In this document: positions 1-64,000 of the stretch, piece by piece
Numbering within the stretch: the stretch's first letter is position 1
Layout: each line of letters begins with the position of its first letter
Origin: Lentzea alba
GTDB lineage: Bacteria > Actinomycetota > Actinomycetes > Mycobacteriales > Pseudonocardiaceae
Assembly (NCBI RefSeq): GCF_011067745.1
Contig: NZ_JAAMPJ010000006.1
Coordinates: 349,019 to 413,018 of the forward strand
Reading direction: 5' to 3'
Length of the DNA stretch: 64,000 bases
Position numbers and translations under genes: made by a program
The notes under the pieces: generated by a model
Databases searched by the model: none
What the model was told of the DNA's origin: nothing
The model's input: only the letters and a program-made list of their open reading frames with translations

Positions 1-535
1 CGAACCCGGTCACGGCGATCCGGCGCACACCGGGCTTCGCCGGGAACGCCGAGTCGCTCAGTCCTCGCGAGGCCCAGTCGAACTTCTGGATCAACTTCGC
101 GCGCTCGTTGACGGGCAAGGAGAAGCGCGGCTTCCACTGACGCAGCGCGGAGGAGAGCTGCAGGCGCGCCCAGTACAGCGGCCGGTCGTCGTAGGCGTCG
201 TGGGCCAGGGGTGTTGTGCTCTGGGCGCGGGCGACGGCGGCCTTCCACAGCGCGGTGCCCTCGCGTTCCACGAACTGCTGAGCCTGCCTCGCCACGACCT
301 GGTGGCAGAGCTTGGCGGTGAACTCGGTGACGCGGCCGTCGAATCCGGCGAGCTTCACGAGCGCGGGGCCGACGGCCGGGCCGCCCGTCACGAGGGTGTC
401 GTCGAGCCGCTGTTCCTCGACGGTCAGCGGGGCGGTGGTGTCGTAGCAGTTCGCGTCCTGCGCCTGGGCGGTGCCAGGTGCGACGACGACCAGGGCGAGT
501 GCGGTCAGTCCGACCAGTCCGGCGATGGGTTTCAC
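1..535 (-). CDS. Secreted pyroglutamyl-peptidase-like protein, N-terminal part
   Basis: The gene runs off the left edge, so only the first 178 residues are visible. A GTG start is followed by a Sec signal peptide: KPIAG, a hydrophobic stretch rich in L, V and A, then an AQA-type cleavage site near residue 25. A helical region of about 130 residues follows. The last visible residues, RRIAVTGF, match the strand and loop that open C15 pyroglutamyl peptidases (consensus VLVTGFxPF). I infer a secreted enzyme that removes N-terminal pyroglutamate from peptides. The catalytic Glu, Cys and His lie beyond the window, so activity cannot be judged. The neighbouring pxpA gene, which acts on free 5-oxoproline, supports the idea. 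An ATG upstream is closed at once by TAG, which favours the GTG. Confidence 0.6.
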   Translation of the reverse strand, partial: MKPIAGLVGLTALALVVVAPGTAQAQDANCYDTTAPLTVEEQRLDDTLVTGGPAVGPALVKLAGFDGRVTEFTAKLCHQVVARQAQQFVEREGTALWKAAVARAQSTTPLAHDAYDDRPLYWARLQLSSALRQWKPRFSLPVNERAKLIQKFDWASRGLSDSAFPAKPGVRRIAVTGF

Positions 536-606
536 GTCACTGATCTCTAACGCATGGGGCCACCCGCCGAAACCGACGGGTGGCCCCTGGCGTTAACTCT
601 CGCGTC

Positions 607-2241
607 TCAGTGGGCCGCCACCGGCTTGACCCGAGGGCTGTCCTCGTCGACGTGGTAGTCCGACGGATCGGTCTGGTCCGTGCCGTTGAAGACCTTGGCC
701 TTCTTGGCGATCAGCGTGACGATCACCGCGACGATCAGGTTCACCGCCAGCGCGATGATGCCGACGTAGATCGTCATGGCGGACTCCCCGAACGGGTGCC
801 AGCCGAAGATGGACAACTTGCCGAGCGGCAGCGCGGAACCGGCGAAGTGCGCCTTGTTGATGGCCGGGTTGCCGATGTTGTAGAGCAGCCACATGCCGTA
901 GCCCATGCCCGCGATCCAGCCCGCGACCAGGCCGTAGACGTGGAACCAGCGGGTGTAGAGCGCGATCGCGACCGCCGGCAGCGTCTGCAGGATCATCACG
1001 CCGCCGATGAGCTGCAGGTCGATGGAGAACTGCGGGTCGACGAACACGATGAACGCCACCGCGCCGAACTTCACGACCAGCGACGCGAGCTTGGCCTGCT
1101 TGGCCTCCTCCGCCGGCGTCGCGTTCTTCTTCAGATACTCCTTGTAGACGTTGCGCGTCCACAGGTTCGCCGCCGCGATCGACATGATCGCCGCCGGCAC
1201 CAGCGCGCCGATGCCGATGGCCGCGAACGCGATGCCCGCGAACCACGACGGGAAGTTCGCGCCGAAGAGCTCCGGCACGATCGTGTTGGTGTCGGGACGG
1301 CCGGTCGCCTGGTTGACGATCGGCTTGGTGCCCGCGCTGATCGCGACGTAGCCGAGCAGCGCCAGCAGGCCCAGCACCAGCGAGTACGCCGGCAGCGCCA
1401 CCATGTTGCGCTTGATCACGTTGCGGCCGCGGCTCGCCAGGATGCCGGTCAGCGAGTGCGGGTAGATGAACAACGCGAGCGCGCTGCCCAGTGCCAGCGT
1501 CGCGTACTGCAGCTGGTTGTTGCTGTTGAGCAGGATGCCGTCGGTCTTGGCCGGCGTGGCGTCGAACTTGGCCTGCGCGTCGTTGAAGATCTCGCCCCAG
1601 CCGCCGAACTTCGACGGCAGGTAGACGATCGCCACCAGGATGACGATGTAGATCAGGATGTCCTTGACGAACGCGATCAGCGCCGGCGCCCGCAGACCCG
1701 ACTGGTAGGTGTAGAGCGCGAGGATCACGAACGCGATGAACAGCGGCAGGTGGCCGAGGATGCCGCTGCCGTTGAGGCCCATCGACCGCAGCACCGCTTC
1801 GAGACCGACGAGCTGCAGCGCGATGTACGGCATGGTCGCGACGATGCCGGTGATGGCGATCAGCAGCGCCAGCCAGTGCGAGCCGTAGCGGCCCTTCACG
1901 AAGTCGGCGGGCGTGACGTAGCCGTGCACGCGGCTGACCGACCACATCCGCACCAGCGGCAGGAAGACGATCGGGTAGAGGATCACCGTGTACGGCAACG
2001 CGAAGAACCCGGTCGCGCCCGCGCCGAACATCAGTGCCGGCACCGCCACGAAGGTGTACGCGGTGTAGAGGTCGCCACCGACCAGGAACCACGTGATCCA
2101 GCTGCCGAACTTGCGGCCGCCCAGACCCCACTCGTCGAGGTGGTCGAGGGTCTCGCCCTTCTGCCACCGCGCCGCCACGAAGCCCATGACCGTGACGAGC
2201 AGGAAGAGGGCGCTGAAAACGATCAGCTCAGTCCACTGCAT
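607..2241 (-). CDS. Sodium:solute symporter (SSS family, MctP-like)
   Basis: The 544-residue protein is almost entirely hydrophobic, with about 13 predicted membrane helices. It has the SSS pattern GGRKFGSWITWFLVGGDLYTA near residues 40-60 and the conserved YVTPADFVKGRYGS loop. SSS carriers bring small organic solutes into the cell with sodium. Pairing with a DUF3311 protein directly upstream is typical of MctP-type monocarboxylate permeases. Its ATG overlaps the DUF3311 stop as TGATG, indicating translational coupling; a GTG one codon earlier is also possible. The C-terminal tail is hydrophilic and cytoplasmic. The substrate is not shown by sequence. Pyroglutamyl-peptidase and pxpA genes beside it make 5-oxoproline or a related carboxylate plausible, which is inference. 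Confidence 0.85.
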   Translation of the reverse strand: MQWTELIVFSALFLLVTVMGFVAARWQKGETLDHLDEWGLGGRKFGSWITWFLVGGDLYTAYTFVAVPALMFGAGATGFFALPYTVILYPIVFLPLVRMWSVSRVHGYVTPADFVKGRYGSHWLALLIAITGIVATMPYIALQLVGLEAVLRSMGLNGSGILGHLPLFIAFVILALYTYQSGLRAPALIAFVKDILIYIVILVAIVYLPSKFGGWGEIFNDAQAKFDATPAKTDGILLNSNNQLQYATLALGSALALFIYPHSLTGILASRGRNVIKRNMVALPAYSLVLGLLALLGYVAISAGTKPIVNQATGRPDTNTIVPELFGANFPSWFAGIAFAAIGIGALVPAAIMSIAAANLWTRNVYKEYLKKNATPAEEAKQAKLASLVVKFGAVAFIVFVDPQFSIDLQLIGGVMILQTLPAVAIALYTRWFHVYGLVAGWIAGMGYGMWLLYNIGNPAINKAHFAGSALPLGKLSIFGWHPFGESAMTIYVGIIALAVNLIVAVIVTLIAKKAKVFNGTDQTDPSDYHVDEDSPRVKPVAAH

Positions 2242-2507
2242 CACTTAGCTCCCTCGTCCAGGTCGTCGACGCCGAGCTTGTCCGGCTTGCCGGTGACCAC
2301 CGGCTTGTCCTTGGTCTTGACGTAGACCAGGCCGACGCACAGGACGCCGAGCGGCACGAACGCGAACTGGTACCAGTAGAAGAACGGCAGCCCGAAGACG
2401 CGGGGCTCGTCCTGGTTGAACCACGGCGTGATGAGCATGAGCAGCGGAACTATCAGCAGCAGGTTCCAGTTGCTCCAGCGCAAGCCGGTCTTGTGATCCG
2501 ACGGCAT
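2241..2507 (-). CDS. DUF3311 small membrane protein
   Basis: This 88-residue protein has two membrane helices (about residues 14-30 and 43-63) joined by a short loop with PWFNQ and PFFYWYQ, the usual DUF3311 pattern, and a charged cytoplasmic tail. DUF3311 proteins are almost always encoded just before an SSS symporter and are thought to be its small partner subunit. Here the stop overlaps the symporter start as TGATG. The ATG has a clear GGAGGG ribosome site five bases upstream. No promoter was recognised in the 105-base gap to the GntR gene, so transcription may come from that gap or from the regulator. Confidence 0.8.
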   Translation of the reverse strand: MPSDHKTGLRWSNWNLLLIVPLLMLITPWFNQDEPRVFGLPFFYWYQFAFVPLGVLCVGLVYVKTKDKPVVTGKPDKLGVDDLDEGAK

Positions 2508-2612
2508 GGTGGCCCTCCGTGTACGCGGTGTTGCGCGGATGTTAGGCCTGATAGGACGTGCCGTCAGCTTCGTGATCAGAATCGTTGCACTCTGCTTAAC
2601 GTTCTCTTTGGA

Positions 2613-3299
2613 CTAATCGGCCGACAGGCGGCCGACAAGATCCTGTTCAGCGGCTGCGAAGTACTCGTCCAACTGGACGACCGCTTGTTCAACCGTCCCA
2701 TTGTTCAACAATTCTACGATCCTACGATTCCACGGCAGGTAGGTCTGGTGGAACGCGTCCATCTCGCGTGCGACGCGGAAGGCCAGCATGAGCTCGGCGA
2801 ACAGCCGGTCGGACTCGTCGCTGAGCCGGGTGCTGCCCGCGAGGCCGACGATGCCGCGGTGGAACTGGATGTTCGCGGTGCCGGTCTTGCTGAAGTCGTT
2901 CTTCTCGGCGCGCGCCACGGCCTGCCGGACCGGCGACCTGACCGCTTCGCGCTGCGCCTCGCTGACGTCGTTCCAGAGCCTCAGCGCGCCGCACTCGATC
3001 ACCCGGCGGGCGGCGTAGAGGTCGCGCACGTCGTCGCCTGTCGGCCGGCGCACGAACACCCCGCGACTGTGCTCGTGGACCAGGATCCGGTCGCGGGTGA
3101 GCAGTCGGAACGCCTCGCGGAGCGTGTTGCGGCTGACGCCCAGCGCCCCGCCGATCGCTTCTTCGCTCAGCCGCAGCCCCGGCTCCAGCTCACCGTCGAG
3201 CACTCGCTCGCGCAGCATGTCCGCGACCTTCTGCGCGGTGCTCGCCCGCTCCAGGTCGGCCTTGCCCTGCGCCAGCGTCGACACCCACGTCTCGGTCAC
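2613..3299 (-). CDS. GntR-family regulator (FCD/FadR type)
   Basis: The 228-residue protein has an N-terminal winged helix (about residues 18-88; LSEEAIGGALGVSRNTLREA is the recognition region) and a C-terminal helical FCD ligand-binding domain (about 95-215). In the FCD domain two usual metal-site positions look changed: NIQFH where D..FH is common, and WNRRI where a His is common. A classic metal site may therefore be altered. The GTG start lies 6 nt after a TAGACT -10 box (3306-3311), so the mRNA is probably leaderless. The gene is divergent from pxpA and upstream of the DUF3311/symporter pair, so it probably senses 5-oxoproline or a related acid and controls both sides. The ligand is inferred. 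Confidence 0.85.
   Translation of the reverse strand: MTETWVSTLAQGKADLERASTAQKVADMLRERVLDGELEPGLRLSEEAIGGALGVSRNTLREAFRLLTRDRILVHEHSRGVFVRRPTGDDVRDLYAARRVIECGALRLWNDVSEAQREAVRSPVRQAVARAEKNDFSKTGTANIQFHRGIVGLAGSTRLSDESDRLFAELMLAFRVAREMDAFHQTYLPWNRRIVELLNNGTVEQAVVQLDEYFAAAEQDLVGRLSAD
2701..2731. repeat. Copy of the pxpA-gntR operator-like repeat inside gntR
   Basis: This stretch near the 3' end of the GntR coding region starts TTGTTCAACAAT and continues with two CTACGAT units. It aligns without gaps to 3345-3374 in the gntR-pxpA promoter gap, sharing GTTCAACAAT and ACGATCC. It encodes protein here, so it could be chance or a second internal operator upstream of the DUF3311/symporter pair. Confidence 0.4.
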
Positions 3300-3305
3300 C
3301 TGCCA

Positions 3306-3311
3306 AGTCTA
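3306..3311 (-). promoter_or_regulatory. -10 box of gntR
   Basis: TAGACT on the minus strand ends 6 nt before the GTG of the GntR gene, which predicts a leaderless transcript. Confidence 0.45.
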
Positions 3312-3319
3312 TTTGCAGG

Positions 3320-3374
3320 ATCGTTCCATTGCACTATCGTAGAATCGTTCAACAATCCAACGATCCAACAAACC
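3320..3374. promoter_or_regulatory. Operator-like cluster between gntR and pxpA
   Basis: The divergent gap holds ATCGTTC at 3320-3326 and 3344-3350, and the inverted form AACGAT at 3359-3364. Positions 3344-3364 form the inverted repeat ATCGTT-9-AACGAT. The cluster covers the -35 region of gntR and lies just before pxpA, where the GntR protein would be expected to bind. Binding is inferred. Confidence 0.45.
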
Positions 3375-3392
3375 GAGCGCTGGAGGACGGCC

Positions 3393-4172
3393 ATGGACCT
3401 GAACGCAGACCTCGGCGAGGGCTTCGGCCACTGGACCCTGGGCGACGACCAAGCCCTTCTGAACGTCGTGACCAGCGCGAACGTGGCCTGCGGCTACCAC
3501 GCGGGCGACGCCGACACGATGCGCGAGGTGTGTGCCCTGGCCGCTTCGGCCGGCGCAGCGGTGGGCGCTCATGTCGGCTACCGCGACCTGGCGGGCTTCG
3601 GGCGCCGGTTCATCGACGTAGCTCCAGACACCCTGACCAACGAGGTGTTGGCGCAACTAGGAGCGCTGACGGCCTTCGCCCGCGCCGCTGGAACCCGCGT
3701 CTCCTACGTGAAGCCACACGGCGCCCTCTACAACGCCCTGGTCCGGCACGAGGCCCAGGCCGACGCCGTGGTGGACGCGGTGCGCCTGTTCGACCCGGCC
3801 CTGGCCGTCCTGGGCCCACCGGGCGCAGTCTGGCTGAAGCGAGCGTCGGTCGCCGGCCTGCGCGTGTGGCACGAAGCCTTCGCCGACCGCGCCTACACAG
3901 CAGCCGGCACGCTGGTCCCGCGCGGCGAACCGGGCGCGGTGCTGCGCGACCCGGCGGAGATCGCCGCCCGCTGCGTGCAAATGGCCACCGAGGGCTGGGT
4001 GCGCTCCGCGTCAGGACGGCCGGTGCGGATCGCCGCCGACTCCATCTGCGTGCACGGCGACACCCCGAACGCCGTGGAGATCGCCCGGACGGTCCGCGCG
4101 GCCCTGGAAGCGGCGGGCGTCACGGTGGCGCGGGTGGAGTCGCCGCTGCGCCACAGCCGCCAGGCAGTCTGA
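3393..4172 (+). CDS. pxpA: 5-oxoprolinase subunit A (LamB/YcsF family)
   Basis: The 259-residue protein covers the full length of the PxpA family. It has the N-terminal signature MDLNADLGEGFG, the metal/active-site pattern NVACGYHAGD (about residues 31-40), GAHVGYRDLAGFGRR, and VKPHGALYN (about 109-117). PxpA works with PxpB and PxpC to convert 5-oxoproline to glutamate using ATP. In this window pxpB and pxpC are missing; the next gene is a convergent sugar kinase. They must be elsewhere or the subunit has another partner. A GGAGGA ribosome site five bases before the ATG fixes the start. The gene is divergent from the GntR regulator. Confidence 0.93.
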   Translation: MDLNADLGEGFGHWTLGDDQALLNVVTSANVACGYHAGDADTMREVCALAASAGAAVGAHVGYRDLAGFGRRFIDVAPDTLTNEVLAQLGALTAFARAAGTRVSYVKPHGALYNALVRHEAQADAVVDAVRLFDPALAVLGPPGAVWLKRASVAGLRVWHEAFADRAYTAAGTLVPRGEPGAVLRDPAEIAARCVQMATEGWVRSASGRPVRIAADSICVHGDTPNAVEIARTVRAALEAAGVTVARVESPLRHSRQAV

Positions 4173-4181
4173 CGAACCGGC

Positions 4182-5072
4182 TCAGCGCACCAGAGCCGCC
4201 GCCCCCACCAGCCCGGCCTCCCCGCCCAGCTCGGCCGCCCGCACCTCCAACCCCGCCAGGTACGACAACCCGGCGTGGGTCTTCAGCGTCCGCCGCACCG
4301 GCTCGAACAACAGCTCCCCGGCCTGCGCCACCCCACCACCGATGACCGCCAGCTCCAGGTCGCACACCGCGGCAGCCCCGGCGATCGCCATCCCAACCGC
4401 CTGACCAGCACGTTCGAAGGCCTCCAGCGGGATCTCCTCGCCGGCCAGCGCAGCGGCGGCCAACAACGCCGCGTCCGCGTCGTCCGGCGCCTGCCAGCCG
4501 GCGCGGCGCGCCCAGGCCACCATCCGCGGGCCGCCGGCGATGGTTTCGACGCACCCGCGGCCGCCGCACGTGCAGGGGGCGCCGTCGGGGTCCACGACGA
4601 CGTGGCCGATGTGCCCGGCGTTGCCCGTCCGCCCGCCGAACGGCCGTCCGTCCAGCACCAGGCCGCCGCCGACGCCGGTCGACACCACCAGGCCGACCAT
4701 GAACGTGCTTCCCTGCCCGGCGCCGCGCCAGTGCTCGCCCAAAGCCATGCAGACGCCGTCCCCGGCCAACTCGACCGGCACTCCGGGGAACAGCGACGAG
4801 ACGGCGGAGCGCAGCGGGAAGGCCTCCCACGAGGGCACGTTGATCGGCGAGACGGTGCCCTGCACGGTGTCCACCGGGCCGGCTGAGGCGATGCCGACTC
4901 CCGAGACGACATCGCCCCGGACCACTGTGGACACCACCGAGACGACGGCGTCCCACGGATCAAGAGAAGGTGTGGGCACCCTCGAGGAGCGCACCACGGC
5001 GCCGGAACGGTCCACGAGGGCAGCGGCGATCTTGGTGCCGCCGAAGTCCAGTGCCAGCACCAGATCAGTCAC
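4182..5072 (-). CDS. ROK-family sugar kinase
   Basis: The 296-residue protein opens with the ATP phosphate loop LALDFGGTKIAAALVD. It has the ROK signature GHIGH near the active site and the zinc motif CTCGGRGCVE, both typical of glucokinases and N-acylhexosamine kinases. The catalytic Asp is expected in the ELAGDG segment. It should phosphorylate a hexose or amino-hexose at O6 in the cytoplasm; the sugar cannot be told from sequence. Its ATG lies inside the end of the upstream GH38-like gene (8-base overlap), so the two are one translationally coupled operon. It ends 10 bases from convergent pxpA. Confidence 0.88.
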   Translation of the reverse strand: MTDLVLALDFGGTKIAAALVDRSGAVVRSSRVPTPSLDPWDAVVSVVSTVVRGDVVSGVGIASAGPVDTVQGTVSPINVPSWEAFPLRSAVSSLFPGVPVELAGDGVCMALGEHWRGAGQGSTFMVGLVVSTGVGGGLVLDGRPFGGRTGNAGHIGHVVVDPDGAPCTCGGRGCVETIAGGPRMVAWARRAGWQAPDDADAALLAAAALAGEEIPLEAFERAGQAVGMAIAGAAAVCDLELAVIGGGVAQAGELLFEPVRRTLKTHAGLSYLAGLEVRAAELGGEAGLVGAAALVR

Positions 5073-7242
5073 GGTGGGCCATGGTAACCAGGCGGATCAC
5101 CGGAGTGGTCCGCACCAGCGGGCCGGCCGTCACCCGGACGACCACCGGCCACGACCCGGCAAGAGCCCAGGTAGGCGCGGAGACCGTGAAATCGAGTGAC
5201 GTACGACCCTGAGCAGGCAGAACGCCGCTGACGCAGAACGGGCCCACCAACTCCCACGTGTCACGGGGCGAGAGCACGCGGGCCTGCAGCGGCAGGTCGC
5301 CGTGTGCGCCGGACGCCATGACCACGCGCAGCAAAGCGGACGATCCGGGAGCCACCGAGACGACCGGCGCAACCGAGGCCACCCAAAGAACCTCGACCGG
5401 GTCCTCACCGTCCCACTCCGGCACGGTCAGCAGCGCGATGTCGTAGACCTCGAACGGCAGGCCGTGCAAAGTCGCGCGGACCGGGTGGCAGCCGGGAGTG
5501 CGCGGCGGCGTCAGGTGCACGTCGGCCGACACGTAACCGCCCGCGGGCAGCGACACCGGCAGCGAGTCCCAGGACGCCGACCAGCCGTCGGGCAGCGACA
5601 ACCGGACGACGCCGTCGAACGCCGGACCGTCGGACACGGCGACCACCCGCAGCCGGGTCGGGCCGAGCACTTCCAGGTGCACGTTCGCGGGCAGGCCGCC
5701 CAACGGCGCGGGCTCGTGCAGCCAGTACCGCGCGAACACCGGCGTGACGGTGGGCGAGACAGGGCCCAGCGGCGGCCCGGCCAACGACAGGCGGGCGGCC
5801 ACGGCAGGCAGGGTGCCGGACGTCGGCGTGCGGGTGCCGAGCACGCCCACCAGTTCCGACGGGCCCAGGTGGCCGACCTCGTGCCACAAGGTGAAGGTCG
5901 TGGAGCCGACCATCTTCTCGCCGACCTCGCTGTGCCAGACGGTCACCGGGCCGGTCAGCTTGGGCGGTTGCAGCGCCGGGCCGTCGACAGCGACCAGAGA
6001 AGCGATCGGGTCGTACGACAGGACGTAGTGAGTAGACGCGATCTCCGTGCCGTAGCCGCGTTTCCAGCCGTGGTCGATGTTGTCCTCGACCAACGAGTAG
6101 GTGCGCCAACCACAAGAAGGCACATCACGCGCCAGGAAGGTCACGGTCGACCCGTCGACCAACGTCGGCAGTACCTCTCCCTCGAACTCCACGTGCACGT
6201 TCCGCGCGGCAGGCAGGTGCACGGAGACGATGTCGGTGCACGGCGACGGCAGCGGGTTCCACACGACGACCGAGGAGTCCACAGTGGACGTCAGGGCGGC
6301 CAGCGAACGCGCGACGATGTCCGAGTGCAGGTCGAAGGCTTCGCGCGGATGTGCCGCGGCGGCACGGGCCAAAGCCGTAGCGGGAAAGGTCGCGCCGGTC
6401 AGCCGAGCCGCGTGTGAGGCGAACACGGCGGCTGGGGATTCGTCTGCAGGAGCGGGAGGCAGGGGCACAGAACCGCGCACGTAGTAGTCGCGCGGCAACG
6501 AGCAGACGACGCGTGGCCACGTGTAGCGCGCGCTCCAGTCGTGGTGGATCGCGGTTACCCAAGGGTTGGGCGCGGAACGTGAGGAGCCGACGGGCAGCAT
6601 CACGTGCGGTGCACGCGCTCTACCACGCAACTCCAGGAACGACGAGTAGACCGAACGCTCGGCCTCGGCCAACGACGAGACAGCCAGCGACGAACCGTTG
6701 GGCAGCGACGAGAGCAACGGCGACACACCGACCACATTGGACTCGCTGCCGACGACCTCGACGCGTCCCTCGGAGATCAGCCGCAACAACAGCGAGCGGT
6801 GCTGCGGGAACGTGTCCCAGTACGGCTGCAGCAACTCCACCGACGTGACCGCGAACCGGTAGGCGGGATCGGTCAGCGCCAGGTCGAGATGGGCCCGCAA
6901 CACGGCGAACGGCGCGTCGCCGGTCACGTGTCCGATGAGGTGCACCGTCCACCCCGGTGAGCCCACCACCAGCGAGAACGTGCAGGTCTCCTCGCCCGAG
7001 TCAGCCCGGACGACGGCCTGGGCGGGCACCACCGAACCAGGCGAGTGCGACGAGACGTCGACACCGACCTCGTACCCGAACGGCCCCGCGACCAGCGAAC
7101 CGCCGTGGCGCGGCGAGTGCAGGCCGGGACCGGAGACGTGCGCGTGCACCGGGCCCGCCAACGTGGGCGAGGTCAGCCGCACCACCTGCAGCAGCGCGGT
7201 CCGAGGCCCGACGAAGAGCTCGGTGGACTCGGCGGCGATCAC
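5065..7242 (-). CDS. GH38-mannosidase-like protein lacking the catalytic segments
   Basis: The 725-residue protein resembles actinobacterial GH38 alpha-mannosidases with NEW3-type domains. Recognisable parts are GWTVHLIGHV (about 97-106), a helix ending LLQPYWDTFPQHR (about 137-149), ISEGRVEVVG (about 156-165) and NPWVTAIHHDWSARYTWPR (about 216-234), followed by beta-rich domains to the C-terminus. From family knowledge, the HVHxD zinc segment should follow GWTVHxxxH and a WxLDxFGH segment with the nucleophilic Asp should follow the EGRxExxGG helix. Neither is present, and the flanks are joined by unrelated short linkers. The ORF is intact and coupled to a sugar kinase, so I read it as a pseudoenzyme, possibly a carbohydrate-binding or scaffold protein. 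No signal peptide is evident. The start is GTG. Confidence 0.6.
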   Translation of the reverse strand: MIAAESTELFVGPRTALLQVVRLTSPTLAGPVHAHVSGPGLHSPRHGGSLVAGPFGYEVGVDVSSHSPGSVVPAQAVVRADSGEETCTFSLVVGSPGWTVHLIGHVTGDAPFAVLRAHLDLALTDPAYRFAVTSVELLQPYWDTFPQHRSLLLRLISEGRVEVVGSESNVVGVSPLLSSLPNGSSLAVSSLAEAERSVYSSFLELRGRARAPHVMLPVGSSRSAPNPWVTAIHHDWSARYTWPRVVCSLPRDYYVRGSVPLPPAPADESPAAVFASHAARLTGATFPATALARAAAAHPREAFDLHSDIVARSLAALTSTVDSSVVVWNPLPSPCTDIVSVHLPAARNVHVEFEGEVLPTLVDGSTVTFLARDVPSCGWRTYSLVEDNIDHGWKRGYGTEIASTHYVLSYDPIASLVAVDGPALQPPKLTGPVTVWHSEVGEKMVGSTTFTLWHEVGHLGPSELVGVLGTRTPTSGTLPAVAARLSLAGPPLGPVSPTVTPVFARYWLHEPAPLGGLPANVHLEVLGPTRLRVVAVSDGPAFDGVVRLSLPDGWSASWDSLPVSLPAGGYVSADVHLTPPRTPGCHPVRATLHGLPFEVYDIALLTVPEWDGEDPVEVLWVASVAPVVSVAPGSSALLRVVMASGAHGDLPLQARVLSPRDTWELVGPFCVSGVLPAQGRTSLDFTVSAPTWALAGSWPVVVRVTAGPLVRTTPVIRLVTMAHRD

Positions 7243-7243
7243 C

Positions 7244-7263
7244 GAACGATCGCACCATCGTTC
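7244..7263. promoter_or_regulatory. Inverted repeat upstream of the GH38-like/ROK operon
   Basis: GAACGAT-6-ATCGTTC is a perfect 7-bp-arm inverted repeat directly before the GTG of the GH38-like gene. A repressor bound here would block a promoter reading into the operon. The ATCGTTC half-site also occurs in the gntR-pxpA gap and before the SMR efflux gene. Confidence 0.5.
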
Positions 7264-7293
7264 ACCACCAGACGAAATACCCCGATGGTGGTG

Positions 7294-9402
7294 TCATCGT
7301 TTCAACATTCGTGTCAGGCCGGCCGCCACGGTCGTCGCCAGGATCCAGCCGGTCACGATCAACCCGGACGCGATCCACTGCGACGCACCGGGCGTCTGCC
7401 AGCGGTTCTTGTTGCCGAAGTCGACGATCGGCACCACCAGGTCGATCGTGTAGAGCCACGCGTTCCACGGCAGGTGGTCGTCGTCGTTGATCTCGATCAG
7501 CGGCCCCTTGAAGTGGAACCAGATGCTGCCCACGACCCACGCCGCGATCAGCCACCCCAGGGCGCGCGCCGGGCGGTAGCCGTAGCCGACCATCGAGCGC
7601 TGCAGGAAGCTCCACACCAGCACCAAAGGCCCGAAGAACCGCATGCCCTCGGCGACCGCGCGGTAGCGCAACCGCTGTTTCTCGATCAGCACGGTCGAGG
7701 CGTGTTCCTCGTTGCCGGCCGCGGTCAGCATCTCGGCGAAGTGGTCGTACGGGCGTGGGTGGTAGCTGCGCCGCATGGCCTGCCGCAGCCAGCGCAGCCG
7801 TTGCTGGACCTGGGCGTCGTCGCGCACGTCGATCGGATAGGCGAGCGAGTCGTAGCGGAAGTCGTCGAGGTCGATGAACCCCGTGGCGTTCCAGAAGTTC
7901 TCGTTGTCGTCCAACGACGTGCAGCGCGCCTGGCGCAACGTCACCAGGCCTTTGGGCGGCGACACGACGTTGAGCATGAGCTCATGGACCTGCATGCCCA
8001 TGGCGTTCAGCGCGTGGCTGTCGAGCTTGTAGCCGAGCACCGCGCCGTTGAAGTTCGCCATGCGACCGATCGTCGCGCGACGGCACCGCACACCGCCGTG
8101 CGCGACGAACTCCTTGTCGCCGCGCGCGCAGATGAGGTCGCGGCCGATCGTGGCGCCACCGATGTCCAGTGACGGCTTCTCGCGCGGCTGGTGGCGGTAC
8201 TTGCCCGGTTTGATCAGGCGGCTGCCGCGCAGGTCCAGGTTCGCGCCCACGGTGATGCCGCGCAGCTCCAGGCCGCCGGAGATGTTCGACTCGCGCACCA
8301 CGAAGTTGCTGCCGATCTGCGAACGGTTGGCCAGCACGGCGTCCGCGGCCGGATTGTCCACAGTGGCCCGTTCGATCGTGATGCTGCCGCGCACGTGGGT
8401 GTCGACCATGCGCAGCTGGCCCTTGATCCGCACGCCGCGGCCGACGACGTCACCGCCGATCTCCGCGCCGTCGACGTGCAGCGCGCGGCCCGAACCGGTC
8501 GGGTCGGTGCCGACCGCAGGCGGTGACACGGCGTCCAGGACGGCGTCTGCCAGCGACAACGTGCCGCCGATGCGCGTGTTCACAGCCCGGACGGTGCCCG
8601 CGCTGGTGAAGCCGCGGTCGAGCTCCAGGTCACCGGAGACGTCGGCGCGGTCCAGGATCAGCGTCACGGACGGGTCCGCGTGCGGGTCGCTGGTCTCGTC
8701 GAGCCTCTCACCGCGCGAGAGCATCGCCCCGCGCAACGACAGCGCCGAGCTGATCCGAGCATTGGCCAGGAATATCACGCCGTGCGAGGTGAACGTGGCG
8801 AGGAAGTTGCCGCCGACCTGCATGCCGTTGCCGTTCAACGTGTAGCCGTCGGGGTTCTCCAGCACCGCGCTGCCGAGGTTGACGTTGCCGCCGATGCGCG
8901 CGCCCGCGAGCCGGACCTCGCCCTCGGTGTGGACGCCGAACGCGAGCAGCGCGCCCGCCACCGTCAGCCGGTCGCCGTGCACGCACAGCCCGCCGGGCAC
9001 GCTGAACCTGCTGTCCCGCAACAGGACCGAGCCCGCGATCTCGGCGTCGGTCAGGTCGACGAGATCGGACACCCGGCAGCCGAGCAACGAGACGTCGTTG
9101 CTGCTGCTGAGGTTGCGAGCCTCCAGACCGGGCAGGTCGCAGTCGGTGAACGAGACGCCGGCGAGGTTCGCCTGCCGCAGGTCCGGCGCCGCCTCGAACT
9201 GGCAGCGTTCGAACTCCAGCACGTACGGCACCTCGACCGCCCGCAGGTCGAGCACATCGGTGACCAGCCGGTCCACCACGCGGATGACGGGCGGGGTGCT
9301 CGGCTTGCGTCGAGGCAACCGCCACCCGCCACCACCTGAGTTGTCGTTCTCCCCCAAGAGCCCCCGCAGCACGTCCGCCGCGGCGACCTTCCCCCTGGCC
9401 AC
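7294..9402 (-). CDS. Membrane-anchored pentapeptide-like repeat protein
   Basis: The 702-residue protein has a charged N-terminus, then about 480 residues of degenerate A(D/N)LxG-type repeats such as DLRQANLAGVSF and GGTLSLADAVLD, which should form a beta-helix rod. Near the C-terminus are two to four membrane segments (about 590-635 and 665-695). Similar proteins are often annotated as membrane-associated oxidoreductases in actinomycetes, but no cofactor motif is visible. Its GTG lies 4 nt after the ABC ATPase stop, with GGAG overlapping that stop, so it is the fourth gene of the amino acid transporter operon. An in-frame start at 9450 inside the ATPase gene is less likely. Function is unknown; a surface or membrane scaffold is possible. 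Confidence 0.7.
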   Translation of the reverse strand: MARGKVAAADVLRGLLGENDNSGGGGWRLPRRKPSTPPVIRVVDRLVTDVLDLRAVEVPYVLEFERCQFEAAPDLRQANLAGVSFTDCDLPGLEARNLSSSNDVSLLGCRVSDLVDLTDAEIAGSVLLRDSRFSVPGGLCVHGDRLTVAGALLAFGVHTEGEVRLAGARIGGNVNLGSAVLENPDGYTLNGNGMQVGGNFLATFTSHGVIFLANARISSALSLRGAMLSRGERLDETSDPHADPSVTLILDRADVSGDLELDRGFTSAGTVRAVNTRIGGTLSLADAVLDAVSPPAVGTDPTGSGRALHVDGAEIGGDVVGRGVRIKGQLRMVDTHVRGSITIERATVDNPAADAVLANRSQIGSNFVVRESNISGGLELRGITVGANLDLRGSRLIKPGKYRHQPREKPSLDIGGATIGRDLICARGDKEFVAHGGVRCRRATIGRMANFNGAVLGYKLDSHALNAMGMQVHELMLNVVSPPKGLVTLRQARCTSLDDNENFWNATGFIDLDDFRYDSLAYPIDVRDDAQVQQRLRWLRQAMRRSYHPRPYDHFAEMLTAAGNEEHASTVLIEKQRLRYRAVAEGMRFFGPLVLVWSFLQRSMVGYGYRPARALGWLIAAWVVGSIWFHFKGPLIEINDDDHLPWNAWLYTIDLVVPIVDFGNKNRWQTPGASQWIASGLIVTGWILATTVAAGLTRMLKR

Positions 9403-9406
9403 CTGG

Positions 9407-10174
9407 CTACTCCGGGTCCTTCGGACCGTGGTGCGTCGGGTCGAGCACACGAGCCAGGAACGACTGGGTGCGCTCCTCCTGCGGATTGCCGATCACGTCG
9501 GCCGCGGGACCCTCCTCGACGATGTAGCCGCCGTCCATGAAGATCACCTTGTCGGCGACCTCGCGGGCGAACTGCATCTCGTGCGTCACGACCAGCATCG
9601 TCATGCCCTCGTCGGCGAGCTGGCGCATCACGCCCAGCACGTCACCCACGAGCTCCGGGTCGAGCGCCGAGGTCGGCTCGTCGAACAGCATCACCTCGGG
9701 GTCCATCGACAGCGCGCGGGCGATCGCGACGCGCTGCTGCTGGCCACCGGAGAGCTGAGCGGGCATCGAGTGGACCTTGTCGCTCAACCCGACGCGGTCG
9801 AGGTTGTGCAACGCGATCCGGCGCGACTCCTCCTCGGAGCGCTTGAGCACCTTGCGCTGCGCCACCGTGAGGTTGGCCAGCACGTTGAGGTGGGAGAACA
9901 GGTTGAAGCTCTGGAAGACCATGCCGATCTTCGTGCGCGCGGTGTCGATGTCGACGTCCGGATGGGTCAGCTCGACGTCGTTGACGACGATCTTGCCGTC
10001 GTTCGGCTCCTCCAGCAGGTTCACGCAGCGCAGCAACGTCGACTTGCCGGAACCGGACGGGCCGATGATGCAGACCACGTCACCGCGGTTGACCTGCAGG
10101 TCGATGTTCTTGAGCACCTCCAGCGGGCCGAACGACTTCTTCAGTCCGGTGATCTCGACGAACGAGTCGCTCAT
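9407..10174 (-). CDS. Polar amino acid ABC transporter ATP-binding protein
   Basis: The 255-residue protein is a complete ABC ATPase of the GlnQ/GluA class: Walker [10 protein letters not shown] (about residues 38-46), Q-loop VFQSFNLF, signature LSGGQQQR, Walker [13 protein letters not shown] and switch His in VVTHEM. It powers import of a polar amino acid, most likely glutamate or glutamine, by the adjacent permease and binding protein. Its ATG overlaps the permease stop by 4 bases (ATGA), so the genes are coupled. The C-terminal tail is slightly longer than in short GlnQ proteins. Confidence 0.95.
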
Positions 10175-10971
10175 GCGGACACCTTCTTCCTACCGCTGGT
10201 GCCGCGCCGCTCCAGGTACCGCGAGAGGTAACCGAGCGGCAGCGTGATGATCAGATAGCAGAGACCCGCGATGAGGATCGGCGTCAGCGAGGGGCTGCGG
10301 CTCAGCGTCTCCCGGCCGAACTTCGTGAGCTCGTACTGCTCGCGGAACAGGCCGAGGATGTAGATGAGCGAGGAGTCCTTGGTCAGCAGGATCAGCTCGT
10401 TGGTCAGCGGCGGCAGGATGATCCGGAACGCCTGCGGGATCACGATCGTGATCATGGCGCGGCTCTGCGACATGCCGAGCGAGCGGGCGGCCTCGACCTG
10501 ACCCTTCGGCACGGCCTGGATGCCGGCGCGGATCGTCTCGGCCATGTACGCGGCACCGACGCCACCGAGCGCCAGCATGACCGTGGTCAGCGGCGGGAAC
10601 TGCATCTGGAACGCGATCGGCACGCCGTAGTAGATGCCGATGAACACCAGCAGCGCGGGCACACCGCGGAAGAACTCGATGTAGACGGTGGCGATCCAGC
10701 GGTACGGGGCGACCGACGACAGCTTCATCAGCGCCAGCACGAGACCCAGCGCGAGACCGAACCCGAAGCCGAGCGCGGTGTAGATGATCGTGTTCTTCAA
10801 CGCGACCGTGATCACGCTGGGGAACATCGACTTCGCGATGTCCACGTTGAAGAACGCGCGCTGGATCTGGCCCCAGTCGGCCAGGACGGCGACCAGGACG
10901 ACCACGACGAGCAAGATGCCGTACTGCGCGTAGCGGATGTATTCCGCGCGCTTGCGCTTGGACATGGCCAT
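10171..10971 (-). CDS. Polar amino acid ABC transporter permease
   Basis: The 266-residue inner-membrane protein of the HisM/GlnP type has five or six predicted helices and the ATPase-docking EAA loop [18 protein letters not shown]. The family name strand [14 protein letters not shown] is also present. One permease gene only is seen, so it probably acts as a homodimer. The ATG at 10971 has AGGAG five bases upstream; a TTG ten codons earlier lacks such a site and was not used. It forms one operon with the binding protein upstream and the ATPase downstream. Confidence 0.93.
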
Positions 10972-11052
10972 TGCGGCTCCTAGCGAATGTGGTGCGGACA
11001 AGCGGCGGGGCCGGCGCGACGAGCTAACGGCGCGCCGGCCCCGGAGAAGCGA

Positions 11053-11865
11053 CTACTTGGACGTCGGCTTCTTGCCGAACCACTTCTCGTAGATCTTGTC
11101 GTACTCGCCGTTCTCCTTGGCCTTCTTCAGCACGTCGTTGATCTTCGTCAGCAGGGCGGTGTTGCCCTTCTTGACGCCGATGCCGTACTTCTCGTTGGTG
11201 GGGAACTCCGTGGTGACCTCGGTGTCCGGGAACTCCTTGGCGTAGTCGTAGAGCACGCCGTTGTCGTTGATCACCGCGTCGACGGCGCCGGTGCGCACGG
11301 CCGTCTCGGACAGCGGGAGGTCCTCGAACTGCACGACGGTGTAGCCGTTGGCGGCCGCGTTGTCGTTGGCGTACTTCTCACCCGTGGTGTCCTGCTGGAC
11401 GCCGAGCTTCTTGCCCTTGAGGTCCGCCAGGGCCTTGATGTTCGAGCCCTTCTTGACCAGCAGCGCCTGCTCGGCGTTGAAGTACGGGTCGGAGAAGTCG
11501 ATCGCCTGCTTGCGCTCGTCGGTGATCGTCATGCCCGCGGCGGCCAGGTCGCACTGGTTCGCGTTGAACGACGTGCCCGAGGTGATCGTCTCGAACGGGG
11601 TGTCGAAGATCTGCTGGGTGACACCCAGGTCCTTGGCGACCAGGTCGACGAGGTCGACGTCGAAGCCCACGGTCTTGTCGCCCTCGCTGAACTGGAAGGG
11701 CTTGTACGACAGGTGCGTGCAGGTGACGAGCTTCCCGCTCTGGACCAGCGGAACACCCGAGTCGCCGGCGCCCTGGTTCACGGGAGTCGCGCAGCCCGAT
11801 GCTGCCATCACGGCCAGTCCCAAGGCCGGGATCATGGCCATCAACTGCCTGGTTCGACTAGCCAC
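11053..11865 (-). CDS. Polar amino acid ABC transporter substrate-binding lipoprotein
   Basis: The 270-residue protein has a lipoprotein signal: RTRQ, a hydrophobic core, then lipobox AASGC. The mature part is an SBP_bac_3 domain with LVTCTHLSYKPFQF, GFDVDLVDLVAKDLG and the GMTITDERKQAIDFSDPYF strand that contacts the amino-acid group. It captures the substrate outside the membrane for the permease encoded next. The family includes GluB of Corynebacterium, so glutamate is a fair guess. The GTG start has GAGGAG seven bases upstream; the reading frame extends 38 codons further up but without a better start. Confidence 0.93.
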   Translation of the reverse strand: MASRTRQLMAMIPALGLAVMAASGCATPVNQGAGDSGVPLVQSGKLVTCTHLSYKPFQFSEGDKTVGFDVDLVDLVAKDLGVTQQIFDTPFETITSGTSFNANQCDLAAAGMTITDERKQAIDFSDPYFNAEQALLVKKGSNIKALADLKGKKLGVQQDTTGEKYANDNAAANGYTVVQFEDLPLSETAVRTGAVDAVINDNGVLYDYAKEFPDTEVTTEFPTNEKYGIGVKKGNTALLTKINDVLKKAKENGEYDKIYEKWFGKKPTSK

Positions 11866-12106
11866 TGCGTCACTCCTCGTAACTGTCGCGGACGAGTGAA
11901 CGGGATCCTGCCACTCGGGTGACGTGGTGGACAGCACGTGCGTGTTACAGGCCACTGCGTTGCAACAACTTTGCGTCAAATGCGGTGATAAGCCGCAAAA
12001 TATTGCGCGAAATAGGCAAGATCACACAACGTCTTCACGTATTGCACTCGAATGATAACCATCTGCGAGCGTGTCCTTGATCAGGATTTGATCACGACGC
12101 CGCTGC
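11866..12106. promoter_or_regulatory. Upstream region of the amino acid transporter operon
   Basis: This 241-base gap is unusually AT-rich for the window around 11960-12060. It contains repeated TTGC/GCAA words and an inverted repeat TGCGG-7-CCGCA at 11981-11997. It very likely holds the promoter and control sites of the transporter operon. I cannot place the -10 box with confidence. The end nearest 12107 adjoins the 3' end of the glucosidase gene, which points the same way, so only the transporter starts here. Confidence 0.4.
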
Positions 12107-14779
12107 TCAGCGCGTGCGTTCGGTCAGCAGACCCGCCACCAGGGCGGTCCACCCGGTCTGGTGGGTCGCGCCGAGGCCCTCGCCCGTGTCGCCGTCGAAG
12201 TACTCGCTGAACGTGACGTGCCTGCGCCAAAGCGGTGACTCCGAGGCCTCGATCCGCTTGCCGTCGGACGGCCGGCGCCCGTCGTGGTCGGGCAGGAAGA
12301 GCCCGATGAGCCGGTCGGACAACTCGTCGGCGACCTGACCGGCGGTGACCCAGCGGCCCGAGTGCGTCGGCATCTCGACCTGGAACACGCCGTCGTGGAA
12401 CGCGCAGACCGTGCGGAGCGCCTCGACGAGGAGCGCGTTGGTGGGCAGCCAGATCGGTCCGCGCCAGTTCGAGTTGCCGCCGAACATCGGTGTGTGCGAC
12501 TCGCCGGGCTCGTACCCCATCCGGTGGTCCTGGCCCGCGACGTTGACCTCCAGGCCCTCGCGGTGAGCGGCGCTCAGCGAGCGGATTCCGTGCGGCGAAA
12601 GGAACTCGTGCTCGTCGAGCATCCGGTGCAGCACGCGCTTGAGCTTGTGCTCGTCCAGCAACGACACGAACGCGCCGCGCTCGTAGTGGAACGTGATGAA
12701 CTGCCGCAGCTCCGGCCGCCGCTTGAGCAGGTGTTCCAACCGGCTGGTGAACCCGTGCAACTCGCTGAGCACCCACGGTTCGAGGACGGCGCTCGCCAGC
12801 AACGGGATCAGGCCGACCATCGAGCGCACCCGCACGGGCTCGGACTCGACGGAGCCGTCCGGATGCCGTCGCGAGACCCGGTCGTAGCAAAAACCGTCCT
12901 CGTCGTGCCAGATGCCGCCGCCGTGCGACCCGAAGTGCGTGAACGCCTCCGCGATCGACAGGAAGTGCTCGACGAACTTCGTCGCGACGTCCTCATAGGA
13001 CTCGTCGTCGCGCGCCAGTTCCAGCGCCATCTGCATGAGGTGCAGGCTGTAGGCGGCCATCCACGACGTGGCGTCCGACTGCTCCAGCCGCCACTCGCCC
13101 AGCATCGGCTCGGACCTGTTGACCGGCCCGATGTTGTCCATGCCGAGGAACCCGCCCTCGAACAGGTAACTGCCGTCCGCGTCCTTGCGGTTGACCCACC
13201 ACGAGAAGTTCAGCAGCAGCTTGTGGAAGACCTTCGCGAGGAACTGCCGGTCCCTGCTGCCGTCCGCGCGGTAGACCTGCAACGCCGCCCACGCGTGCAC
13301 GGGCGGGTTGACGTCACCGAACTCCCACTCGTAGGCGGGAATCTGGCCGTTCGGGTGCATCATCCACTCACGGCAGAACAGCAGCAGCTGCTCCTTGGCG
13401 AACGCCGGATCGACCAACGTGAACGGAATCGTGTGGAACGCGAGGTCCCACGCCGCGAACCACGGGTACTCCCACTCGTCCGGCATGGAGATCACGTCGG
13501 CCACGTCGAGGTGCCGCCAGTGCACGTTGCGCGCCTCGGGTGTTCTGCGGGACGAAGGCGCCTCGGGCTTGGTGGGGTCGCCGTCGAGCCAGTCGCGCGT
13601 CCGGAACCGGTAGTGCTGCTTGGTCCACATCAACCCGGCCAGCGCCCGCCGCAGCACGTGCTTCTGCTCGGGGCTGCTGTTGGGCGCGATGTCGTCGTGG
13701 AACTCGTCGGCCTCGAGCTTGCGCGCGCTCATGGTCTCCGCGAAGCTCGGCCCGAACGGGTCCACGTGCCCGTCGCCACCGATCAGCCTGAGCCGGATCG
13801 TCACCGTCTCGCCCGGCTCCACCGGGTCGAACGAGTACCAGGCCGCGAACTTCGTGCCCGCCGCACCGGCGTCGTCCGGCCCGACCACCTGGCACGTGGA
13901 CGTGGACCCGCGCACCACGTAGTCGCAGATGCCGTCCTTGGTCCAGGGCGACGGGTTGCGCTCAGCCCCGAACAACGCCATCTCGTTGGTCTCGTTGTCC
14001 GTCATCAGCATCGACGGCGAGTCGTCCAGGTGCAGCGTGTACCGGCCGAGGTTGCCGTGATCCGCCGTGACCTTGCGTCCGCTCGTGGTGCTCGCAACGA
14101 GCTGACACGGCCGTTGGTCGCGTCCCCACGCCCAGGTGTTGCGGAACCACAACTGCGGCAGCAGGTGCAGCGGCGCGTCCTCAGGCCCGTGGTTGGTCGC
14201 CTTGATCTCGATGCAGATGTCGTCCGTGTCGGCCTTGGCATAGGTGACCTGGACGTCGAAGAACCGGTTCTCGTCGAGCACCCCGGTGTCGCTCAGCTCG
14301 GGCTCGCGGTTCTCCCGCCCCGCGTTGCGCGCCATCTCTCTGAGCTGGCCGTAGGGGAATTCGCGTTGTGGGTAGCGGTAGAGCACCTGCATCCAGGAGT
14401 GGGTGGGTGTCCCGTCGGTCACCCACCAGTGCTCCTTGACGTCCTCACCGTGGTTGCCCTCGTTGTTGGTGAGGCCGAAGTACCGTTCCTTGAGGATTGG
14501 GTCGTTGCCGTTCCACAGTGCAACGGCGAAGTTCATGAACCCGTGCACATCGCAGATGCCCGCGATGCCGTCCTCACCCCATCTGTACGCGCGCGCTCGC
14601 GCGTGGTCGAACGGGAACGACGCCCACGCGTCACCCTCGGGCGAGTAGTCCTCCCTGACGGTGCCCCACTGGCGACCCGACAGGTACGGCCCCCACAGCC
14701 GCCACGGCGAAGTCGGGTTCTCCGACTCCGCGAGACGTGCCCGTTCCGCTTGTTCGCCCATCGGCCCAGTGTGGGACAC
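12107..14779 (-). CDS. GH63/MGH1-like glucosidase family protein
   Basis: The 890-residue cytoplasmic protein has the actinobacterial pattern WRxWGPYLSGRQWGTVREDY near the N-terminus. A beta-sandwich of about 350 residues is followed by an (alpha/alpha)6 barrel with WEYPWFAAWDLAFH (general acid Asp expected here) and SNWRGPIWLPTNALL near the C-terminus (general base region). These are the marks of the MGH1-like/GH63 glucosidase family, acting on alpha-glucosides such as mannosylglycerate- or glucosylglycerate-type solutes. The exact substrate is unknown. The listed start is GTG with GACGAG just before it; an ATG six codons later (14761) is possible. The 69 bases to the next gene upstream contain no clear promoter. 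Confidence 0.8.
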   Translation of the reverse strand: MSHTGPMGEQAERARLAESENPTSPWRLWGPYLSGRQWGTVREDYSPEGDAWASFPFDHARARAYRWGEDGIAGICDVHGFMNFAVALWNGNDPILKERYFGLTNNEGNHGEDVKEHWWVTDGTPTHSWMQVLYRYPQREFPYGQLREMARNAGRENREPELSDTGVLDENRFFDVQVTYAKADTDDICIEIKATNHGPEDAPLHLLPQLWFRNTWAWGRDQRPCQLVASTTSGRKVTADHGNLGRYTLHLDDSPSMLMTDNETNEMALFGAERNPSPWTKDGICDYVVRGSTSTCQVVGPDDAGAAGTKFAAWYSFDPVEPGETVTIRLRLIGGDGHVDPFGPSFAETMSARKLEADEFHDDIAPNSSPEQKHVLRRALAGLMWTKQHYRFRTRDWLDGDPTKPEAPSSRRTPEARNVHWRHLDVADVISMPDEWEYPWFAAWDLAFHTIPFTLVDPAFAKEQLLLFCREWMMHPNGQIPAYEWEFGDVNPPVHAWAALQVYRADGSRDRQFLAKVFHKLLLNFSWWVNRKDADGSYLFEGGFLGMDNIGPVNRSEPMLGEWRLEQSDATSWMAAYSLHLMQMALELARDDESYEDVATKFVEHFLSIAEAFTHFGSHGGGIWHDEDGFCYDRVSRRHPDGSVESEPVRVRSMVGLIPLLASAVLEPWVLSELHGFTSRLEHLLKRRPELRQFITFHYERGAFVSLLDEHKLKRVLHRMLDEHEFLSPHGIRSLSAAHREGLEVNVAGQDHRMGYEPGESHTPMFGGNSNWRGPIWLPTNALLVEALRTVCAFHDGVFQVEMPTHSGRWVTAGQVADELSDRLIGLFLPDHDGRRPSDGKRIEASESPLWRRHVTFSEYFDGDTGEGLGATHQTGWTALVAGLLTERTR

Positions 14780-14848
14780 CTCGTCGCATGCCTGGTTGCG
14801 CCCAGGTCAGGTCTGAGTTGTTCCTCACTAAAAGACGGGTGGAAGAGC

Positions 14849-16267
14849 TCAGCCCTGCCTGGACTGCGCCTCCAGCACCAGCGCCACCGCCTCGGTGACC
14901 CGAGTGGCGTGCGCGACGTGCAGCCACTCGTCCGGCACGTGGCAGTTGGAGTCCGGCCCGACCGCGCCCGTGACCAGGAACTGAGCCTCCGGGTAAGCCT
15001 CGTGCAACAGCCCCATGAACGGAATCGACCCGCCGAGCGAGACGGTCCGCCACGGCGATCCGAAGACCTCCTTGCCGGCGTCGTCCAGCGTCGCGGACAG
15101 CCACGGCGCCAGCTCCGGCGCGTTCCAGCCGTCGGCGAACTCGACGCGCGAGAGCTCCACGGTCGCGCCGTAGGGCACGTCGGTGGTCAGCCTCTCCTTG
15201 ACCGCCTCCAGGGCGGCCGAAGCGGACGCCGTCGGCGGCAGCCGGAACGACAGGACCAGCGAGGTGAACGGCCGCAGCACGTTGCCGGCGTCGTCCGGCA
15301 GCGGCAGACCCTCGGCACCGGTGACCGAGAGCGTCGGCCGCCAGCCGGTGCCCAGCGCCTGCTCGACCTCGTCGGAGGACATCGGCTGCAGGTCGCCGAC
15401 CCGCGGTACGGGACCCCACAGCGCACCCGGTGCGGCCTCGACGGCCTCGCGGACCTCGGCCAGCCGGTGCGCGGGGATCTCGACGTGCATCTCCGGCACG
15501 AGGATCTCGCCGGTGACGGAGTCCTCCAGCCGGTCCAGCAGCACGCGCGCGATGCGGAACGACGACGGCACCATGCCGGACGCCATGCCCGAGTGCAGGC
15601 CGCCCTCCAGCACCCGCACGGTCATCGTGACCTGCACCAGCCCGCGCAGCGACGTGGTCAGCCACATGCGCTCGTAGTCGGAGCCGCCCGAGTCCAGGCA
15701 GACGACCAGCGACACGCGGCCCAGACGCGAGGACAGGTGCTCCAGGTACGCCGGCAGATCGGGCGAACCCGACTCCTCGCCGGTCTCCAGCAGCACGACG
15801 CACCGGGAGTGCGAGCCGCCCGCCGCGCGCACGGCCTCGATCGCGGCGATCGCGGCATATCCGGAGTAACCGTCATCCGCCGCGCCGCGACCGTAGAGAC
15901 GTCCGTCACGCAGAACCGGGGTCCACGGGCCGAGTCCTTCACCCCAACCGCCCACCGGCGGCTGCTTGTCCAGGTGTCCGTAGAGCAACACCGTGTCGTC
16001 GCCCGAGTTGCCGAACGCCGGGACGTCGACCACCAGAAGTGGCGTGCGTCCCGCCAGTTGGACGACTTCGAGCGTCACGTCCGGGATCTCCCGCGAGGTG
16101 ATCCACCCGCGCACGTGCTCGATCGCGGCGGCCAGTTCGCCGTGTTCTTCCCACGCCGGGTCGAACGCGGGCGAGATCGCCGGCACGGCGACGAGCTGAG
16201 ACAAGCTCGGGACGATGTTCTCGTCCCAAAGCGTCCGGACGGTGCTGGTCACAACGGAGCGGTCCAC
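14849..16267 (-). CDS. M20-family dipeptidase
   Basis: The 472-residue protein is a full-length M20 metallopeptidase. The two-zinc site is visible: GHLDKQP (His98, Asp100), GRGAADD (Asp131), ETGEESGS (catalytic Glu164 and metal Glu165), a later Asp in CLDSGG, and the lid-domain His in GGLHSGMASG. No signal peptide is present, so it should cleave dipeptides or similar amides in the cytoplasm. The GTG start lies 6 nt after CAGGAT (16274-16279), a good leaderless -10 box. It is transcribed away from the dehydrogenase operon. Confidence 0.9.
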   Translation of the reverse strand: MDRSVVTSTVRTLWDENIVPSLSQLVAVPAISPAFDPAWEEHGELAAAIEHVRGWITSREIPDVTLEVVQLAGRTPLLVVDVPAFGNSGDDTVLLYGHLDKQPPVGGWGEGLGPWTPVLRDGRLYGRGAADDGYSGYAAIAAIEAVRAAGGSHSRCVVLLETGEESGSPDLPAYLEHLSSRLGRVSLVVCLDSGGSDYERMWLTTSLRGLVQVTMTVRVLEGGLHSGMASGMVPSSFRIARVLLDRLEDSVTGEILVPEMHVEIPAHRLAEVREAVEAAPGALWGPVPRVGDLQPMSSDEVEQALGTGWRPTLSVTGAEGLPLPDDAGNVLRPFTSLVLSFRLPPTASASAALEAVKERLTTDVPYGATVELSRVEFADGWNAPELAPWLSATLDDAGKEVFGSPWRTVSLGGSIPFMGLLHEAYPEAQFLVTGAVGPDSNCHVPDEWLHVAHATRVTEAVALVLEAQSRQG

Positions 16268-16273
16268 CTCTCG

Positions 16274-16279
16274 ATCCTG
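16274..16279 (-). promoter_or_regulatory. -10 box of the M20 dipeptidase gene
   Basis: CAGGAT on the minus strand ends 6 nt before the GTG start, which predicts a leaderless mRNA. Confidence 0.4.
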
Positions 16280-16361
16280 TCACGACTCCGCCTCTGCTCG
16301 CGTCCTTAGCCTCTTACCAGGAGGCCTCCCCAGAAGTTAACGATCGGTAACCGGGACAGCA

Positions 16362-16380
16362 CCGTCCGATAATCGGACGG
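16362..16380. promoter_or_regulatory. Perfect palindromic operator before the 2-oxoacid dehydrogenase operon
   Basis: CCGTCCGATAATCGGACGG has 9-bp arms around a single base and is the strongest palindrome in the 355-base gap 16268-16622. The rest of that gap shows a TTGACT at 16434-16439, a possible -35, and AGAGGAGAAG just before the E1 alpha start, but no gene. A dimeric repressor sensing branched-chain acids or acyl-CoAs is a likely ligand. Which protein binds is unknown. Confidence 0.6.
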
Positions 16381-16622
16381 CGTACTCGGAGGACAAAAGG
16401 TCGAACCTCCGACTGTTGTCGCTGATCAGAACGTTGACTCGTGTGTTACGAAGTGGGACGGGTCTCACCAACACGGGTGAGGCCGTGTCAGGATGTGGTC
16501 GTAAGCCACCGTCACCGTCGACGGCTGCCTCCGGCCCCACAGGGTTGGCGGCGACCGCCGACGTCGCCGCACGAGGTCGTCACGAGCGATCAGGCGGTCG
16601 GAGAAGACAGAGGAGAAGGCGC

Positions 16623-17819
16623 ATGTCGTCCCCTGAGCAATGGACGCACCCTGAGCCGGACGCAGCGCCGGCCGCCACTGCCGCAAAACCGACAGCGGAA
16701 CAGGTGATCGCAGGCTTGCGAGCGACAGACGAGGGCGGCGCCGACCTGGTGCAGCTCCTCACCCCCGAGGGTGAGCGCGTCACGCATCCCGACTTCGACA
16801 TCGACATCACGCCGGAGGAACTGCGCGGCCTGTACCGCGACATGGTCCTGATCCGCCGGGTCGACCGCGAGGCGAACGCGTTGCAGCGCAAGGGCCAGCT
16901 CGGCATCTGGGTGCCGCTGCTCGGCCAGGAGGCGGCGCAGATCGGCGCCGGCCGCGCGATGCGTGAGACCGACATGGCTTTCCCGAGCTACCGCGAGCAC
17001 GGCATCGCGTGGACCCGCGGGATCAACCCGACGGAGCTGCTCGGCATCTTCCGCGGCACCGACCAGGGCACGTGGGACCCGGTCGAGAAGCGCTTCCACC
17101 CGTACACGATCGTCATCGGCAACCAGGTCCTCAACGCGGCCGGGTACGCGATGGGCCAGAAGTTCGACGGCAAGGTCGGCGACGACGAGGGAGAAGCCAC
17201 CATGTGCTTCTTCGGCGACGGCGCGACCTCCCAGGGCGACGTGCACGAGGGCTTCGTGTGGGCGGCTGTCTACGACGCGCCGCTCGTCTTCTTCTGCCAG
17301 AACAACCAGTGGGCCATCTCCGAGCCCACCGAACGCCAGTCGCGCCTGCCGCTGTACCAGCGCGCCCGCGGCTACGGCTTCCCCGGCATCCGGGTCGACG
17401 GCAACGACGTCCTCGCGACGCTGGCCGTCACCAAGTGGGCGCTGGACGAGTGCCGCCACGGCAACGGACCGATCCTGATCGAGGCGTTCACCTACCGGAT
17501 GGACGCGCACACCACCTCCGACGACCCGACGCGCTACCGGCTGTCGGACGAGCTGGAGATGTGGAAGCTCAAGGACCCGATCGAGCGGGTCAAGGTCTAC
17601 CTGGTCCGCCAGCAGTGGGCCGACAGCGAGTTCTTCGAGAGCGTCGAGGCGGACGCCGACAAGCTGGGCGAGGAGCTGCGGGAGTTCTGCACGAACATGC
17701 CCGATCCGCCCGCTGAACGGATCTTCAGCAACGTGTACGCCGAGGGGAACCCCGTCCTCGAAGCGCAGCGCGATGAGTTCCTCGACTACGTCTCGGGTTT
17801 TGCTGGAGGTGAGCACTGA
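16623..17819 (+). CDS. bkdA: Branched-chain 2-oxoacid dehydrogenase E1 alpha
   Basis: The 398-residue protein is a thiamine-diphosphate E1 alpha subunit. The ThDP motif runs from GDGATSQGDVHEG to QNNQWAIS (about residues 198-232), and the phosphorylation-loop region YRMDAHTTSDDPTRYR is present. The N-terminal 60 residues, rich in Ala and Pro, extend beyond the usual family core. With E1 beta and E2 it decarboxylates the 2-oxoacids from Val, Leu and Ile to acyl-CoAs that feed fatty-acid priming. A separate alpha/beta E1 and the order E1a-E1b-E2 fit bkd rather than aceE. An AGAGGAGAAG site lies before the ATG. The stop overlaps the next start as TGATG. Confidence 0.92.
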   Translation: MSSPEQWTHPEPDAAPAATAAKPTAEQVIAGLRATDEGGADLVQLLTPEGERVTHPDFDIDITPEELRGLYRDMVLIRRVDREANALQRKGQLGIWVPLLGQEAAQIGAGRAMRETDMAFPSYREHGIAWTRGINPTELLGIFRGTDQGTWDPVEKRFHPYTIVIGNQVLNAAGYAMGQKFDGKVGDDEGEATMCFFGDGATSQGDVHEGFVWAAVYDAPLVFFCQNNQWAISEPTERQSRLPLYQRARGYGFPGIRVDGNDVLATLAVTKWALDECRHGNGPILIEAFTYRMDAHTTSDDPTRYRLSDELEMWKLKDPIERVKVYLVRQQWADSEFFESVEADADKLGEELREFCTNMPDPPAERIFSNVYAEGNPVLEAQRDEFLDYVSGFAGGEH

Positions 17820-18844
17820 TGGCTGCTCCGACGATGGATCGTTCGACCGCCGCGGCTCCGGCGACCCCGGTGCAGACGCTCACGATCTCCAAGGCGCTCA
17901 ACATGGGCCTGCGGGCGGCCATGGAGGCCAACCCCAAGGTCATCATGATGGGCGAGGACATCGGCAAGCTCGGCGGTGTCTTCCGAATCACCGACGGTCT
18001 CCAGAAGGACTTCGGTGAGCAGCGTGTGCTGGACACGCCGCTCGCGGAGTCCGGCATCATCGGCACCGCCGTGGGCCTCGCGATCCGCGGCTACCGCCCG
18101 GTGTGCGAGATCCAGTTCGACGGCTTCATCTTCCCCGGCTTCGACCAGATCGTGTCGCAGGTCGCGAAGCTGCACTACCGCACGCAGGGCAAGATCAAGA
18201 TGCCCATCGTGATCCGCGTGCCGTTCGGTGGCGGCATCGGTGCCGTCGAGCACCACTCGGAGTCGCCCGAGTCGTACTTCGCGCACACCGCCGGCCTCAA
18301 GGTCGTCTCGTGCTCGAACCCGGCCGACGCGTACTGGATGATCCAGCAGGCGATCGACTGCGACGACCCGGTGCTGTTCTTCGAGCCCAAGCGCCGTTAC
18401 TACGAGAAGGGCGAGGTCGACACCACGGCCCAGCCCGGCCCGCTGTTCCAGTCGCGGGTGCTGCGTTCCGGCACGGACGCCACGTTGGTCGCGTACGGCC
18501 CGATGGTCCGCACGGCTTTGGACGCTGCGGGTGCGGCCGCCGAGGACGGCACGTCGCTGGAGGTCATCGACCTGCGCACGCTGTCGCCGCTGGACCTCGC
18601 GCCCGTGTTCGAGTCGGTGCGCCGCACCGGCCGGCTGGTCGTCGTGTCCGAGGCGCCGTCCGAGTCCTCGATCGCCAGCGAGATTGCAGCCAAGGTCCAG
18701 CAGGAGTGCTTCTACTCCTTGCAGGCGCCGGTGCTGCGGGTGACCGGTTTCGACACCCCGTACCCGCCGTCGAAGCTCGAGGAGGAGTTCCTCCCCGACC
18801 TCGACCGGGTGCTGCACGCCGTCGACCGCTCTCTCGCCTGGTAA
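17819..18844 (+). CDS. bkdB: Branched-chain 2-oxoacid dehydrogenase E1 beta
   Basis: The 341-residue protein is a complete transketolase-type E1 beta subunit. Family strings include MMGEDIGKLGGVFR, the Glu that activates ThDP in this region, LAESGIIGTAVGLA, and VRVPFGGGIGAVEHHSESPE-type positions near 135-150. The C-terminal swivel domain ends with TGFDTPYPPSKLEEEFLP, usual in BCKDH beta subunits. It is translationally coupled to E1 alpha by a one-base overlap and lies 14 bases before E2, so the three proteins are made together. Confidence 0.93.
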   Translation: MAAPTMDRSTAAAPATPVQTLTISKALNMGLRAAMEANPKVIMMGEDIGKLGGVFRITDGLQKDFGEQRVLDTPLAESGIIGTAVGLAIRGYRPVCEIQFDGFIFPGFDQIVSQVAKLHYRTQGKIKMPIVIRVPFGGGIGAVEHHSESPESYFAHTAGLKVVSCSNPADAYWMIQQAIDCDDPVLFFEPKRRYYEKGEVDTTAQPGPLFQSRVLRSGTDATLVAYGPMVRTALDAAGAAAEDGTSLEVIDLRTLSPLDLAPVFESVRRTGRLVVVSEAPSESSIASEIAAKVQQECFYSLQAPVLRVTGFDTPYPPSKLEEEFLPDLDRVLHAVDRSLAW

Positions 18845-18858
18845 GGGGAACAACGGAA

Positions 18859-20235
18859 ATGCCGCAGTACAAGCAATTCCCCCTGCCCGACACGGCAGAG
18901 GGGCTGACCGAGGCAGACATCCTGACCTGGCACGTCAAGCCGGGTGACACCGTCACGGTCAACCAGATCATCGTCGAGATCGAGACGGCCAAGGCCGCCG
19001 TCGAGCTGCCGTGCCCGTGGGCCGGCGTCGTGACCGAGCTGCTCGCGGAGCCCGGCCAGACCGTCGAGGTCGGCGTCCCGATCATCACGATCGACACCGA
19101 CCCCGGTGGCGCGGCCGCACCGGTCGCGCCGGCTCCGGCCGCTGCCGAGTCCAACGGCACCTCGTCCGGCAAGATCGGCGAGGAGATGCCGGGCGGGCGC
19201 ATCGCGACGCTCGTCGGCTACGGCCCGAAGTCCGGTGCGGCCAAGCGTCGTGCCCGCAAGGACGCTCCGGCTCCGGCCGCTGCGCCTGCCGCCGTCGTGG
19301 CTCCGCCTGCTCCTGCTCCGGTTGCGGCGCCTGTCACTGCTCCGGCTCCGGTCCAGGCTCCCGGCGGTTACGTGCCGTTGGCCAAGCCGCCGGTCCGCAA
19401 GCTGGCCAAGGACCTCGGCGTAGACCTGCGCGCGCTGACGGGCTCCGGCCCGGACGGCGTGATCACCCGCGAGGACGTCGAAAGCGCCGTCTCCGCCCCC
19501 GCTGCCCCGTCGGCCTTGTCCTTTGTGGACAACGGCTCGCGGGAGCGCCGGGTGCCGATCAAGGGCGTCCGCAAGGCGACCGCGCAGGCGATGGTGGACA
19601 GCGCGTTCACGGCACCGCACGTCACCGAGTTCCTGACGGTCGACGTGACGCCGATGATGGAGCTGCGCGCGCGACTGAAGAACGACCGTGAGTTCCGCGG
19701 CGTGAAGCTGACGCCGCTGGCGTTCTGCGCCAAGGCTTTGGTGCTGGCCGCACGCCGCACACCGGACGTCAACGCGACGTGGGACAGCGCGGCGAACGAG
19801 ATCGTCTACAAGGACTACGTCCACCTGGGCATCGCGGCCGCCACCCCGCGCGGCCTGGTGGTGCCGAAGGTCCGCGACGCCGACCGCATGTCGTTGAAGG
19901 AACTCGCGGTTGCGCTGGACGAGCTCGCCACCGTCGCCAGGGACGGCAAGACCGCCCCGGCCGACATGATGAACGGCACGATCACGATCACCAACGTCGG
20001 CGTCTTCGGCGTCGACACCGGCACGCCGATCCTCAACCCCGGCGAGTCCGCGATCCTCGCGCTGGGCGCGATCCGCGACATGCCGTGGGTGGTAGACGGC
20101 GAGATCAAGATTCGCAAGATCTGCCAGCTCGCGCTGTCGTTCGACCACCGCGTGGTCGACGGCCAGCAGGGCTCGCAGTTCCTGGCCGACGTCGGCGCGC
20201 TGCTGGCCGACCCCGGCTTCGCGATGACCTACTGA
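18859..20235 (+). CDS. bkdC: Branched-chain 2-oxoacid dehydrogenase E2 acyltransferase
   Basis: The 458-residue protein has one lipoyl domain (about residues 1-80, lipoyl Lys45 in IETAKAAVELP). An Ala/Pro-rich linker holds a conserved RIATLVGYGP segment, then comes an E3-binding domain near 171-210 (KPPVRKLAKDLGVDLR). The C-terminal catalytic domain ends in LSFDHRVVDGQQG (active His about 430, Asp about 434). It transfers the acyl group from lipoate to CoA and forms the core of the complex. No E3 gene follows, as is normal when lpd is shared. A strong terminator closes the operon. Confidence 0.93.
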   Translation: MPQYKQFPLPDTAEGLTEADILTWHVKPGDTVTVNQIIVEIETAKAAVELPCPWAGVVTELLAEPGQTVEVGVPIITIDTDPGGAAAPVAPAPAAAESNGTSSGKIGEEMPGGRIATLVGYGPKSGAAKRRARKDAPAPAAAPAAVVAPPAPAPVAAPVTAPAPVQAPGGYVPLAKPPVRKLAKDLGVDLRALTGSGPDGVITREDVESAVSAPAAPSALSFVDNGSRERRVPIKGVRKATAQAMVDSAFTAPHVTEFLTVDVTPMMELRARLKNDREFRGVKLTPLAFCAKALVLAARRTPDVNATWDSAANEIVYKDYVHLGIAAATPRGLVVPKVRDADRMSLKELAVALDELATVARDGKTAPADMMNGTITITNVGVFGVDTGTPILNPGESAILALGAIRDMPWVVDGEIKIRKICQLALSFDHRVVDGQQGSQFLADVGALLADPGFAMTY

Positions 20236-20255
20236 CAGACAGTTCGGTATGCGAG

Positions 20256-20289
20256 GGGCCCGCGGATGTCGATCCGCGGGCCCTTTCTT
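20256..20289 (+). terminator. Rho-independent terminator of the bkd operon
   Basis: A 12-bp perfect stem, GGGCCCGCGGAT with its complement, has a 4-base loop and is followed by TTTCTT. It ends 12 bases before the esterase start, so the esterase must have its own start of transcription or depend on readthrough. Confidence 0.85.
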
Positions 20290-20301
20290 CGACGCCTATG
20301 C

Positions 20302-21807
20302 ATGAACAAGCGACTGTCTTTGTTGATCGCCGCAGCCTTGCTGGCGAGCCCGATCGGTGTGGCACAGGCGGCCGAGCCCGGCCTGGTGCGGACCGACTCC
20401 GGTCCGGTGCGCGGCACCGTTCTCGCTGATCACCAGCTCTACCAGGGAATTCCGTACGCGGCGCCGCCCGTGGGCGAGCTGCGCTGGCGTTCACCGCAAC
20501 CCGTCACGCCGTGGACGACACCCCGTGACGCCACCAAGCCCGGCCCGGCCTGTGCTCAGGCGGACGGCGCCGGTTCGCCGAGCAGCACCGAGGACTGCCT
20601 GTACCTCAACGTCACCACGCCTTCGCGGCACGGGCGAAAGCCGGTCATGGTGTACGTGCACGGCGGCGGCAACAGCTATCTGTCCGGCGCCGGGTTCGGC
20701 ACGAATCGCTTGGCCGTGCAGGGCGACGTGGTGGTCGTGACCATCAACTTCCGGTTGGGCTTCTTCGGTTTCTTCGGGCATCCGGACCTGCCGAACTCGG
20801 GCGCGTACGGCATCGAGGACCAGCAGGCGGCTCTCCGGTGGGTGCAGCGCAACGCCGCCGCGTTCGGCGGGGATCCGCGCAACGTCACCGTTTTCGGCGA
20901 GTCCGGCGGCGCGTTCGACGTGTGTGCGCACGTGACGTCACCGCTGTCGCGAGGGCTGTTCCACAAGGCCATCGCGCAGAGCGGTGGCTGCTCCACGACG
21001 TGGGGCGCCAACGGCGTGATCCACGACAAGCCGGCCGGCGCCCCCTGGATCACGAAGTCCGCGGCCGAGTCCGACGCGGTGGCGATCTCCGCGCAGCTCG
21101 GCTGTTCGGACATCGCGTGCCTGCGTGCGTTGCCTCCCACGGCTTTCACGGCCATCGACCGCGGCGCGACCCCGGTGGTGACCGGCAACCGGGTGCTGCC
21201 GGTGAACCCCGTCGACGCGCTGAGGTCCGGCCGCTTCAACCGCGTCCCGGTGATCTGGGGCAACACCCGTGACGAGGGCAGGCTCACGTCCGCGACCGTG
21301 CCGGAGCCGTTCGACTACCAGGGGCTGCTGGAGCAGGGGTTCGGTGCGGAGAAGGCCGCGAGGATCGCTGCCGAGTACCCGGTGAGCGCGTACGGGAACG
21401 CGAGGCTGGCGTACGGCGCTGTGCTGACTGACGGCGTGTGGGTGTGCAACCAGCTGGCCGATGATCGGCTGCTTTCCCGCTACACGCCGACGTACGGCTA
21501 CGAGTTCGCCGACCGCACCGCGCCGATGGGGTGGTTCAAGAACCTCTTCTCCGAGGGTTTCCCGGCCGGCGCGCCGCACTCGTTCGAGCTCGCCTACTTC
21601 TTCGACATCCCGACCTTCGACCTCAACCCGGCCCAGCAGCGGCTCGCATCCACGATGATCCGCGACTGGACGACGTTCGCCCGCACCGGCAAGCCCGGCT
21701 GGCCGAGGTACTCGACGGGTGACGTCCAGGAGTACTCGCTCGGCCAGATCGGTCAGATCAACGGCCTGACCAGGCACAACTGCTCCTTCTGGAACTCGAT
21801 CGGTTAA
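20302..21807 (+). CDS. Secreted type-B carboxylesterase
   Basis: The 501-residue protein starts MNKRLSLL and has a Sec signal peptide ending near VAQAA (residue 24). It has the family marks EDCLYLNV, HGGGNSYLSG (oxyanion hole) and the nucleophile elbow GESGGAFD (Ser201). The catalytic Glu is probably in NTRDEGRL and the His in GAPHSFELAYFF. It should hydrolyse carboxylic esters outside the cell. The reading frame is open back to 20266, but that start lies inside the bkd terminator, so the ATG at 20302 with the signal peptide is preferred. No strong ribosome site is seen before it. Confidence 0.88.
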   Translation: MNKRLSLLIAAALLASPIGVAQAAEPGLVRTDSGPVRGTVLADHQLYQGIPYAAPPVGELRWRSPQPVTPWTTPRDATKPGPACAQADGAGSPSSTEDCLYLNVTTPSRHGRKPVMVYVHGGGNSYLSGAGFGTNRLAVQGDVVVVTINFRLGFFGFFGHPDLPNSGAYGIEDQQAALRWVQRNAAAFGGDPRNVTVFGESGGAFDVCAHVTSPLSRGLFHKAIAQSGGCSTTWGANGVIHDKPAGAPWITKSAAESDAVAISAQLGCSDIACLRALPPTAFTAIDRGATPVVTGNRVLPVNPVDALRSGRFNRVPVIWGNTRDEGRLTSATVPEPFDYQGLLEQGFGAEKAARIAAEYPVSAYGNARLAYGAVLTDGVWVCNQLADDRLLSRYTPTYGYEFADRTAPMGWFKNLFSEGFPAGAPHSFELAYFFDIPTFDLNPAQQRLASTMIRDWTTFARTGKPGWPRYSTGDVQEYSLGQIGQINGLTRHNCSFWNSIG

Positions 21808-21813
21808 TCGGGT

Positions 21814-21844
21814 TTGACTCTCCAGTCACTGGAGGGTTCAGAGT
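21814..21844 (+). promoter_or_regulatory. MerR-type self-regulated promoter
   Basis: A TTGACT -35 box (21814-21819) and CAGAGT -10 box (21839-21844) are 19 bp apart, the long spacer typical of MerR-controlled promoters. The spacer contains the perfect palindrome CTCCAGTCACTGGAG (21820-21834). The -10 box ends 7 nt before the MerR GTG. Confidence 0.7.
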
Positions 21845-21851
21845 TGTCCCC

Positions 21852-22772
21852 GTGACGCGCTACCAGATCGGCGAGCTGGCCAGGATGACCGGCCTCACCG
21901 TCCGAACCATCCGGTTCTACTCCGACCAGGGCCTCATCCCGCCCACAGCGAGAACGGTCGGCGGTTACCGGACGTACGACGGTGAGGCGGTCGCCAAGCT
22001 CAAGCTCGTCCGCACCCTGCGAGATCTGGGTGTGGACCTGCCGACCGCCGGACGGGTACTCGCCCGCGAGGTGACGGTGACCGACGTGGCGCGTGCTCAT
22101 GCGGATGCGATCGACGCGCAGATGAAGACGTTGCGGCTGCGCCGTGCCGTCTTGCGCGCCGTCGCCAAGGGAGGGGAGATGGAACTGATGAACGAGTTGG
22201 CACGGATGTCGGACGAGGAGCGTCAGCGCATCCTCGACGACTTCTTCGAGGAGGTGTTCGGGCCGTACGAGCTGGATCCCCAGTTCGAGCAGCACATGCG
22301 GTCCGTGCGGGTCGAGCTGCCGGACGACCCGACGACCGAGCAGCTGGAGGCGTGGGTCGAGCTCGCGAAGCTCGTGCAGGACCCGGACTTCCGCGCGGCG
22401 GTCAAGCGGATGTCCCAGCAGCACGAGGAACAGCGCCGCGGTGGCGCGGACATGAGCCCTCCTGGGGACAACCAGATGGAGGCGTTCAACTTCGCGATCG
22501 CTCAGGCCCGTGCGGCTCTCGACGCCGGCATCGCGCCGGGGGCCGCCGAGGCTCGCGAGGTCGTGGACCGCGTGAACGCCAACTGGGCCCAGGCGCTGAA
22601 CCTGCCGAACGACGAACGGCTCGTCGAGCGGTTGCGCGAACTCTCCGACTTCGCGGACCCGCGTGCCGAGCGGTACTGGGTGCTGATCGCGAAGGTCAAC
22701 GGCTGGCCCGCGATGCCGGACCACTCAGCTGAGCGCGCCTGGCTGCGCGAGGCCGGTCAGCCGTTCGGCTAG
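21852..22772 (+). CDS. MerR-family regulator
   Basis: The 306-residue protein has an N-terminal MerR winged helix (about residues 1-70; YQIGELARMTGLTVRTIRFY), a dimerisation coiled coil (about 80-115) and a long helical effector domain of about 190 residues that I do not recognise. No Cys pair for metal sensing is present, so a small organic ligand is more likely. The promoter before it has the 19-bp spacer and palindrome of MerR targets, which indicates autoregulation. The GTG lies 7 nt after the -10 box, so the message should be leaderless. No other target is visible beside it. Confidence 0.88.
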   Translation: MTRYQIGELARMTGLTVRTIRFYSDQGLIPPTARTVGGYRTYDGEAVAKLKLVRTLRDLGVDLPTAGRVLAREVTVTDVARAHADAIDAQMKTLRLRRAVLRAVAKGGEMELMNELARMSDEERQRILDDFFEEVFGPYELDPQFEQHMRSVRVELPDDPTTEQLEAWVELAKLVQDPDFRAAVKRMSQQHEEQRRGGADMSPPGDNQMEAFNFAIAQARAALDAGIAPGAAEAREVVDRVNANWAQALNLPNDERLVERLRELSDFADPRAERYWVLIAKVNGWPAMPDHSAERAWLREAGQPFG

Positions 22773-22844
22773 ATCACTCCGAAGTGCACTGCGGGAACCA
22801 GCTGGGCGCCCAGCTCGTTCCTGTGGCAACGAAGGGGGATTGTC

Positions 22845-23171
22845 ATGTCTGTTCTGTTCGAGATGCTCGGGGGCGTGCTCGCGGAGGCCTTCGGGCCCAG
22901 TGGTGAAGACAACTCGCGGGGCGACGGCGACGTCTTCCTGGACGGCGAATGGCAGGAGGGCGAGCTGTTCTTCGGTCCCACGAAGATCATCTGGGCCGAG
23001 CGCATCGTCTTCAGCGACGCAGAGGGCCGCGTGGAGCAGATCGTCGACCAGGACCCGCCGCACCCGAACTTCGTGGTGCTGCATTTCCGCCGCGCCACCG
23101 ACGTGGTGCTGCTGGCCGTGCACCGCCGCGAGCTCAAGCGCGTGGGCGCTGTCCTGACGCTGCCGCTCTAG
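22845..23171 (+). CDS. Hypothetical small protein
   Basis: The 108-residue soluble protein is acidic in its first half (residues 20-40 rich in D, E and G) and appears beta-rich in the second half. I do not recognise the family. The ATG has GAAGGGGGA upstream, a good ribosome site. Its stop shares the tetranucleotide CTAG with the stop of the convergent membrane-protein gene. The 72-base gap after the MerR gene shows no terminator, so it might be transcribed with MerR. Confidence 0.6.
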   Translation: MSVLFEMLGGVLAEAFGPSGEDNSRGDGDVFLDGEWQEGELFFGPTKIIWAERIVFSDAEGRVEQIVDQDPPHPNFVVLHFRRATDVVLLAVHRRELKRVGAVLTLPL

Positions 23172-23587
23172 TCGGTTTTCTTGATCCTGCGGGCGATTCC
23201 GGCGAACCCGAGCACAGCACCGGCGAACGCGACGCTGAACCCGGCCCACACGCGCTGGATCGCCGCCTCGCCGCCGGTCTCCACGCTGCCCGTCACCAGG
23301 CCCAGAACCGCGATGAGCCAGCCGCCGTAGAACGCGACCGCGGCCAGCGCGATCGCCCACTTCGGCAAGGTCTCGCGCAGCAGCCGCAGCGCCGAAGACC
23401 CGTCGACGCTGAACCCGCCGCCGGTCTGCACCAGCAACATCACCAGCAGCGCCACCCCGGCCAGCACCAGCACGAGGTTGGCCTGCGCGGCCAACAGCGC
23501 GGCACCGGTCACCGCACCCGTCACGACGACGATCGCGTCGATCACGATGACCACGACGGCAGCCCACTGCAGCGGCAAGAGCTTCAC
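23168..23587 (-). CDS. Small four-helix membrane protein
   Basis: The 139-residue protein has four predicted membrane helices (about residues 7-28, 33-53, 73-100 and 115-132) and a basic C-terminal end RRIKKTD. No family is recognised. Two GTG codons stand in tandem; the second, 23587, lies 6 nt after a TATCCT -10 box (23594-23599) and is preferred as a leaderless start. Confidence 0.6.
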   Translation of the reverse strand: MKLLPLQWAAVVVIVIDAIVVVTGAVTGAALLAAQANLVLVLAGVALLVMLLVQTGGGFSVDGSSALRLLRETLPKWAIALAAVAFYGGWLIAVLGLVTGSVETGGEAAIQRVWAGFSVAFAGAVLGFAGIARRIKKTD

Positions 23588-23593
23588 CACCGG

Positions 23594-23599
23594 AGGATA
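23594..23599 (-). promoter_or_regulatory. -10 box of the four-helix membrane protein
   Basis: TATCCT on the minus strand ends 6 nt before the second GTG of a GTGGTG pair. Confidence 0.4.
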
Positions 23600-23681
23600 A
23601 GTCCACCAGGACGTTTACCGTCCCATAACCGCAAAACGCGATGTTGTGACCGGCCCGCCGGCTCAGGGGTACGGCGGGCCA

Positions 23682-24410
23682 TCACTTCAAACCATTCACG
23701 ACGTTCCGCAGCTCGGCTTCCTTGCGGTACAACGTCGGCACCGCCTTGGTGACCTTCGCCAGCAACACCGTCTGATCGACCGGCGCCACCGCGTCCCACG
23801 TCAGCCCGCCGGGCTTGGCCAGCTGGTCCACCAGCCCGATCGCGGTCTTGGCCGTGTCCGCCGCCACCGTCAACTCGGTCTTGCTCGCCTTCAACGGCTG
23901 CGCCTCGACCACCGCCGCGGCCTCGGTGATCACCTTGACCTGCCCCGGCAACGTGCACGGCACCTCCGGCGAGTGCAAGCCCTTCAGCTGCTGGGCCGCC
24001 TCGGCGTTCGCCGTCTTGGCCTGGCTGAGAAAGCGCGTCCCGTTCACCGTGGGCACCGCCAGCCCGGCCGCGATCAGCTCGGCGTTGACCAGCTTCCCGT
24101 CCTGTGTGGACAGAGCGGCCAACTGTCCTTCCTTCACGACGGTGACCGCCGTTCCTTCCGGCAGCAACTCCCTGAGCCGCTTCGTGGACTCCTCGTGCAG
24201 ACACTCGCCCGCAGCGGGCGCGGCAACGTTCACCAGCTTGATCAGGCCGACGCGACCACCCTCGCGCACCTCGACCGTCTCCGCGTCGACCACGCGCACG
24301 ACCTGGCTCACCACCACCGGTTTCGGACGCTCCACGACCGTCACGACGTAGGCACTGCTCGCGGCACCGGCCAGGACCGCGGCAGCCATCACGAACACAT
24401 TCGGGAGCAT
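23682..24410 (-). CDS. Membrane-anchored degenerate staphylococcal-nuclease-like protein
   Basis: The 242-residue protein has one N-terminal hydrophobic segment (residues 3-24). The domain of about 35-130 follows the thermonuclease fold: VVDAETVEV, then IKLVNVAAPAAGEC where the family has the R35...D40-T-P-E43 strand, and DGKLVNAELIAAGLA for the later helix. Against that motif the catalytic Arg35 is Lys, and Asp40 and Glu43 are Ala. The loop with Arg87 is not conserved either. It is therefore probably inactive as a nuclease. The remaining 100 residues are helical. An ATG with GGGGGA six bases upstream is the start, one codon after a GTG. Confidence 0.55.
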   Translation of the reverse strand: MLPNVFVMAAAVLAGAASSAYVVTVVERPKPVVVSQVVRVVDAETVEVREGGRVGLIKLVNVAAPAAGECLHEESTKRLRELLPEGTAVTVVKEGQLAALSTQDGKLVNAELIAAGLAVPTVNGTRFLSQAKTANAEAAQQLKGLHSPEVPCTLPGQVKVITEAAAVVEAQPLKASKTELTVAADTAKTAIGLVDQLAKPGGLTWDAVAPVDQTVLLAKVTKAVPTLYRKEAELRNVVNGLK

Positions 24411-24511
24411 CACGATTCCCCCTCACGCCGATCTACTGGGCTGATCGGAGCAGCGGGACAGGGCGTTACTGCACGCGTTCGACGATTTACCGTCGGCTAA
24501 CCAACGCGACC

Positions 24512-24517
24512 TAGGTT
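24512..24517 (+). promoter_or_regulatory. -10 box of the small secreted protein gene
   Basis: TAGGTT ends 7 nt before the GTG at 24525 and predicts a leaderless mRNA. Confidence 0.45.
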
Positions 24518-24524
24518 CACGTCC

Positions 24525-24920
24525 GTGCTGATCAAATTGGGAATCGTCACGACCGGCGTGGCCCTGCTCCTCGGGGGAACAGCGCAAGCAGCAGTACCGA
24601 CCCCGCCGAGCTGCCCGAGCGCGGTGCAGATCGGCTCGACCGGTGTCATCAAGCGCGGCACCGAGCTGATGGCCACCATCACCCAGTTCGAAGGCTGCGG
24701 TGGCAAGTACGGCCACGTCCGCGTGGAGGGCGTGAACCTGTTCCGCGCGTCGATCCGCCTCGTCGGCGGAGGCTCGTTCACCCCGCCGACCCAGGGCGCA
24801 CGGGGCCAGCGCGACGTGTGGACGTTCAGCAAGGCGCTGAACGACAAGTGCACGGCGGCCGAGGCCACCATGCAGATCGGCGAGGAAGCGCTGAAGGGGC
24901 GCAGCGGCTCGTCCTGCTGA
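24525..24920 (+). CDS. Small secreted protein of unknown function
   Basis: The 131-residue protein has a Sec signal peptide (residues 1-22, ending TAQA). The mature part is beta-rich and has four Cys, including SCPS, EGCGG, DKC and the terminal SSC, so two disulfides are possible. No family is recognised. It is divergent from the nuclease-like gene. A strong GC hairpin follows its stop. Confidence 0.65.
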   Translation: MLIKLGIVTTGVALLLGGTAQAAVPTPPSCPSAVQIGSTGVIKRGTELMATITQFEGCGGKYGHVRVEGVNLFRASIRLVGGGSFTPPTQGARGQRDVWTFSKALNDKCTAAEATMQIGEEALKGRSGSSC

Positions 24921-24926
24921 ACGAAC

Positions 24927-24951
24927 GGGCCGGGGCACGAAGCCCCGGCCC
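24927..24951. terminator. GC-rich hairpin between convergent genes
   Basis: A 10-bp perfect stem GGGCCGGGGC with a 5-base loop stands between the secreted protein and the acyl-CoA dehydrogenase. There is no T-run, so termination strength is uncertain, but it could serve both strands. Confidence 0.6.
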
Positions 24952-24959
24952 GCCAGACG

Positions 24960-26174
24960 TCACTTGATCTGCATCCCCGAGATCATCCGCGACACCACGA
25001 GCCGCTGAATCTCCGAAGTGCCCTCGAAGATGGTGAAGATCTTGGCGTCCCGGTGCATCCGCTCCACCGGGTGCTCCCGCGTGTACCCGGCCCCACCGAG
25101 GATGTGGATCGCCCGCTCGGTCGCCCACACCGACACCTCGGACGCCTTGAGCTTGGACATCGAGCCCTCACCCGCGGTGAACGGCACGTTGTTGCGCCCC
25201 ATCCACGCCGCGCGCCACACCAGCAGCCGCGACGCGTCGATCTCCATCCGCATGTTCGCGAGGTCGAACGCGATCGACTGGTTCTCGATGATCTTGCGGC
25301 CGAACGCCTCGCGGTCCTTCGCGTACTCCAGCGCGTAGTCGTACGCGGCACGAGCAACGCCCACGGCCATCGCGCCCACGGTCGGGCGGGTCGTCTCGAA
25401 CGTCGCCATCGCGGCCTGGCCGCCGGCCTTCAGGCCCTCGCGTGCCCGAGCCAGTCGTGCCTCCAGGCGCTCGCGGCCGCCCAGCACGCAACGGCCGGGC
25501 ACCCGCACGTCGTCCAGGAAGACGTCGGCGGTGTGGGAAGCGCGCATGCCGTGCTTCTTGATCTTTCCTGGCGACGACAGCCCCGGCGTTCCGGGCGGCA
25601 CGATGAAGCCCGCCTGGCCGCGGGCACCCAGCGAAGAATCGACGACGGCGGTCACGACGTGCACGTTCGCGATGCCGCCGTTGGTGGCCCAGGCCTTCTG
25701 GCCGTTCAGCACCCACTCGTCGGTGGCCTCGTCGTACCGCGCGCGCGTCCGGTAGCCGGCGACGTCCGAGCCCGCCTGGGGTTCGGAGGCGCAGAACGCG
25801 GCGAGCTTCGGGTCCGACTCGTCGCCGAAGCACTCCGGCACCCACTCGGCCAGCTGCTCGGGCTCGCCGCCCGCGAAGATGCCGGCGACCGCGAGACCGG
25901 TGCCCATCAGCGAGAGAGCGATGCCCGCGTCACCCCAGAAGAGTTCCTCGGTCGCGATCGGCAGAGAAAGCCCGATCGGGTCCGCGAACCAGGTCGCGAG
26001 CGCTTCGAAGCCGTAGAGGCCGATCTTCGCGGCCTCCTGGATCACCGGCCACGGCGTCTCCTCGCGCTCGTCCCACTCGGAGGCCGCCGGCCTGATCACG
26101 TCGCGAGCGAAACCGTGCACCCAGTCGCGCAGGTCGGTCTGGTCTTCGTTCAGTTCGAGCGAGAAGCCACCCAC
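24960..26174 (-). CDS. Acyl-CoA dehydrogenase
   Basis: The 404-residue protein is a full-length FAD-dependent acyl-CoA dehydrogenase. It has FCASEPQAGSDVAG (FAD contact), AWATNGG and the C-terminal IFEGTSEIQR with the catalytic Glu near residue 384. It oxidises an acyl-CoA to the trans-2-enoyl-CoA and passes electrons to ETF. A GTG start follows GGAGAGG. It is the second gene after the SCP2-like gene, 15 bases apart, and shares that gene's promoter with two copies of the 14-bp operator. Substrate length is not shown. Confidence 0.92.
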   Translation of the reverse strand: MGGFSLELNEDQTDLRDWVHGFARDVIRPAASEWDEREETPWPVIQEAAKIGLYGFEALATWFADPIGLSLPIATEELFWGDAGIALSLMGTGLAVAGIFAGGEPEQLAEWVPECFGDESDPKLAAFCASEPQAGSDVAGYRTRARYDEATDEWVLNGQKAWATNGGIANVHVVTAVVDSSLGARGQAGFIVPPGTPGLSSPGKIKKHGMRASHTADVFLDDVRVPGRCVLGGRERLEARLARAREGLKAGGQAAMATFETTRPTVGAMAVGVARAAYDYALEYAKDREAFGRKIIENQSIAFDLANMRMEIDASRLLVWRAAWMGRNNVPFTAGEGSMSKLKASEVSVWATERAIHILGGAGYTREHPVERMHRDAKIFTIFEGTSEIQRLVVSRMISGMQIK

Positions 26175-26189
26175 TGCAAAACCTCTCCG

Positions 26190-26819
26190 TCAGGCCTTCG
26201 GGATGTTGAACAGGCTCATGAACCCGGCCGCGAACCCCAGGTCGCCCTTCACCTTCAGCTTGCCCGTCATGAACAGCACGGGGGCGGAGGCGTTGCCGGT
26301 CGCGAGCTTCAGGAAATCCGCCGGGGTGAGCGTCACGATGGCACGGGCCTCGCGGGTCACGCCCTTGTTGATGGTGCACGTCGCGTTCTCGATGATCGCC
26401 TCGTAGACGTCTTCGAGCACGTGGAAGTGCACGACGGCACGGGTGGCGCCCGCCCGGTCCGCGCGGAAGTGGACCTCCATGCGGCGGAACACCTCGTCGA
26501 GCACGCGCGAACGCAGCGCGGCATCGGACACGACGCCCTCTATCTGGTCCTTCGAGGCGCGCGAGATGATGCGGGCGAAGTTGGACGGGTCCATCTTCGA
26601 GAGGTCGAGGTCCGCGCCTCCGTCGGCGAGTTCGCCGAGCGCGTTCAGCAACGCCGCGAAGTCGTCCTTGCCCAGCTTCTTGGGGTCGATGCCGCGGGCG
26701 ATGACGTCGATGTCGACGTCGGCCAGAGCGGGGTCGTCCGGCGAGATCTGCTGCAAAGTGCTGATCAGCTCAGTCGGACTGAGCTTCGCGATCGCCTCGG
26801 TGGTGAGGTCGAGCGTCAT
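26190..26819 (-). CDS. SCP2 sterol/lipid-carrier domain protein
   Basis: The 209-residue protein has an acidic helical N-terminal half and a C-terminal SCP2-type lipid-binding domain (about residues 110-205; ATCTINKGVT, VTLTPADFLKLATG, VLFMTGKLKVKGDLG). Such domains bind acyl chains or sterols and often sit beside beta-oxidation enzymes. The ATG at 26819 has AGGAGG seven bases upstream; the GTG two codons earlier is too close to it. A -10 candidate TAGTCT (26851-26856, minus) lies between the two operator copies, so repression by the divergent TetR is likely. Confidence 0.8.
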   Translation of the reverse strand: MTLDLTTEAIAKLSPTELISTLQQISPDDPALADVDIDVIARGIDPKKLGKDDFAALLNALGELADGGADLDLSKMDPSNFARIISRASKDQIEGVVSDAALRSRVLDEVFRRMEVHFRADRAGATRAVVHFHVLEDVYEAIIENATCTINKGVTREARAIVTLTPADFLKLATGNASAPVLFMTGKLKVKGDLGFAAGFMSLFNIPKA

Positions 26820-26837
26820 TGACACACCTCCTGATAC

Positions 26838-26851
26838 CTACTCGTGAGTAA
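26838..26851. promoter_or_regulatory. 14-bp lipid-regulon operator, site 1
   Basis: CTACTCGTGAGTAA matches YTACYSGNNAGTAR. It lies in the divergent SCP2-TetR promoter, 16 bp from site 2. Confidence 0.6.
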
Positions 26852-26853
26852 GA

Positions 26854-26867
26854 CTACTGGCGAGTAG
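26854..26867. promoter_or_regulatory. 14-bp lipid-regulon operator, site 2
   Basis: CTACTGGCGAGTAG matches the same consensus. Together with site 1 it brackets the SCP2 -10 candidate. Confidence 0.6.
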
Positions 26868-26917
26868 ATTGGGCGGCAAGCCGATCGGATAATCTTGTTG
26901 CTCCGAACCGAGGGGTA

Positions 26918-27556
26918 ATGATGCGCACAGAAGGTCGAGCCAAGCGCTTGCCACGCGCGGTGCGTGAGCGGCAGATCATGGACGCTGCCGTGGACGTCTT
27001 CTCGAGGCTCGGCTTCCACGCGGCGTCGATGGACGAGATCTCCGAGGTCGCCGGCATCTCCAAGCCGATGCTCTACGCCTACCTCGGCTCGAAGGAAGAG
27101 CTGTTCGCGACCTGCATCCGGCGTGAGGCCACCCGGATGATGGAGGCGATCGCGACCGGCGTCGAGCCCGACCAGGAACCCGACGTGCAGCTGTGGAGCG
27201 GGCTCAGAGCGTTCTTCGGGTTCGTCGGCGAGAACCGGACGAGCTGGATGGTGCTGCACCGGCAGGCGTCGACCCAGGGCGGGCCGTTCGCGGTCGAGCT
27301 CACGGACATGCGCAGCCGAGCGGTGTCGCTGGTCGCGGCGCTGCTCACCCAGTCCACGAAGGCACCCGCGACCAAGCTGGAGGCCGAGTCGCTGGCCGCC
27401 GCGCTGGTCGGGGCCGGCGAGTCGCTCGCGGAGTGGTGGCTCGACCACCCCGAGGAACCCGCCGGCGTCGTCGCGGCCCGTCTCATGAACCTCGTCTGGA
27501 TGGGCTTCGGCGACCTCGTCGACGGCAACGTCTGGCATCCACCGTCACGCCGCTGA
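26918..27556 (+). CDS. TetR-family regulator of the fatty-acid oxidation locus
   Basis: The 212-residue protein has a TetR helix-turn-helix (about residues 18-62; MDEISEVAGISKPMLYAYLG) and a helical ligand domain. It is divergent from the SCP2/acyl-CoA dehydrogenase operon, with two 14-bp operator copies between them, and convergent with the htdX-fabG4 operon, overlapping it by 12 bases. The same operator stands before fabG4/fadA2, the FadE5-like gene and the EtfD-like gene, so this protein is the best candidate for their shared repressor. An acyl-CoA ligand is likely by analogy with other lipid TetR proteins. An AGGGG site precedes the tandem ATGATG. Confidence 0.85.
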   Translation: MMRTEGRAKRLPRAVRERQIMDAAVDVFSRLGFHAASMDEISEVAGISKPMLYAYLGSKEELFATCIRREATRMMEAIATGVEPDQEPDVQLWSGLRAFFGFVGENRTSWMVLHRQASTQGGPFAVELTDMRSRAVSLVAALLTQSTKAPATKLEAESLAAALVGAGESLAEWWLDHPEEPAGVVAARLMNLVWMGFGDLVDGNVWHPPSRR

Positions 27557-28303
27557 CCCCAGCAGATGGGGCCCCTTGCCCCACACCGCGAACTCCCAGC
27601 CGTCCTTCTCGACGGCCGAGAACTCGACGCGACCGGGGATCAGCAGCGGCTTCTTGAACTTCACGTCCACGGTGACGGCCTCGGGCAGCCGGCCTTCCAG
27701 CGACGCGACGCAGCGCGCCTTCGTCCACATCCCGTGCGCGATCGCGCGCTTGAAGCCGAACAGCTTGGCGCTCAACGGGTACAGGTGGATCGGGTTGCGG
27801 TCACCGGACACCGCGCCGTAGCGCCGTCCGATGTCCGCGGGCACGCGCCACACCGCCGAACCGACCGGTCGTTCCAGCTCCTCGCCCGACGACGGCCCCG
27901 ATCCGGTCCGCCGCAGGTAGGTCGACACGCCTTCCCAGACACCGGAAACCGACGTCACCACGTCGACCTGGGTGCCCTGCGGATGCGGCCGCAGATCGCG
28001 CGCGGTCACAGTGATCTCCAGCGGTTCGTCCAGGGTCAGCGGCCGCGACTGGGTGATCCGGTTCGCGATGTGCACCAGACCCGGCAACGGGAACGGGAAC
28101 CCCGCGCCCGTCATCAGCTTCATCTGCGACGGAAAGCCCAGCACGTGCGGGTAGGTCAGCGGCAACGCGTCGCGCAACCCGAACCCGCACACCGAGCTGT
28201 AGGTCGTGAGATGCCTCAGTGAGACGTCGACAGTGGCCGAAACCGGCTGGGCCGCCAGGGTTTGCCCGCGCCGGAACGACGTCAGGGCGGCGCGCACCAA
28301 CAT
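27545..28303 (-). CDS. htdX: MaoC-type (R)-3-hydroxyacyl-thioester dehydratase, HtdX-like
   Basis: The 252-residue protein has two hot-dog halves. The C-terminal half carries the hydratase-2 motif YGAVSGDRNPIHL with the catalytic Asp and His, followed by GFKRAIAHGMW. It adds or removes water at (R)-3-hydroxyacyl thioesters. Its ATG overlaps the reductase stop as TGATG. The arrangement htdX-fabG4 divergent from fadA2 matches M. tuberculosis Rv0241c-Rv0242c-Rv0243, which supports the name. Confidence 0.88.
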   Translation of the reverse strand: MLVRAALTSFRRGQTLAAQPVSATVDVSLRHLTTYSSVCGFGLRDALPLTYPHVLGFPSQMKLMTGAGFPFPLPGLVHIANRITQSRPLTLDEPLEITVTARDLRPHPQGTQVDVVTSVSGVWEGVSTYLRRTGSGPSSGEELERPVGSAVWRVPADIGRRYGAVSGDRNPIHLYPLSAKLFGFKRAIAHGMWTKARCVASLEGRLPEAVTVDVKFKKPLLIPGRVEFSAVEKDGWEFAVWGKGPHLLGSAA

Positions 28304-29538
28304 CACGCCCCCAGCAGCATCTGGCCGCACACCCGCACGACGTTGCCGTTCACGCCACCGGAACCCGGCGACGCGAACCACGCCACCGTCTCCGCCACGT
28401 CGACCGGCAGACCGCCCTGCGACAGGCTGTTCATCCGGCGGCCGACCTCGCGCGTCGCGAACGGCACCGCCGCGGTCATCTTCGTCTCGATGAAACCGGG
28501 CGCCACGGCGTTGATCGTCGCGCCGCGCGCGGCCAGCACGGGCGCCAGCGAGCGAACCATCCCGATCACGCCCGCCTTCGAGGTGGCGTAGTTGGTCTGG
28601 CCGACGTTGCCCGCGATGCCGGCGATCGACGAGACCCCGACGATCCGTCCGCCGGAACGCAGCACGTCGCCGTTCAGCAGTGCGTCGTTGATCCGCTCCT
28701 GGCACGCGAGGTTGACCTCCAGCACGGAGTCCCACAGCGAGGAGTCCATGCGCGCCAACGTCTTGTCGCGCGTGATGCCCGCGTTGTGCACGACGACGTC
28801 CACGCCGCCGTGCCGTTCCAGCAGGTACGAGGTCAGCTTCGCCGGGTCGCCGGTGATGTCGAGCTGCAGCGCCGACCCGCCGATGGCGTTCGCGACCTTG
28901 GACAGGTCTTCCCCTGCCGCGGGCACGTCCAGGCACACCACGTGCGCGCCGTCGCGGGCGAGGGTGGAGGCGATCGCCTCGCCGATGCCCCGGGAGGCAC
29001 CCGTGACCAGCGCGACCTTGCCCTCCATCGTGCCGGTGGCAGCGTTGTCGGAAACGTGGATCACCTGGCCGGACACGTACGCCGACCGTCCGGACAGCAG
29101 GAACCGCAGGGTCGACTCGACCCCGTCCTCGGCGCCGTCCGCCACGTAGAGAAGGTTCGCCGTGCCGCCGTGCCGCAGCTCCTTGCCGACCGACCGCACG
29201 AAGCCTTCGAGCGCCCGTTGCGCCACGGAGTCCGGCGACCGCCCGATGACGATCACCCGTCCGCACGGCCCGAGCTGCGTGATCACCGGGTGGAAGAAGT
29301 CGTGCAGCTGCCGCAGTTCGCTCACCGTCGTTATCTCGGACGCGTCGAACACCAACGCGCCGTAGGGAGCGGATCCTGTTTCGAGCTGCTTGAGAAAGGG
29401 CAGCCGGGAAGCGCCGCCGGTCAGCACGGGTGTGGCCAGCGCGGCGTCGCGCCGGAGCGGATGCGGGTTCGGCAGGCCGAGCCTGCGGACGAGCTGGCGA
29501 CCCAGCCCCGACGTTGCGAACTTCTGGTACCTGTCCAC
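28303..29538 (-). CDS. fabG4: FabG4-like 3-oxoacyl-thioester reductase
   Basis: The 411-residue protein is about 150 residues longer than ordinary FabG. The N-terminal half is a flavodoxin-like domain without a nucleotide motif. The C-terminal half is a full SDR reductase: VTGASRGIGEAIA, HNAGITRD, VSSIAG with the catalytic Ser, and NYATSKAG with Tyr and Lys. This two-domain form is FabG4 of mycobacteria, an NADH-dependent 3-oxoacyl-CoA reductase. The GTG at 29538 lies 7 nt after TAGGTT (29546-29551), predicting a leaderless mRNA; a GTG three codons earlier is less likely. Operator sites 3 and 4 cover its promoter. Confidence 0.88.
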   Translation of the reverse strand: MDRYQKFATSGLGRQLVRRLGLPNPHPLRRDAALATPVLTGGASRLPFLKQLETGSAPYGALVFDASEITTVSELRQLHDFFHPVITQLGPCGRVIVIGRSPDSVAQRALEGFVRSVGKELRHGGTANLLYVADGAEDGVESTLRFLLSGRSAYVSGQVIHVSDNAATGTMEGKVALVTGASRGIGEAIASTLARDGAHVVCLDVPAAGEDLSKVANAIGGSALQLDITGDPAKLTSYLLERHGGVDVVVHNAGITRDKTLARMDSSLWDSVLEVNLACQERINDALLNGDVLRSGGRIVGVSSIAGIAGNVGQTNYATSKAGVIGMVRSLAPVLAARGATINAVAPGFIETKMTAAVPFATREVGRRMNSLSQGGLPVDVAETVAWFASPGSGGVNGNVVRVCGQMLLGA

Positions 29539-29545
29539 GTCACAC

Positions 29546-29551
29546 AACCTA
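29546..29551 (-). promoter_or_regulatory. -10 box of fabG4
   Basis: TAGGTT on the minus strand ends 7 nt before the fabG4 GTG and overlaps operator site 3. Confidence 0.5.
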
Positions 29552-29562
29552 CTCGCTAGTAA
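29549..29562. promoter_or_regulatory. 14-bp lipid-regulon operator, site 3
   Basis: CTACTCGCTAGTAA matches YTACYSGNNAGTAR. It covers the fabG4 -10 box and the expected fadA2 -35 region, 16 bp from site 4. Confidence 0.65.
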
Positions 29563-29564
29563 GT

Positions 29565-29578
29565 CTACCCGCTAGTAG
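29565..29578. promoter_or_regulatory. 14-bp lipid-regulon operator, site 4
   Basis: CTACCCGCTAGTAG matches the consensus and lies in the fadA2 promoter spacer, just before its -10 box. Confidence 0.65.
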
Positions 29579-29579
29579 G

Positions 29580-29585
29580 TAGTAT
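29580..29585 (+). promoter_or_regulatory. -10 box of fadA2
   Basis: TAGTAT ends 6 nt before the ATG of the thiolase gene, predicting a leaderless mRNA. Confidence 0.5.
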
Positions 29586-29591
29586 GTCGGC

Positions 29592-30797
29592 ATGCGAGTA
29601 GCGATCATCGGCGGCAACCGCATTCCGTTCGCCCGCTCGAACGGCCCGTACGCCACCGCCTCGAACCAGGACATGTTCACCGCGGTGCTGGACGGGCTGG
29701 TCAGCCGCTTCGGCCTGCAGGGCGAACGCCTCGGCGAGGTCGTCGCCGGCGCCGTGCTCAAGCACTCGCGCGACTTCAACCTCGTCCGCGAGTCCGTCCT
29801 CGGCAGCAAGCTCAGCCCGGACACGCCCGCGTACGACCTGCAGCAGGCGTGCGGCACCGGGCTGCAGGCGATCATCGCCGTGGCCAACAAGGTCGCGCTC
29901 GGCCAGATCGAGGCGGGCATCGCGGGCGGCGTCGACACCACGAGCGACGCCCCGATCGGCGTGAACGAGAACTTCCGCAAGCTCCTGCTGGAGTTCAACC
30001 GCACCCGCAAGGTCAGCCTGCTGACGAAGCTCCGCCCGAGCCACGTCGTGCCGCACCTGCCCCGCAACGGCGAACCGCGCACCGGTATGTCGATGGGCGA
30101 GCACGCGGCCATCACCGCGGCCAAGTACGGCGTCACGCGCGAGGACCAGGACGAGCTCACGGCCCGCAGCCACCAGAACCTCGCCCGCGCCTACGACGAG
30201 GGCTTCTTCGACGACCTGGTCACGCCCTACCTCGGCCTGACCCGCGACCAGAACCTCCGCCCGGACAGCAGCGTCGAGAAGCTCGCCAAGCTGAAGCCGG
30301 TCTTCGGCGACACCATGACCGCCGGCAACTCGACCCCGCTGTCCGACGGTGCCTCCGCGGTCCTGCTGGCCACCGAGGAGTGGGCGCGTGCGCGCAAACT
30401 CCCGGTGCTGGCCTACCTGACGTTCGCCGAGACCGCCGCCGTCGACTACGTGCACGGCGAAGAGGGCCTGCTGATGGCCCCGGTGCACGCCGCGCCGCGC
30501 ATGCTCGACAAGGCGGGCCTCAAGCTGCAGGAGTTCGACTTCTACGAGGTGCACGAGGCGTTCGCGTCCCAGGTGCTCGCCACGTTGAAGGCCTGGGAGA
30601 CCGACCTCGGCGAGATCGACCGGACCAAGCTGAACGTCAACGGCTCGTCGCTCGCGGCCGGCCACCCGTTCGCCGCCACCGGTGCCCGAATCGTGGCGAC
30701 CTTGGCGAAGTTGCTGCACCAGAAGGGAAGCGGGCGCGGGTTCGTGTCGATCTGCGCGGCGGGCGGTCAGGGAATCACGGCGATCCTGGAGCGATGA
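29592..30797 (+). CDS. fadA2: FadA2-like acetyl-CoA acetyltransferase (thiolase)
   Basis: The 401-residue protein is a complete thiolase. The nucleophile is Cys87 in QQACGTGLQA, the activating His is in HEAFASQV, and the second Cys is in ICAAGGQGITA at the C-terminus. The sequence ENFRKLLLEFN...LTKLRP belongs to the FadA2/FadI-like branch. It cleaves 3-oxoacyl-CoA to acetyl-CoA plus the shortened acyl-CoA. It is divergent from fabG4-htdX and shares two operator copies with them. The ATG lies 6 nt after TAGTAT. Confidence 0.92.
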   Translation: MRVAIIGGNRIPFARSNGPYATASNQDMFTAVLDGLVSRFGLQGERLGEVVAGAVLKHSRDFNLVRESVLGSKLSPDTPAYDLQQACGTGLQAIIAVANKVALGQIEAGIAGGVDTTSDAPIGVNENFRKLLLEFNRTRKVSLLTKLRPSHVVPHLPRNGEPRTGMSMGEHAAITAAKYGVTREDQDELTARSHQNLARAYDEGFFDDLVTPYLGLTRDQNLRPDSSVEKLAKLKPVFGDTMTAGNSTPLSDGASAVLLATEEWARARKLPVLAYLTFAETAAVDYVHGEEGLLMAPVHAAPRMLDKAGLKLQEFDFYEVHEAFASQVLATLKAWETDLGEIDRTKLNVNGSSLAAGHPFAATGARIVATLAKLLHQKGSGRGFVSICAAGGQGITAILER

Positions 30798-30846
30798 GTT
30801 TCGCGAACTCCTGAAGTCAACCCATCCGAACCCGATCAGGACAAGG

Positions 30847-31836
30847 ATGGCGATCATGACGCTGCAGGAAGTGCTGGACGCTCACCGCGAGGCCGTGCCC
30901 ACCGCGGTCGCGCTCATCGCCCGAGGCGACGACGTCGAGTTCGCGGCGATCGGCGAGGACACCCGCGAGTCGGTCTTCCCGATCGCCTCGGTCACCAAGC
31001 CGATCGTCGCCACGGCGGCAGTGCTCCTGGTGCGGGACGGCAAGATCGGTCTCGACGACCCGATCGCGGACTGGTTGCCCGAACTGGCGAACCCGGTGGT
31101 CGTCCGCACGCCGGCCAGCGAGATCGACGACGTCGTCCCCGCGGCCAGGCCCATCACCGTCCGGCACCTGCTGGCGTCCCGTTCCGGCTGGGGCTTCACC
31201 GCGGACTTCTCGTTGCCCGCCACCAGGAAGCTCTTCGACGAGGCGCACCTGCACGGCCGCCCGGATCTCCCGGCCCCGGAGGAATGGCTCAAGCACCTCG
31301 CCCAGGTGCCGCTGCTGCACCAGCCCGGCGACGGCTGGACCTACAACACGTCCTACGACGTCCTCGGCGTGCTGCTGCACCGCGCCACGGGCTCGCTCCC
31401 GGACTTCCTGACCGAACACCTCTGCGCACCGGCCGGCATGACGAACACCGCCTTCATCAGCGACGTTCTTCCGTCCGGCGCCGGCGGCCTCAACTCCACT
31501 GTGGACGATCTGCTGGCGTTCAACCGCTACCTGTTGTCCAGTGATCTGGTTTCGCGACTCGCGGTCGACACCACGTCGGCCGAGGAGCGCGAGGCCGGGC
31601 AGCTCTTCCTCGAAGGCCAGGGCTGGGGCTTCGGCGGCAGCGTCGACATCGCCGAGATCGACCCGTGGAACGTCCGCGGCCGCTACGGCTGGGTCGGCGG
31701 TTCGGGCACCACCTCGCACGTCGTGCCGTCGCAGGACATGGTCGCCGTTCTGCTCACCCGCACCGCCATGACCGGTCCCACCCCGACCGAGATCATGCGC
31801 GACTTCTGGCGGTACGCCGCGAGCGAAGCTATGTAA
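30847..31836 (+). CDS. Beta-lactamase-fold serine hydrolase
   Basis: The 329-residue protein belongs to the class C beta-lactamase/esterase group. It has the nucleophile motif SVTK (about residue 52), the second motif in TYNTSYDVLG, and a glycine-rich GGSGTTSH where the KTG-like motif should be. No signal peptide is present, so it is probably a cytoplasmic esterase or amidase rather than a drug-resistance enzyme. AGGA lies five bases before the ATG; an ATG three codons later is also possible. It follows fadA2 by 49 bases and could be transcribed with it. Confidence 0.85.
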   Translation: MAIMTLQEVLDAHREAVPTAVALIARGDDVEFAAIGEDTRESVFPIASVTKPIVATAAVLLVRDGKIGLDDPIADWLPELANPVVVRTPASEIDDVVPAARPITVRHLLASRSGWGFTADFSLPATRKLFDEAHLHGRPDLPAPEEWLKHLAQVPLLHQPGDGWTYNTSYDVLGVLLHRATGSLPDFLTEHLCAPAGMTNTAFISDVLPSGAGGLNSTVDDLLAFNRYLLSSDLVSRLAVDTTSAEEREAGQLFLEGQGWGFGGSVDIAEIDPWNVRGRYGWVGGSGTTSHVVPSQDMVAVLLTRTAMTGPTPTEIMRDFWRYAASEAM

Positions 31837-31898
31837 ATTGAACGGTCAATCATGCACACTTCCAGCACCGCGACGTGGCGGTGCTGGGGGTGGGACTG

Positions 31899-32150
31899 AT
31901 GAACGTTGATCCCGAGAAAGACCCGGTGCTGGCTCGCGCCCTCGTCGGCACCCTGCGCGACGAGTGGCGGCCGGCCGCCGACGCGATGGCGTCCGCGAAG
32001 GAGTGGGAACGCCGCACGTACATCGTCCTGACCCTGGCCGCGGCGGCCGCGCGACGGGACGTGTGGCTGACCAAGTGGCGCGAAGCCAGGCCCGACGACT
32101 GCGACGCGGCTGCCGTGCAGGCGGCCGTGGTGGCACTCCAGGCGAGCTAG
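31899..32150 (+). CDS. Small hypothetical protein, possibly an N-terminal remnant
   Basis: The 83-residue helical protein has RDEWRPAADAMASAKEWERR and a second Trp-rich helix WLTKWREARPDDCD, resembling the first repeats of larger TPR-like actinobacterial proteins. It stops where those repeats would continue. Whether it is complete or a remnant cannot be decided without searching. The frame is open back to 31875 (GTG), but the ATG has a purine-rich GGGGGTGGGA upstream. Inverted repeats of TTGA...TCAA lie before it (31839-31852) and after it (32198-32212). Confidence 0.45.
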   Translation: MNVDPEKDPVLARALVGTLRDEWRPAADAMASAKEWERRTYIVLTLAAAAARRDVWLTKWREARPDDCDAAAVQAAVVALQAS

Positions 32151-32197
32151 ACGAACAATTTCACGGCTCGTCAGGAATTGACCTGGAAGCGATTTTG

Positions 32198-32212
32198 TTG
32201 ACCAATGGTCAA
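32198..32212. promoter_or_regulatory. Palindrome TTGACCA-A-TGGTCAA
   Basis: Perfect 7-bp arms around one base lie about 75 bases before the membrane-anchored protein gene. It could be a TetR- or MarR-type operator. No regulator gene is adjacent. Confidence 0.4.
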
Positions 32213-32275
32213 CGCGACTTCTAGCAGGTCAGGGCGTATACGGGTAGTGGCCGCCGAGGAGATTGGTGGATCTCC

Positions 32276-32281
32276 TACGCT
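32276..32281 (+). promoter_or_regulatory. -10 box of the membrane-anchored protein gene
   Basis: TACGCT ends 7 nt before the GTG at 32289. Confidence 0.45.
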
Positions 32282-32288
32282 TTTGTCC

Positions 32289-33089
32289 GTGACTGCCGAG
32301 AGTGGCGAAAAAGAATCGCGGAACCAGGACGGCGTGCGGGTGCGCGCATCGTTCCGCGGTCTGCCTTCCGTGTCGGCGGAGCAGGAGGCGGAGACCCCCG
32401 AGGAACCACCGCGAAGACCGATCTGGAGACGGGTGGAGGTGCTCGTCGCGACGGCCGGCGTGCTCGCACTGGCCGCCGTCACGCTCGTCTTGTACGACGT
32501 GGTCGGCGTGCCGGCAGCGCCCTCTGCCGGACCGAGCAGTTCGGTGACGACGGTGCCCACGACGGCGGAGACCAGCTCCTCAGGCCCGTCCGCGACCTCG
32601 GCCACCAGCGGTCCGCAGCCCACCTCGACGACAGGCCCACGCCCGTCGACCAGTCAGCCGCCGGTGACCACGACGACGCAAACTTCCGACGGCCCCAAAC
32701 CGCCGGCCGAGGATCCTGGGCGCTACGAAGGTGTCCAGGAGCAGCGAGTCGTCAAGCTCGTTCCGCAGACCGGCGGCAACTGGGTCGACATCGAATACTG
32801 GCGGCAGGACCCGGCTCAACCCGGCGAGGTGCAGATGGACGCCAAGGGCGTCCACACCGCGGTCGGCGCCGCGCTCGCCGTCATTGCGGACACCCCGCTG
32901 GCCAACCGCGACCGCTGCTCGAAGGTGACGACGTGGCGGCTCCGGGTGGACTTCAGCGAGCTACATGTGGGTAGCCAGCTGTGTGGACGCAGCAGCGTGG
33001 GCCGGTACGCGTCGTTGGAGGTGCAGGTGCTGCCTAGCTCTCCGTCCAGCGGCGGCCGGTTCTTCTTCTACGGCATCACCTGGAACTAA
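32289..33089 (+). CDS. Membrane-anchored protein with Ser/Thr/Pro linker
   Basis: The 266-residue protein has a cytoplasmic N-terminus of about 50 residues with an acidic AEQEAETPEEPPRRP segment and one membrane helix (about 57-75). A Ser/Thr/Pro-rich spacer of about 75 residues then leads to an extracytoplasmic domain of about 100 residues with two Cys that may form a disulfide. I do not recognise the last domain. The GTG at 32289 lies 7 nt after TACGCT, so it is preferred to an ATG 28 codons earlier. Its TAA overlaps the stop of the convergent SIMPL gene by 4 bases. Confidence 0.65.
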   Translation: MTAESGEKESRNQDGVRVRASFRGLPSVSAEQEAETPEEPPRRPIWRRVEVLVATAGVLALAAVTLVLYDVVGVPAAPSAGPSSSVTTVPTTAETSSSGPSATSATSGPQPTSTTGPRPSTSQPPVTTTTQTSDGPKPPAEDPGRYEGVQEQRVVKLVPQTGGNWVDIEYWRQDPAQPGEVQMDAKGVHTAVGAALAVIADTPLANRDRCSKVTTWRLRVDFSELHVGSQLCGRSSVGRYASLEVQVLPSSPSSGGRFFFYGITWN

Positions 33090-33730
33090 TCGAGCAACGA
33101 CCACGCGGCTGTGCACGACGCGGACACGGTGATCTGCTGCGCCTTCAGGTTCAGCTGGTCGACCATCCCCGCCGGACCGGCCATCTCGAACGACGCCGCG
33201 CCGCTCATCATCCGAGGTGAATAGTGCGCACCGCCCTCGGTGTCGCCGATCCGCAGCAACGGCCCGAGCCGCCGCCCCAGCGCCGACGCGTAGCCCTCGG
33301 CGCGTCGCAACGCGTCCGCCACGGCCTCCCGCTGCGCCTCGCGGATGGCCTCGGTGTCGTCGACGAGCGTCCACGACGGCCCGTTGATCCACGACGGCTC
33401 GGCCTGCACCAGTTCCGCGAGCAGCCCGTCGAGCTTGTCGAGGTCGGACACCCAGATCACGTACTGCTGCTGAGCGCGGCTGCCGACGCGCTGGTTGTTG
33501 TCCCAGTTGTCGTGCACCGACAGCTGCCGCGACCGCACCTCGAAGTTCTCGAGCAACGGTTCGACGGCGGAAATGCGCTGGTTGAGCGTGCTCACCGCCT
33601 CGGAGCGTTCGGCGCCGAGCGCCTCGAACGTCACGTCCACCTGGGCGCGGTCGGCGGTTCGCTCGACCTCACCGGTCCCCTTCGTCACGACTTCAGCCAC
33701 GTGGCTCAGCCAACCGGTGCTCCGGTTCAT
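33086..33730 (-). CDS. SIMPL-domain (DUF541) protein
   Basis: The 214-residue protein is a SIMPL/DUF541 domain protein: VVTKGTGEVERTADRAQVDVTF at its start, VHDNWDNNQRVGSRAQQQY in the middle and the helix ADALRRAEGYASALGRRLG. Members are found in the periplasm or cell surface of other bacteria, with no agreed role. No convincing signal peptide is seen here. The ATG at 33730 is listed; a GTG at 33700 just before the domain is also possible. It ends in a 4-base stop overlap with the preceding convergent gene. Confidence 0.75.
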   Translation of the reverse strand: MNRSTGWLSHVAEVVTKGTGEVERTADRAQVDVTFEALGAERSEAVSTLNQRISAVEPLLENFEVRSRQLSVHDNWDNNQRVGSRAQQQYVIWVSDLDKLDGLLAELVQAEPSWINGPSWTLVDDTEAIREAQREAVADALRRAEGYASALGRRLGPLLRIGDTEGGAHYSPRMMSGAASFEMAGPAGMVDQLNLKAQQITVSASCTAAWSLLD

Positions 33731-33841
33731 CCGCAACTATTGCGCTCTATTGCTCAATCACTAGAAAGCTGAATACGCGGGCATCTGGAGCCACTTCGAG
33801 GTTCGTCTGCGCGTCTCTAGGACCGGCTCTAGAAACGCGGA

Positions 33842-33847
33842 TACGGT
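33842..33847 (+). promoter_or_regulatory. -10 box of the AAA ATPase gene
   Basis: TACGGT ends 7 nt before the ATG at 33855. Confidence 0.45.
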
Positions 33848-33854
33848 GCGAGGC

Positions 33855-35048
33855 ATGGACCCGGTGCGCAATCCGTTCGCCCCCGGTGCAGGCCAGAGGC
33901 CTCCTGAGCTCGCCGGCCGGGACAAGGAGGTCGCCGCCTTCGAGGTGGTGCTCGAACGCGTGGCCCGCGGCCGTCCCGAACGCAGCCTCGTGCTGACCGG
34001 ACTGCGCGGCGTCGGCAAGACGGTGTTGCTCGGCGAGCTGCGGTCCATGGCGGTCAAACGCGGCTGGGGTGCGGGCAAGGTCGAGGCGCGGCCCGACGCT
34101 GACCTGCGACGACCGCTTTCGGCAGCGTTGCACCGGGCGATCAGGGACCTCGCCGTCCGGCACCGCGCGCCGGACCGGGTCGAGGCCATCCTCGGCATAC
34201 TCAAAGCCTTCGCGCTCAGGGCCGCTCCGGACGGCGCCAAGCTGCGCGACCGCTGGCAGCCCGGCATCGACGTGCCGGCGGCGAGCGGGCGCGCGGACTC
34301 CGGTGACATCGAGATCGACCTGGTCGAGCTGTTCACGGACGTCGCCGAGCTCGCGCAGGACGTCGGCACGGGCGTCGCGCTGCTCATCGACGAGATGCAG
34401 GACCTCAAGCCGGACGACATCAGCGCGTTGTGCGCGGCGTGCCACGAGCTTTCGCAGCTCGGCGCGCCGCTCGTGGTCGTCGGTGCCGGCCTGCCGCACC
34501 TGCCCGCCGTGCTCAGCGCGAGCAAGTCGTACTCGGAACGGCTCTTCCGGTACGTCCGCATCGACCGGCTCAGCCGCGAGGACGCCGACCGCGCGGTGCT
34601 CGCTCCGGTCGAACGGGAGGACGCGGGCATCACCGACGAGGCGCTCGACGCGTTGTTCGACGCGTCCGGGGGCTACCCGTACTTCATCCAGGCCTACGGC
34701 AAGGCCGCCTGGGACGCCGCGCCGGCCGATCCGATCAGCGCGCTGGACGTGTCCGTGGCCGCTCCGGAGGCTGACGCGGAGCTCGCCGTCGGCTTCTTCG
34801 GCTCCCGATACGAGCGTGCGACGCCCGCTGAACGCGAGTATCTCCGGTCGATGGCCGAGTTGACCGACGGAAAGGATGCGGGCGTCAACACCGCCCAGGT
34901 GGCCGACCACCTGGGTCGCAAGCCCTCGTCGCTGTCGCCCGCGCGGGACTCGCTCATCAAGAAAGGCCTGGTCTACAGCGCGGAACGGGGTCAGATCGCC
35001 TTCACCGTGCCGCACTTCGGCAGGTTCCTGCTCGGTCGCGAGGAGTGA
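33855..35048 (+). CDS. ORC/Cdc6-like AAA ATPase
   Basis: The 397-residue protein has an AAA_16 module: AGRDKEVAAFE at the N-terminus, Walker A TGLRGVGKTVLL (about residues 48-59) and Walker B ALLIDEMQDL (about 177-186). A lid domain follows, then a C-terminal winged helix (about 330-385) with VADHLGRKPSSLSPARDSLIKKG. It resembles the archaeal ORC-like ATPases common in actinomycetes. Such proteins load or move nucleic-acid or protein partners; the partner here is unknown. The ATG lies 7 nt after TACGGT. No toxin or nuclease gene is next to it, so a defence role is not suggested. Confidence 0.8.
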   Translation: MDPVRNPFAPGAGQRPPELAGRDKEVAAFEVVLERVARGRPERSLVLTGLRGVGKTVLLGELRSMAVKRGWGAGKVEARPDADLRRPLSAALHRAIRDLAVRHRAPDRVEAILGILKAFALRAAPDGAKLRDRWQPGIDVPAASGRADSGDIEIDLVELFTDVAELAQDVGTGVALLIDEMQDLKPDDISALCAACHELSQLGAPLVVVGAGLPHLPAVLSASKSYSERLFRYVRIDRLSREDADRAVLAPVEREDAGITDEALDALFDASGGYPYFIQAYGKAAWDAAPADPISALDVSVAAPEADAELAVGFFGSRYERATPAEREYLRSMAELTDGKDAGVNTAQVADHLGRKPSSLSPARDSLIKKGLVYSAERGQIAFTVPHFGRFLLGREE

Positions 35049-35206
35049 CGCGGGGCACCGGTCGTTGTCCGGTCGTTCACGTTGTCGGCCGGTGATTCAT
35101 CGGCCTGTGCCCCAACTCACCGGATAATCGCGTGCGTTCGCGGGTAGGAAGGTGCATACTTAAGTCACCAACCAAACAGACCTCACAGAGGGAAGTGCAG
35201 ACCGAG

Positions 35207-35353
35207 ATGAACTTCGCAGCGAAGCTCCGCGCCCGTCGTGCCCAGGCGCGTAACCGGAAGGCCGTGGCTCGCGCGATCGACATGGCGACCACCCCGTCCA
35301 TGCGTCACGAGCTGATGGCCATCGCCCAGGCTCAGGTCACCACCCTGCGCTGA
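35207..35353 (+). CDS. Small basic protein, 48 residues
   Basis: The protein has a strongly basic first half (KLRARRAQARNRKAVARAID) and a helical C-terminal half. The ATG follows AGACCGAG, a modest ribosome site, and GAGGGA is further up. A transcription terminator follows. The basic helix could bind nucleic acid, but no family is recognised. Clean gene boundaries and a terminator support a real gene. Confidence 0.6.
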   Translation: MNFAAKLRARRAQARNRKAVARAIDMATTPSMRHELMAIAQAQVTTLR

Positions 35354-35408
35354 CTTCTGACCCGGCACTCGCACGGCGCCCCGTCGCGAGTGCCTCCCCA
35401 AACGGAAA

Positions 35409-35445
35409 CCCCTGGAGCACCTCCCGCGCTCCAGGGGTTTCATTC
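35409..35445 (+). terminator. Terminator of the 48-residue protein gene
   Basis: A 10-bp perfect stem CCCCTGGAGC with a 9-base loop is followed by TTTCATTCTGTT. Confidence 0.8.
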
Positions 35446-35447
35446 TG

Positions 35448-35475
35448 TTAAACGTGATCCGCGCCACAGTATGAT
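35448..35475 (+). promoter_or_regulatory. Promoter upstream of the hairpin leader
   Basis: TTAAAC (35448-35453) and TATGAT (35470-35475) are 16 bp apart, one of the best sigma-70-like promoters in the window. Transcription would start near 35482. Confidence 0.55.
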
Positions 35476-35481
35476 GGCGTT

Positions 35482-35570
35482 GTAACAGCGCACGTCGGTC
35501 CGCCGATGTCACTGTTGACCTCGCGGTGCTGTCGGACCCCCGACCTGGCAGCACCGCGAGGTTTCTTGTT
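35482..35570 (+). ncRNA. Candidate leader RNA or small RNA ending in a terminator hairpin
   Basis: Between the promoter and the dehydrogenase ATG lies a 13-bp perfect stem (35519-35531 with 35549-35561), a 17-base loop that can form its own small hairpin, and a T-rich tail TTTCTTGTTT. This is a strong intrinsic terminator only about 12 bases before the ATG. The transcript would be either a small RNA of about 90 nt or an attenuated leader of the dehydrogenase gene. The ligand or signal is unknown. Confidence 0.45.
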
Positions 35571-35581
35571 TGCTGGGGAAC

Positions 35582-36433
35582 ATGAAGATCGCCGTGCTCG
35601 GCACCGGCCTCATGGGTGCCCCCATCGCAGCCAATCTCGCCGCAGCCGGACACGAGGTCCGGGTCTGGAACCGCACGCGCGCCAAAGCCGAACCGCTCGC
35701 CGCTCGGGGCGCGGTCGTCGCCGACACGCCCGCACTCGCCGTCGAGGGTGTGGACGTCGTCATGACGGTCCTCAACGACGGCCTCGCGGTCACCTCGGCC
35801 ATGCAGGCGGCCGCCGACGCGTTGCCGCACGACGCGGTCTGGATCCAGGTGTCCACGGTCGGTGTCGACGCGATCGACGACCACATCGCGCTGGCCCGCT
35901 CGCTCGGCCTGGAGTTCGTCGACGCCCCGGTGCTGGGCAGCGTGCAGCCGGCGACCGAGGGCAAGCTCGTCGTGCTCGCCTCCGGTTCGGAAGAACTGCG
36001 CGATCGCGTGCAGCCGGTGTTCGACGTGATCGGCGCGCGCACCATGTGGGTCGGCGAGGCCGGTGCGTCGTCACGGCTGAAGCTCGTCGCGAACAGCTAC
36101 GTGCTGGCCCTGACCGCCGCGGTGGGCGAGGCCGTGGCGCTGGCCGAGTCGTCCGGGCTCGACCCGAAGCTGTTCCTGGAAGCCGTTTCCGGCGGTGCGA
36201 TGGACAGCCCGTACCTGCAGATGAAGGGCAACGCGATCATCGCGCGGGAGTTCCCGCCCGCGTTCACCGTGCAGAACGCCCTGAAGGACGCGCTGCTGGT
36301 CAACGAGGCCGCGGTGCACGCCAATGTTCACCTCGACGTGGCGCAGGCGTCGAGCGCACGGCTGAACCGCGCCGTCACCAAGGGGCACGGCGACGAAGAC
36401 ATGGCCGCGTCTTATTACGCCAGCTACAAATAA
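35582..36433 (+). CDS. 3-hydroxyisobutyrate-dehydrogenase-family oxidoreductase
   Basis: The 283-residue protein has an N-terminal Rossmann fold with GTGLMGAPIAANL (about residues 7-19) and NRT after strand two, which favours NADPH. The C-terminal helical domain holds the catalytic Lys in SSRLKLVANSYV (about residue 167). Beta-hydroxyacid dehydrogenases of this group act on 3-hydroxyisobutyrate, tartronate semialdehyde or imines; the substrate is not certain. GGGGA precedes the ATG by two bases. The hairpin and T-tract just upstream suggest expression controlled by termination. Confidence 0.88.
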   Translation: MKIAVLGTGLMGAPIAANLAAAGHEVRVWNRTRAKAEPLAARGAVVADTPALAVEGVDVVMTVLNDGLAVTSAMQAAADALPHDAVWIQVSTVGVDAIDDHIALARSLGLEFVDAPVLGSVQPATEGKLVVLASGSEELRDRVQPVFDVIGARTMWVGEAGASSRLKLVANSYVLALTAAVGEAVALAESSGLDPKLFLEAVSGGAMDSPYLQMKGNAIIAREFPPAFTVQNALKDALLVNEAAVHANVHLDVAQASSARLNRAVTKGHGDEDMAASYYASYK

Positions 36434-36473
36434 GCCCGACGATCGGCCGGTCCGGCAGGGCGTGCGGGCTCAA

Positions 36474-36479
36474 TAGCTT
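36474..36479 (+). promoter_or_regulatory. -10 box of the S37 peptidase gene
   Basis: TAGCTT ends 6 nt before the GTG at 36486. Confidence 0.45.
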
Positions 36480-36485
36480 GGCTGA

Positions 36486-37853
36486 GTGAACAGACTCGTA
36501 CGCTCCCTGCTGGCGTTCGGCCTGGCATCCTCGCAGGTTCTGGCTGTCGCCTCGGTCGTCTCCGCCGCCCCCGACATCAAGGACCGGATCGCCGCGCTGC
36601 CCGGTGTCCGGATCATCAGCGAAACAACGTCCGGCACCGCGCGGACGTTCGTGCTCGGCATCCAGCAACCGGCGGACCACCGCAAGCCGCGCGGTACCCG
36701 GTTCGAGCAGCGGTTCTCGTTGCTGCACAAGGACGATTCCAAGCCGATGGTGCTGCACACCACCGGCTACAACCTGCCGGGCACGATCAGCGCGTCCGAA
36801 CCGGCGCGGCTCGTCGACGGCAACCAGCTCAGCGTGGAGCAGCGGTTCTTCAAGCCGTCGCGTCCGGCGCCGGCCGACTGGGACGACCTGAACATCTGGC
36901 AGGCCGCGAACGACCACCACCGGATCGTGCTGGCGTTCAAGAAGATCTACCACTCTCGCTGGCTTTCCACCGGCGCCAGCAAGGGCGGCATGACGTCGAT
37001 CTACCACCGCCGTTTCTTCCCGCGTGACGTCGACGCGACCATCGCGTACGTCGCACCGAACGACGTCGTGAACGACCGCGACGTCTACGGCGAATTCATC
37101 CGCAACGTCGGCAACGACCCGACGTGCAACCGGCGGCTGGAGGGCGTGCAGCGGCAGATCCTGCAGCACCGCGACGAGATCGTCACGCGCCTGGAAGCCA
37201 AGGGCTACACGTACAAGCAGTTCGGCAACGCGCACCGGGCGCTGGAGGTCCTGGTGCTCGACACGCCGTTCACGTTCTGGCAGTACGGCACCCAGGAGCA
37301 GTGCGCACTGGTTCCCGGTGCGGGTGCTTCCGTGGACGACCTGTGGACGTTCATGGACAAGACCGTCGGCTGGGACTTCTACACCGACGCGGGCGTCGCG
37401 CCCTACGCGCCGTACTACTACCAAGCCGGCACGCAGCTCGGCTGGCCCGAAGCCGACGAGTCGGCCGTGCGCGACCTGCTGCGCTACCCCGGCGTTTCGG
37501 TGCCGCGCACGATGGTGTCGCCGGAGATCTCGTTCCCGCGCTTCAACCGGTTCGCGATGCGTGACATCGACTCGTGGGTGCGCTACCAGGGCTCGCGGCT
37601 GCTGTTCGTCAACGGCCAGAACGACCCGTGGAGCGCCGAGCCGTTCCGCCTCGGCCCAGGCACGCGCGACTCGCTGTCGTTCTCGGTGCCCGGCGGCAAC
37701 CACGGCTCCAACATCGCGAAGCTGCCGGAGAAGGAGCGCCTGGCCGCAACCGCCGCCGTGCAGCGCTGGGCCGGTGTCTCCGGTTCGGTCGCGTCTCTCG
37801 CGGTCGGCGACGACCCCGACTCCCTGGACGCACTGCGAGCACGCCGGGGCTGA
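36486..37853 (+). CDS. Secreted S37 prolyl tri/tetrapeptidyl aminopeptidase
   Basis: The 455-residue protein has a Sec signal peptide (residues 1-27, ending VSAA). The mature part matches the S37 family typified by the Streptomyces PS-10 peptidase: nucleophile Ser165 in STGASKGGMTSIYHRRFFP, the catalytic Asp probably in VNGQNDPWSAEPF and His in PGGNHGSNI. It should remove Pro-containing tri- or tetrapeptides from N-termini outside the cell. The GTG start lies 6 nt after TAGCTT. Together with the pyroglutamyl peptidase at the left edge it suggests extracellular peptide use. Confidence 0.9.
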   Translation: MNRLVRSLLAFGLASSQVLAVASVVSAAPDIKDRIAALPGVRIISETTSGTARTFVLGIQQPADHRKPRGTRFEQRFSLLHKDDSKPMVLHTTGYNLPGTISASEPARLVDGNQLSVEQRFFKPSRPAPADWDDLNIWQAANDHHRIVLAFKKIYHSRWLSTGASKGGMTSIYHRRFFPRDVDATIAYVAPNDVVNDRDVYGEFIRNVGNDPTCNRRLEGVQRQILQHRDEIVTRLEAKGYTYKQFGNAHRALEVLVLDTPFTFWQYGTQEQCALVPGAGASVDDLWTFMDKTVGWDFYTDAGVAPYAPYYYQAGTQLGWPEADESAVRDLLRYPGVSVPRTMVSPEISFPRFNRFAMRDIDSWVRYQGSRLLFVNGQNDPWSAEPFRLGPGTRDSLSFSVPGGNHGSNIAKLPEKERLAATAAVQRWAGVSGSVASLAVGDDPDSLDALRARRG

Positions 37854-37867
37854 GGCACCCTGGGTTC

Positions 37868-38212
37868 GTGAAGCCGTTGCTCGTGGTCGATGCAGCCAAC
37901 GTCGTCGGATCGGTGCCCGACGGCTGGTGGCACGACAGAGCGGCAGCGGCCGAACGTCTCCGCGACGCTTTGCAGGGCCGCGACGAAGAGGTCGTCCTCG
38001 TCGTGGAAGGCAAGGCGCGCAACGTCTCCAGCATCCCCGAAGTCCGCGTGGTCTCCGCGGCCGGCGACGGCGACGACACCATCGTCGAGGTGGTCCGCGC
38101 CGAGGGCCCCGGACGTCGCGTGGTCGTGGTGACCGCCGACCGGGAACTGCGCCGGCGGGTGACGGCGCTCGGTGCCGAGGTGACAGGCCCCACCTCGGTG
38201 CCGCGCCGTTAG
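37868..38212 (+). CDS. NYN/PIN-like small protein
   Basis: The 114-residue protein starts KPLLVVDAANVVGS, a strand with an Asp-Asn pair as in NYN and PIN-like RNases. Later strands VVLVVEGKA and VVVVTADRELRRR complete a small alpha/beta fold like YacP-type proteins. The second acidic cluster GDGDDTI and the ADRE end would form the metal site, so a small RNase is plausible. The GTG start lies 6 nt after CACCCT, a weak -10 box. It begins 15 bases after the S37 gene. Confidence 0.65.
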   Translation: MKPLLVVDAANVVGSVPDGWWHDRAAAAERLRDALQGRDEEVVLVVEGKARNVSSIPEVRVVSAAGDGDDTIVEVVRAEGPGRRVVVVTADRELRRRVTALGAEVTGPTSVPRR

Positions 38213-38216
38213 CCCC

Positions 38217-38990
38217 TCAGATCCCGAAGAGCCTTTCGAGCACCTGCGCCACCCCGTCCTCGGTGTTCGGCGGCGCGTGGTTGTTGCACGCTTGTTTGAC
38301 CAACGGATGCGCGTTGCCCATCGCGTACGCCGTGCCGGCCCACCCGAGCACCGACAGGTCGTTCGGCATGTCACCGAACGCGATCACCTCGTGCTTGCCG
38401 ATTCCCCTGGCGTTGCAGAGGGATTCGAGCGTCGCCGCCTTCGTGACACCAGGCGGGCTGATGTCCAGAAGACCGATCCCGCCGGAGTGGGTGACCGTGA
38501 CGTGTTGTCCGACCGCCGCTCTGGCGACCTCCATCATGTGGTCGGCCTCGCTGTCCGGCGCCCACGCGAGTATCTGCACCACCTGCTGCGCCTCCTCGAC
38601 GACGTGATCGAGCAGCTCGAGCGTCCTGTGTGGAAACTTCTGGCCGAAGCCCAGGAAACCGGGCTCCGACAGGACTTCCAGCCCCGTCTCGACGGCGATG
38701 CCGACGTTCGGGATCACGCCCGCCAGCGCGTCCGCCACCTTCCGCACGACATCGAGCGGCACCGTCTGCGCGTGCGTGACCTCTCGGCTCGTCAGGTCGT
38801 AGATCATCGCGCCGTTCGCGCAGATCGCCGTGCCGGTCAGCGCCAGGTCCTGCACGAACCGCGGCGGCCGCGCGGTGACGACCACGACGTCCGCATCGAC
38901 GGCGTCGAGCGTGGCGCGGGTGCGGTCGCTCAGCACTCCGCCCGGTTGCAGCAACGTGCCGTCGAGGTCGGTCGCGATCAGTCTGATCAT
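38217..38990 (-). CDS. HAD-superfamily Cof-type phosphatase
   Basis: The 257-residue protein has HAD motif I DLDGTLL (nucleophile Asp8), motif II TARPPR, motif III Lys in GVTKAATL and motif IV GDMPNDLSVLG. The C2b cap domain lies between motifs II and III, as in Cof/YbiV sugar-phosphate phosphatases. The substrate is unknown. The ATG at 38990 lies 6 nt after GATAAT (38997-39002), which fixes the start against an upstream one at 39047. Confidence 0.9.
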   Translation of the reverse strand: MIRLIATDLDGTLLQPGGVLSDRTRATLDAVDADVVVVTARPPRFVQDLALTGTAICANGAMIYDLTSREVTHAQTVPLDVVRKVADALAGVIPNVGIAVETGLEVLSEPGFLGFGQKFPHRTLELLDHVVEEAQQVVQILAWAPDSEADHMMEVARAAVGQHVTVTHSGGIGLLDISPPGVTKAATLESLCNARGIGKHEVIAFGDMPNDLSVLGWAGTAYAMGNAHPLVKQACNNHAPPNTEDGVAQVLERLFGI

Positions 38991-38996
38991 CGGCCG

Positions 38997-39002
38997 ATTA
39001 TC
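38997..39002 (-). promoter_or_regulatory. -10 box of the HAD phosphatase gene
   Basis: GATAAT on the minus strand ends 6 nt before the ATG. Confidence 0.5.
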
Positions 39003-39080
39003 GGGCAGGACCCTTCGTGGGCACGAAGGAGTAATCTGTTCGGTCACAAATCAACGAAGAGAGCGGGACCGCAAGGAGAG

Positions 39081-39974
39081 ATGAGCAGGAACGGCAGAAA
39101 GCGCAATCGGTCGAGAGATCGACGGGCGTCACGTGAACAGAACGAGTCGGCGGGTGTCCAGCGGAACAGAGGCACCACCATGATCGCGCTGGTGTCCGCC
39201 GTCACCGCGGTTGTCGCCACGCTCGTCGGGTACTGGAACCTCCAGGTCTCGGACCGGCAGGCCGACCTGACCGAGCAAGGTCAACATCAGGACAGGTTCG
39301 ATCGAGCCGTGGAGAGGCTGGGCAACCAGACGGCTCTGGAAGTCCGACTTGGTGCGATCATGTCCTTCGATCGTCTGGTGAACGACTCTCCCGGGTTCCG
39401 GGAATCGGTGGTGGGCATGCTCGCCGGTTTTGTCCGAGAGCAGGCACCCGCGAAGGCCTGTGACACCCCAGGCACGGTCAAGCCGGACATCCAGGCAGCG
39501 TTGGACTCGATCGGCAAGCACTATCGGTCGCCCGGCAAGGATTCTCCAGGCTATGCGTTGAACCTGCGCTCGACCTGTCTCCAGGGGGCGAACCTGTCAG
39601 GTCACACCTTCGACAGGGCTGACCTCGGAGGATCGAACCTCAGCGGAGCCCTGCTGAACGGCACTCGGTTCGCGGGCGCCTATCTGATGCGGACGAACTT
39701 CAGCCGCTCGTTCCTGATGCGAGCCGACTTCACTTGCGCTTCGATCGTGCTGGCGAACTTCTCGGAGTCCACGCTCGTCGCCACCGACATGACAGGTGCC
39801 GAGTTGATGGCGCCCAACTTTCAGAACACGACGTTGTGGCAGGTGAATCTCAGCTTCGCCACCATGACCGATGTCGTGTTGACGCCTGAGCAGGAAGACG
39901 GGGTCAGCCGGGCGACGACAACGAAGATCTTCTGCGCGCCGCCGGACAACTACGCGCAGGCGCCCGCTTGGTGA
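39081..39974 (+). CDS. Pentapeptide repeat protein with N-terminal membrane helix
   Basis: The 297-residue protein has a very basic N-terminus (about 30 residues rich in R and N), one membrane helix (about 33-52) and a module RAVERLGNQTALEVRLGAIMSFDRL. Pentapeptide repeats follow (about 168-255: LQGANLSG, DRADLGGSNLSGALLNG, MRADF). It ends with Cys in IFCAPP. The module before the repeats is shared by many actinobacterial pentapeptide proteins, including the one at 41765. AAGGAGAG before the ATG gives the start. The role is unknown; the repeats build a beta-helix that may bind a partner. Confidence 0.8.
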   Translation: MSRNGRKRNRSRDRRASREQNESAGVQRNRGTTMIALVSAVTAVVATLVGYWNLQVSDRQADLTEQGQHQDRFDRAVERLGNQTALEVRLGAIMSFDRLVNDSPGFRESVVGMLAGFVREQAPAKACDTPGTVKPDIQAALDSIGKHYRSPGKDSPGYALNLRSTCLQGANLSGHTFDRADLGGSNLSGALLNGTRFAGAYLMRTNFSRSFLMRADFTCASIVLANFSESTLVATDMTGAELMAPNFQNTTLWQVNLSFATMTDVVLTPEQEDGVSRATTTKIFCAPPDNYAQAPAW

Positions 39975-39996
39975 TCCGCCGCCCCGCTCTCTCAGG

Positions 39997-40002
39997 CAGG
40001 AT
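39997..40002 (+). promoter_or_regulatory. -10 box of the dienelactone hydrolase gene
   Basis: CAGGAT ends 6 nt before the ATG at 40009. Confidence 0.4.
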
Positions 40003-40008
40003 CGTCTT

Positions 40009-40677
40009 ATGACCCATCGAGTTGACGACATGCCGTTGCCGGTTTGGTTCCCGGAGTCCGGTTCCGGCCCCGGCATCGTGCTGATCCAGGAGATCTTCGG
40101 CCTGGACGGGTACCTGCAGGGCATCGCCGAGAAGCTCGCCGCGCTCGGCTACGTCGTGGCCGTCCCGGAGCTCTTCCACCGCTTCCAGCCCGGCTGGGTC
40201 GGCACGCACGACGAGGCCGGCATCCAGAAGTCGATGGAGGTCGTCGGGAACCTCGACTTCCCGCTCGCCGTGCAGGACGTCGTCGCGTCGGTGCAGTACC
40301 TGCGCGGCCTGCCCGAGGTGACGGGTGGCGTCGGCGTGCTCGGCTTCTGCCTCGGCGGCACCCTGGCGTACGCGGCGGCCGCGGCCTCCGACCCGGACAC
40401 GGCCGTGTCGTTCTACGGCTCGGGCGTGCCGGACCAGATCGGCACGCTGGACCAGGTGTCCTGCCCGATTCTGTTCCACTTCGGCACCGAGGACTCGTTC
40501 ATCACCGGGTACCAGAAGGTCGTGGACGCGGTGCAGGACCGGCCCAACGCCGAGATCCACCTGGAGCCCGCGGGCCACGCGTTCCTCAACCACCTCGCTC
40601 CCTGGTACGACGAGGACGCCGCTGACCGCGCGTGGGACCTCACCGCGCAGTTCCTCGCTCGTACGCTGCCGGCCTAG
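40009..40677 (+). CDS. Dienelactone hydrolase family protein
   Basis: The 222-residue alpha/beta hydrolase has the family triad: Cys114 in GFCLGGTLAY, Asp162 in GTEDSFI and His190 in PAGHAFLN. IQEIFGLDGYLQG near residue 28 carries the oxyanion Glu region. It hydrolyses dienelactone-like or other small lactone substrates; the substrate is not fixed by sequence. The ATG lies 6 nt after CAGGAT. Its TAG shares the four bases CTAG with the stop of the convergent flavoprotein gene. Confidence 0.9.
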   Translation: MTHRVDDMPLPVWFPESGSGPGIVLIQEIFGLDGYLQGIAEKLAALGYVVAVPELFHRFQPGWVGTHDEAGIQKSMEVVGNLDFPLAVQDVVASVQYLRGLPEVTGGVGVLGFCLGGTLAYAAAAASDPDTAVSFYGSGVPDQIGTLDQVSCPILFHFGTEDSFITGYQKVVDAVQDRPNAEIHLEPAGHAFLNHLAPWYDEDAADRAWDLTAQFLARTLPA

Positions 40678-41693
40678 GCGATGCAGGGCACCGCGAGCTG
40701 CTGCGAGAAGAACTTCTCCAGCGGCTTGCGGTGCAGGCGGTGTTCGACGGCGATCAGCTCGTTGCGCCGGTAGTGGCTGATCTGGGTGCGCGTGACCACG
40801 AAGCCGTGGCGTTCGGTCGTGGGCATCTCGTCGTAGAGCAGCGCGTGCTGGCCTTGCGGGACAACGACGTCCGCCAGGCCGTCCGGGATCTCGGTGGCAC
40901 GCATGGCGACGGTCGCGGCCAGCGAGTCCGGGCGGTTGCGCAGTTTGCGGTGCGGCCACGGCACGCCGTGGTGCTGGGCCTCCAGCGTTCGGTGCAGGGC
41001 TCGCGCCGAGTGCCTGATCGCTTTGATCGAGTCACCGGTCACGACGTGCGCGTGCGGCACGTCGAGTGCGGTGTCCCTGCGGAAGCCCGCGCACACGATC
41101 ACCTTGTCGTACCGCAGCTCGCCGGTGCCGTCGATCGTCGCGACGAACTCGTTGCCGTCCTTGACGATCCGCTGCACGGTCCGCCCGACCGTGTGCGTGA
41201 CCCGCGCCGTCGCCGAGATGTTGTCCGCCGTCTCGAACGCGCTGCGCCCGCGCCCGATGATCAGCACCCGCTTGCCCGCGTACTCGGTCGGGTCGGTGTT
41301 GGCGCTGGCGTACGTCTCGGCGTGCTCGATGCCCGGAATGCTTGGCACGTGGGCCTTCTTGCCGGTCGCGATGATCACGTGCCGCGCCCGGTGCTGCGCC
41401 AGGTCGGTGACAGGCGTGTTGTAGCGGATGTTCAAGGGCGCCGCGAAGTCCTCCAAATAGCGCACCAGGTCGTCCGCGTTGGGGAAGGACCGCTTGCTGT
41501 AGCGGGAAAACGGCGCTCCCTCGAACAACGAGTTGTCGTCCGTCGAAAGCACCCGATGTCGAGGGAAGACCCGGAAGAAGCTCGCCGGCTCCGGCCCCGC
41601 CTCGACGATCAGGTAGTCGCGGCCCGCCCGGTGCAGGAACCGCCCCATCTGCAGGCCCGCCGGACCCGCACCGATCACCAGGTACTCCACCAT
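40674..41693 (-). CDS. FAD-dependent oxidoreductase (flavoprotein monooxygenase-like)
   Basis: The 339-residue protein has an FAD Rossmann motif VIGAGPAGLQMGRFL at residues 6-20 and a second, NAD(P)-type motif VLIIGRGRSAFETADN near 130-145. The linking ATGKKAHVP strand is typical of flavoprotein reductases and monooxygenases. The sequence between looks like FMO/Baeyer-Villiger-like enzymes, but the FMO fingerprint is not complete. A GGGAGG site six bases before the ATG at 41693 sets the start. The gene lies back to back with the dienelactone hydrolase gene. Confidence 0.8.
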   Translation of the reverse strand: MVEYLVIGAGPAGLQMGRFLHRAGRDYLIVEAGPEPASFFRVFPRHRVLSTDDNSLFEGAPFSRYSKRSFPNADDLVRYLEDFAAPLNIRYNTPVTDLAQHRARHVIIATGKKAHVPSIPGIEHAETYASANTDPTEYAGKRVLIIGRGRSAFETADNISATARVTHTVGRTVQRIVKDGNEFVATIDGTGELRYDKVIVCAGFRRDTALDVPHAHVVTGDSIKAIRHSARALHRTLEAQHHGVPWPHRKLRNRPDSLAATVAMRATEIPDGLADVVVPQGQHALLYDEMPTTERHGFVVTRTQISHYRRNELIAVEHRLHRKPLEKFFSQQLAVPCIA

Positions 41694-41750
41694 CACGCAC
41701 CTCCCGGCGTCCTCTACGCCAAACACGGCGCAAAGGTTCAAACCGGCGGT

Positions 41751-41756
41751 TACCGT
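41751..41756 (+). promoter_or_regulatory. -10 box of the second pentapeptide protein gene
   Basis: TACCGT ends 8 nt before the GTG at 41765. Confidence 0.4.
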
Positions 41757-41764
41757 CCATCATC

Positions 41765-42664
41765 GTGGATTCCGGCCTGCTGTGGTCAGTCAAAAGGCAC
41801 ATCAGTCTCGTTGTGCTGATCGGTGTAACGGTTTTCGCCCTGGCGGCCGCACTTCTGTGGGCCGCACTGGGCTTTCCGACCGCGTCGGCCGCGAGGCTCG
41901 ACATCATCAAGGTCGCCCTGACCGTCGTCGCGGGCGTCGGCGGTGTCGTCGCCCTGGTCGTCGCCTACCGCAAGCAACGCGTCAGCGAGTCCGCCGAGAC
42001 CCGCGAGCGGATCAAACTGCTCAACGAACGCTTCGGCGCCGCCTGCAACCAGATCGGCAACGAGGCCCCGACCGTCCGCCTGGCAGGCGTCTACGCCCTC
42101 GCCGCACTGGCCGACGAGTGGCCGGAACAACGCCAGGTCTGCATCGACGTGCTCTGCTCCTACCTGCGCATCGCGTACGAGCCGGCCCTGGACTCGGAGT
42201 GGTACCACGACGCCGAGTCCGAGGTGCGCCTGGCGATCACCAGCCTGATCGCCCGCCACCTCCGCGACGGCGCCCCGGTCAGCTGGCAGGGCCACGACTT
42301 CGACCTGGTGCGCGCGGTGCTGAGAGCCGCCGACTTCTCCGGCATCCGCATGTCGTCCGGCACGTTCTTCCTCAGCCTGGCGCGCTTTCCCGGCGGCTGG
42401 ATCTCGTTCGACGACATGAAAGTCTGTGGCGGCGAGGTGTGGTTCGGCGGCGCGACCTTCGAAGGGGCGCGGGTGACGTTCGACAGGGCCGAGTTCGCCG
42501 CCGGTCGCGTGCGGTTCGAGGGCGCGGAGTTCAACGGCGGCGAGGTGTCGTTCCGAGGGGCTCGGTTCACCGGCGGTGAGGTCGATCTGTCGGAGGCGGA
42601 GATCACCGTGATGCCGGTGTTCGACGAGGGCGACAAGCCGGGGCTCAAGCTGCCGTCCACATGA
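41765..42664 (+). CDS. Pentapeptide-like repeat membrane protein
   Basis: The 299-residue protein has two membrane helices (about residues 14-36 and 47-67). A cytoplasmic helix KLLNERFGAACNQIG and the module TVRLAGVYALAALADEW follow, the same module as in the protein at 39081. At the C-terminus are short repeats of the GGEVxFxGAxFxG kind (about 218-280). The form is common in actinomycetes, with no known role. The frame ends 2 bases into the ATG-rich region before the thioredoxin-NHL gene, so both may be one transcript. Confidence 0.8.
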   Translation: MDSGLLWSVKRHISLVVLIGVTVFALAAALLWAALGFPTASAARLDIIKVALTVVAGVGGVVALVVAYRKQRVSESAETRERIKLLNERFGAACNQIGNEAPTVRLAGVYALAALADEWPEQRQVCIDVLCSYLRIAYEPALDSEWYHDAESEVRLAITSLIARHLRDGAPVSWQGHDFDLVRAVLRAADFSGIRMSSGTFFLSLARFPGGWISFDDMKVCGGEVWFGGATFEGARVTFDRAEFAAGRVRFEGAEFNGGEVSFRGARFTGGEVDLSEAEITVMPVFDEGDKPGLKLPST

Positions 42665-42708
42665 TGGACGCCGGAACACGAAACTGTCCCACCGTGTTGG
42701 ATACGGTC

Positions 42709-44529
42709 GTGACGACTGTGCAGCGCCGTGCCCGTGTCCGTGCCCCTGAGCTGGTAGGACGCGGCTGGCTCAACACCGGCGGAGAACAGGTCAGCCTCAA
42801 GGACCTGCGCGGCAAGATCGTGCTCCTCGACTTCTGGACCTTCTGCTGCATCAACTGCCTGCACGTCCTCGACGAGCTGCGCCCCCTCGAGAAGGAGTTC
42901 GAGGACGTCCTCGTCACGATCGGCGTGCACTCGCCGAAGTTCGTGCACGAGGCCGACGCCGAGGCGCTCAAGGCGGCCGTCGAGCGCTACGAGGTGCATC
43001 ACCCGGTCCTCGACGACCCGGAGCTCACCACCTGGCAGCACTACGCCGTGAAGGCATGGCCGACGCTGACCCTGGTCGACCCCGAGGGTTACGTCGTGCA
43101 CGTCGCCGCCGGTGAAGGTCACGTCGAGGCCCTGCGGACCATCATCGGCGAGCTGATCGAGGAGCACGACGCCAAGGGCACGCTGCACCGCGGCTCCGGC
43201 CCGTACAAGGCTCCCGAACCGGCGAACACCACGCTCAGGTTCCCCGCCAAGGCGATCGTCACGCCGAGCGGCACGATCCTGGTCAGCGACTCCGCCCACC
43301 ACAGCATCGTTGAGCTCGAAGCGGACGGCGAGACCGTCATCCGTCGCATCGGCACCGGCGAACGAGGCAGGGAAGACGGCCTCACGCCCACCTTCTCGGA
43401 GCCCGCAGGTCTCGCAGAAGTACCCAACACCCACGGCTACGACGTCGTCATCGCGGACACCGTCAACCACCTGCTCCGCGGCCTCAACCTGGAAACCGGT
43501 GAGGTCACGACGCTCGCGGGCACCGGTGAGCAGTGGCGCGACGGCGAGACCGACGGGCCGGCCGACAAGATCGACCTGACCAGCCCGTGGGACGTCGCGT
43601 GGTGGAACGGTGGCGTGGCCATCGCCATGGCCGGCAACCACACGCTGGGCTTCTTCGACCCCGCGACGAACACGGTCAGCAGGCTCGCGGGCACCACGGT
43701 CGAAGGCATCAACGACGGTCCGGCGGAAGGCGCTTTCTTCGCGCAGACGTCCGGGCTCGCCGCGGACGGCGACCGGTTGTGGATGGTCGACTCCGAGACC
43801 AGCGCGCTCAGGTACCTCGAGAACGGTGAGGTCCGCACCGTCATCGGCAAGGGATTGTTCGCGTTCGGACACAAGGACGGCGACGCGGAGGAGGCGCTCC
43901 TGCAGCACCCGCTCGGCGTGACCGTCCTGAATGACCACTCGCTGGCCATTTCGGACACCTACAACAACGCGATCAGGCGGTTCGACCCCGAGACGAACAC
44001 GCTGACCACCATCGCGACGGACATCGCCGAACCGTCCGACGCCCTCGTCGTCCACAACGAACTGGTCGTCGTGGCCAGCGCGGCCCACCGGCTCGAACGG
44101 TTCTCCGCGGCCGCCACGAAGATCGACGGCGTGGAGCACGCGGTCAAGCGGCCGTCCACCGACATCGCGCCCGGAGCGCTGGAGCTGGCGGTCGTCTTCA
44201 CGCCGCCGACCGGGACCAAACTGGACGAAAGGTACGGACCGTCCACTCGGTTGGAGATCACCAGCTCGCCGCCCGAGCTGATTCTCGAGGGCGCGGGGGT
44301 CGGCACCGAACTGGTACGGGCGTTGCGGATCAACGATCAGGTCACGAACGGCGTTTTGCATGTCGTAGCGCAGGCCGCCAGTTGCAGTGACGATCCTTCC
44401 GACGAACACCCGGTCTGTCGCCTGACCAGGCAGGACTGGGGGGTGCCAGTTCAAGTTGTTGCCGATGCACCTACCCGTCTGCCCCTGCTGATGGGCGGCA
44501 TGGACGAGGCTGGTCCAGCGGCCACGTAG
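42709..44529 (+). CDS. Thioredoxin-like NHL-repeat protein
   Basis: The protein of about 606 residues has an N-terminal thioredoxin/TlpA-like domain with the redox pair in FWTFCCINCLHVLDEL (CxxC-type, about residues 40-55). A six-bladed NHL beta-propeller (about 190-450) and a C-terminal beta-rich domain follow. No signal peptide is seen, so it should be cytoplasmic, like NHLRC2-type proteins. Its substrate is unknown. The start is uncertain: GTG at 42709 matches the domain edge, the frame is open to 42661, and GTG at 42718 is also possible after TACGGT (42702-42707). Confidence 0.85.
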   Translation: MTTVQRRARVRAPELVGRGWLNTGGEQVSLKDLRGKIVLLDFWTFCCINCLHVLDELRPLEKEFEDVLVTIGVHSPKFVHEADAEALKAAVERYEVHHPVLDDPELTTWQHYAVKAWPTLTLVDPEGYVVHVAAGEGHVEALRTIIGELIEEHDAKGTLHRGSGPYKAPEPANTTLRFPAKAIVTPSGTILVSDSAHHSIVELEADGETVIRRIGTGERGREDGLTPTFSEPAGLAEVPNTHGYDVVIADTVNHLLRGLNLETGEVTTLAGTGEQWRDGETDGPADKIDLTSPWDVAWWNGGVAIAMAGNHTLGFFDPATNTVSRLAGTTVEGINDGPAEGAFFAQTSGLAADGDRLWMVDSETSALRYLENGEVRTVIGKGLFAFGHKDGDAEEALLQHPLGVTVLNDHSLAISDTYNNAIRRFDPETNTLTTIATDIAEPSDALVVHNELVVVASAAHRLERFSAAATKIDGVEHAVKRPSTDIAPGALELAVVFTPPTGTKLDERYGPSTRLEITSSPPELILEGAGVGTELVRALRINDQVTNGVLHVVAQAASCSDDPSDEHPVCRLTRQDWGVPVQVVADAPTRLPLLMGGMDEAGPAAT

Positions 44530-44532
44530 ACT
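44527..44532 (+). promoter_or_regulatory. -10 box of the GroES-like gene
   Basis: TAGACT ends 6 nt before the GTG at 44539. It lies at the 3' end of the preceding gene. Confidence 0.45.
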
Positions 44533-44538
44533 CTGCTG

Positions 44539-44859
44539 GTGCCTGATGTCAAGCTCGAGATCCAGATGCTGTACGACCGTGTCATGGTGCGCATCTCGCC
44601 GGAGGACGGCGAGCGGCGATCCAGCGGTGGCATCGTGATCCCCGCGACGGCCCAGATGGCGAAGCGGTTGGCGTGGGGCGATGTGTTCGGGGTCGGTACC
44701 AGCGTGCGGCACGTGAAGGTGGGCGACCGGGTTCTGTTCAACCCGGAAGATCAGCTTGAGGTCGAGGTGCACGGCACCACGTATCTCGTGATGAGGGAAC
44801 GCGACCTGCACGCTGTGGCCAGCGAGCTCACCGAGCACGGTACTGGTCTGTACCTATGA
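44539..44859 (+). CDS. GroES-family chaperonin-like protein
   Basis: The 106-residue protein has the GroES fold: MLYDRVMVRIS near residue 10, a mobile loop with RRSSGGIVIPATAQMAKR, and VGDRVLFNPEDQLEVEV. It differs from the housekeeping GroES in loop and C-terminus, so it is probably a second, specialised co-chaperonin-like protein. No groEL is adjacent. The GTG start lies 6 nt after TAGACT. It follows the thioredoxin-NHL gene by 9 bases. Confidence 0.82.
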   Translation: MPDVKLEIQMLYDRVMVRISPEDGERRSSGGIVIPATAQMAKRLAWGDVFGVGTSVRHVKVGDRVLFNPEDQLEVEVHGTTYLVMRERDLHAVASELTEHGTGLYL

Positions 44860-44937
44860 GCCGCCGGTTCGTGATCTGCGCCTGATAGCTACACACACAT
44901 ATGCCGCCTCGCGAGAGACAGGGCAATGGGGAGAGCT

Positions 44938-46926
44938 GTGCCGTACGACGCTGACAAGACGAGAGCGATGCCGCCGGTCAACCCCGGAGGCACCGCCTCC
45001 GAGCAAACGGCGAAGATCGGCCCGGTCACCACCGGCGCGGCCACCGACGCGTGGCCTTCGGAGGAACCGGACAACGAGGCGACCGTCACCGCGGCCGTGC
45101 CGGGTGTCGGTTTCCCGGCCGCCGACGCCGCGACCGAGTACATGGCGCCGGTGGCTCCGCCACTGCCGCAGCCGGAGGACTCGGGCGTCTACGGGCCGGT
45201 GATGATCGAGCCGGGCGAGGACGAGGAACAGCCGAAGAACGGCCGGAAGAAGGCCCTGATCGTGGCCGCGGCCGTGGTCGGCGCGTTCGGGCTGCTCTAC
45301 GGGCTCGACATCCTCGTGTCCAGTGGCAACGTGCCCCGCGGCGTGACCGTGGCCGGTGTGGACGTCGGTGGCATGAGCCACGGCGAGGCCGAGAAGAAGC
45401 TGCGCGACGAGATCGGCCCGCGACTGAGCAAGCCGGTCGCGCTCAAGGCCGGTGACGTCAACGCCGAGCTCGACCCGGCGGCGGCCGGCCTGGAGCTCGA
45501 CTGGAACGGCACGATCGACCGCGCCGGCAGCCAGCCGCTCAGCCCGATCACGCGCGTGACCTCGTTCTTCACCAGCCGCGAGGTCGGCGTCGCGACGAAG
45601 GCCGACGACGCGAAGGTCACCGCCGCGCTCGAGGCGATGCGCCCGAAGCTCGACCACGAGCCGCTCGAGGGCACCATCAAGTTCGAGAACGCCGCGGCCG
45701 TCGCCGTCGACCCGCACGCCGGCCAGAAGCTCAAGACCGAAGACGCCTCCCGCGCCGTCGTCGCGAACTGGGCGTCCGGCAACCCGGTCGAGGTCCCGAT
45801 GGACTTCACCCCGGTGAAGACGACCAAGGAGGGCGTCGAGAAGGCGCTCAACGAGATCGTCAAGACGGCGGTCTCCGGCCCGGTCGTCATCAAGGGCGAG
45901 GGCAAGGACGCGACGCTCACGCCGGAGCAGATCTTCGCCACGCTGGCGTTCGCTCCCGGCGAGGGCGGTGCGCTGACCGTCGCGCCGAACAAGGACAAGC
46001 TCGCTGAGGTGACCACGCCGCAGCTCAAGGACACGGTCAAGCAGGGCAAGGACGCCGAGATCGTCTTCGAGGGCGGCAAGCCGACCGTCAAGCCGTCGGT
46101 GGACGGCCTCGACCTCGACTGGGACAAGAACCTCCAGCCCTACTTCGACACGCTGAAGAAGACCGACGCGCGCGAGATCAAGTTCGAGTACAAGCACACG
46201 CCCGCGAAGGTCACCACCGAGCAGGCGAACAAGATGGGGATCAAGGAGGTCATCGGCGAGTTCCAGACCGGTGGCTTCGCCCCCGCCTCGGGCGTCAACA
46301 TCCGGGTCGTGGCCGAGAAGGTCAACGGCGCGATCGTGAAGCCCAAGGAGACGTTCAGCCTCAACAAGTACACGGGTCCCCGCGGTACCGCGCAGGGCTA
46401 CGTCGAGGCGGGCATCATCGAGAACGGCATCCCCGGCAAGGCGGTCGGTGGCGGCATCTCGCAGTTCGCGACCACGCTCTACAACGCGTACTACTACGCG
46501 GGCATGAAGGACGCGGGCCACAAGGAGCACAGCTACTGGATCACGCGGTACCCGAAGGGCCGTGAGGCCACCGTGTTCATGGACGGCGCGGGCAACAGCC
46601 TGATCGACATCGCGTTCACGAACCCGGACGACACGGGCGTCGCCATCCAGACGATCTGGACCGGCTCGTCGATCACGATCAGGCTCTGGGGCACCAAGAA
46701 CTACGACGTCACCGGCTCCACCAGCGGTGAGTTCAACCCCACCCAGCCGCAGGAGAAGAAGGTCAGCAAGGAAGGGTGCTCGCCGAGCAACGGCGCCCCG
46801 GGCTTCTCGGTGACGGACACCCGCACGATCAAGGACCGCCGCACCGGCCAGACCCGCAGCGAGTCGCGCACGGTTCGTTACGACCCGCAGTTCAAGATCA
46901 TCTGTGAGCCGCCGCCCGGCGGCTGA
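44938..46926 (+). CDS. VanW-family membrane-anchored protein
   Basis: The 662-residue protein has a cytoplasmic N-terminus of about 105 residues (acidic, Pro-rich, with Asp/Glu cluster), one membrane helix (about 110-128) and an extracellular part. That part has two or more YoaR-type peptidoglycan-binding-like repeats and a VanW domain (about 450-590; FSLNKYTGPRGTAQGY, GGGISQFATTLYNAYYYAG). VanW proteins are linked to the cell wall but their reaction is unknown. The C-terminal tail carries two Cys. GTG at 44938 has GGGGAG upstream; ATG at 44926 is possible. Confidence 0.85.
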   Translation: MPYDADKTRAMPPVNPGGTASEQTAKIGPVTTGAATDAWPSEEPDNEATVTAAVPGVGFPAADAATEYMAPVAPPLPQPEDSGVYGPVMIEPGEDEEQPKNGRKKALIVAAAVVGAFGLLYGLDILVSSGNVPRGVTVAGVDVGGMSHGEAEKKLRDEIGPRLSKPVALKAGDVNAELDPAAAGLELDWNGTIDRAGSQPLSPITRVTSFFTSREVGVATKADDAKVTAALEAMRPKLDHEPLEGTIKFENAAAVAVDPHAGQKLKTEDASRAVVANWASGNPVEVPMDFTPVKTTKEGVEKALNEIVKTAVSGPVVIKGEGKDATLTPEQIFATLAFAPGEGGALTVAPNKDKLAEVTTPQLKDTVKQGKDAEIVFEGGKPTVKPSVDGLDLDWDKNLQPYFDTLKKTDAREIKFEYKHTPAKVTTEQANKMGIKEVIGEFQTGGFAPASGVNIRVVAEKVNGAIVKPKETFSLNKYTGPRGTAQGYVEAGIIENGIPGKAVGGGISQFATTLYNAYYYAGMKDAGHKEHSYWITRYPKGREATVFMDGAGNSLIDIAFTNPDDTGVAIQTIWTGSSITIRLWGTKNYDVTGSTSGEFNPTQPQEKKVSKEGCSPSNGAPGFSVTDTRTIKDRRTGQTRSESRTVRYDPQFKIICEPPPGG

Positions 46927-46972
46927 GACAAACTCTGGTTCACAGTGGCCACGCGCGGGTATTCACCCGTTC

Positions 46973-47761
46973 GTGGCCACTGTTGCGCATGAGGCGCGAA
47001 GACACCCCGCCGTCCAGACGCTGGGGCGGGTGGGGATGGTGATTTACGGCGGCGTGCACGTCCTCGTGGCGTGGCTCGCGATCCAGGTCGCGTTCGGTGA
47101 CTCCGAACAGGCCGACTCGAAAGGCGCGTTGAGCGACCTGGCGCAGGCCGGTGCCTGGCTGCTGTGGACGATCGCCATCGGGCTCGTGTTCTTCGCCCTG
47201 TGGCAACTGATCCTCGCCTGCGTCGGCTACACCTACGTGCCGAAGAAGCGAAAGCGCATCTCCAAACGGATCGGCTCCGTGGCGCGCGCCATCACCGCGA
47301 TCGGCATCGCGCTCGGTGCCTTCAAGTACGCGACGGGTAGCAGTTCCGGTAACCAGAACCAGCAGCAGCAGGAACTCACCGCGCAGGTGCTCTCGTTGCC
47401 AGGCGGGCAGTTCATCGTCGGCGCCATCGCGATCGGCGTGATCGTCACGGCGGGCGTGATCGCCTACAAGGGCTTCAAGAAGTCGTTCGAGAAGGACCTC
47501 GACATGAGCCGCGCGCCGTCGTGGATCGAACCTGTCGGGCGGATCGGCTGGATCGGCAAGGGTTTCGCGTACGGCGTGATCGGTGTCCTCATCGGACTCG
47601 CCGCGATCAACGCGGACCCGCAGCAGGCCGGCGGCATGGACAAGGCGCTGAAGACCTTGGCAGCACAGCCTTACGGCATGTTCCTGCTCACCGCGGTCGC
47701 GATCGGCATCGCCGCGTTCGGCGTCTACTGCTTCGTCGCCGCACGCGCACTCAAGGAATGA
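46973..47761 (+). CDS. DUF1206 membrane protein
   Basis: The 262-residue protein has six predicted helices arranged as three repeats of the DUF1206 unit. Each unit begins with a GRxGxxxYG-type motif (LGRVGMVIYGGVH, IGSVARAITAIG, VGRIGWIGKGFAYGV) and ends near a basic loop. The function is unknown. GTG at 46973 lies 7 nt after TATTCA, a probable leaderless -10 box; the frame is open further upstream into the VanW gene end. A strong bidirectional terminator follows. Confidence 0.85.
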   Translation: MATVAHEARRHPAVQTLGRVGMVIYGGVHVLVAWLAIQVAFGDSEQADSKGALSDLAQAGAWLLWTIAIGLVFFALWQLILACVGYTYVPKKRKRISKRIGSVARAITAIGIALGAFKYATGSSSGNQNQQQQELTAQVLSLPGGQFIVGAIAIGVIVTAGVIAYKGFKKSFEKDLDMSRAPSWIEPVGRIGWIGKGFAYGVIGVLIGLAAINADPQQAGGMDKALKTLAAQPYGMFLLTAVAIGIAAFGVYCFVAARALKE

Positions 47762-47762
47762 G

Positions 47763-47806
47763 AAACGGGTCCGCTCACCTCGGGCAGGAGGTGAGCGGAC
47801 CCGTTT
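47763..47806. terminator. Bidirectional terminator, 19-bp stem
   Basis: A perfect 19-bp stem starts AAACGGGTCCGC, with a 6-base loop. It ends in T-runs on both strands and separates the DUF1206 gene from the convergent FadE5-like gene. Confidence 0.92.
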
Positions 47807-47819
47807 TCCGTTGCAGCGC

Positions 47820-49655
47820 TTAGAAGACGCTCTCGTCGATGTCCATCAGCGCGTTGTCGGTCGTCTCGGCGATCTTGCGGCGGGCGGTGAGCTCCGGCAG
47901 CACGTTCTTCGCGAAGAACGACGCCACGGCGATCTTGCCCTCGTAGAACGCCTTGTCCTTGGCCGACGGCGCACCGTCGAGCTTCTGCAGCGCGACCTCG
48001 GCCTGCCGCAGCAGCAGCCAGCCGACGAGCACGTCACCCGCGGTCATCAGCAGGCGGACCGAGTTCTGGCCGACCTTGTAGAGGTTGCGGACGTCTTCCT
48101 GCGACGAAGTCAGGAAGCCGACCAGCGAGCCGAGCATGCCCTGCAGGTCCTCGAGACCCTGCTTGAGCAGCGCGCGCTCCTCCTTCAGGCGACCGTTGCC
48201 GCCCTCGTTGTCGAGGAAGGACTGGATCTCGCCGTTGATGAACGCGAGCGCCTGGCCCTTGTCGCGGATGATCTTCCGGAAGAAGAAGTCCAGCGACTGG
48301 ATGGCCGTGGTGCCCTCGTACAGCGAGTCGATCTTCGAGTCCCGGATGTACTGCTCGATCGGGTACTCCTGCAGGAAGCCGGAGCCGCCCAGGGTCTGCA
48401 GCGACTGCGCCAGCTGCTCGTACGCGCGCTCGGAGCCGACGCCCTTGACGATCGGCAGCAGCAGGTCGTTGACCTTCGCCGCGAGCTCCGCGTCCTCGCC
48501 GCCGAGCATCACCTTGTCCTGGAACGTCGCGGTGTACAGGTACACCGCGCGCAGGCCCTCGGCGTACGCCTTCTGCAGCATCAGGCTGCGGCGCACGTCG
48601 GGGTGGTTGGTGATGGTGACGCGCGGGGCGGTCTTGTCCGTCATGCGCGTCAGGTCGGCGCTCTGCACGCGCTCCTTGGCGTAGGACAGCGCGTTCAGGT
48701 AGCCGGTCGACAGCGTCGCGATGGCCTTGGTGCCGACCATCATGCGGGCGTACTCGATGACGTCGAACATCTGCGCGATGCCGTCGTGCACCTCGCCCAG
48801 CAGCCAGCCCTGGGCAGGGACGCCGTGCTGGCCGAACGTCAGCTCGCACGTGGTGGACGCCTTGATGCCCATCTTGTGCTCGACGTTGGTCACGAAGGCA
48901 CCGTTGCGCTCGCCCAGCTCACCGGTCTGCGGGTCGAAGTGGAACTTCGGCACGAGGAACAGCGAGAGGCCCTTGGTGCCGGGCTTCGCCTCGATGCCTT
49001 CGCCCTCGGGACGCGCCAGCACCATGTGCATGATGTTCTCGGTGAGGTCCTGGTCGCCGGACGTGATGAAGCGCTTCACGCCTTCGATGTGCCAGGAGCC
49101 GTCGTCCTGCTTGATCGCCTTGGTGCGGCCCGCGCCGACGTCGGAACCGGCGTCCGGCTCGGTCAGCACCATCGTGGCGCCCCAGCCGCGGTCGATCATG
49201 AGCTGCGCCCAGTGCTGGTCGCGCTCGGTGCCGTTGTTGTAGACGACCGTCGCGAAGCTCGGGCCGGCCAGGTACATGTAGATCGGAGGGTTGGCGCCGA
49301 GGATCATCTCGGACGCGGCCCAGGCGACCGACGGCGGCGTGCCGAAGCCGCCCAGCGCCTCGGGCAGGAACATCCGGTACCACTCGCCGTCCCAGATCGC
49401 CTGGTACGACTTCTTCAGCGACTCCGGCAGGGTCGCCGAGAACGTCGCCGGGTCGTACTTCGGCGGGTTCCGGTCGGCGTCGGCGAACGAGTCCGCGAGC
49501 GGACCCTCCGCGAGAGTCTTCATCTCGGACAGAACGCCGCGCGCGGTGTCCTCGTCGGACTGCTCGAACGGCCCCTTGCCGAGGTGGTCCTGCACGTTGA
49601 AGACCTCGAACAGGTTGAATTCGAGATCCCGGACGTTGCTCTTGTAGTGGCCCAT
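47820..49655 (-). CDS. fadE5: FadE5-like acyl-CoA dehydrogenase
   Basis: The 611-residue protein is longer than ordinary acyl-CoA dehydrogenases and equals mycobacterial FadE5 in length and form. It starts [18 protein letters not shown], has [12 protein letters not shown] (FAD contact), [13 protein letters not shown], and [14 protein letters not shown] with the catalytic Glu region. The C-terminal extension of about 130 residues is helical. FadE5 of M. tuberculosis (Rv0244c) acts on a wide range of chain lengths and lies beside the fadA2 cluster there; here it is 17 kb away. Two 14-bp operator copies stand before the gene. GAGGAG precedes the ATG. Confidence 0.9.
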
Positions 49656-49692
49656 CTCGTCAGCTCACTCCTCAGGGTCGCGGCGGGGTCGC

Positions 49693-49706
49693 CTACTGAC
49701 CGGTAA
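49693..49706. promoter_or_regulatory. 14-bp lipid-regulon operator, site 5
   Basis: Read on the minus strand it is TTACCGGTCAGTAG, a match to YTACYSGNNAGTAR. It lies 38 bases before the FadE5-like ATG. Confidence 0.6.
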
Positions 49707-49716
49707 CAACAGAGTA

Positions 49717-49730
49717 TTACCCGACAGTAA
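49717..49730. promoter_or_regulatory. 14-bp lipid-regulon operator, site 6
   Basis: TTACCCGACAGTAA matches the consensus. A TACTCT -10 candidate (49711-49716, minus strand) lies between sites 5 and 6. Nothing else is recognised in 49731-49955. Confidence 0.6.
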
Positions 49731-49955
49731 CCCCGGCAAGGGCGACCACCCACTGGTGGCGAAACAGACAGTCCTCTCGGGGACCTGAATCGGGCATGAG
49801 AGCCGGTCAGGCGCGTATCGGGCGCTCGGGATCGCGACAGCGACTTCAGCGGGCACTGCCGGGGCCAGCGTGCGGAGATGCGCGAGTACGTCGATCCCGA
49901 GGTCCGATCGAGGCTTCCGGGCGCGTGTGCGGGCCTGGCGGTGCTGGGTGCCCTC

Positions 49956-50600
49956 CTACTCGACGCCTGGCGTGCGCGCGGTGCCGATCAGCAGCCCTGA
50001 CCGGTACGCGAGCGACACCGCGTGCGTCCGGTCGCGGGCGCTGAGCTTGCGCAGGATGCCCTTCACGTGGGTCCGCACGGTCTCCACGGACACGATGAGC
50101 TCGTCCGCCACCTGCTGGTTCTCCAAGCCGTCCGCGATGAGCGTCAGCACCTCGTACTCGCGCCGGGTGAGCGTCGGCCGTTCCTTCGGGCGCAGGTCGG
50201 GGTGCACGTAACCGCGTGACCTGCACGTCTCGGCGATGACCCGCACGATCTGCTCGGGCTGGGCACTTCGCGGCACGACGCCGTGCACCCCCGCCTCCAG
50301 CACGCTCGTCACGTAGTTCGCGTGCGAGTGCGCGTCGCGGACCAGTCCGATGATCAGCAAAGTCGGGTCGCGCTCGACCAGCAGCCGGGCCAGGTGGCCC
50401 ACCGGATCGAGCACGGAGTCGATGAGCAGCACGTCGGGGCGCAGTCGTTCGTGCAGGCGAACGGCCGCGTGCAGATCGCCCGTGGAACCGAGCCAGCGCA
50501 GCCCCGGAGTCCGCCTGATCAGGGCGGACAGGCCTTCGCGGTACAACGGCACGGGGTCGATCAGCGCGACGCCGGGAGCAGGCCGGCCAGACGAGAGCAT
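49956..50600 (-). CDS. LuxR/NarL-type response regulator with atypical receiver
   Basis: The 214-residue protein has an N-terminal receiver-like domain and a C-terminal LuxR helix-turn-helix (about residues 140-200; LTRREYEVLTLIADGLENQQ). The phospho-acceptor Asp is probably kept in DVLLIDSVLD, but the usual Lys is Arg (GVVPRSAQ) and the acidic pair is reduced to one Asp. No histidine kinase gene is adjacent. It may be an orphan regulator working without phosphorylation. GGAGG five bases before the ATG at 50600 gives the start. It is divergent from the symporter. Confidence 0.85.
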   Translation of the reverse strand: MLSSGRPAPGVALIDPVPLYREGLSALIRRTPGLRWLGSTGDLHAAVRLHERLRPDVLLIDSVLDPVGHLARLLVERDPTLLIIGLVRDAHSHANYVTSVLEAGVHGVVPRSAQPEQIVRVIAETCRSRGYVHPDLRPKERPTLTRREYEVLTLIADGLENQQVADELIVSVETVRTHVKGILRKLSARDRTHAVSLAYRSGLLIGTARTPGVE

Positions 50601-50842
50601 CAGCACCTCCGTTCGTGCTTCCGCAGAAGAGACGTCGTTCCCTCGGACGTGTGACGCGGAATAGCCGGTTCACGTGGGTGAACAAGGATCACGAATGTGA
50701 TTCAAGACAGCTGAAGGTCTTCCGCCGCGGGGCAACAGTCTCGTAAGACCTACGTCACATATCCCGTGCGGATGTGCCAGGTTCCGCCGCCATGAGGCCT
50801 GGTGCTCTCGCGGGCACACGTGTGTGCACGCAAGGAGGTCAC
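50601..50842. promoter_or_regulatory. LuxR-symporter divergent promoter region
   Basis: This 242-base gap holds the promoters of both divergent genes. I see no clear -10 box or palindrome; an AAGGAGG ribosome site stands just before the symporter ATG. Confidence 0.3.
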
Positions 50843-52354
50843 ATGGGCACCCTCGATTGGATCGTGGTCGCCGGTTACTTCGTGGTGATGGTCGGCATCG
50901 GGCTCTGGTCCCGAGGGCGGATCAGGAACATCGCCGACTTCTTCACCGCAGGCGGCAAGATGCCGTGGTGGCTGTCAGGGATTTCGCACCACATGTCCGG
51001 ATACAGCGCCGTCATGTTCGTCGCGTTCGCGGCGGAGGCGTACCGGCTCGGCCTCACGGTCTACATCTGGTGGTCGCTGACGATCGGAATCGGTGTCGGG
51101 ATCGGCGCGTTCCTCTGGGCGCCCGCCTGGAACCGGCTGCGCGCCAAGCACGACGTGAAGTCGCCGCTCGAGTACCTGGCAATCCGCTACAACGTGCCGA
51201 CGCAGCAGCTCATGGCGTGGGCGGGCGCAGGCCTGAAGGTCGTCGACATCGCGGCCAAGTGGGTCGCCGTCGCGTTGCTGCTGCAGGGCTTCGCCGGAGT
51301 CCCGATCTTCTGGGGCATCGCGCTCGTCGGCGTCGTCACGATGGTCTACTCGGTGCTCGGCGGTCTGTGGGCGGACGCCCTGACGGACTTCGGCCAGTTC
51401 ATCATCCAGGGCCTCGCCGGCTTCGCGATGTTCTTCGCGGTGGCGTCGCACTTCGGCGGCATCAACTTCATGTGGACGATCTGGGACCAGCTCCCGCCGA
51501 GCCACAGCGACCCGCTGACCGGCCCCTACACCCTCACGTTCTTCATGGCGCTCTTCCTGATCAAGACGCTTGAGTACAACGGCGGCATGTGGAACCTGGC
51601 CCAGCGCTACATGGCGGCCCCGTCGGGCTTCGCGGCGAAGCGCTCGGCCCTGCTGTCCGCCGCCCTGTGGCTCGTCTGGCCGCTCATCCTGTTCTTCCCG
51701 ATGTGGGCGGCCCCGCTGATCGTCCCGGGCATGGGCGCCAACGCCGAGCAGGCCTACGTCGAGATGGGCAAGGCCATGCTCCCCGCGGGCATGGTGGGCC
51801 TCGTCCTCGCCGGCTTCTTCTCGCACACGATGGCGATGGTCTCCTCCGACGCCAACGTCATCACCGCCGTCATCACCCGCGACATCCTTCCGCGCATCTG
51901 GAAGGGCGCCCGTGAGATGACCGCGGAAGCACAGCTGAAGCTGGCGCGGATCACCACGTTCCTGTTCATCGGCCTGTCGATGACCATCGCACTGACCGCG
52001 GACACCAAGGGCTTTGTCCTGAAGGTCGTGATCGCCCTGGTGGCGGCCACGATGGGCCCGATCGCGATCCCGCTGATGCTCGGCCTGCTCCCGTGGTTCC
52101 GCAAGATCGGCCCGACGGCAGCCCTGACGTCGACCATCGGTGGCCTCAGCACCTGGATCTTCCTCTACGTCGAACAGCAGTTCCTGAAGGACTTCGTCGT
52201 CTCGCAGGCCCTGATCGTCTCGACGCCGCTGCTGGTCTCGCTGGTCCTGTACCTGGCGGTCGGCTTCCTGAAGCCGGAACCCACCGCCGAACGCGACGCG
52301 CTCATCGACTCGCTGAAGTCCGACGAGCCCGACGTGGCAGCCGTCAAGGCGTAA
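50843..52354 (+). CDS. Sodium:solute symporter (SSS family, SGLT-like)
   Basis: The 503-residue protein has about 14 helices and the SSS pattern: LWSRGRIRNIADFFTAGGKMPWW (about residues 20-40), SGISHHMSGYSAVMF and a conserved GGLWADALTDFGQ (about residue 190). It is closer to the sugar/proline type than the MctP type at 607. The solute is unknown. GGAGGTCAC before the ATG fixes the start, although the frame is open 23 codons earlier. It is divergent from the LuxR regulator, which may control it. Confidence 0.88.
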   Translation: MGTLDWIVVAGYFVVMVGIGLWSRGRIRNIADFFTAGGKMPWWLSGISHHMSGYSAVMFVAFAAEAYRLGLTVYIWWSLTIGIGVGIGAFLWAPAWNRLRAKHDVKSPLEYLAIRYNVPTQQLMAWAGAGLKVVDIAAKWVAVALLLQGFAGVPIFWGIALVGVVTMVYSVLGGLWADALTDFGQFIIQGLAGFAMFFAVASHFGGINFMWTIWDQLPPSHSDPLTGPYTLTFFMALFLIKTLEYNGGMWNLAQRYMAAPSGFAAKRSALLSAALWLVWPLILFFPMWAAPLIVPGMGANAEQAYVEMGKAMLPAGMVGLVLAGFFSHTMAMVSSDANVITAVITRDILPRIWKGAREMTAEAQLKLARITTFLFIGLSMTIALTADTKGFVLKVVIALVAATMGPIAIPLMLGLLPWFRKIGPTAALTSTIGGLSTWIFLYVEQQFLKDFVVSQALIVSTPLLVSLVLYLAVGFLKPEPTAERDALIDSLKSDEPDVAAVKA

Positions 52355-52709
52355 TCGCGGCGCGTTCGTTCTGCCTGATCCTCGCGGCGGCGCACCCGAA
52401 CAGGGTCGCCGCCGCGAGCCAGACGTAGGGCATGGGCGTGCCGGTGTAGGTCATCGTGCTCAGCGCCAGCACGGTGGTAGCACCCGCCACGAGCCCGGTC
52501 GTGTGCGTGACGGGGAACGAACTCCGCAGCACCGTCACCACGGCGATGGGCACGAGCAGGAAGCCGTAAGCCAGGATCCGGGTGGCGAGATTGGCGTGGT
52601 CAGCCGCCTCGTACTTGAGCGCAGGTAGCGCGAGCAGTGTGAGAACCGCGCCGATCCCGAGCCCGAACGCGAGGCTCTTCACGCTTTGTCCTTGCCAGGC
52701 ACGCGTCAT
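52344..52709 (-). CDS. Four-helix membrane protein
   Basis: The 121-residue protein has four predicted helices (about residues 11-30, 41-60, 69-88 and 91-108) with short loops, and a basic C-terminus RIRQNERAAITP. No family is recognised. It overlaps the 3' end of the convergent symporter gene by 11 bases. The ATG is preceded by only a weak ribosome site. Confidence 0.65.
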   Translation of the reverse strand: MTRAWQGQSVKSLAFGLGIGAVLTLLALPALKYEAADHANLATRILAYGFLLVPIAVVTVLRSSFPVTHTTGLVAGATTVLALSTMTYTGTPMPYVWLAAATLFGCAAARIRQNERAAITP

Positions 52710-52800
52710 GCGTTACAGGACGTATATGTCACCCGTCGGTTCCCGTGGCGTGCGTCATCGTCACGAGACCTATGCGCTCTTTCGCATGCACAGTGGATGC

Positions 52801-53217
52801 ATGGGTAAGTGGTGTCCTGCAGACGACGCGGAACTGGCCACGGGGTGGCGGCTCTGGCTGGAGCTGAGCGACCGCGTGTGGCCGGACCCGTCGTGGGACG
52901 GCACCCCGGCCGACGCCATCCGTCAGGTGCGCGCGCTGCTGGCGGTGTGCGAGGACATCCGGCTTTCGTACCTCGCCGAGACCGCACGGCCTTCCGTGGC
53001 CCTGTTGCAGCTGCTGCAGTCCATGTCGTTCGTGGCCTCGTTCGCGGTTGATCTGTGGCACGACGACACGCATCCGCTGGATGTTGAACGCGCTGAGCTG
53101 CTGCACGGGGATCTGGCGTCGTTCGCTGACCACGTGGCGGGGGTGCGGGCGGCGCTGGCTCGTGGGGGCGGCTGGGTGGAGCTGGACCGCCGGCCGTGGG
53201 GCCTACCGGTCGACTAG
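52801..53217 (+). CDS. Hypothetical Trp-rich helical protein
   Basis: The 138-residue soluble protein starts MGKWCPADDAELATGWRLW. It is mostly helical, with eight Trp and conserved-looking WHDDTHPLDVERAELL. I do not recognise the family. An ATG five codons upstream (52786) is possible. Its end overlaps the convergent DinB-like gene by 15 bases. Confidence 0.6.
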   Translation: MGKWCPADDAELATGWRLWLELSDRVWPDPSWDGTPADAIRQVRALLAVCEDIRLSYLAETARPSVALLQLLQSMSFVASFAVDLWHDDTHPLDVERAELLHGDLASFADHVAGVRAALARGGGWVELDRRPWGLPVD

Positions 53218-53697
53218 ACGTCGCAGCTGCCCGATCTCGGCCACGTTCTTCATCAGTTCGGCGTTCACCCACGCCGCGGTGTGCGCCACCGTCATGGACC
53301 CGTCAGGCCACGGAAAGGTGGCCTCCGCGTCGAGGTCCGCGCTTTCGAGCGTGCCGAGCCACTCCTCGCGCAGACCGCGCAGCCAGCCGATCGCCTGCTC
53401 CGGGCCTGGCCAGGTGACCTCACGCGGCTGGTTCTCCTGCACGTGGTCGATCGCACCCGCCCACCACCAGCCGATGTGCCACGTCAGCCACGCCATCGTC
53501 GCCACCCCGACGGATTCCTGCTCGGGAGTCGGCCAGTCCCTGTCCCAGGTCGTGCCGTTGTGGCGCATGGTGAAGACGTGCGGGCTCTTGGGTTCCCAGA
53601 GGAGGTCGGCCGGGTCGAGCAGCTCCAGGTGGTACTCGAACAGCGACCAGGTCATCTCGAACTGCCAGCGCAGCAGGTCGCGTCGGGAGTCAGCCAC
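53203..53697 (-). CDS. DinB-like metal-binding helical protein
   Basis: The 164-residue protein is a four-helix DinB/YfiT-like protein. The usual three His ligands may be HVFTMRHNG (early), WLTWHIGWWWAG (middle) and SMTVAHTAAW (late). Such proteins often carry a divalent metal and serve as thiol-dependent transferases in actinomycetes using mycothiol; that role is inferred. The start GTG at 53697 lies 7 nt after TAGGTT (53705-53710, minus). Confidence 0.78.
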   Translation of the reverse strand: MADSRRDLLRWQFEMTWSLFEYHLELLDPADLLWEPKSPHVFTMRHNGTTWDRDWPTPEQESVGVATMAWLTWHIGWWWAGAIDHVQENQPREVTWPGPEQAIGWLRGLREEWLGTLESADLDAEATFPWPDGSMTVAHTAAWVNAELMKNVAEIGQLRRLVDR

Positions 53698-53704
53698 GGT
53701 CCCG

Positions 53705-53710
53705 AACCTA
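53705..53710 (-). promoter_or_regulatory. -10 box of the DinB-like gene
   Basis: TAGGTT on the minus strand ends 7 nt before the GTG. Confidence 0.45.
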
Positions 53711-53894
53711 CCGGTGAAACGAGAGAAGCAGCGATAGCGTCCGCTTGACCCCACATTGCCGCCGCCGAAGCCGTACAGCTGACAAGCACCTCGACGGCGA
53801 TGAACATGCCGTGACGTGCTTGCAACATCACAACGAGGGCCCAGGTCGACCGACCTGGGACGGGGGTCCGGGGGCGGCGCCCGCCGGCTGGGGT

Positions 53895-53973
53895 CTGGGG
53901 GCTTGGCCCCCAGAAAACACCGAAACCGGCGAGGTCCGCGCTTTTCGCGGACACACGCCGGTCACCGGTTTCG
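53895..53973 (-). terminator. Structured terminator region after tRNA-Gly
   Basis: Directly after the tRNA, CGAAACCGG/CCGGTTTCG arms (53921-53929, 53965-53973) enclose a GTCCGCG hairpin (53934-53952). A GTTTTC tract follows, then a second 8-bp GC hairpin (53895-53913). Together they should stop transcription and could form the precursor 3' trailer. The stretch 53711-53894 shows no gene. Confidence 0.6.
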
Positions 53974-54044
53974 AGCGGGTGACGGGAATCGAACCCGCCT
54001 CTACAGCTTGGGAAGCTGTCGTTCTACCAATGAACTACACCCGC
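53974..54044 (-). tRNA. tRNA-Gly (anticodon CCC)
   Basis: The 71-base sequence folds as a tRNA: acceptor GCGGGTG/CACCCGC, D arm with TGG, anticodon stem ACAGC/GCTGT around the loop TTCCCAA (anticodon CCC), and T arm GGGTTCGAATCCC. The discriminator is T and CCA is not encoded. It reads GGG codons. A position beside dcd is common in actinomycetes. Confidence 0.95.
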
Positions 54045-54126
54045 ATGAGCAAGCTCGTCGCCGATCATACACAGAGTGGCAGCGTGACGTCCCACCGTCC
54101 CGGCTGGCCAACGGAGCCAACTCGGT

Positions 54127-54132
54127 TAGCCT
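54127..54132 (+). promoter_or_regulatory. -10 box of dcd
   Basis: TAGCCT ends 6 nt before the GTG at 54139. Confidence 0.45.
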
Positions 54133-54138
54133 GTCGGG

Positions 54139-54720
54139 GTGCTGCTGAGTGACCAGGATCTGCGCAAAGAGGTCGAGTCCGGCCGTCTCCACCTCGACCC
54201 GTTCGACGTCGAGATGATTCAGCCGTCGAGCATCGACGTCCGGCTGGACCGGTTCTTCCGGGTCTTCAACAACACGAAGTACACCCACATCGACCCGTCG
54301 ATCCAGCAGGACGACCTCACGAGCCTGGTCGAGACGCCGGAGGGTGAGCCGTTCGTGCTGCACCCCGGCGAGTTCGTGCTCGGGTCCACCTACGAGCTGG
54401 TCACGCTGCCGGACGACCTGGCAGGGCGGCTCGAAGGCAAGTCCAGCCTCGGGCGGCTCGGGCTGCTGACGCACTCCACGGCCGGCTTCATCGACCCCGG
54501 CTTCTCCGGCCACATCACGCTGGAGTTGTCGAACGTCGCGAACCTGCCGATCACGTTGCACGCCGGCATGAAGATCGGGCAGCTGTGCCTGTTCAAGCTG
54601 TCCAGCCCGGCGGAGCACCCGTACGGGTCGAAGCAGGCCGGCAGCCGGTACCAGGGGCAGCGCGGGCCCACGCCGAGCCGGGCCTACCTCAACTTCCACC
54701 GCACCGACACGCGACGTTAG
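54139..54720 (+). CDS. dcd: dCTP deaminase, dUMP-forming (bifunctional)
   Basis: The 193-residue protein is a full-length Dcd. It has [35 protein letters not shown] (Ser and Arg contacts) and [12 protein letters not shown] with the catalytic Glu. The C-terminal [17 protein letters not shown] lid matches the M. tuberculosis enzyme, which both deaminates dCTP and hydrolyses dUTP to dUMP, so the same double activity is likely. The GTG start lies 6 nt after TAGCCT. Its stop overlaps the convergent transporter stop by 4 bases. Confidence 0.95.
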
Positions 54721-55691
54721 AAGCCGTAGCGCTCCAGGACGCGGCGGCGCAGGTCGGGGTCTGTGCGCGGTACGGGTTCCAGGAAGATCTCGTCCAGGTC
54801 CGGGAACGACGAACGCAGTTCGGCGGAGATGCGCACGCACGCGTTCTCCAGTTCGAACGCCGTCAGGGTGTCGGTGAAGTCGAGTCGCGCGCACAGCAGC
54901 ACGCGGTCGGTGCCGATCAGCATCGTCAGCACGTCGACCACGGCGTCCACTTCGGGCGCCTCGGCCAGTTGGTGCCAGATCGCCTTCACCATCACCGGGT
55001 CTGCCTGCCGGCCGATCAGCAGGCCCTTGTTGGTGCGGGCCAGCACGTACGCCACCAGGGCCAGTAGCACGCCGATCGCCAGCGAGGCGAGGCCGTCCCA
55101 CAGCGACGAGCCGGTGAGCTGGTGCAGGCCGAGGCCCGCGAAGGCGAGCAGCAGACCGATCAGGGCGGCGGAGTCCTCCAGGAACACCGTCTTCACGGTC
55201 GGGTCGTCGGAGACTCGCAGGAAGTCCCAGAAACCGCGGCCGTGCGCGGCGGATTCGGAGCGGACCTGCCGGAACGCCTGGGTCCACGACACGCTTTCCA
55301 TGGCGAAGGCCAGGCCCAGCACGAGGTAGCCGACCAGGGGGCGGGTTTGTTCCTCCGGCTCGCCGAAGACCGTGCGGAAGCCCTCGTAGAACGCGAACAT
55401 CGCGCCCGAGGCGAAGATCGAGACGGCAGCCAGCAACGACCAGAAGTAGCGCTCCTTGCCGTAGCCGAACGGGTGGCGGCGGTCCGCGGGACGGTCGGAA
55501 CGGCGCAGCGCCGTCAGCAGGAGCGCTTCGGTGAACGTGTCGGCGACCGAGTGCGCGGCCTCGGAGAGGATGGCGGCCGAACCGGTCAGGACGCCCGCGA
55601 TGGCCTTCATGATCGCGATCGCCAGATTCACCAGCAGGGCGAGTACGACGGTGAGTGTGCTTTCGCCTGAGCCCTGCGGCTTCTCGCTCAT
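54717..55691 (-). CDS. Cation diffusion facilitator (CDF) transporter
   Basis: The 324-residue protein has six helices and a C-terminal cytoplasmic domain. The first helix pair carries [16 protein letters not shown] and [15 protein letters not shown], hallmark CDF segments. Helix five has [11 protein letters not shown] with the second half of the metal site. It should export a divalent metal by proton exchange; the metal is uncertain. The ATG lies 7 nt after TAGGCT (55699-55704). Confidence 0.9.
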
Positions 55692-55698
55692 GACGATC

Positions 55699-55704
55699 AG
55701 CCTA
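55699..55704 (-). promoter_or_regulatory. -10 box of the CDF transporter gene
   Basis: TAGGCT on the minus strand ends 7 nt before the ATG. Confidence 0.45.
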
Positions 55705-55752
55705 GGCGGGCGCCGGGCGCCGGGCGCGGCAGCGAGTGGTTAGGCCATTCGA

Positions 55753-55845
55753 GTGACATTCCAATCCCGGGGCAACATCTGGAAGGTCTGCGGTGTCTTA
55801 AGGCTGGGATCTGCACCGGGGGGAACGCTGATCACCAGGGGGTAA
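55753..55845 (+). CDS. Candidate leaderless small ORF, 30 residues
   Basis: A GTG starts 6 nt after TAGGCC (55741-55746), which resembles the leaderless promoters of neighbouring genes but lacks the final T. The 30-codon frame ends at TAA, and a 12-bp terminator hairpin begins 5 bases later. The peptide starts VTFQSRGNIWKVCG. Promoter, ORF and terminator fit a complete small gene. Without homologs it is only a candidate, and a small RNA is an alternative. Confidence 0.35.
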   Translation: MTFQSRGNIWKVCGVLRLGSAPGGTLITRG

Positions 55846-55849
55846 GACG

Positions 55850-55884
55850 GAACGGCCCGCGTTCGGGAGAGGCGCGGGCCGTTC
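55850..55884. terminator. Hairpin before the MarR gene
   Basis: A 12-bp perfect stem GAACGGCCCGCG has an 11-base loop and no long T-run. It separates the candidate small ORF from the MarR promoter. Confidence 0.65.
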
Positions 55885-55914
55885 TGCATGTCGGGGCGAC
55901 CTAACCAGCGCAAC

Positions 55915-55920
55915 TACCAT
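55915..55920 (+). promoter_or_regulatory. -10 box of the MarR gene
   Basis: TACCAT ends 6 nt before the ATG at 55927. Confidence 0.45.
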
Positions 55921-55926
55921 CGTGGG

Positions 55927-56478
55927 ATGGGCAAGCGTGGTGCGGACGACACCGATGCCGAGGTCGAGTCGTGGAGGGCCATGGTTCCGGCGATCGATCC
56001 GGTGGTCGAAGGCGTGGTCGACCGGGTGCACCAGATCAGCAAGTACCTCGACTTCCTCGCCACGGAGATCGCCGCGCCGCACGGGCTCAACCGCGCCGAC
56101 TACGAGATCCTCGCCCGGCTCTTCTGGATCGGGCCGCCGCACCGGCTCACGCCCAAGCAGCTCGCGAACGGCACGCTGAGCCCGGCCACCACGATCACGA
56201 GCCGCCTCGACCGGCTGGAGAAGGCGGGGCTCGTCCTGCGCGAGCTCGACCCGAGTGACCGCCGGTCGTTGCCCGCCACGCTGACCGACGCCGGGCGCGA
56301 GATCTTCCTGCAGATCGTCGCCGGCCAGGCCGAACGGGAGCGAGACCTCTTCACCGCGCTGCCCGGCGGCGATCTGGAGAACCTGCGCGACCTGCTGCGT
56401 CAGGTGATGGAAGTGCTGAGCGGTGAACTGGGGCCCGCGCACCGTCGCACCAGGCTCGCGCTCGACAGCAAGGAGTAA
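55927..56478 (+). CDS. MarR-family regulator
   Basis: The 183-residue protein has the MarR winged helix (about residues 55-125): LNRADYEILARL, LANGTLSPATTITSRLDRLEKAGL as recognition helix and DPSDRRSLPATLTDAG as the wing. Flanking helices form the dimer. Target and ligand are unknown. The ATG lies 6 nt after TACCAT. The cation exporter gene is divergent, but no palindrome was recognised between them. Confidence 0.9.
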   Translation: MGKRGADDTDAEVESWRAMVPAIDPVVEGVVDRVHQISKYLDFLATEIAAPHGLNRADYEILARLFWIGPPHRLTPKQLANGTLSPATTITSRLDRLEKAGLVLRELDPSDRRSLPATLTDAGREIFLQIVAGQAERERDLFTALPGGDLENLRDLLRQVMEVLSGELGPAHRRTRLALDSKE

Positions 56479-56636
56479 TTGCTACGAACTCGTACTATCC
56501 GATATCGTGCTAACTGGCGCGAGAGGGAGGGGTACGACATGGGCGGCTATCCACTGTCCGAGTGACGGGAATCATGCAACGCTGAACCCCCGGTGTTCCG
56601 ATGTCCTAAGTGGAGCAATCGAACGCTGGGGGATCA

Positions 56637-57887
56637 GTGAAGAAGTTCTTCGCCGTCGCGATGACGGCTGCTCTCGTGCTGCCTGCCGCGGCCACGTCGG
56701 CCGCGGCGCAGGACGAGAAGATCACCATCGAGGGCCTGGTCTGGCTCGACCGCAACGGTGACAAGAAGTTCGACGGTGAAGCGGTGCTCGCCGGCGAGAC
56801 GAAAATCGTGAAGATCAGCAAGCACGGCGGCGGTGACGTCGTCGGCGAGTACGCGACCGACGACAAGGGTCGCTACGCGGCGCGGGATCTGCCTACCGGC
56901 AAGTACGACGTGCAGGTGTCCGGCGCGCGGTACACGCCCACCACTTCGCGGACCGTCACGTCGGAAGGGGGGACCGTCGACTTCGGCGTGCGCGGCAAAG
57001 GCATCGCGGGTCACTCCTTCCACGACCGCAACCGGGACGGTGTCCGGCAGACCGGCGAGGAACTGCTGTCGCCGGGGACGCTGAACGGCAAGCCGATCGG
57101 CATGCCCGGCGAGGACGGTCAGTTCAGCGTCGACGACCTGCCGTTCGGCAAGTACGAGTTCGTCGCGGCCGACTACACGCAGCGCGGCCTGGCGCTGGTC
57201 AAGCCGACCGGCACGCACCCGATCGACTGGGCCACCGGCACTCTCGAGTTCACGCTCGGCGAGTTCGAGGGGCCGGCTCCACTCGAGGTGCTGTACTTCG
57301 AGGCCAAGGCGGACATCGCCGTCGCGGCCGCGGTCGTGCCGGCCAAGGCCTCCTACGTCCTCGGCGAGCAGATCGACGTCGAGCTGACGCTCACGAACAA
57401 GGGTGACGTGCCGATCGTGCCGTCCGTGGTCATGGCCGAGTTCATGGCGAAGCTGCTGTCCCACAGCGACAACATCAAGATGCTCAACGGCAGGGACGAC
57501 GACTTCGAGACCGTCAGCAAGATCCTTCCCGGACAGCAGGTGAAGGTCACGCTGAAGGTCGAGCTGAACGACGTCACCTTCGACGAGGTGTGGCCGATCG
57601 CGCGCTTCAACTTCGGCAACCTCAAGGACGTCGACCACAAGAACAACGTCGTGCGCCTGCCGATCAAGGTCGTCGAGAAGAGCACCACCACCGAGCCGAG
57701 CGCGCCGTCCTCGACCTCGCAGACCGCCGCGCCGGCCACCACGACCACTCCGGCCGTGGCCAAGGCGGGCAACAGCTCCGGCCTCGCCTCGACCGGCGCC
57801 TCGCCGCTGGGCTTCCTGGGCCTCGGCGCACTGCTGCTCGCGGCCGGCGCCGCGGCGTTCTTCGTCGCGCGTCGCCGCCGTTCCTGA
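56637..57887 (+). CDS. LAxTG sortase-anchored SdrD/CnaB-like surface protein, copy 1
   Basis: The 416-residue protein has a Sec signal peptide (residues 1-24, ending SAAA). Two or three SdrD/CnaB-like repeats follow, marked by GLVWLDRNGDKKFDGE and GHSFHDRNRDGVRQTGEE (about residues 30 and 125), and a CARDB-like domain (about 225-350). A Ser/Thr/Pro spacer and the sorting signal LASTG come next, then a hydrophobic helix and RRRRS. LAxTG is the sortase E motif of actinomycetes. Asp-rich loops suggest Ca2+. The GTG follows GGGGGATCA. The 158-base gap before it shows no recognised promoter. Confidence 0.88.
   Translation: MKKFFAVAMTAALVLPAAATSAAAQDEKITIEGLVWLDRNGDKKFDGEAVLAGETKIVKISKHGGGDVVGEYATDDKGRYAARDLPTGKYDVQVSGARYTPTTSRTVTSEGGTVDFGVRGKGIAGHSFHDRNRDGVRQTGEELLSPGTLNGKPIGMPGEDGQFSVDDLPFGKYEFVAADYTQRGLALVKPTGTHPIDWATGTLEFTLGEFEGPAPLEVLYFEAKADIAVAAAVVPAKASYVLGEQIDVELTLTNKGDVPIVPSVVMAEFMAKLLSHSDNIKMLNGRDDDFETVSKILPGQQVKVTLKVELNDVTFDEVWPIARFNFGNLKDVDHKNNVVRLPIKVVEKSTTTEPSAPSSTSQTAAPATTTTPAVAKAGNSSGLASTGASPLGFLGLGALLLAAGAAAFFVARRRRS
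57769..57887 (+). repeat. 3' repeat shared by the tandem surface-protein genes, copy 1
   Basis: The last 119 bases, encoding the sorting signal, are nearly identical to 59078-59196, with a long fully identical core coding for FLGLGALLLAAG. Confidence 0.85.
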
Positions 57888-57912
57888 CATACCAATGTCC
57901 TTGGGGGACAAC

Positions 57913-59196
57913 GTGAAGAAGCACCTCGCGGTCGTACTGACCGCAGGCCTCGCCCTGACCGCGGCGGGCACTCCTGCCCTCGCGCAGGAGGACAAGATCA
58001 CCATCGAGGGTCTGTTCTTCCTCGACCGCAACGGCGACAACACCTTCACCGAAGGTGAGAGCGTCCGCGCCAACGGCAACGGCGTCCGGATCTACGTCGA
58101 GGGCACCAACGAACTGGTCGGGAGCTTCCCGACCGGTGCGGACGGCAAGTTCAAGGCCGTCCTGCCGAAGGGCCCGAAGTACGCGGTCAACAACAACGAC
58201 ATGTACGACTTCACGACCACCAAGCTGGGCTACGAAACGTCGGAGTCCAAGTCGGACGCCAACTTCCCGCTGCGCGGCACCTTCCTCAACGGCTTCACCT
58301 TCGTCGACGCGAACGGTGACGGCGTGAAGCAGGAGACCGAGAAGACGCACGGCGGCAAGGTCAAGGTCACCGGCAAGACGCAGACCGGTGCCGACCTCAA
58401 CGTCGAGGCCGAGGCCGCCGCGGACGGTTCCTACCTGCTCGACCTCCCCATCGGCGACCTGACCGTCATCGCGCCGGAGATCAAGAAGAGCGGCCTGGCG
58501 CTGGCCAAGCCGAAGACCGACTACGACGTCGACTGGCTGACCGGCACGCGTGCGGTGTCGCCGAACCTCAACGACCGCACGCAGCGAATCGATCTGCGCT
58601 ACTTCGAAGCCAAGGCCGACATCGCCATCGCGTCCGCGATCACGCCGCTCGAGGACGTCTACACCCGCGGCGAGCAGATCGACCTCAAGCTCACGCTGTC
58701 GAACAAGGGCGACGTGCCGGTCGCGCCGGAGGTCGTCCTGGGCAGCTTCTTCGCGAAGCTCGTGTCCCACAGCGACAACGTGACGGTGCAGCCGGGCACC
58801 GACGACGACTTCAGGGTCATCAACAAGATCCTCCCCGGTCAGCAGATCGAGGTCGCTCTGAAGATCGAGCTGGACGACATCAAGTACGACGAGGTGCACG
58901 CGATGGTGCGCTTCATCCACAGCGGCGGCCTGCCGGACGTCGACCACAAGAACAACGTGGTCAGCACGAAGATCAAGGTCGTCGAGAAGGCCGTCACGAG
59001 CGCGCCGTCCGCACCGTCCTCGACCTCGCAGACCGCCGCGCCGACCACCACGACCACGCCGGCCGTGACGCAGGCGGGCAACAAGTCGGGTCTCGCGTCG
59101 ACCGGCGCGTCGCCGCTCGGCTTCCTGGGCCTCGGCGCACTGCTGCTCGCGGCCGGTGCGGGTGCGTTCTTCGTGGCGCGCCGCCGACGTTCCTGA
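57913..59196 (+). CDS. LAxTG sortase-anchored SdrD/CnaB-like surface protein, copy 2
   Basis: The 427-residue paralog of the preceding gene has the same layout: signal peptide, SdrD-like repeats (GLFFLDRNGDNTFTEG, GFTFVDANGDGVKQETE), a CARDB-like domain with KADIAIASAITP and SHSDN, a Ser/Thr-rich spacer, LASTG, helix and RRRRS. The N-terminal half has diverged while the sorting end is nearly identical in DNA, so the pair arose by tandem duplication with possible later gene conversion. The GTG follows GGGGGACAAC, the same leader style as copy 1. The 25-base gap implies one operon. Confidence 0.88.
   Translation: MKKHLAVVLTAGLALTAAGTPALAQEDKITIEGLFFLDRNGDNTFTEGESVRANGNGVRIYVEGTNELVGSFPTGADGKFKAVLPKGPKYAVNNNDMYDFTTTKLGYETSESKSDANFPLRGTFLNGFTFVDANGDGVKQETEKTHGGKVKVTGKTQTGADLNVEAEAAADGSYLLDLPIGDLTVIAPEIKKSGLALAKPKTDYDVDWLTGTRAVSPNLNDRTQRIDLRYFEAKADIAIASAITPLEDVYTRGEQIDLKLTLSNKGDVPVAPEVVLGSFFAKLVSHSDNVTVQPGTDDDFRVINKILPGQQIEVALKIELDDIKYDEVHAMVRFIHSGGLPDVDHKNNVVSTKIKVVEKAVTSAPSAPSSTSQTAAPTTTTTPAVTQAGNKSGLASTGASPLGFLGLGALLLAAGAGAFFVARRRRS
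59078..59196 (+). repeat. 3' repeat shared by the tandem surface-protein genes, copy 2
   Basis: This is the second copy of the sorting-signal segment described at 57769-57887. Confidence 0.85.
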
Positions 59197-59217
59197 CCAC
59201 TTAGGACCCGTCACGGC

Positions 59218-59223
59218 TAGTCT
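59218..59223 (+). promoter_or_regulatory. -10 box of the holin-like membrane protein gene
   Basis: TAGTCT ends 7 nt before the ATG at 59231. Confidence 0.45.
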
Positions 59224-59230
59224 GCGCGGC

Positions 59231-59611
59231 ATGGGCATCTTGGTGCATGTGCTGCTGACCGCCGTGGCGGTCTGGGTGTCGACCGCCCTTCCCGGCATCG
59301 ACCTGGGCGAGGGCACCACCGGTTCGAGAATCCTCACGCTGATCGGCGTCGCGGTGATCTTCGGCCTGGTGAACGCGGTCGTGAAGCCGCTCGTGAAGTT
59401 CTTCGGCTGCCTGTTCTACCTGGTCACGCTCGGCTTGATCGGGCTCGTGGTGAACGCGCTGCTGTTCATGTTCACCGGGTGGATCGCCGAGCAGCTGGAC
59501 CTCCCGTTCCGCGTCGACGGCTTCTGGCCGGCCTTCTGGGGCGCGATCATCGTCGCCCTGACCGGCTGGGTGCTGAACGTGATCTACGACAAGATCACAG
59601 ACAAGGACTGA
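59231..59611 (+). CDS. Phage-holin-4-like (DUF360-type) membrane protein
   Basis: The 126-residue protein has four predicted helices, NAVVKPLVKFFGCLFYLVTLG at the second and GWIAEQLDLPF before the last. This pattern belongs to the widespread phage_holin_4_2 family, which in actinomycetes is chromosomal and not part of a phage. The function is unknown. The ATG lies 7 nt after TAGTCT. A bidirectional terminator follows. Confidence 0.82.
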   Translation: MGILVHVLLTAVAVWVSTALPGIDLGEGTTGSRILTLIGVAVIFGLVNAVVKPLVKFFGCLFYLVTLGLIGLVVNALLFMFTGWIAEQLDLPFRVDGFWPAFWGAIIVALTGWVLNVIYDKITDKD

Positions 59612-59623
59612 CCCACCAACGGA

Positions 59624-59658
59624 AAATGCCCTCGGTCCACAGCGGACCGAGGGCATTT
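59624..59658. terminator. Bidirectional terminator, 15-bp stem
   Basis: A perfect 15-bp stem AAATGCCCTCGGTCC with a 5-base loop ends in A/T runs on both sides, between convergent genes. Confidence 0.92.
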
Positions 59659-59670
59659 CTCTGGCCTGGA

Positions 59671-61890
59671 TCAGGCGTTGGCGTCCTCGGCGGCCGGCGC
59701 CGGCTGGCCGCGCTTCACGGACTCCAGCAGCATCTGCGCGACGTCCACGACCTCGACGTGCGCGCCCGCCTGGCCGTCGGACTGACGGGCGGTCACGCCG
59801 TCGGTGAGCATCACGCGGCAGAACGGGCAGCCGGTCGCGATCTTCGACGGCGCGGTGGACAGCGCCTCGTCCACGCGGTCGACGTTGATGCGCTTGCCGA
59901 TCCGCTCCTCCATCCACATGCGGGCGCCACCGGCACCGCAGCACATGGAGCGTTCCTCGTGCCGCGGCATCTCGCGCAGCTTCGCGCCGGACGCCCCGAT
60001 GAGCTCACGCGGTGCTTCGTAGACCTTGTTGTGACGGCCCAGGTAGCACGGGTCGTGGTAGGTGACGTCCTCGGTGACCGGCGCGACCGGCACCAGACGG
60101 CGTTCGCGCACCAGCTTGTTCAGCAGCTGCGTGTGGTGCACGACCTCGTAGGTGCCGCCGACCTGCGGGTACTCGTTCGCCAGCGTGTTGAAGCAGTGCG
60201 CACACGTGACAACGATCTTGCGCTGGCCAAGAGGCCGGTCCTCGAAGACCGAGTTCAGGACTTCCACGTTCTGCTGCGCGAGCATCTGGAAGAGGAACTC
60301 GTTGCCGGCGCGGCGGGCCGGGTCACCGGTGCAGGTCTCCTCCGGGCCGAGCACGGTGTACTTGACCCCGGCGGTGTGCAGCAGCTCGGCGACGGCGCGG
60401 GTGGTCTTCTTCGCGCGGTCCTCGAACGCACCGGCGCAGCCGACCCAGAACAGGTACTCGGCGTCGCCCAGTTCGCCGTCGAACACCGGCACCTCGAACT
60501 CGAGGCCGTCGGTCCACGCCAGGCGGTCCTTGGAGTTCTGACCCCACGGGTTGCCCTTGTTCTCCAGGTTCTTGAACATGCCGCCGAGCTCGGTCGGGAA
60601 GTTCGACTCGATCAGCACCTGGTAGCGGCGCATGTCGACGATGTGGTCGACGTGCTCGATGTCCACCGGGCACTGCTCGACGCACGCGCCGCAGGTGGTG
60701 CAGGACCACAGCACCTCGGGGTCGATGACGCCCAGCTCGTCCGGGCCGCCGACCAGCGGGCGCTCGGACTCCGCCATCGCCAGCACGTCGATGGACTCGA
60801 GGCGCTTCTTGTAGTCCTCGTACTTGTCCTCGGTCAGGCCGACCTCGTCACCGGCCATGTCGCGCGAGCCGCCGGCCAGCAGGTACGGCGCCTTGGCGTA
60901 CATGTGGTCGCGCAGCTGCGTGATGACCAGCTTGGGCGACAACGGCTTGCCGGTGTTCCACGCGGGGCACTGCGACTGGCAGCGGCCGCACTCGGTGCAG
61001 GTGGAGAAGTCGAGAACGCCCTTCCAGGTGAAGTCCTCGACCTTGCCGACGCCGAACACGTCCTTGTCCGGGTCGGCCTCCTCCAGGTTCAGCACCTTGC
61101 CGCCGGACATCATCGGCTTCAGGGCGCCGAGCGCGACGCCGCCGTCGTCCTCGCGCTTGAAGTAGATGTTGAAGAACGCCGAGAACCGGTGCCAGGCGAC
61201 ACCCATCGTCAGGTTCCGGCCGACCACGATCAGCCAGATCATGCCGCTCAGCAGCTTGACCAGCGCCATCACCGACACCCAGACGGGCGCGGCGGGCAGG
61301 ATCTGCGCGAGCGGCTGCGACACGAACGACGTCCACAGCGGCGCGACCTCGAGGCCGCTCGACTGCTTGAACGCCTTGACCATCAGGATGCCGACACCCT
61401 CGATGATCACGACCGCCTCGACGAAGTAGGCGGACTTGAAGTCGGAACCCTGGAAGCGGGAGACCCGGTCGGCACGGCGCGGGTGGTTGCGCTGGCGGAT
61501 GATCGCGAGCGCCACGCCACCGACGACGGTGCCGAGCCCCAGCAGCTCGACGAGCAGCAGCCAGACCGACCACGTGCCGATGATCGGCCAGTGGAAGTGC
61601 GGGTCGAACACCTCGCCGTAGGCCTCGAACAGCACCGCGGAGCCGATGAGGAAGCCCCACATCACCATCCAGTGCCACGGGGCGACCGAACGGAACTTCG
61701 CCATTCTGGTGTGCGCGACGAATTCGACGATCATCGTCTTCAGCCGCGGCCCGAACGGCCCGAAGCGGGTCCCGTCCGGCTGGCCGAGCCGGATGATCTT
61801 GATCTGCTTCAGCACGGCGGCGACGAACACGCCCCAGGCGACGACGCTCACCGCCACGGCGACGAGTCCGAGAACCAGCTGGAGGGTCAT
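59671..61890 (-). CDS. etfD: EtfD-like ETF:quinone oxidoreductase (membrane Fe-S protein)
   Basis: The 739-residue protein has about six membrane helices in the first 260 residues (NarI-like). A two-[4Fe-4S] ferredoxin domain follows (CTECGRCQSQCP and CTTCGACVEQCP, about 310-420). Two CCG domains end it, as in HdrB (HDPCYLGRHN, SMCCGAGGARMWMEE). This is the architecture of M. tuberculosis Rv0338c, shown to be EtfD, which takes electrons from acyl-CoA dehydrogenases via ETF to menaquinone. The ATG lies 6 nt after TAGACT, and one operator copy covers the -35 region, linking it to the beta-oxidation genes. Confidence 0.9.
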   Translation of the reverse strand: MTLQLVLGLVAVAVSVVAWGVFVAAVLKQIKIIRLGQPDGTRFGPFGPRLKTMIVEFVAHTRMAKFRSVAPWHWMVMWGFLIGSAVLFEAYGEVFDPHFHWPIIGTWSVWLLLVELLGLGTVVGGVALAIIRQRNHPRRADRVSRFQGSDFKSAYFVEAVVIIEGVGILMVKAFKQSSGLEVAPLWTSFVSQPLAQILPAAPVWVSVMALVKLLSGMIWLIVVGRNLTMGVAWHRFSAFFNIYFKREDDGGVALGALKPMMSGGKVLNLEEADPDKDVFGVGKVEDFTWKGVLDFSTCTECGRCQSQCPAWNTGKPLSPKLVITQLRDHMYAKAPYLLAGGSRDMAGDEVGLTEDKYEDYKKRLESIDVLAMAESERPLVGGPDELGVIDPEVLWSCTTCGACVEQCPVDIEHVDHIVDMRRYQVLIESNFPTELGGMFKNLENKGNPWGQNSKDRLAWTDGLEFEVPVFDGELGDAEYLFWVGCAGAFEDRAKKTTRAVAELLHTAGVKYTVLGPEETCTGDPARRAGNEFLFQMLAQQNVEVLNSVFEDRPLGQRKIVVTCAHCFNTLANEYPQVGGTYEVVHHTQLLNKLVRERRLVPVAPVTEDVTYHDPCYLGRHNKVYEAPRELIGASGAKLREMPRHEERSMCCGAGGARMWMEERIGKRINVDRVDEALSTAPSKIATGCPFCRVMLTDGVTARQSDGQAGAHVEVVDVAQMLLESVKRGQPAPAAEDANA

Positions 61891-61896
61891 GGCGGG

Positions 61897-61902
61897 AGTC
61901 TA
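61897..61902 (-). promoter_or_regulatory. -10 box of the EtfD-like gene
   Basis: TAGACT on the minus strand ends 6 nt before the ATG. Confidence 0.5.
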
Positions 61903-61909
61903 GGCCACG

Positions 61910-61923
61910 TTACTGGTGAGTAA
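61910..61923. promoter_or_regulatory. 14-bp lipid-regulon operator, site 7
   Basis: TTACTGGTGAGTAA matches YTACYSGNNAGTAR, with extended arms GTTACT/AGTAAC. It covers the spacer and -35 region of the EtfD promoter. Confidence 0.65.
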
Positions 61924-61991
61924 CCACTTGGACGTGGCCGGTGTCTCCTCGCGTACCGGTCAAGTATCCGGAACTTGATCAAAAACTTATG

Positions 61992-62003
61992 GAACAATCG
62001 TTC
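61992..62003. promoter_or_regulatory. Inverted repeat before the SMR efflux gene
   Basis: GAAC-4-GTTC lies about 30 bases before the SMR start and is a likely site for the TetR protein encoded in the same operon. Confidence 0.4.
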
Positions 62004-62034
62004 AAGTAGTTGCCCTGAGCTGCCGGAGGTCGCC

Positions 62035-62358
62035 GTGTTGTACCTGTATCTCGCTGCGGCGATCGTGGGTGAAATCGCCGCCACCGTGTCGTTGAAGCTG
62101 TCCGAGGGATTCAGCAGACTGTGGCCGTCAGTCGTGGTCGTCGTCGGTTACGCCATCGCCTTCACGGCCCTTTCGCGCGCGTTGAAGTTGGGTATGCCCG
62201 TAGGCGTCGCATACGCCGTGTGGTCAGCTGTCGGTGTTGCAGCCGTTGCGATCATCGGCTGGAAGTTCCTCGGCGAGACCCTCAACCCCACGATGGTCAT
62301 CGGGCTGGCCCTGATCATCGGAGGCGTGGTGACGCTCGAACTCGGGAGGACGCACTGA
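62035..62358 (+). CDS. SMR-family multidrug efflux protein
   Basis: The 107-residue protein has four helices and the SMR essential Glu at residue 13 (AAAIVGEIAATVSLKLSEGF), with the later YAVWSAVGVAAVAIIGW helix. It is an EmrE-like proton/cation antiporter that works as a dimer in the inner membrane. GGAGG precedes the GTG by five bases. It is cotranscribed with the TetR gene that follows and probably controls it. Confidence 0.92.
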   Translation: MLYLYLAAAIVGEIAATVSLKLSEGFSRLWPSVVVVVGYAIAFTALSRALKLGMPVGVAYAVWSAVGVAAVAIIGWKFLGETLNPTMVIGLALIIGGVVTLELGRTH

Positions 62359-62945
62359 CCACAGTCGCAGACAGTCCGAAGATCGACGGCCGCCGGGCGC
62401 GTGGCGAGAAGAAGCGCCAGGCCATCGTCGAGGCCACCCTGCGCGTGATCGAACGCGACGGCATCGCCGGTGTGACGCACCGCAGCGTGGCCCGCGAAGC
62501 AGGCGTGCCGACGACGGCGCCGACCTACTACTTCGCGTCGCTCGACGACCTGTTGATCGCGACGCTGCTGTGGTCCACCGAAGCGCTGTGCGACGAGATG
62601 CTGAAGGTCGTCGCGAGTGGTGGCACCGCCCGTGCGATCGCCGCGAGCCTGGCCAAGGCCCTGAACGAGAACCGAGGCCGCACGCTCGCCGAGTACGAGC
62701 TGTACCTGCTGGCCGGTCGGCGTCCCGAGCTGAAGGCGGCTGCGCGCCGGTGGCTCGACCTGGCCGTGGAGGCGGTCCGGCCGGCGGACCCGGTGGCGTT
62801 CCGCGCGTTCCTCGCGGCCGTCGACGGGCTGCTGATCCAGGGCCTGATAGCCGATGTTGCTCCGAACGAGGAGGAGCTGGAGCCAATCGTGTCCTTCTTG
62901 ATCTGCGGCCGCGACGATTTCCCGGCCGCGACGAGGGAACAATGA
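62355..62945 (+). CDS. TetR-family regulator with apparent CTG start
   Basis: The 196-residue protein has a TetR helix-turn-helix (about residues 18-62; GVTHRSVAREAGVPTTAPTYYF) and a helical ligand domain. In this frame no ATG, GTG or TTG exists before the helix-turn-helix. The only good option is CTG at 62355, which overlaps the SMR stop as CTGA and has GGAGGA four bases upstream. Translational coupling with a rare CTG start is therefore proposed. It should repress the SMR operon and respond to a toxic cation. Confidence 0.8.
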   Translation: MTTVADSPKIDGRRARGEKKRQAIVEATLRVIERDGIAGVTHRSVAREAGVPTTAPTYYFASLDDLLIATLLWSTEALCDEMLKVVASGGTARAIAASLAKALNENRGRTLAEYELYLLAGRRPELKAAARRWLDLAVEAVRPADPVAFRAFLAAVDGLLIQGLIADVAPNEEELEPIVSFLICGRDDFPAATREQ

Positions 62946-62949
62946 GGTC

Positions 62950-63504
62950 ATGAAGTTCGCGCGAGAGGTGTCCGGCATCAGCCACGGGGTGAGCCTGGGG
63001 CTGCTGGCAGCGCTCTACGTGCGGGACGCCCTGGCCCTGTCGGTCGACGTCGAGCCGCACGTGCCGGGCCTGGAGCCCCCGCTGCCGGTGCAGGTGCCCG
63101 CGGGCGTCGACCGCGCCGCCGTGACCGCCGAGTGGCCGGGCTGGTGGGCCGACGCGCTGGACGCGTGCACGCGCGGAGCCGAGCCGCCCACGCCGGAGGA
63201 CGCCGAGGCGTTGCTGACCCGGCCGGCCAGCAGGGCCGCGGTGCTCGCGCTGAAGCCCGGCATCGAACAGCTGCACCGCGTGCAGAGCCCAGCGGCGTTG
63301 CCGATCGGCGACGTGCTGCGCGGCATCGAGTCGCGGATCGGCCGGTGGGCGCAGAGCGTGGAACTGCACATCGTCGAGGTGCCGGTCGACGGCCTGCTGT
63401 GGGAACGGATCGCGCCGGCCCACGTGCTCGCGTCGACGCGGTTCCTGAACGACCCCGCCCGCACCGCTCCGGCCCTGCGCGCGGTCCTCGAAGACCTGGT
63501 CTGA
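62950..63504 (+). CDS. Hypothetical protein
   Basis: The 184-residue protein is soluble and helical in its second half, with WPGWWADALDACTRG and RWAQSVELHIVEVP. I do not recognise the family. The start ATG comes 4 bases after the TetR stop, so it may be third in the operon. A terminator hairpin follows. Confidence 0.6.
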   Translation: MKFAREVSGISHGVSLGLLAALYVRDALALSVDVEPHVPGLEPPLPVQVPAGVDRAAVTAEWPGWWADALDACTRGAEPPTPEDAEALLTRPASRAAVLALKPGIEQLHRVQSPAALPIGDVLRGIESRIGRWAQSVELHIVEVPVDGLLWERIAPAHVLASTRFLNDPARTAPALRAVLEDLV

Positions 63505-63524
63505 ATCTGTTCGACACAGGTAGG

Positions 63525-63554
63525 GACAACCCCACCCCGCCTTCGGGGGTTGTC
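63525..63554 (+). terminator. Terminator-like hairpin
   Basis: A 9-bp stem GACAACCCC pairs with GGGGTTGTC around a 12-base loop, after the hypothetical gene. It has no T-run. Confidence 0.6.
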
Positions 63555-63581
63555 TGCCGTGTAGCTGAGTGCCACCACCTC

Positions 63582-63587
63582 TACTTT
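63582..63587 (+). promoter_or_regulatory. -10 box of the lipoprotein gene
   Basis: TACTTT ends 7 nt before the ATG at 63595. Confidence 0.45.
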
Positions 63588-63594
63588 TGTGCTC

Positions 63595-64000
63595 ATGATG
63601 AGGACGGCGCTGGTGGCATTGGTGGCGGGGGCGGTGCTCACAGTGCTGTCGTCCTGTGGCATTCGCATCATGAAGTACGAGTTCGAGGACGACAACGTCG
63701 TCTCGGAAAAGGTCACGTCGGTGAAGGTGCGTGGCGAAGACGGCTCGGGGAACGTGTCGATCCGGTACCAGCAGGGGCTTACCGAGACGAAGATCCACCG
63801 CAAGGTCGAGCACGCGAGGGACAACAAGCCTTCGGGCATCGCGCACCGCGTCGAGGGCAGCACGCTGGTGCTGGACGGCTGCGGCAGGGACTGCGAGATC
63901 AACTACGACGTCGTGGTCCCGTCCGCGGACATCTCGGTGATCGGTGACACCGGTTCGGGAGACGTGACCGTGGAGGGGCTGGCCTCCGTCGACTTCCGGA
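63595..64000 (+). CDS. DUF4097-like lipoprotein, N-terminal part
   Basis: The gene runs off the right edge; 135 residues are visible. A lipoprotein signal (MMRTALVALVAGAVLTVLSSC, lipobox Cys21) is followed by beta strands such as VKVRGEDGSGNVSIRY and DTGSGDVTVEGLASV, the repeated pattern of DUF4097-type beta-helix proteins. It should be a cell-surface lipoprotein. The ATG lies 7 nt after TACTTT. Confidence 0.72.
   Translation, partial: MMRTALVALVAGAVLTVLSSCGIRIMKYEFEDDNVVSEKVTSVKVRGEDGSGNVSIRYQQGLTETKIHRKVEHARDNKPSGIAHRVEGSTLVLDGCGRDCEINYDVVVPSADISVIGDTGSGDVTVEGLASVDFR

Follow-up and report, generated by a model that had tools for sequence, protein, structure and literature searches.

In mycobacteria, fatty-acid degradation is repressed by the TetR protein FdmR (Rv0238), which responds to long-chain acyl-CoA and was reportedly described by Dong et al. 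in 2021, in work on M. marinum. Another TetR protein, FasR (Rv3208), is the activator of fas-acpS. Outside the mycobacteria, the Pseudonocardiaceae are known for antibiotic producers, and a regulon of beta-oxidation genes is of practical interest because beta-oxidation yields acyl-CoA, a polyketide precursor. A passage of PMC9262360 cites FdmR as regulating fadE5. The DNA in the FasR crystal, TACCCGTACGTAGAACTCGCCAGTA, resembles TAC-N6-GTA and is bound by juxtaposed dimers, according to an excerpt of PMC7382501. In an excerpt of PMC3920632, the TetR protein BkaR (Rv2506) represses genes of acyl-CoA catabolism and has paired palindromes. A TAC-N6-GTA palindrome was reported in mycobacteria upstream of Rv2524c (fas), Rv3229c and Rv3230c (BMC Genomics 2012, 13:120; PMC3388012, section on the motif); that section names no reader, and fadE5 is absent from the main text.

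We analysed a 64,000-nt stretch of the Lentzea alba genome (Pseudonocardiaceae; "the window"), for which an earlier note had proposed that a 14-bp operator ties scattered beta-oxidation genes into one TetR regulon. An exact search of both strands for the motif YTACYSGNNAGTAR gave eight strand-matches, representing seven places because 26854 matches both strands; in 100 dinucleotide shuffles of the window, matches averaged 0.01 and never exceeded 1. The wider palindrome YTACYNNNNRGTAR occurs at the identical seven places and nowhere else in the window. These are exactly the positions that the earlier note had listed, and its statement that there is no further copy holds for both patterns. The sites, divided into the two classes introduced below, and the adjoining genes are:

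24960..26174, minus strand: acyl-CoA dehydrogenase (ACAD) gene (PF00441, PF02770, PF02771)
26190..26825, minus strand: SCP2-like protein gene (PF02036)
26838..26851, plus strand: predicted class A operator in a 16-bp pair, on the side of SCP2-ACAD (exact motif; class score +7.3)
26854..26867, plus strand: predicted class A operator, TetR side, matching both strands (exact motif; class score +4.8)
26918..27556, plus strand: TetR regulator gene, product taken as the FdmR (Rv0238) counterpart (PF00440, PF21943; neighbourhood)
27548..28303, minus strand: htdX-like MaoC dehydratase gene (PF01575)
28303..29547, minus strand: fabG4-like 3-oxoacyl reductase gene (NF006110, 602 bits, cut-off 410)
29549..29562, plus strand: predicted class A operator in a 16-bp pair, on the side of fabG4 (exact motif; class score +8.5)
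29565..29578, plus strand: predicted class A operator, fadA2 side (exact motif; class score +8.2)
29592..30797, plus strand: fadA2-like thiolase gene (NF006740, 711 bits, cut-off 539)
47820..49655, minus strand: fadE5-like acyl-CoA dehydrogenase gene (PF12806, PF02770, PF00441)
49693..49706, minus strand: predicted class B operator, proximal at fadE5 (exact motif; class score -8.4)
49717..49730, plus strand: predicted class B operator, distal at fadE5, with an end that on the gene strand passes into a -10-like TAATAC (exact motif; class score -5.2)
59671..61890, minus strand: gene of a membrane Fe-S oxidoreductase, presumably EtfD, a name taken from the earlier note (PF02754 in two stretches, 4Fe-4S domains)
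61910..61923, plus strand: predicted class B operator at etfD (exact motif; class score -7.5)

Distances to ORF starts and gene identities place all seven sites at promoters of lipid-oxidation genes, and the start-to-start spacings within pairs are 16, 16 and 24 bp, both as originally claimed. Site 26838 and the start of the SCP2-like ORF (26825) are 13 bp apart, and 26854-26867 ends 51 bp ahead of the TetR ATG at 26918, so that this gene does adjoin the first pair. Sites 29549 and 29565 sit between fabG4 (longest ORF start 29547) and fadA2 (ATG 29592), 49693 and 49717 start at distances of 38 and 62 bp from the ATG of the FadE5-like gene (49655), and 61910 starts 20 bp away from that of the EtfD-like gene (61890). 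The whole 10.2-Mb genome has 23 strand-matches to the exact motif, at 21 places, versus 3 for the reversed control, and 63 places with the palindrome versus 25 for its control; with one mismatch allowed, there was little contrast (159 matches versus 138). Of the 56 off-window palindromes, 47 were examined, among the matches listed, and Pfam was run on part of the adjoining genes. Among these matches, a beta-oxidation enzyme gene was identified by Pfam at 12 of 42 off-window promoters. The genome-wide scan that had been suggested thus revealed enrichment over the control and further marked beta-oxidation genes, but many of the examined off-window promoters have no obvious lipid gene.

The window TetR contains the domains PF00440 (1.6e-13) and PF21943 (the TetR_C_46 ligand domain, 4.5e-26), the same pair as a mycobacterial counterpart (L132); TetR_C_46 has five matches in this genome and hence is not peculiar to this protein. 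Its fold is like that of FasR and FadR. It scores 95 bits with the FasR equivalog model NF053731, below the cut-off of 330; the same genome has a separate FasR counterpart (L417:2049-2678; 291 bits). The genes htdX, fabG4 and fadA2 are nearby in 37 of the 40 fetched TetR neighbourhoods (exceptions L111, L130 and L137) and in 67 of 80 named mycobacterial loci, 50 of which also include fadE5. The identity between the window protein and mycobacterial counterparts from six genomes of one genus (g31), a comparison without Rv0238 itself, is 42-45%. From the neighbourhood and the published locus numbers, we take the window TetR as the counterpart of FdmR, with which it shares the domain pair, the gene neighbourhood and the pathway. 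In contrast to FdmR, the window gene is next to the SCP2 and ACAD genes, its predicted operators form a pair at 16 bp, and fadE5 is 20 kb away. The system resembles that of BkaR, as excerpted above, in having a TetR gene at acyl-CoA catabolic genes and paired palindromes, but the BkaR operator core is GTTA-N-T-N4-A-N-TAAC rather than TAC-N6-GTA. The window sites fit the motif section of the 2012 study, with TAC and GTA separated by 6 bp, clustering, fatty-acid genes downstream, and conservation. The motif in mycobacteria (2012) and FdmR (2021) were already known, and what is added here is the split into two classes.

In relatives, the palindrome was found upstream of the TetR gene in 29/40, of SCP2 in 8/17, of fadA2 in 37/37 and of etfD in 27/30 cases. 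For fadE5, the fractions are 30/30 in relatives with the TetR gene and 18/18 in genomes without a clear copy ("TetR-less", meaning that a search with the window protein gave no match at 1e-30; TetR homologues with weaker matches exist in each of the 18). The initial control comprised 59 permuted palindromes, with maxima of 7 to 28 in sets with matches; six that were able to match real-motif sequences were dropped, and the remaining 53 never had more than one match in these upstream sets. Seeds for a random-gene control came from site genes, and four that matched themselves alone were removed. In named mycobacteria, the exact palindrome is absent from 61 of 80 TetR promoters. These results support the view that the palindrome is a real regulatory code, i.e. 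conserved predicted operators that link dispersed beta-oxidation genes in this genome and in the sampled genomes of the order. FdmR-type control of fatty-acid metabolism would thereby extend from mycobacteria to Pseudonocardiaceae and the sampled relatives, and the predicted operator definition can be used for scanning any genome of these groups.

All sites share the core TAC-Y-NNNN-R-GTA, and a class score separates them, mainly by flanking bases, into class A (26838, 26854, 29549 and 29565; consensus AAC-YTACTC-NN-GAGTAR-GTT) and class B (49693, 49717 and 61910; consensus G-TTACY-NNNN-RGTAA-C). At etfD, the inner bases favour neither class (31 versus 29 of 64 half-sites). In named mycobacteria, 67 of 67 fadA2 sites belong to class A and 48 of 48 fadE5 sites to class B; for the TetR promoters, 16 of 19 sites, many of them from near relatives, score as class B, so class A is not strictly that of FdmR. 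None of the seven TetR-less genomes that possess fadA2 has a class A site there; a form shorter by one base, TAC-Y-NNN-R-GTA, is present in five of these seven versus 1 of 37 with TetR. The persistence of class B at fadE5 in 18/18 TetR-less genomes shows that the predicted code there is independent of the window TetR gene, and it implies another class B reader in those genomes. Two of the 18, G247 and G267, have diverged homologues (matches 2e-41 and 7e-40; profile matches 2e-60 and 1e-56); profile matches of the other 16 are 6e-46 (G188) and 1e-26 to 1e-35. When these two are left out, the values are 16/16 for the fadE5 palindrome and 0/5 for class A at fadA2.

We therefore assign a probability of about 0.7 to the reading that the seven sites are predicted operators of one fatty-acid-oxidation network with one code, class A serving the FdmR counterpart and class B having another reader where that TetR is absent. 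In this explanation, binding, repression, the ligand and the class B reader are inferred. Most likely, a dimer of the window TetR would occupy the class A operators at its own and the SCP2-ACAD promoters and at fabG4/fadA2, overlap the -10 region and block RNA polymerase until acyl-CoA builds up. The class B operators at fadE5 and etfD probably work in the same mode, and their reader in this genome would be a FasR-like regulator, FdmR, or both. The earlier proposal of two cooperating dimers is not required, since pairs occur in only 7/40 TetR and 6/37 fadA2 upstream regions; the 16-bp spacing itself is kept in 13/13 of these pairs. By eye, imperfect pairs of the TTACTCTGGCGTAACCTTACGCACGAGTAG type were seen in Micromonosporaceae-type TetR promoters.

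The single regulon of the earlier note, in which all seven sites have the window TetR as their sole reader, binding is indifferent to class, and another regulator took over fadE5 in genomes that lack this TetR, appears unlikely. The TetR gene does go together with sites at its own promoter and at fabG4/fadA2, and the common core, the citation of FdmR as a fadE5 regulator and the class B scores of mycobacterial TetR promoters would all suit it. Together with the class B sites at mycobacterial fadE5 genes, that citation means that FdmR may read both classes, and the window TetR may read class B as well. However, conservation at fadE5 is equal with and without TetR, 23-25-bp pairs occur at fadE5 in both sets (17/30 and 10/18), and the class follows the gene. 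It is improbable that the class flanks differ merely because the sites overlap -10 boxes in divergent promoters, without different readers. The RGTAR end is often extended to a TARNNT-like hexamer, and the distal site has T at +17 more often than the background of 0.16-0.17 (TetR 20/29, fadA2 17/37, etfD 16/27, fadE5 19/30 with TetR and 6/18 without). Yet the far-side C in TetR promoters is as common without a divergent gene (12/14) as with one (13/15), and fadE5 differs from fadA2/TetR in the inner bases 6/9.

The most likely class B reader in TetR-less genomes is FasR, a paralogue of the window TetR, or a protein related to FasR. That FasR is the general class B reader across the order, activating fatty-acid synthesis and repressing beta-oxidation, with FdmR as a lineage-specific addition for class A, is possible but rather doubtful. 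The juxtaposed dimers on the crystal DNA and the reported palindrome upstream of fas are compatible with it, as are CTACCAGCGAGTAA upstream of this genome's FasR counterpart and the core TAC-Y-N4-R-GTA upstream of fasR-type genes in TetR-less genomes (5 of 15, three of these being full 14-mers). Against it, 10 of these 15 genes, which were chosen by sequence look with a FasR-model score for L305 only (285 of 330 bits), lack the core palindrome upstream, and the class scores of fasR-promoter sites are intermediate (five at -0.4 to -5.3; +0.4 in the own genome). Furthermore, the published role of FasR at fas is that of an activator, and the literature searched contained no paper on FasR and fadE5 together. 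More speculatively, and on balance unlikely, the Mycobacteriales may have one operator alphabet with two dialects for burning and making fat: FdmR would read class A, which would come and go together with this regulator, and FasR or a protein closely related to it would read class B order-wide. If so, synthesis and breakdown would be adjusted reciprocally by a single family of acyl-CoA-sensing TetR proteins, within which FdmR would have arisen by duplication and taken charge of the fabG4/fadA2 branch. The question of which TetR governs the core beta-oxidation genes fadE5 and etfD can now be tested directly.

Other regulators were also considered. A TetR protein close to PDB 4g12 (L004, with a relative, L393, in another genome) has the palindrome 264 and 114 bp upstream and is conceivably a class B reader; its initial label, BkaR-like, was a guess, and the operator published for BkaR differs in form. 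A third TetR type of TetR-less genomes (e.g. L311 and L319) has no site upstream in 9/9 cases. Within loci flanked by 1.5 kb, a LuxR-type response regulator, encoded at 49956-50606 upstream of fadE5, was found in 9/30 fadE5 loci. Within the same flanks, the TetR protein beyond etfD (ORF 62121-62945), considered as a reader of the etfD site, was found in 8/30 etfD loci, each belonging to the family of the window, and also in L355, so that it does not account for class B sites across the order. By eye, its ORF follows a small ORF that resembles an SMR-type transporter.

An exact-pattern scan returned the 14-bp motif at the seven places claimed in the earlier note and nowhere else in the window (0.01 in dinucleotide shuffles), and the relaxed palindrome YTACYNNNNRGTAR returned the same seven. 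The flanking genes encode an SCP2-like/acyl-CoA dehydrogenase pair, a TetR protein (26918-27556, plus strand), fabG4-like and fadA2-like proteins, a FadE5-like acyl-CoA dehydrogenase, and an EtfD-like Fe-S oxidoreductase. The motif observation is real and strong.

Operator sites of the window with class scores (positive, class A; negative, class B)
26838, SCP2-acyl-CoA dehydrogenase/TetR, class A, +7.3
26854, SCP2-acyl-CoA dehydrogenase/TetR, class A, +4.8
29549, fabG4/fadA2, class A, +8.5
29565, fabG4/fadA2, class A, +8.2
49693, fadE5, class B, -8.4
49717, fadE5, class B, -5.2
61910, etfD, class B, -7.5

Conservation was counted in upstream regions of 300+30 bp. Among relatives, the palindrome precedes the TetR gene in 29/40, fadA2 in 37/37, fadE5 in 30/30, etfD in 27/30, and SCP2 in 8/17 cases, and htdX, inside the operon, in 0/38. 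At the first four of these genes, 53 control palindromes of like composition gave means of at most 0.13 and a maximum of 1. The spacing in two-site regions tracks the locus, i.e. 16 bp at TetR (7/7 pairs) and fadA2 (6/6), 24-25 bp at etfD (5/5), and 23-25 bp at fadE5 (17/20 in TetR-bearing and 10/14 in TetR-less genomes).

Across the 10.2-Mb genome, the exact motif gives 23 strand-matches, representing 21 places, whereas its reversed control gives 3; the palindrome is found at 63 places (control, 25). We inspected 47 of the 56 off-window palindromes, which belong to 42 promoters; only three of the 47 lie inside called genes, in a genome whose DNA is 87% coding (400 kb, evenly spaced). A beta-oxidation enzyme gene adjoins 12 of the 42 promoters (Pfam, with part of the adjacent genes scanned).

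Genes beside off-window palindromes (loci of the same genome; lines down to the ETF subunit make up the 12 promoters)
L011, L031: thiolases
L012, L030: enoyl-CoA hydratases
L033: 3-hydroxyacyl-CoA dehydrogenase
L003, L034, L408, L423: acyl-CoA dehydrogenases
L014, L409: AMP-forming ligases
L002: ETF subunit
L001: acyltransferase
L004, L037, L418: lipase-like hydrolases

With one seed set, beta-oxidation families account for 11/59 palindrome-adjacent genes (11/38 loci) versus 4/395 in evenly spaced DNA (p=6.7e-8), and for 7/55 (p=6.4e-5) without the four seeds that match only themselves. This enrichment runs against the refuting case set in the earlier note, a motif as frequent away from lipid genes as beside them, yet for many of the wider sites no lipid gene is obvious nearby; their neighbors include genes for a protease-like protein, a methyltransferase, DXP reductoisomerase, and more. 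Class A-like sites, scoring 9.5 and 6.3, also lie 26 and 59 bp ahead of two further TetR genes of this genome (L412:1306-1905 and L424:1335-1943, respectively, the latter a TetR_C_46 paralogue).

The sites fall into two classes. Half-sites have C/G flanks at TetR (54/72) and fadA2/fabG4 (78/86), and G/C flanks at fadE5 (58/100) and etfD (52/64). The inner bases are C6/G9 in 41/72 and 57/86 half-sites at TetR and fadA2/fabG4, and at fadE5 G6/C9 (57/100) versus C6/G9 (31/100); at etfD they favor neither class (31 versus 29 of 64). When a matrix was trained on Pseudonocardiaceae-type loci and applied to other families, 35/43 (A) and 41/44 (B) sites fell in the expected class. The final matrix, used for the window scores listed above, includes relatives of the window loci and leaves out the window itself. 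In named mycobacteria, the palindrome precedes fadA2 in 67/67 cases, all class A, fadE5 in 48/48, all class B, and TetR in 19/80; contrary to a strict class rule, 16 of these 19 score B. A far-side C is present in 12/14 TetR promoters without a divergent gene versus 13/15 with one, ruling it out as a by-product of a divergent promoter.

Eighteen genomes of the order lack a clear TetR copy (1e-30), two having diverged homologues. All 18 keep the fadE5 palindrome, paired in 14, and the fadE5 code is therefore independent of the window-type TetR; 31/32 of these sites are class B by the matrix. Only seven of the 18 have fadA2 (1e-100), with a class A site in 0/7 and a class B-like site in four. 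A shorter palindrome, TAC-Y-NNN-R-GTA, precedes fadA2 in five of the seven (L360-L362, L365, and L366) versus 1/37 TetR-bearing genomes; this 3-bp-spacer form in place of the 4-bp-spacer class A form is a sign of regulator replacement.

The system falls into the FdmR/FasR type, familiar from mycobacteria. The regulon idea of the earlier note is right in kind; a single regulator behind all seven sites, however, is unproven and probably an oversimplification. The literature searched, with the main FdmR paper outside that search, held no description of two operator classes with differing TetR dependence.

Among published relatives, FasR is suggested by sequence as the best fit for a class B reader. 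In the structural report PMC7382501, FasR dimers sit side by side on the co-crystal oligonucleotide TACCCGTACGTAGAACTCGCCAGTA; split as TACC-CGTA-CGTA + AACT-CGCC-AGTA, it would in our own reading hold two imperfect copies of the operator form. A TAC-N6-GTA palindrome clustered upstream of fas and Rv3229c/Rv3230c, with a palmitate link, was reported in PMC3388012. The L. alba FasR counterpart (L417:2049-2678) scores 291 bits, below the FasR model cut-off of 330. Upstream of its gene, within L417:1970-2678, lies the TAC-N6-GTA palindrome CTACCAGCGAGTAA, which may hint at autoregulation or cross-regulation with FdmR. In TetR-less genomes, 15 fasR-type genes have the core upstream in five cases and the full 14-mer in three; fasR-promoter sites score between A and B.

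The fadE5 promoter of the window has a CTTGCC element, 15 bp, and a TAATAC box, into which the distal site runs. The natural reading would be promoter occlusion, as the other of the two sites would lie across the start of transcription. The next gene upstream, on the strand of fadE5, encodes a LuxR-type response regulator (49956-50606), and one is found near fadE5 in 9/30 TetR-bearing relatives. Beyond etfD, a second TetR gene (62121-62945, PF17940) follows a small ORF that by eye resembles an SMR-type transporter; the intergenic region there has further repeat-like stretches around AACTTGATCAAAAACTT. The protein encoded at 57895-59196 has, by eye, the look of a surface-anchored protein, with a signal-like start, repeats, a C-terminal hydrophobic stretch, and an arginine-rich tail.
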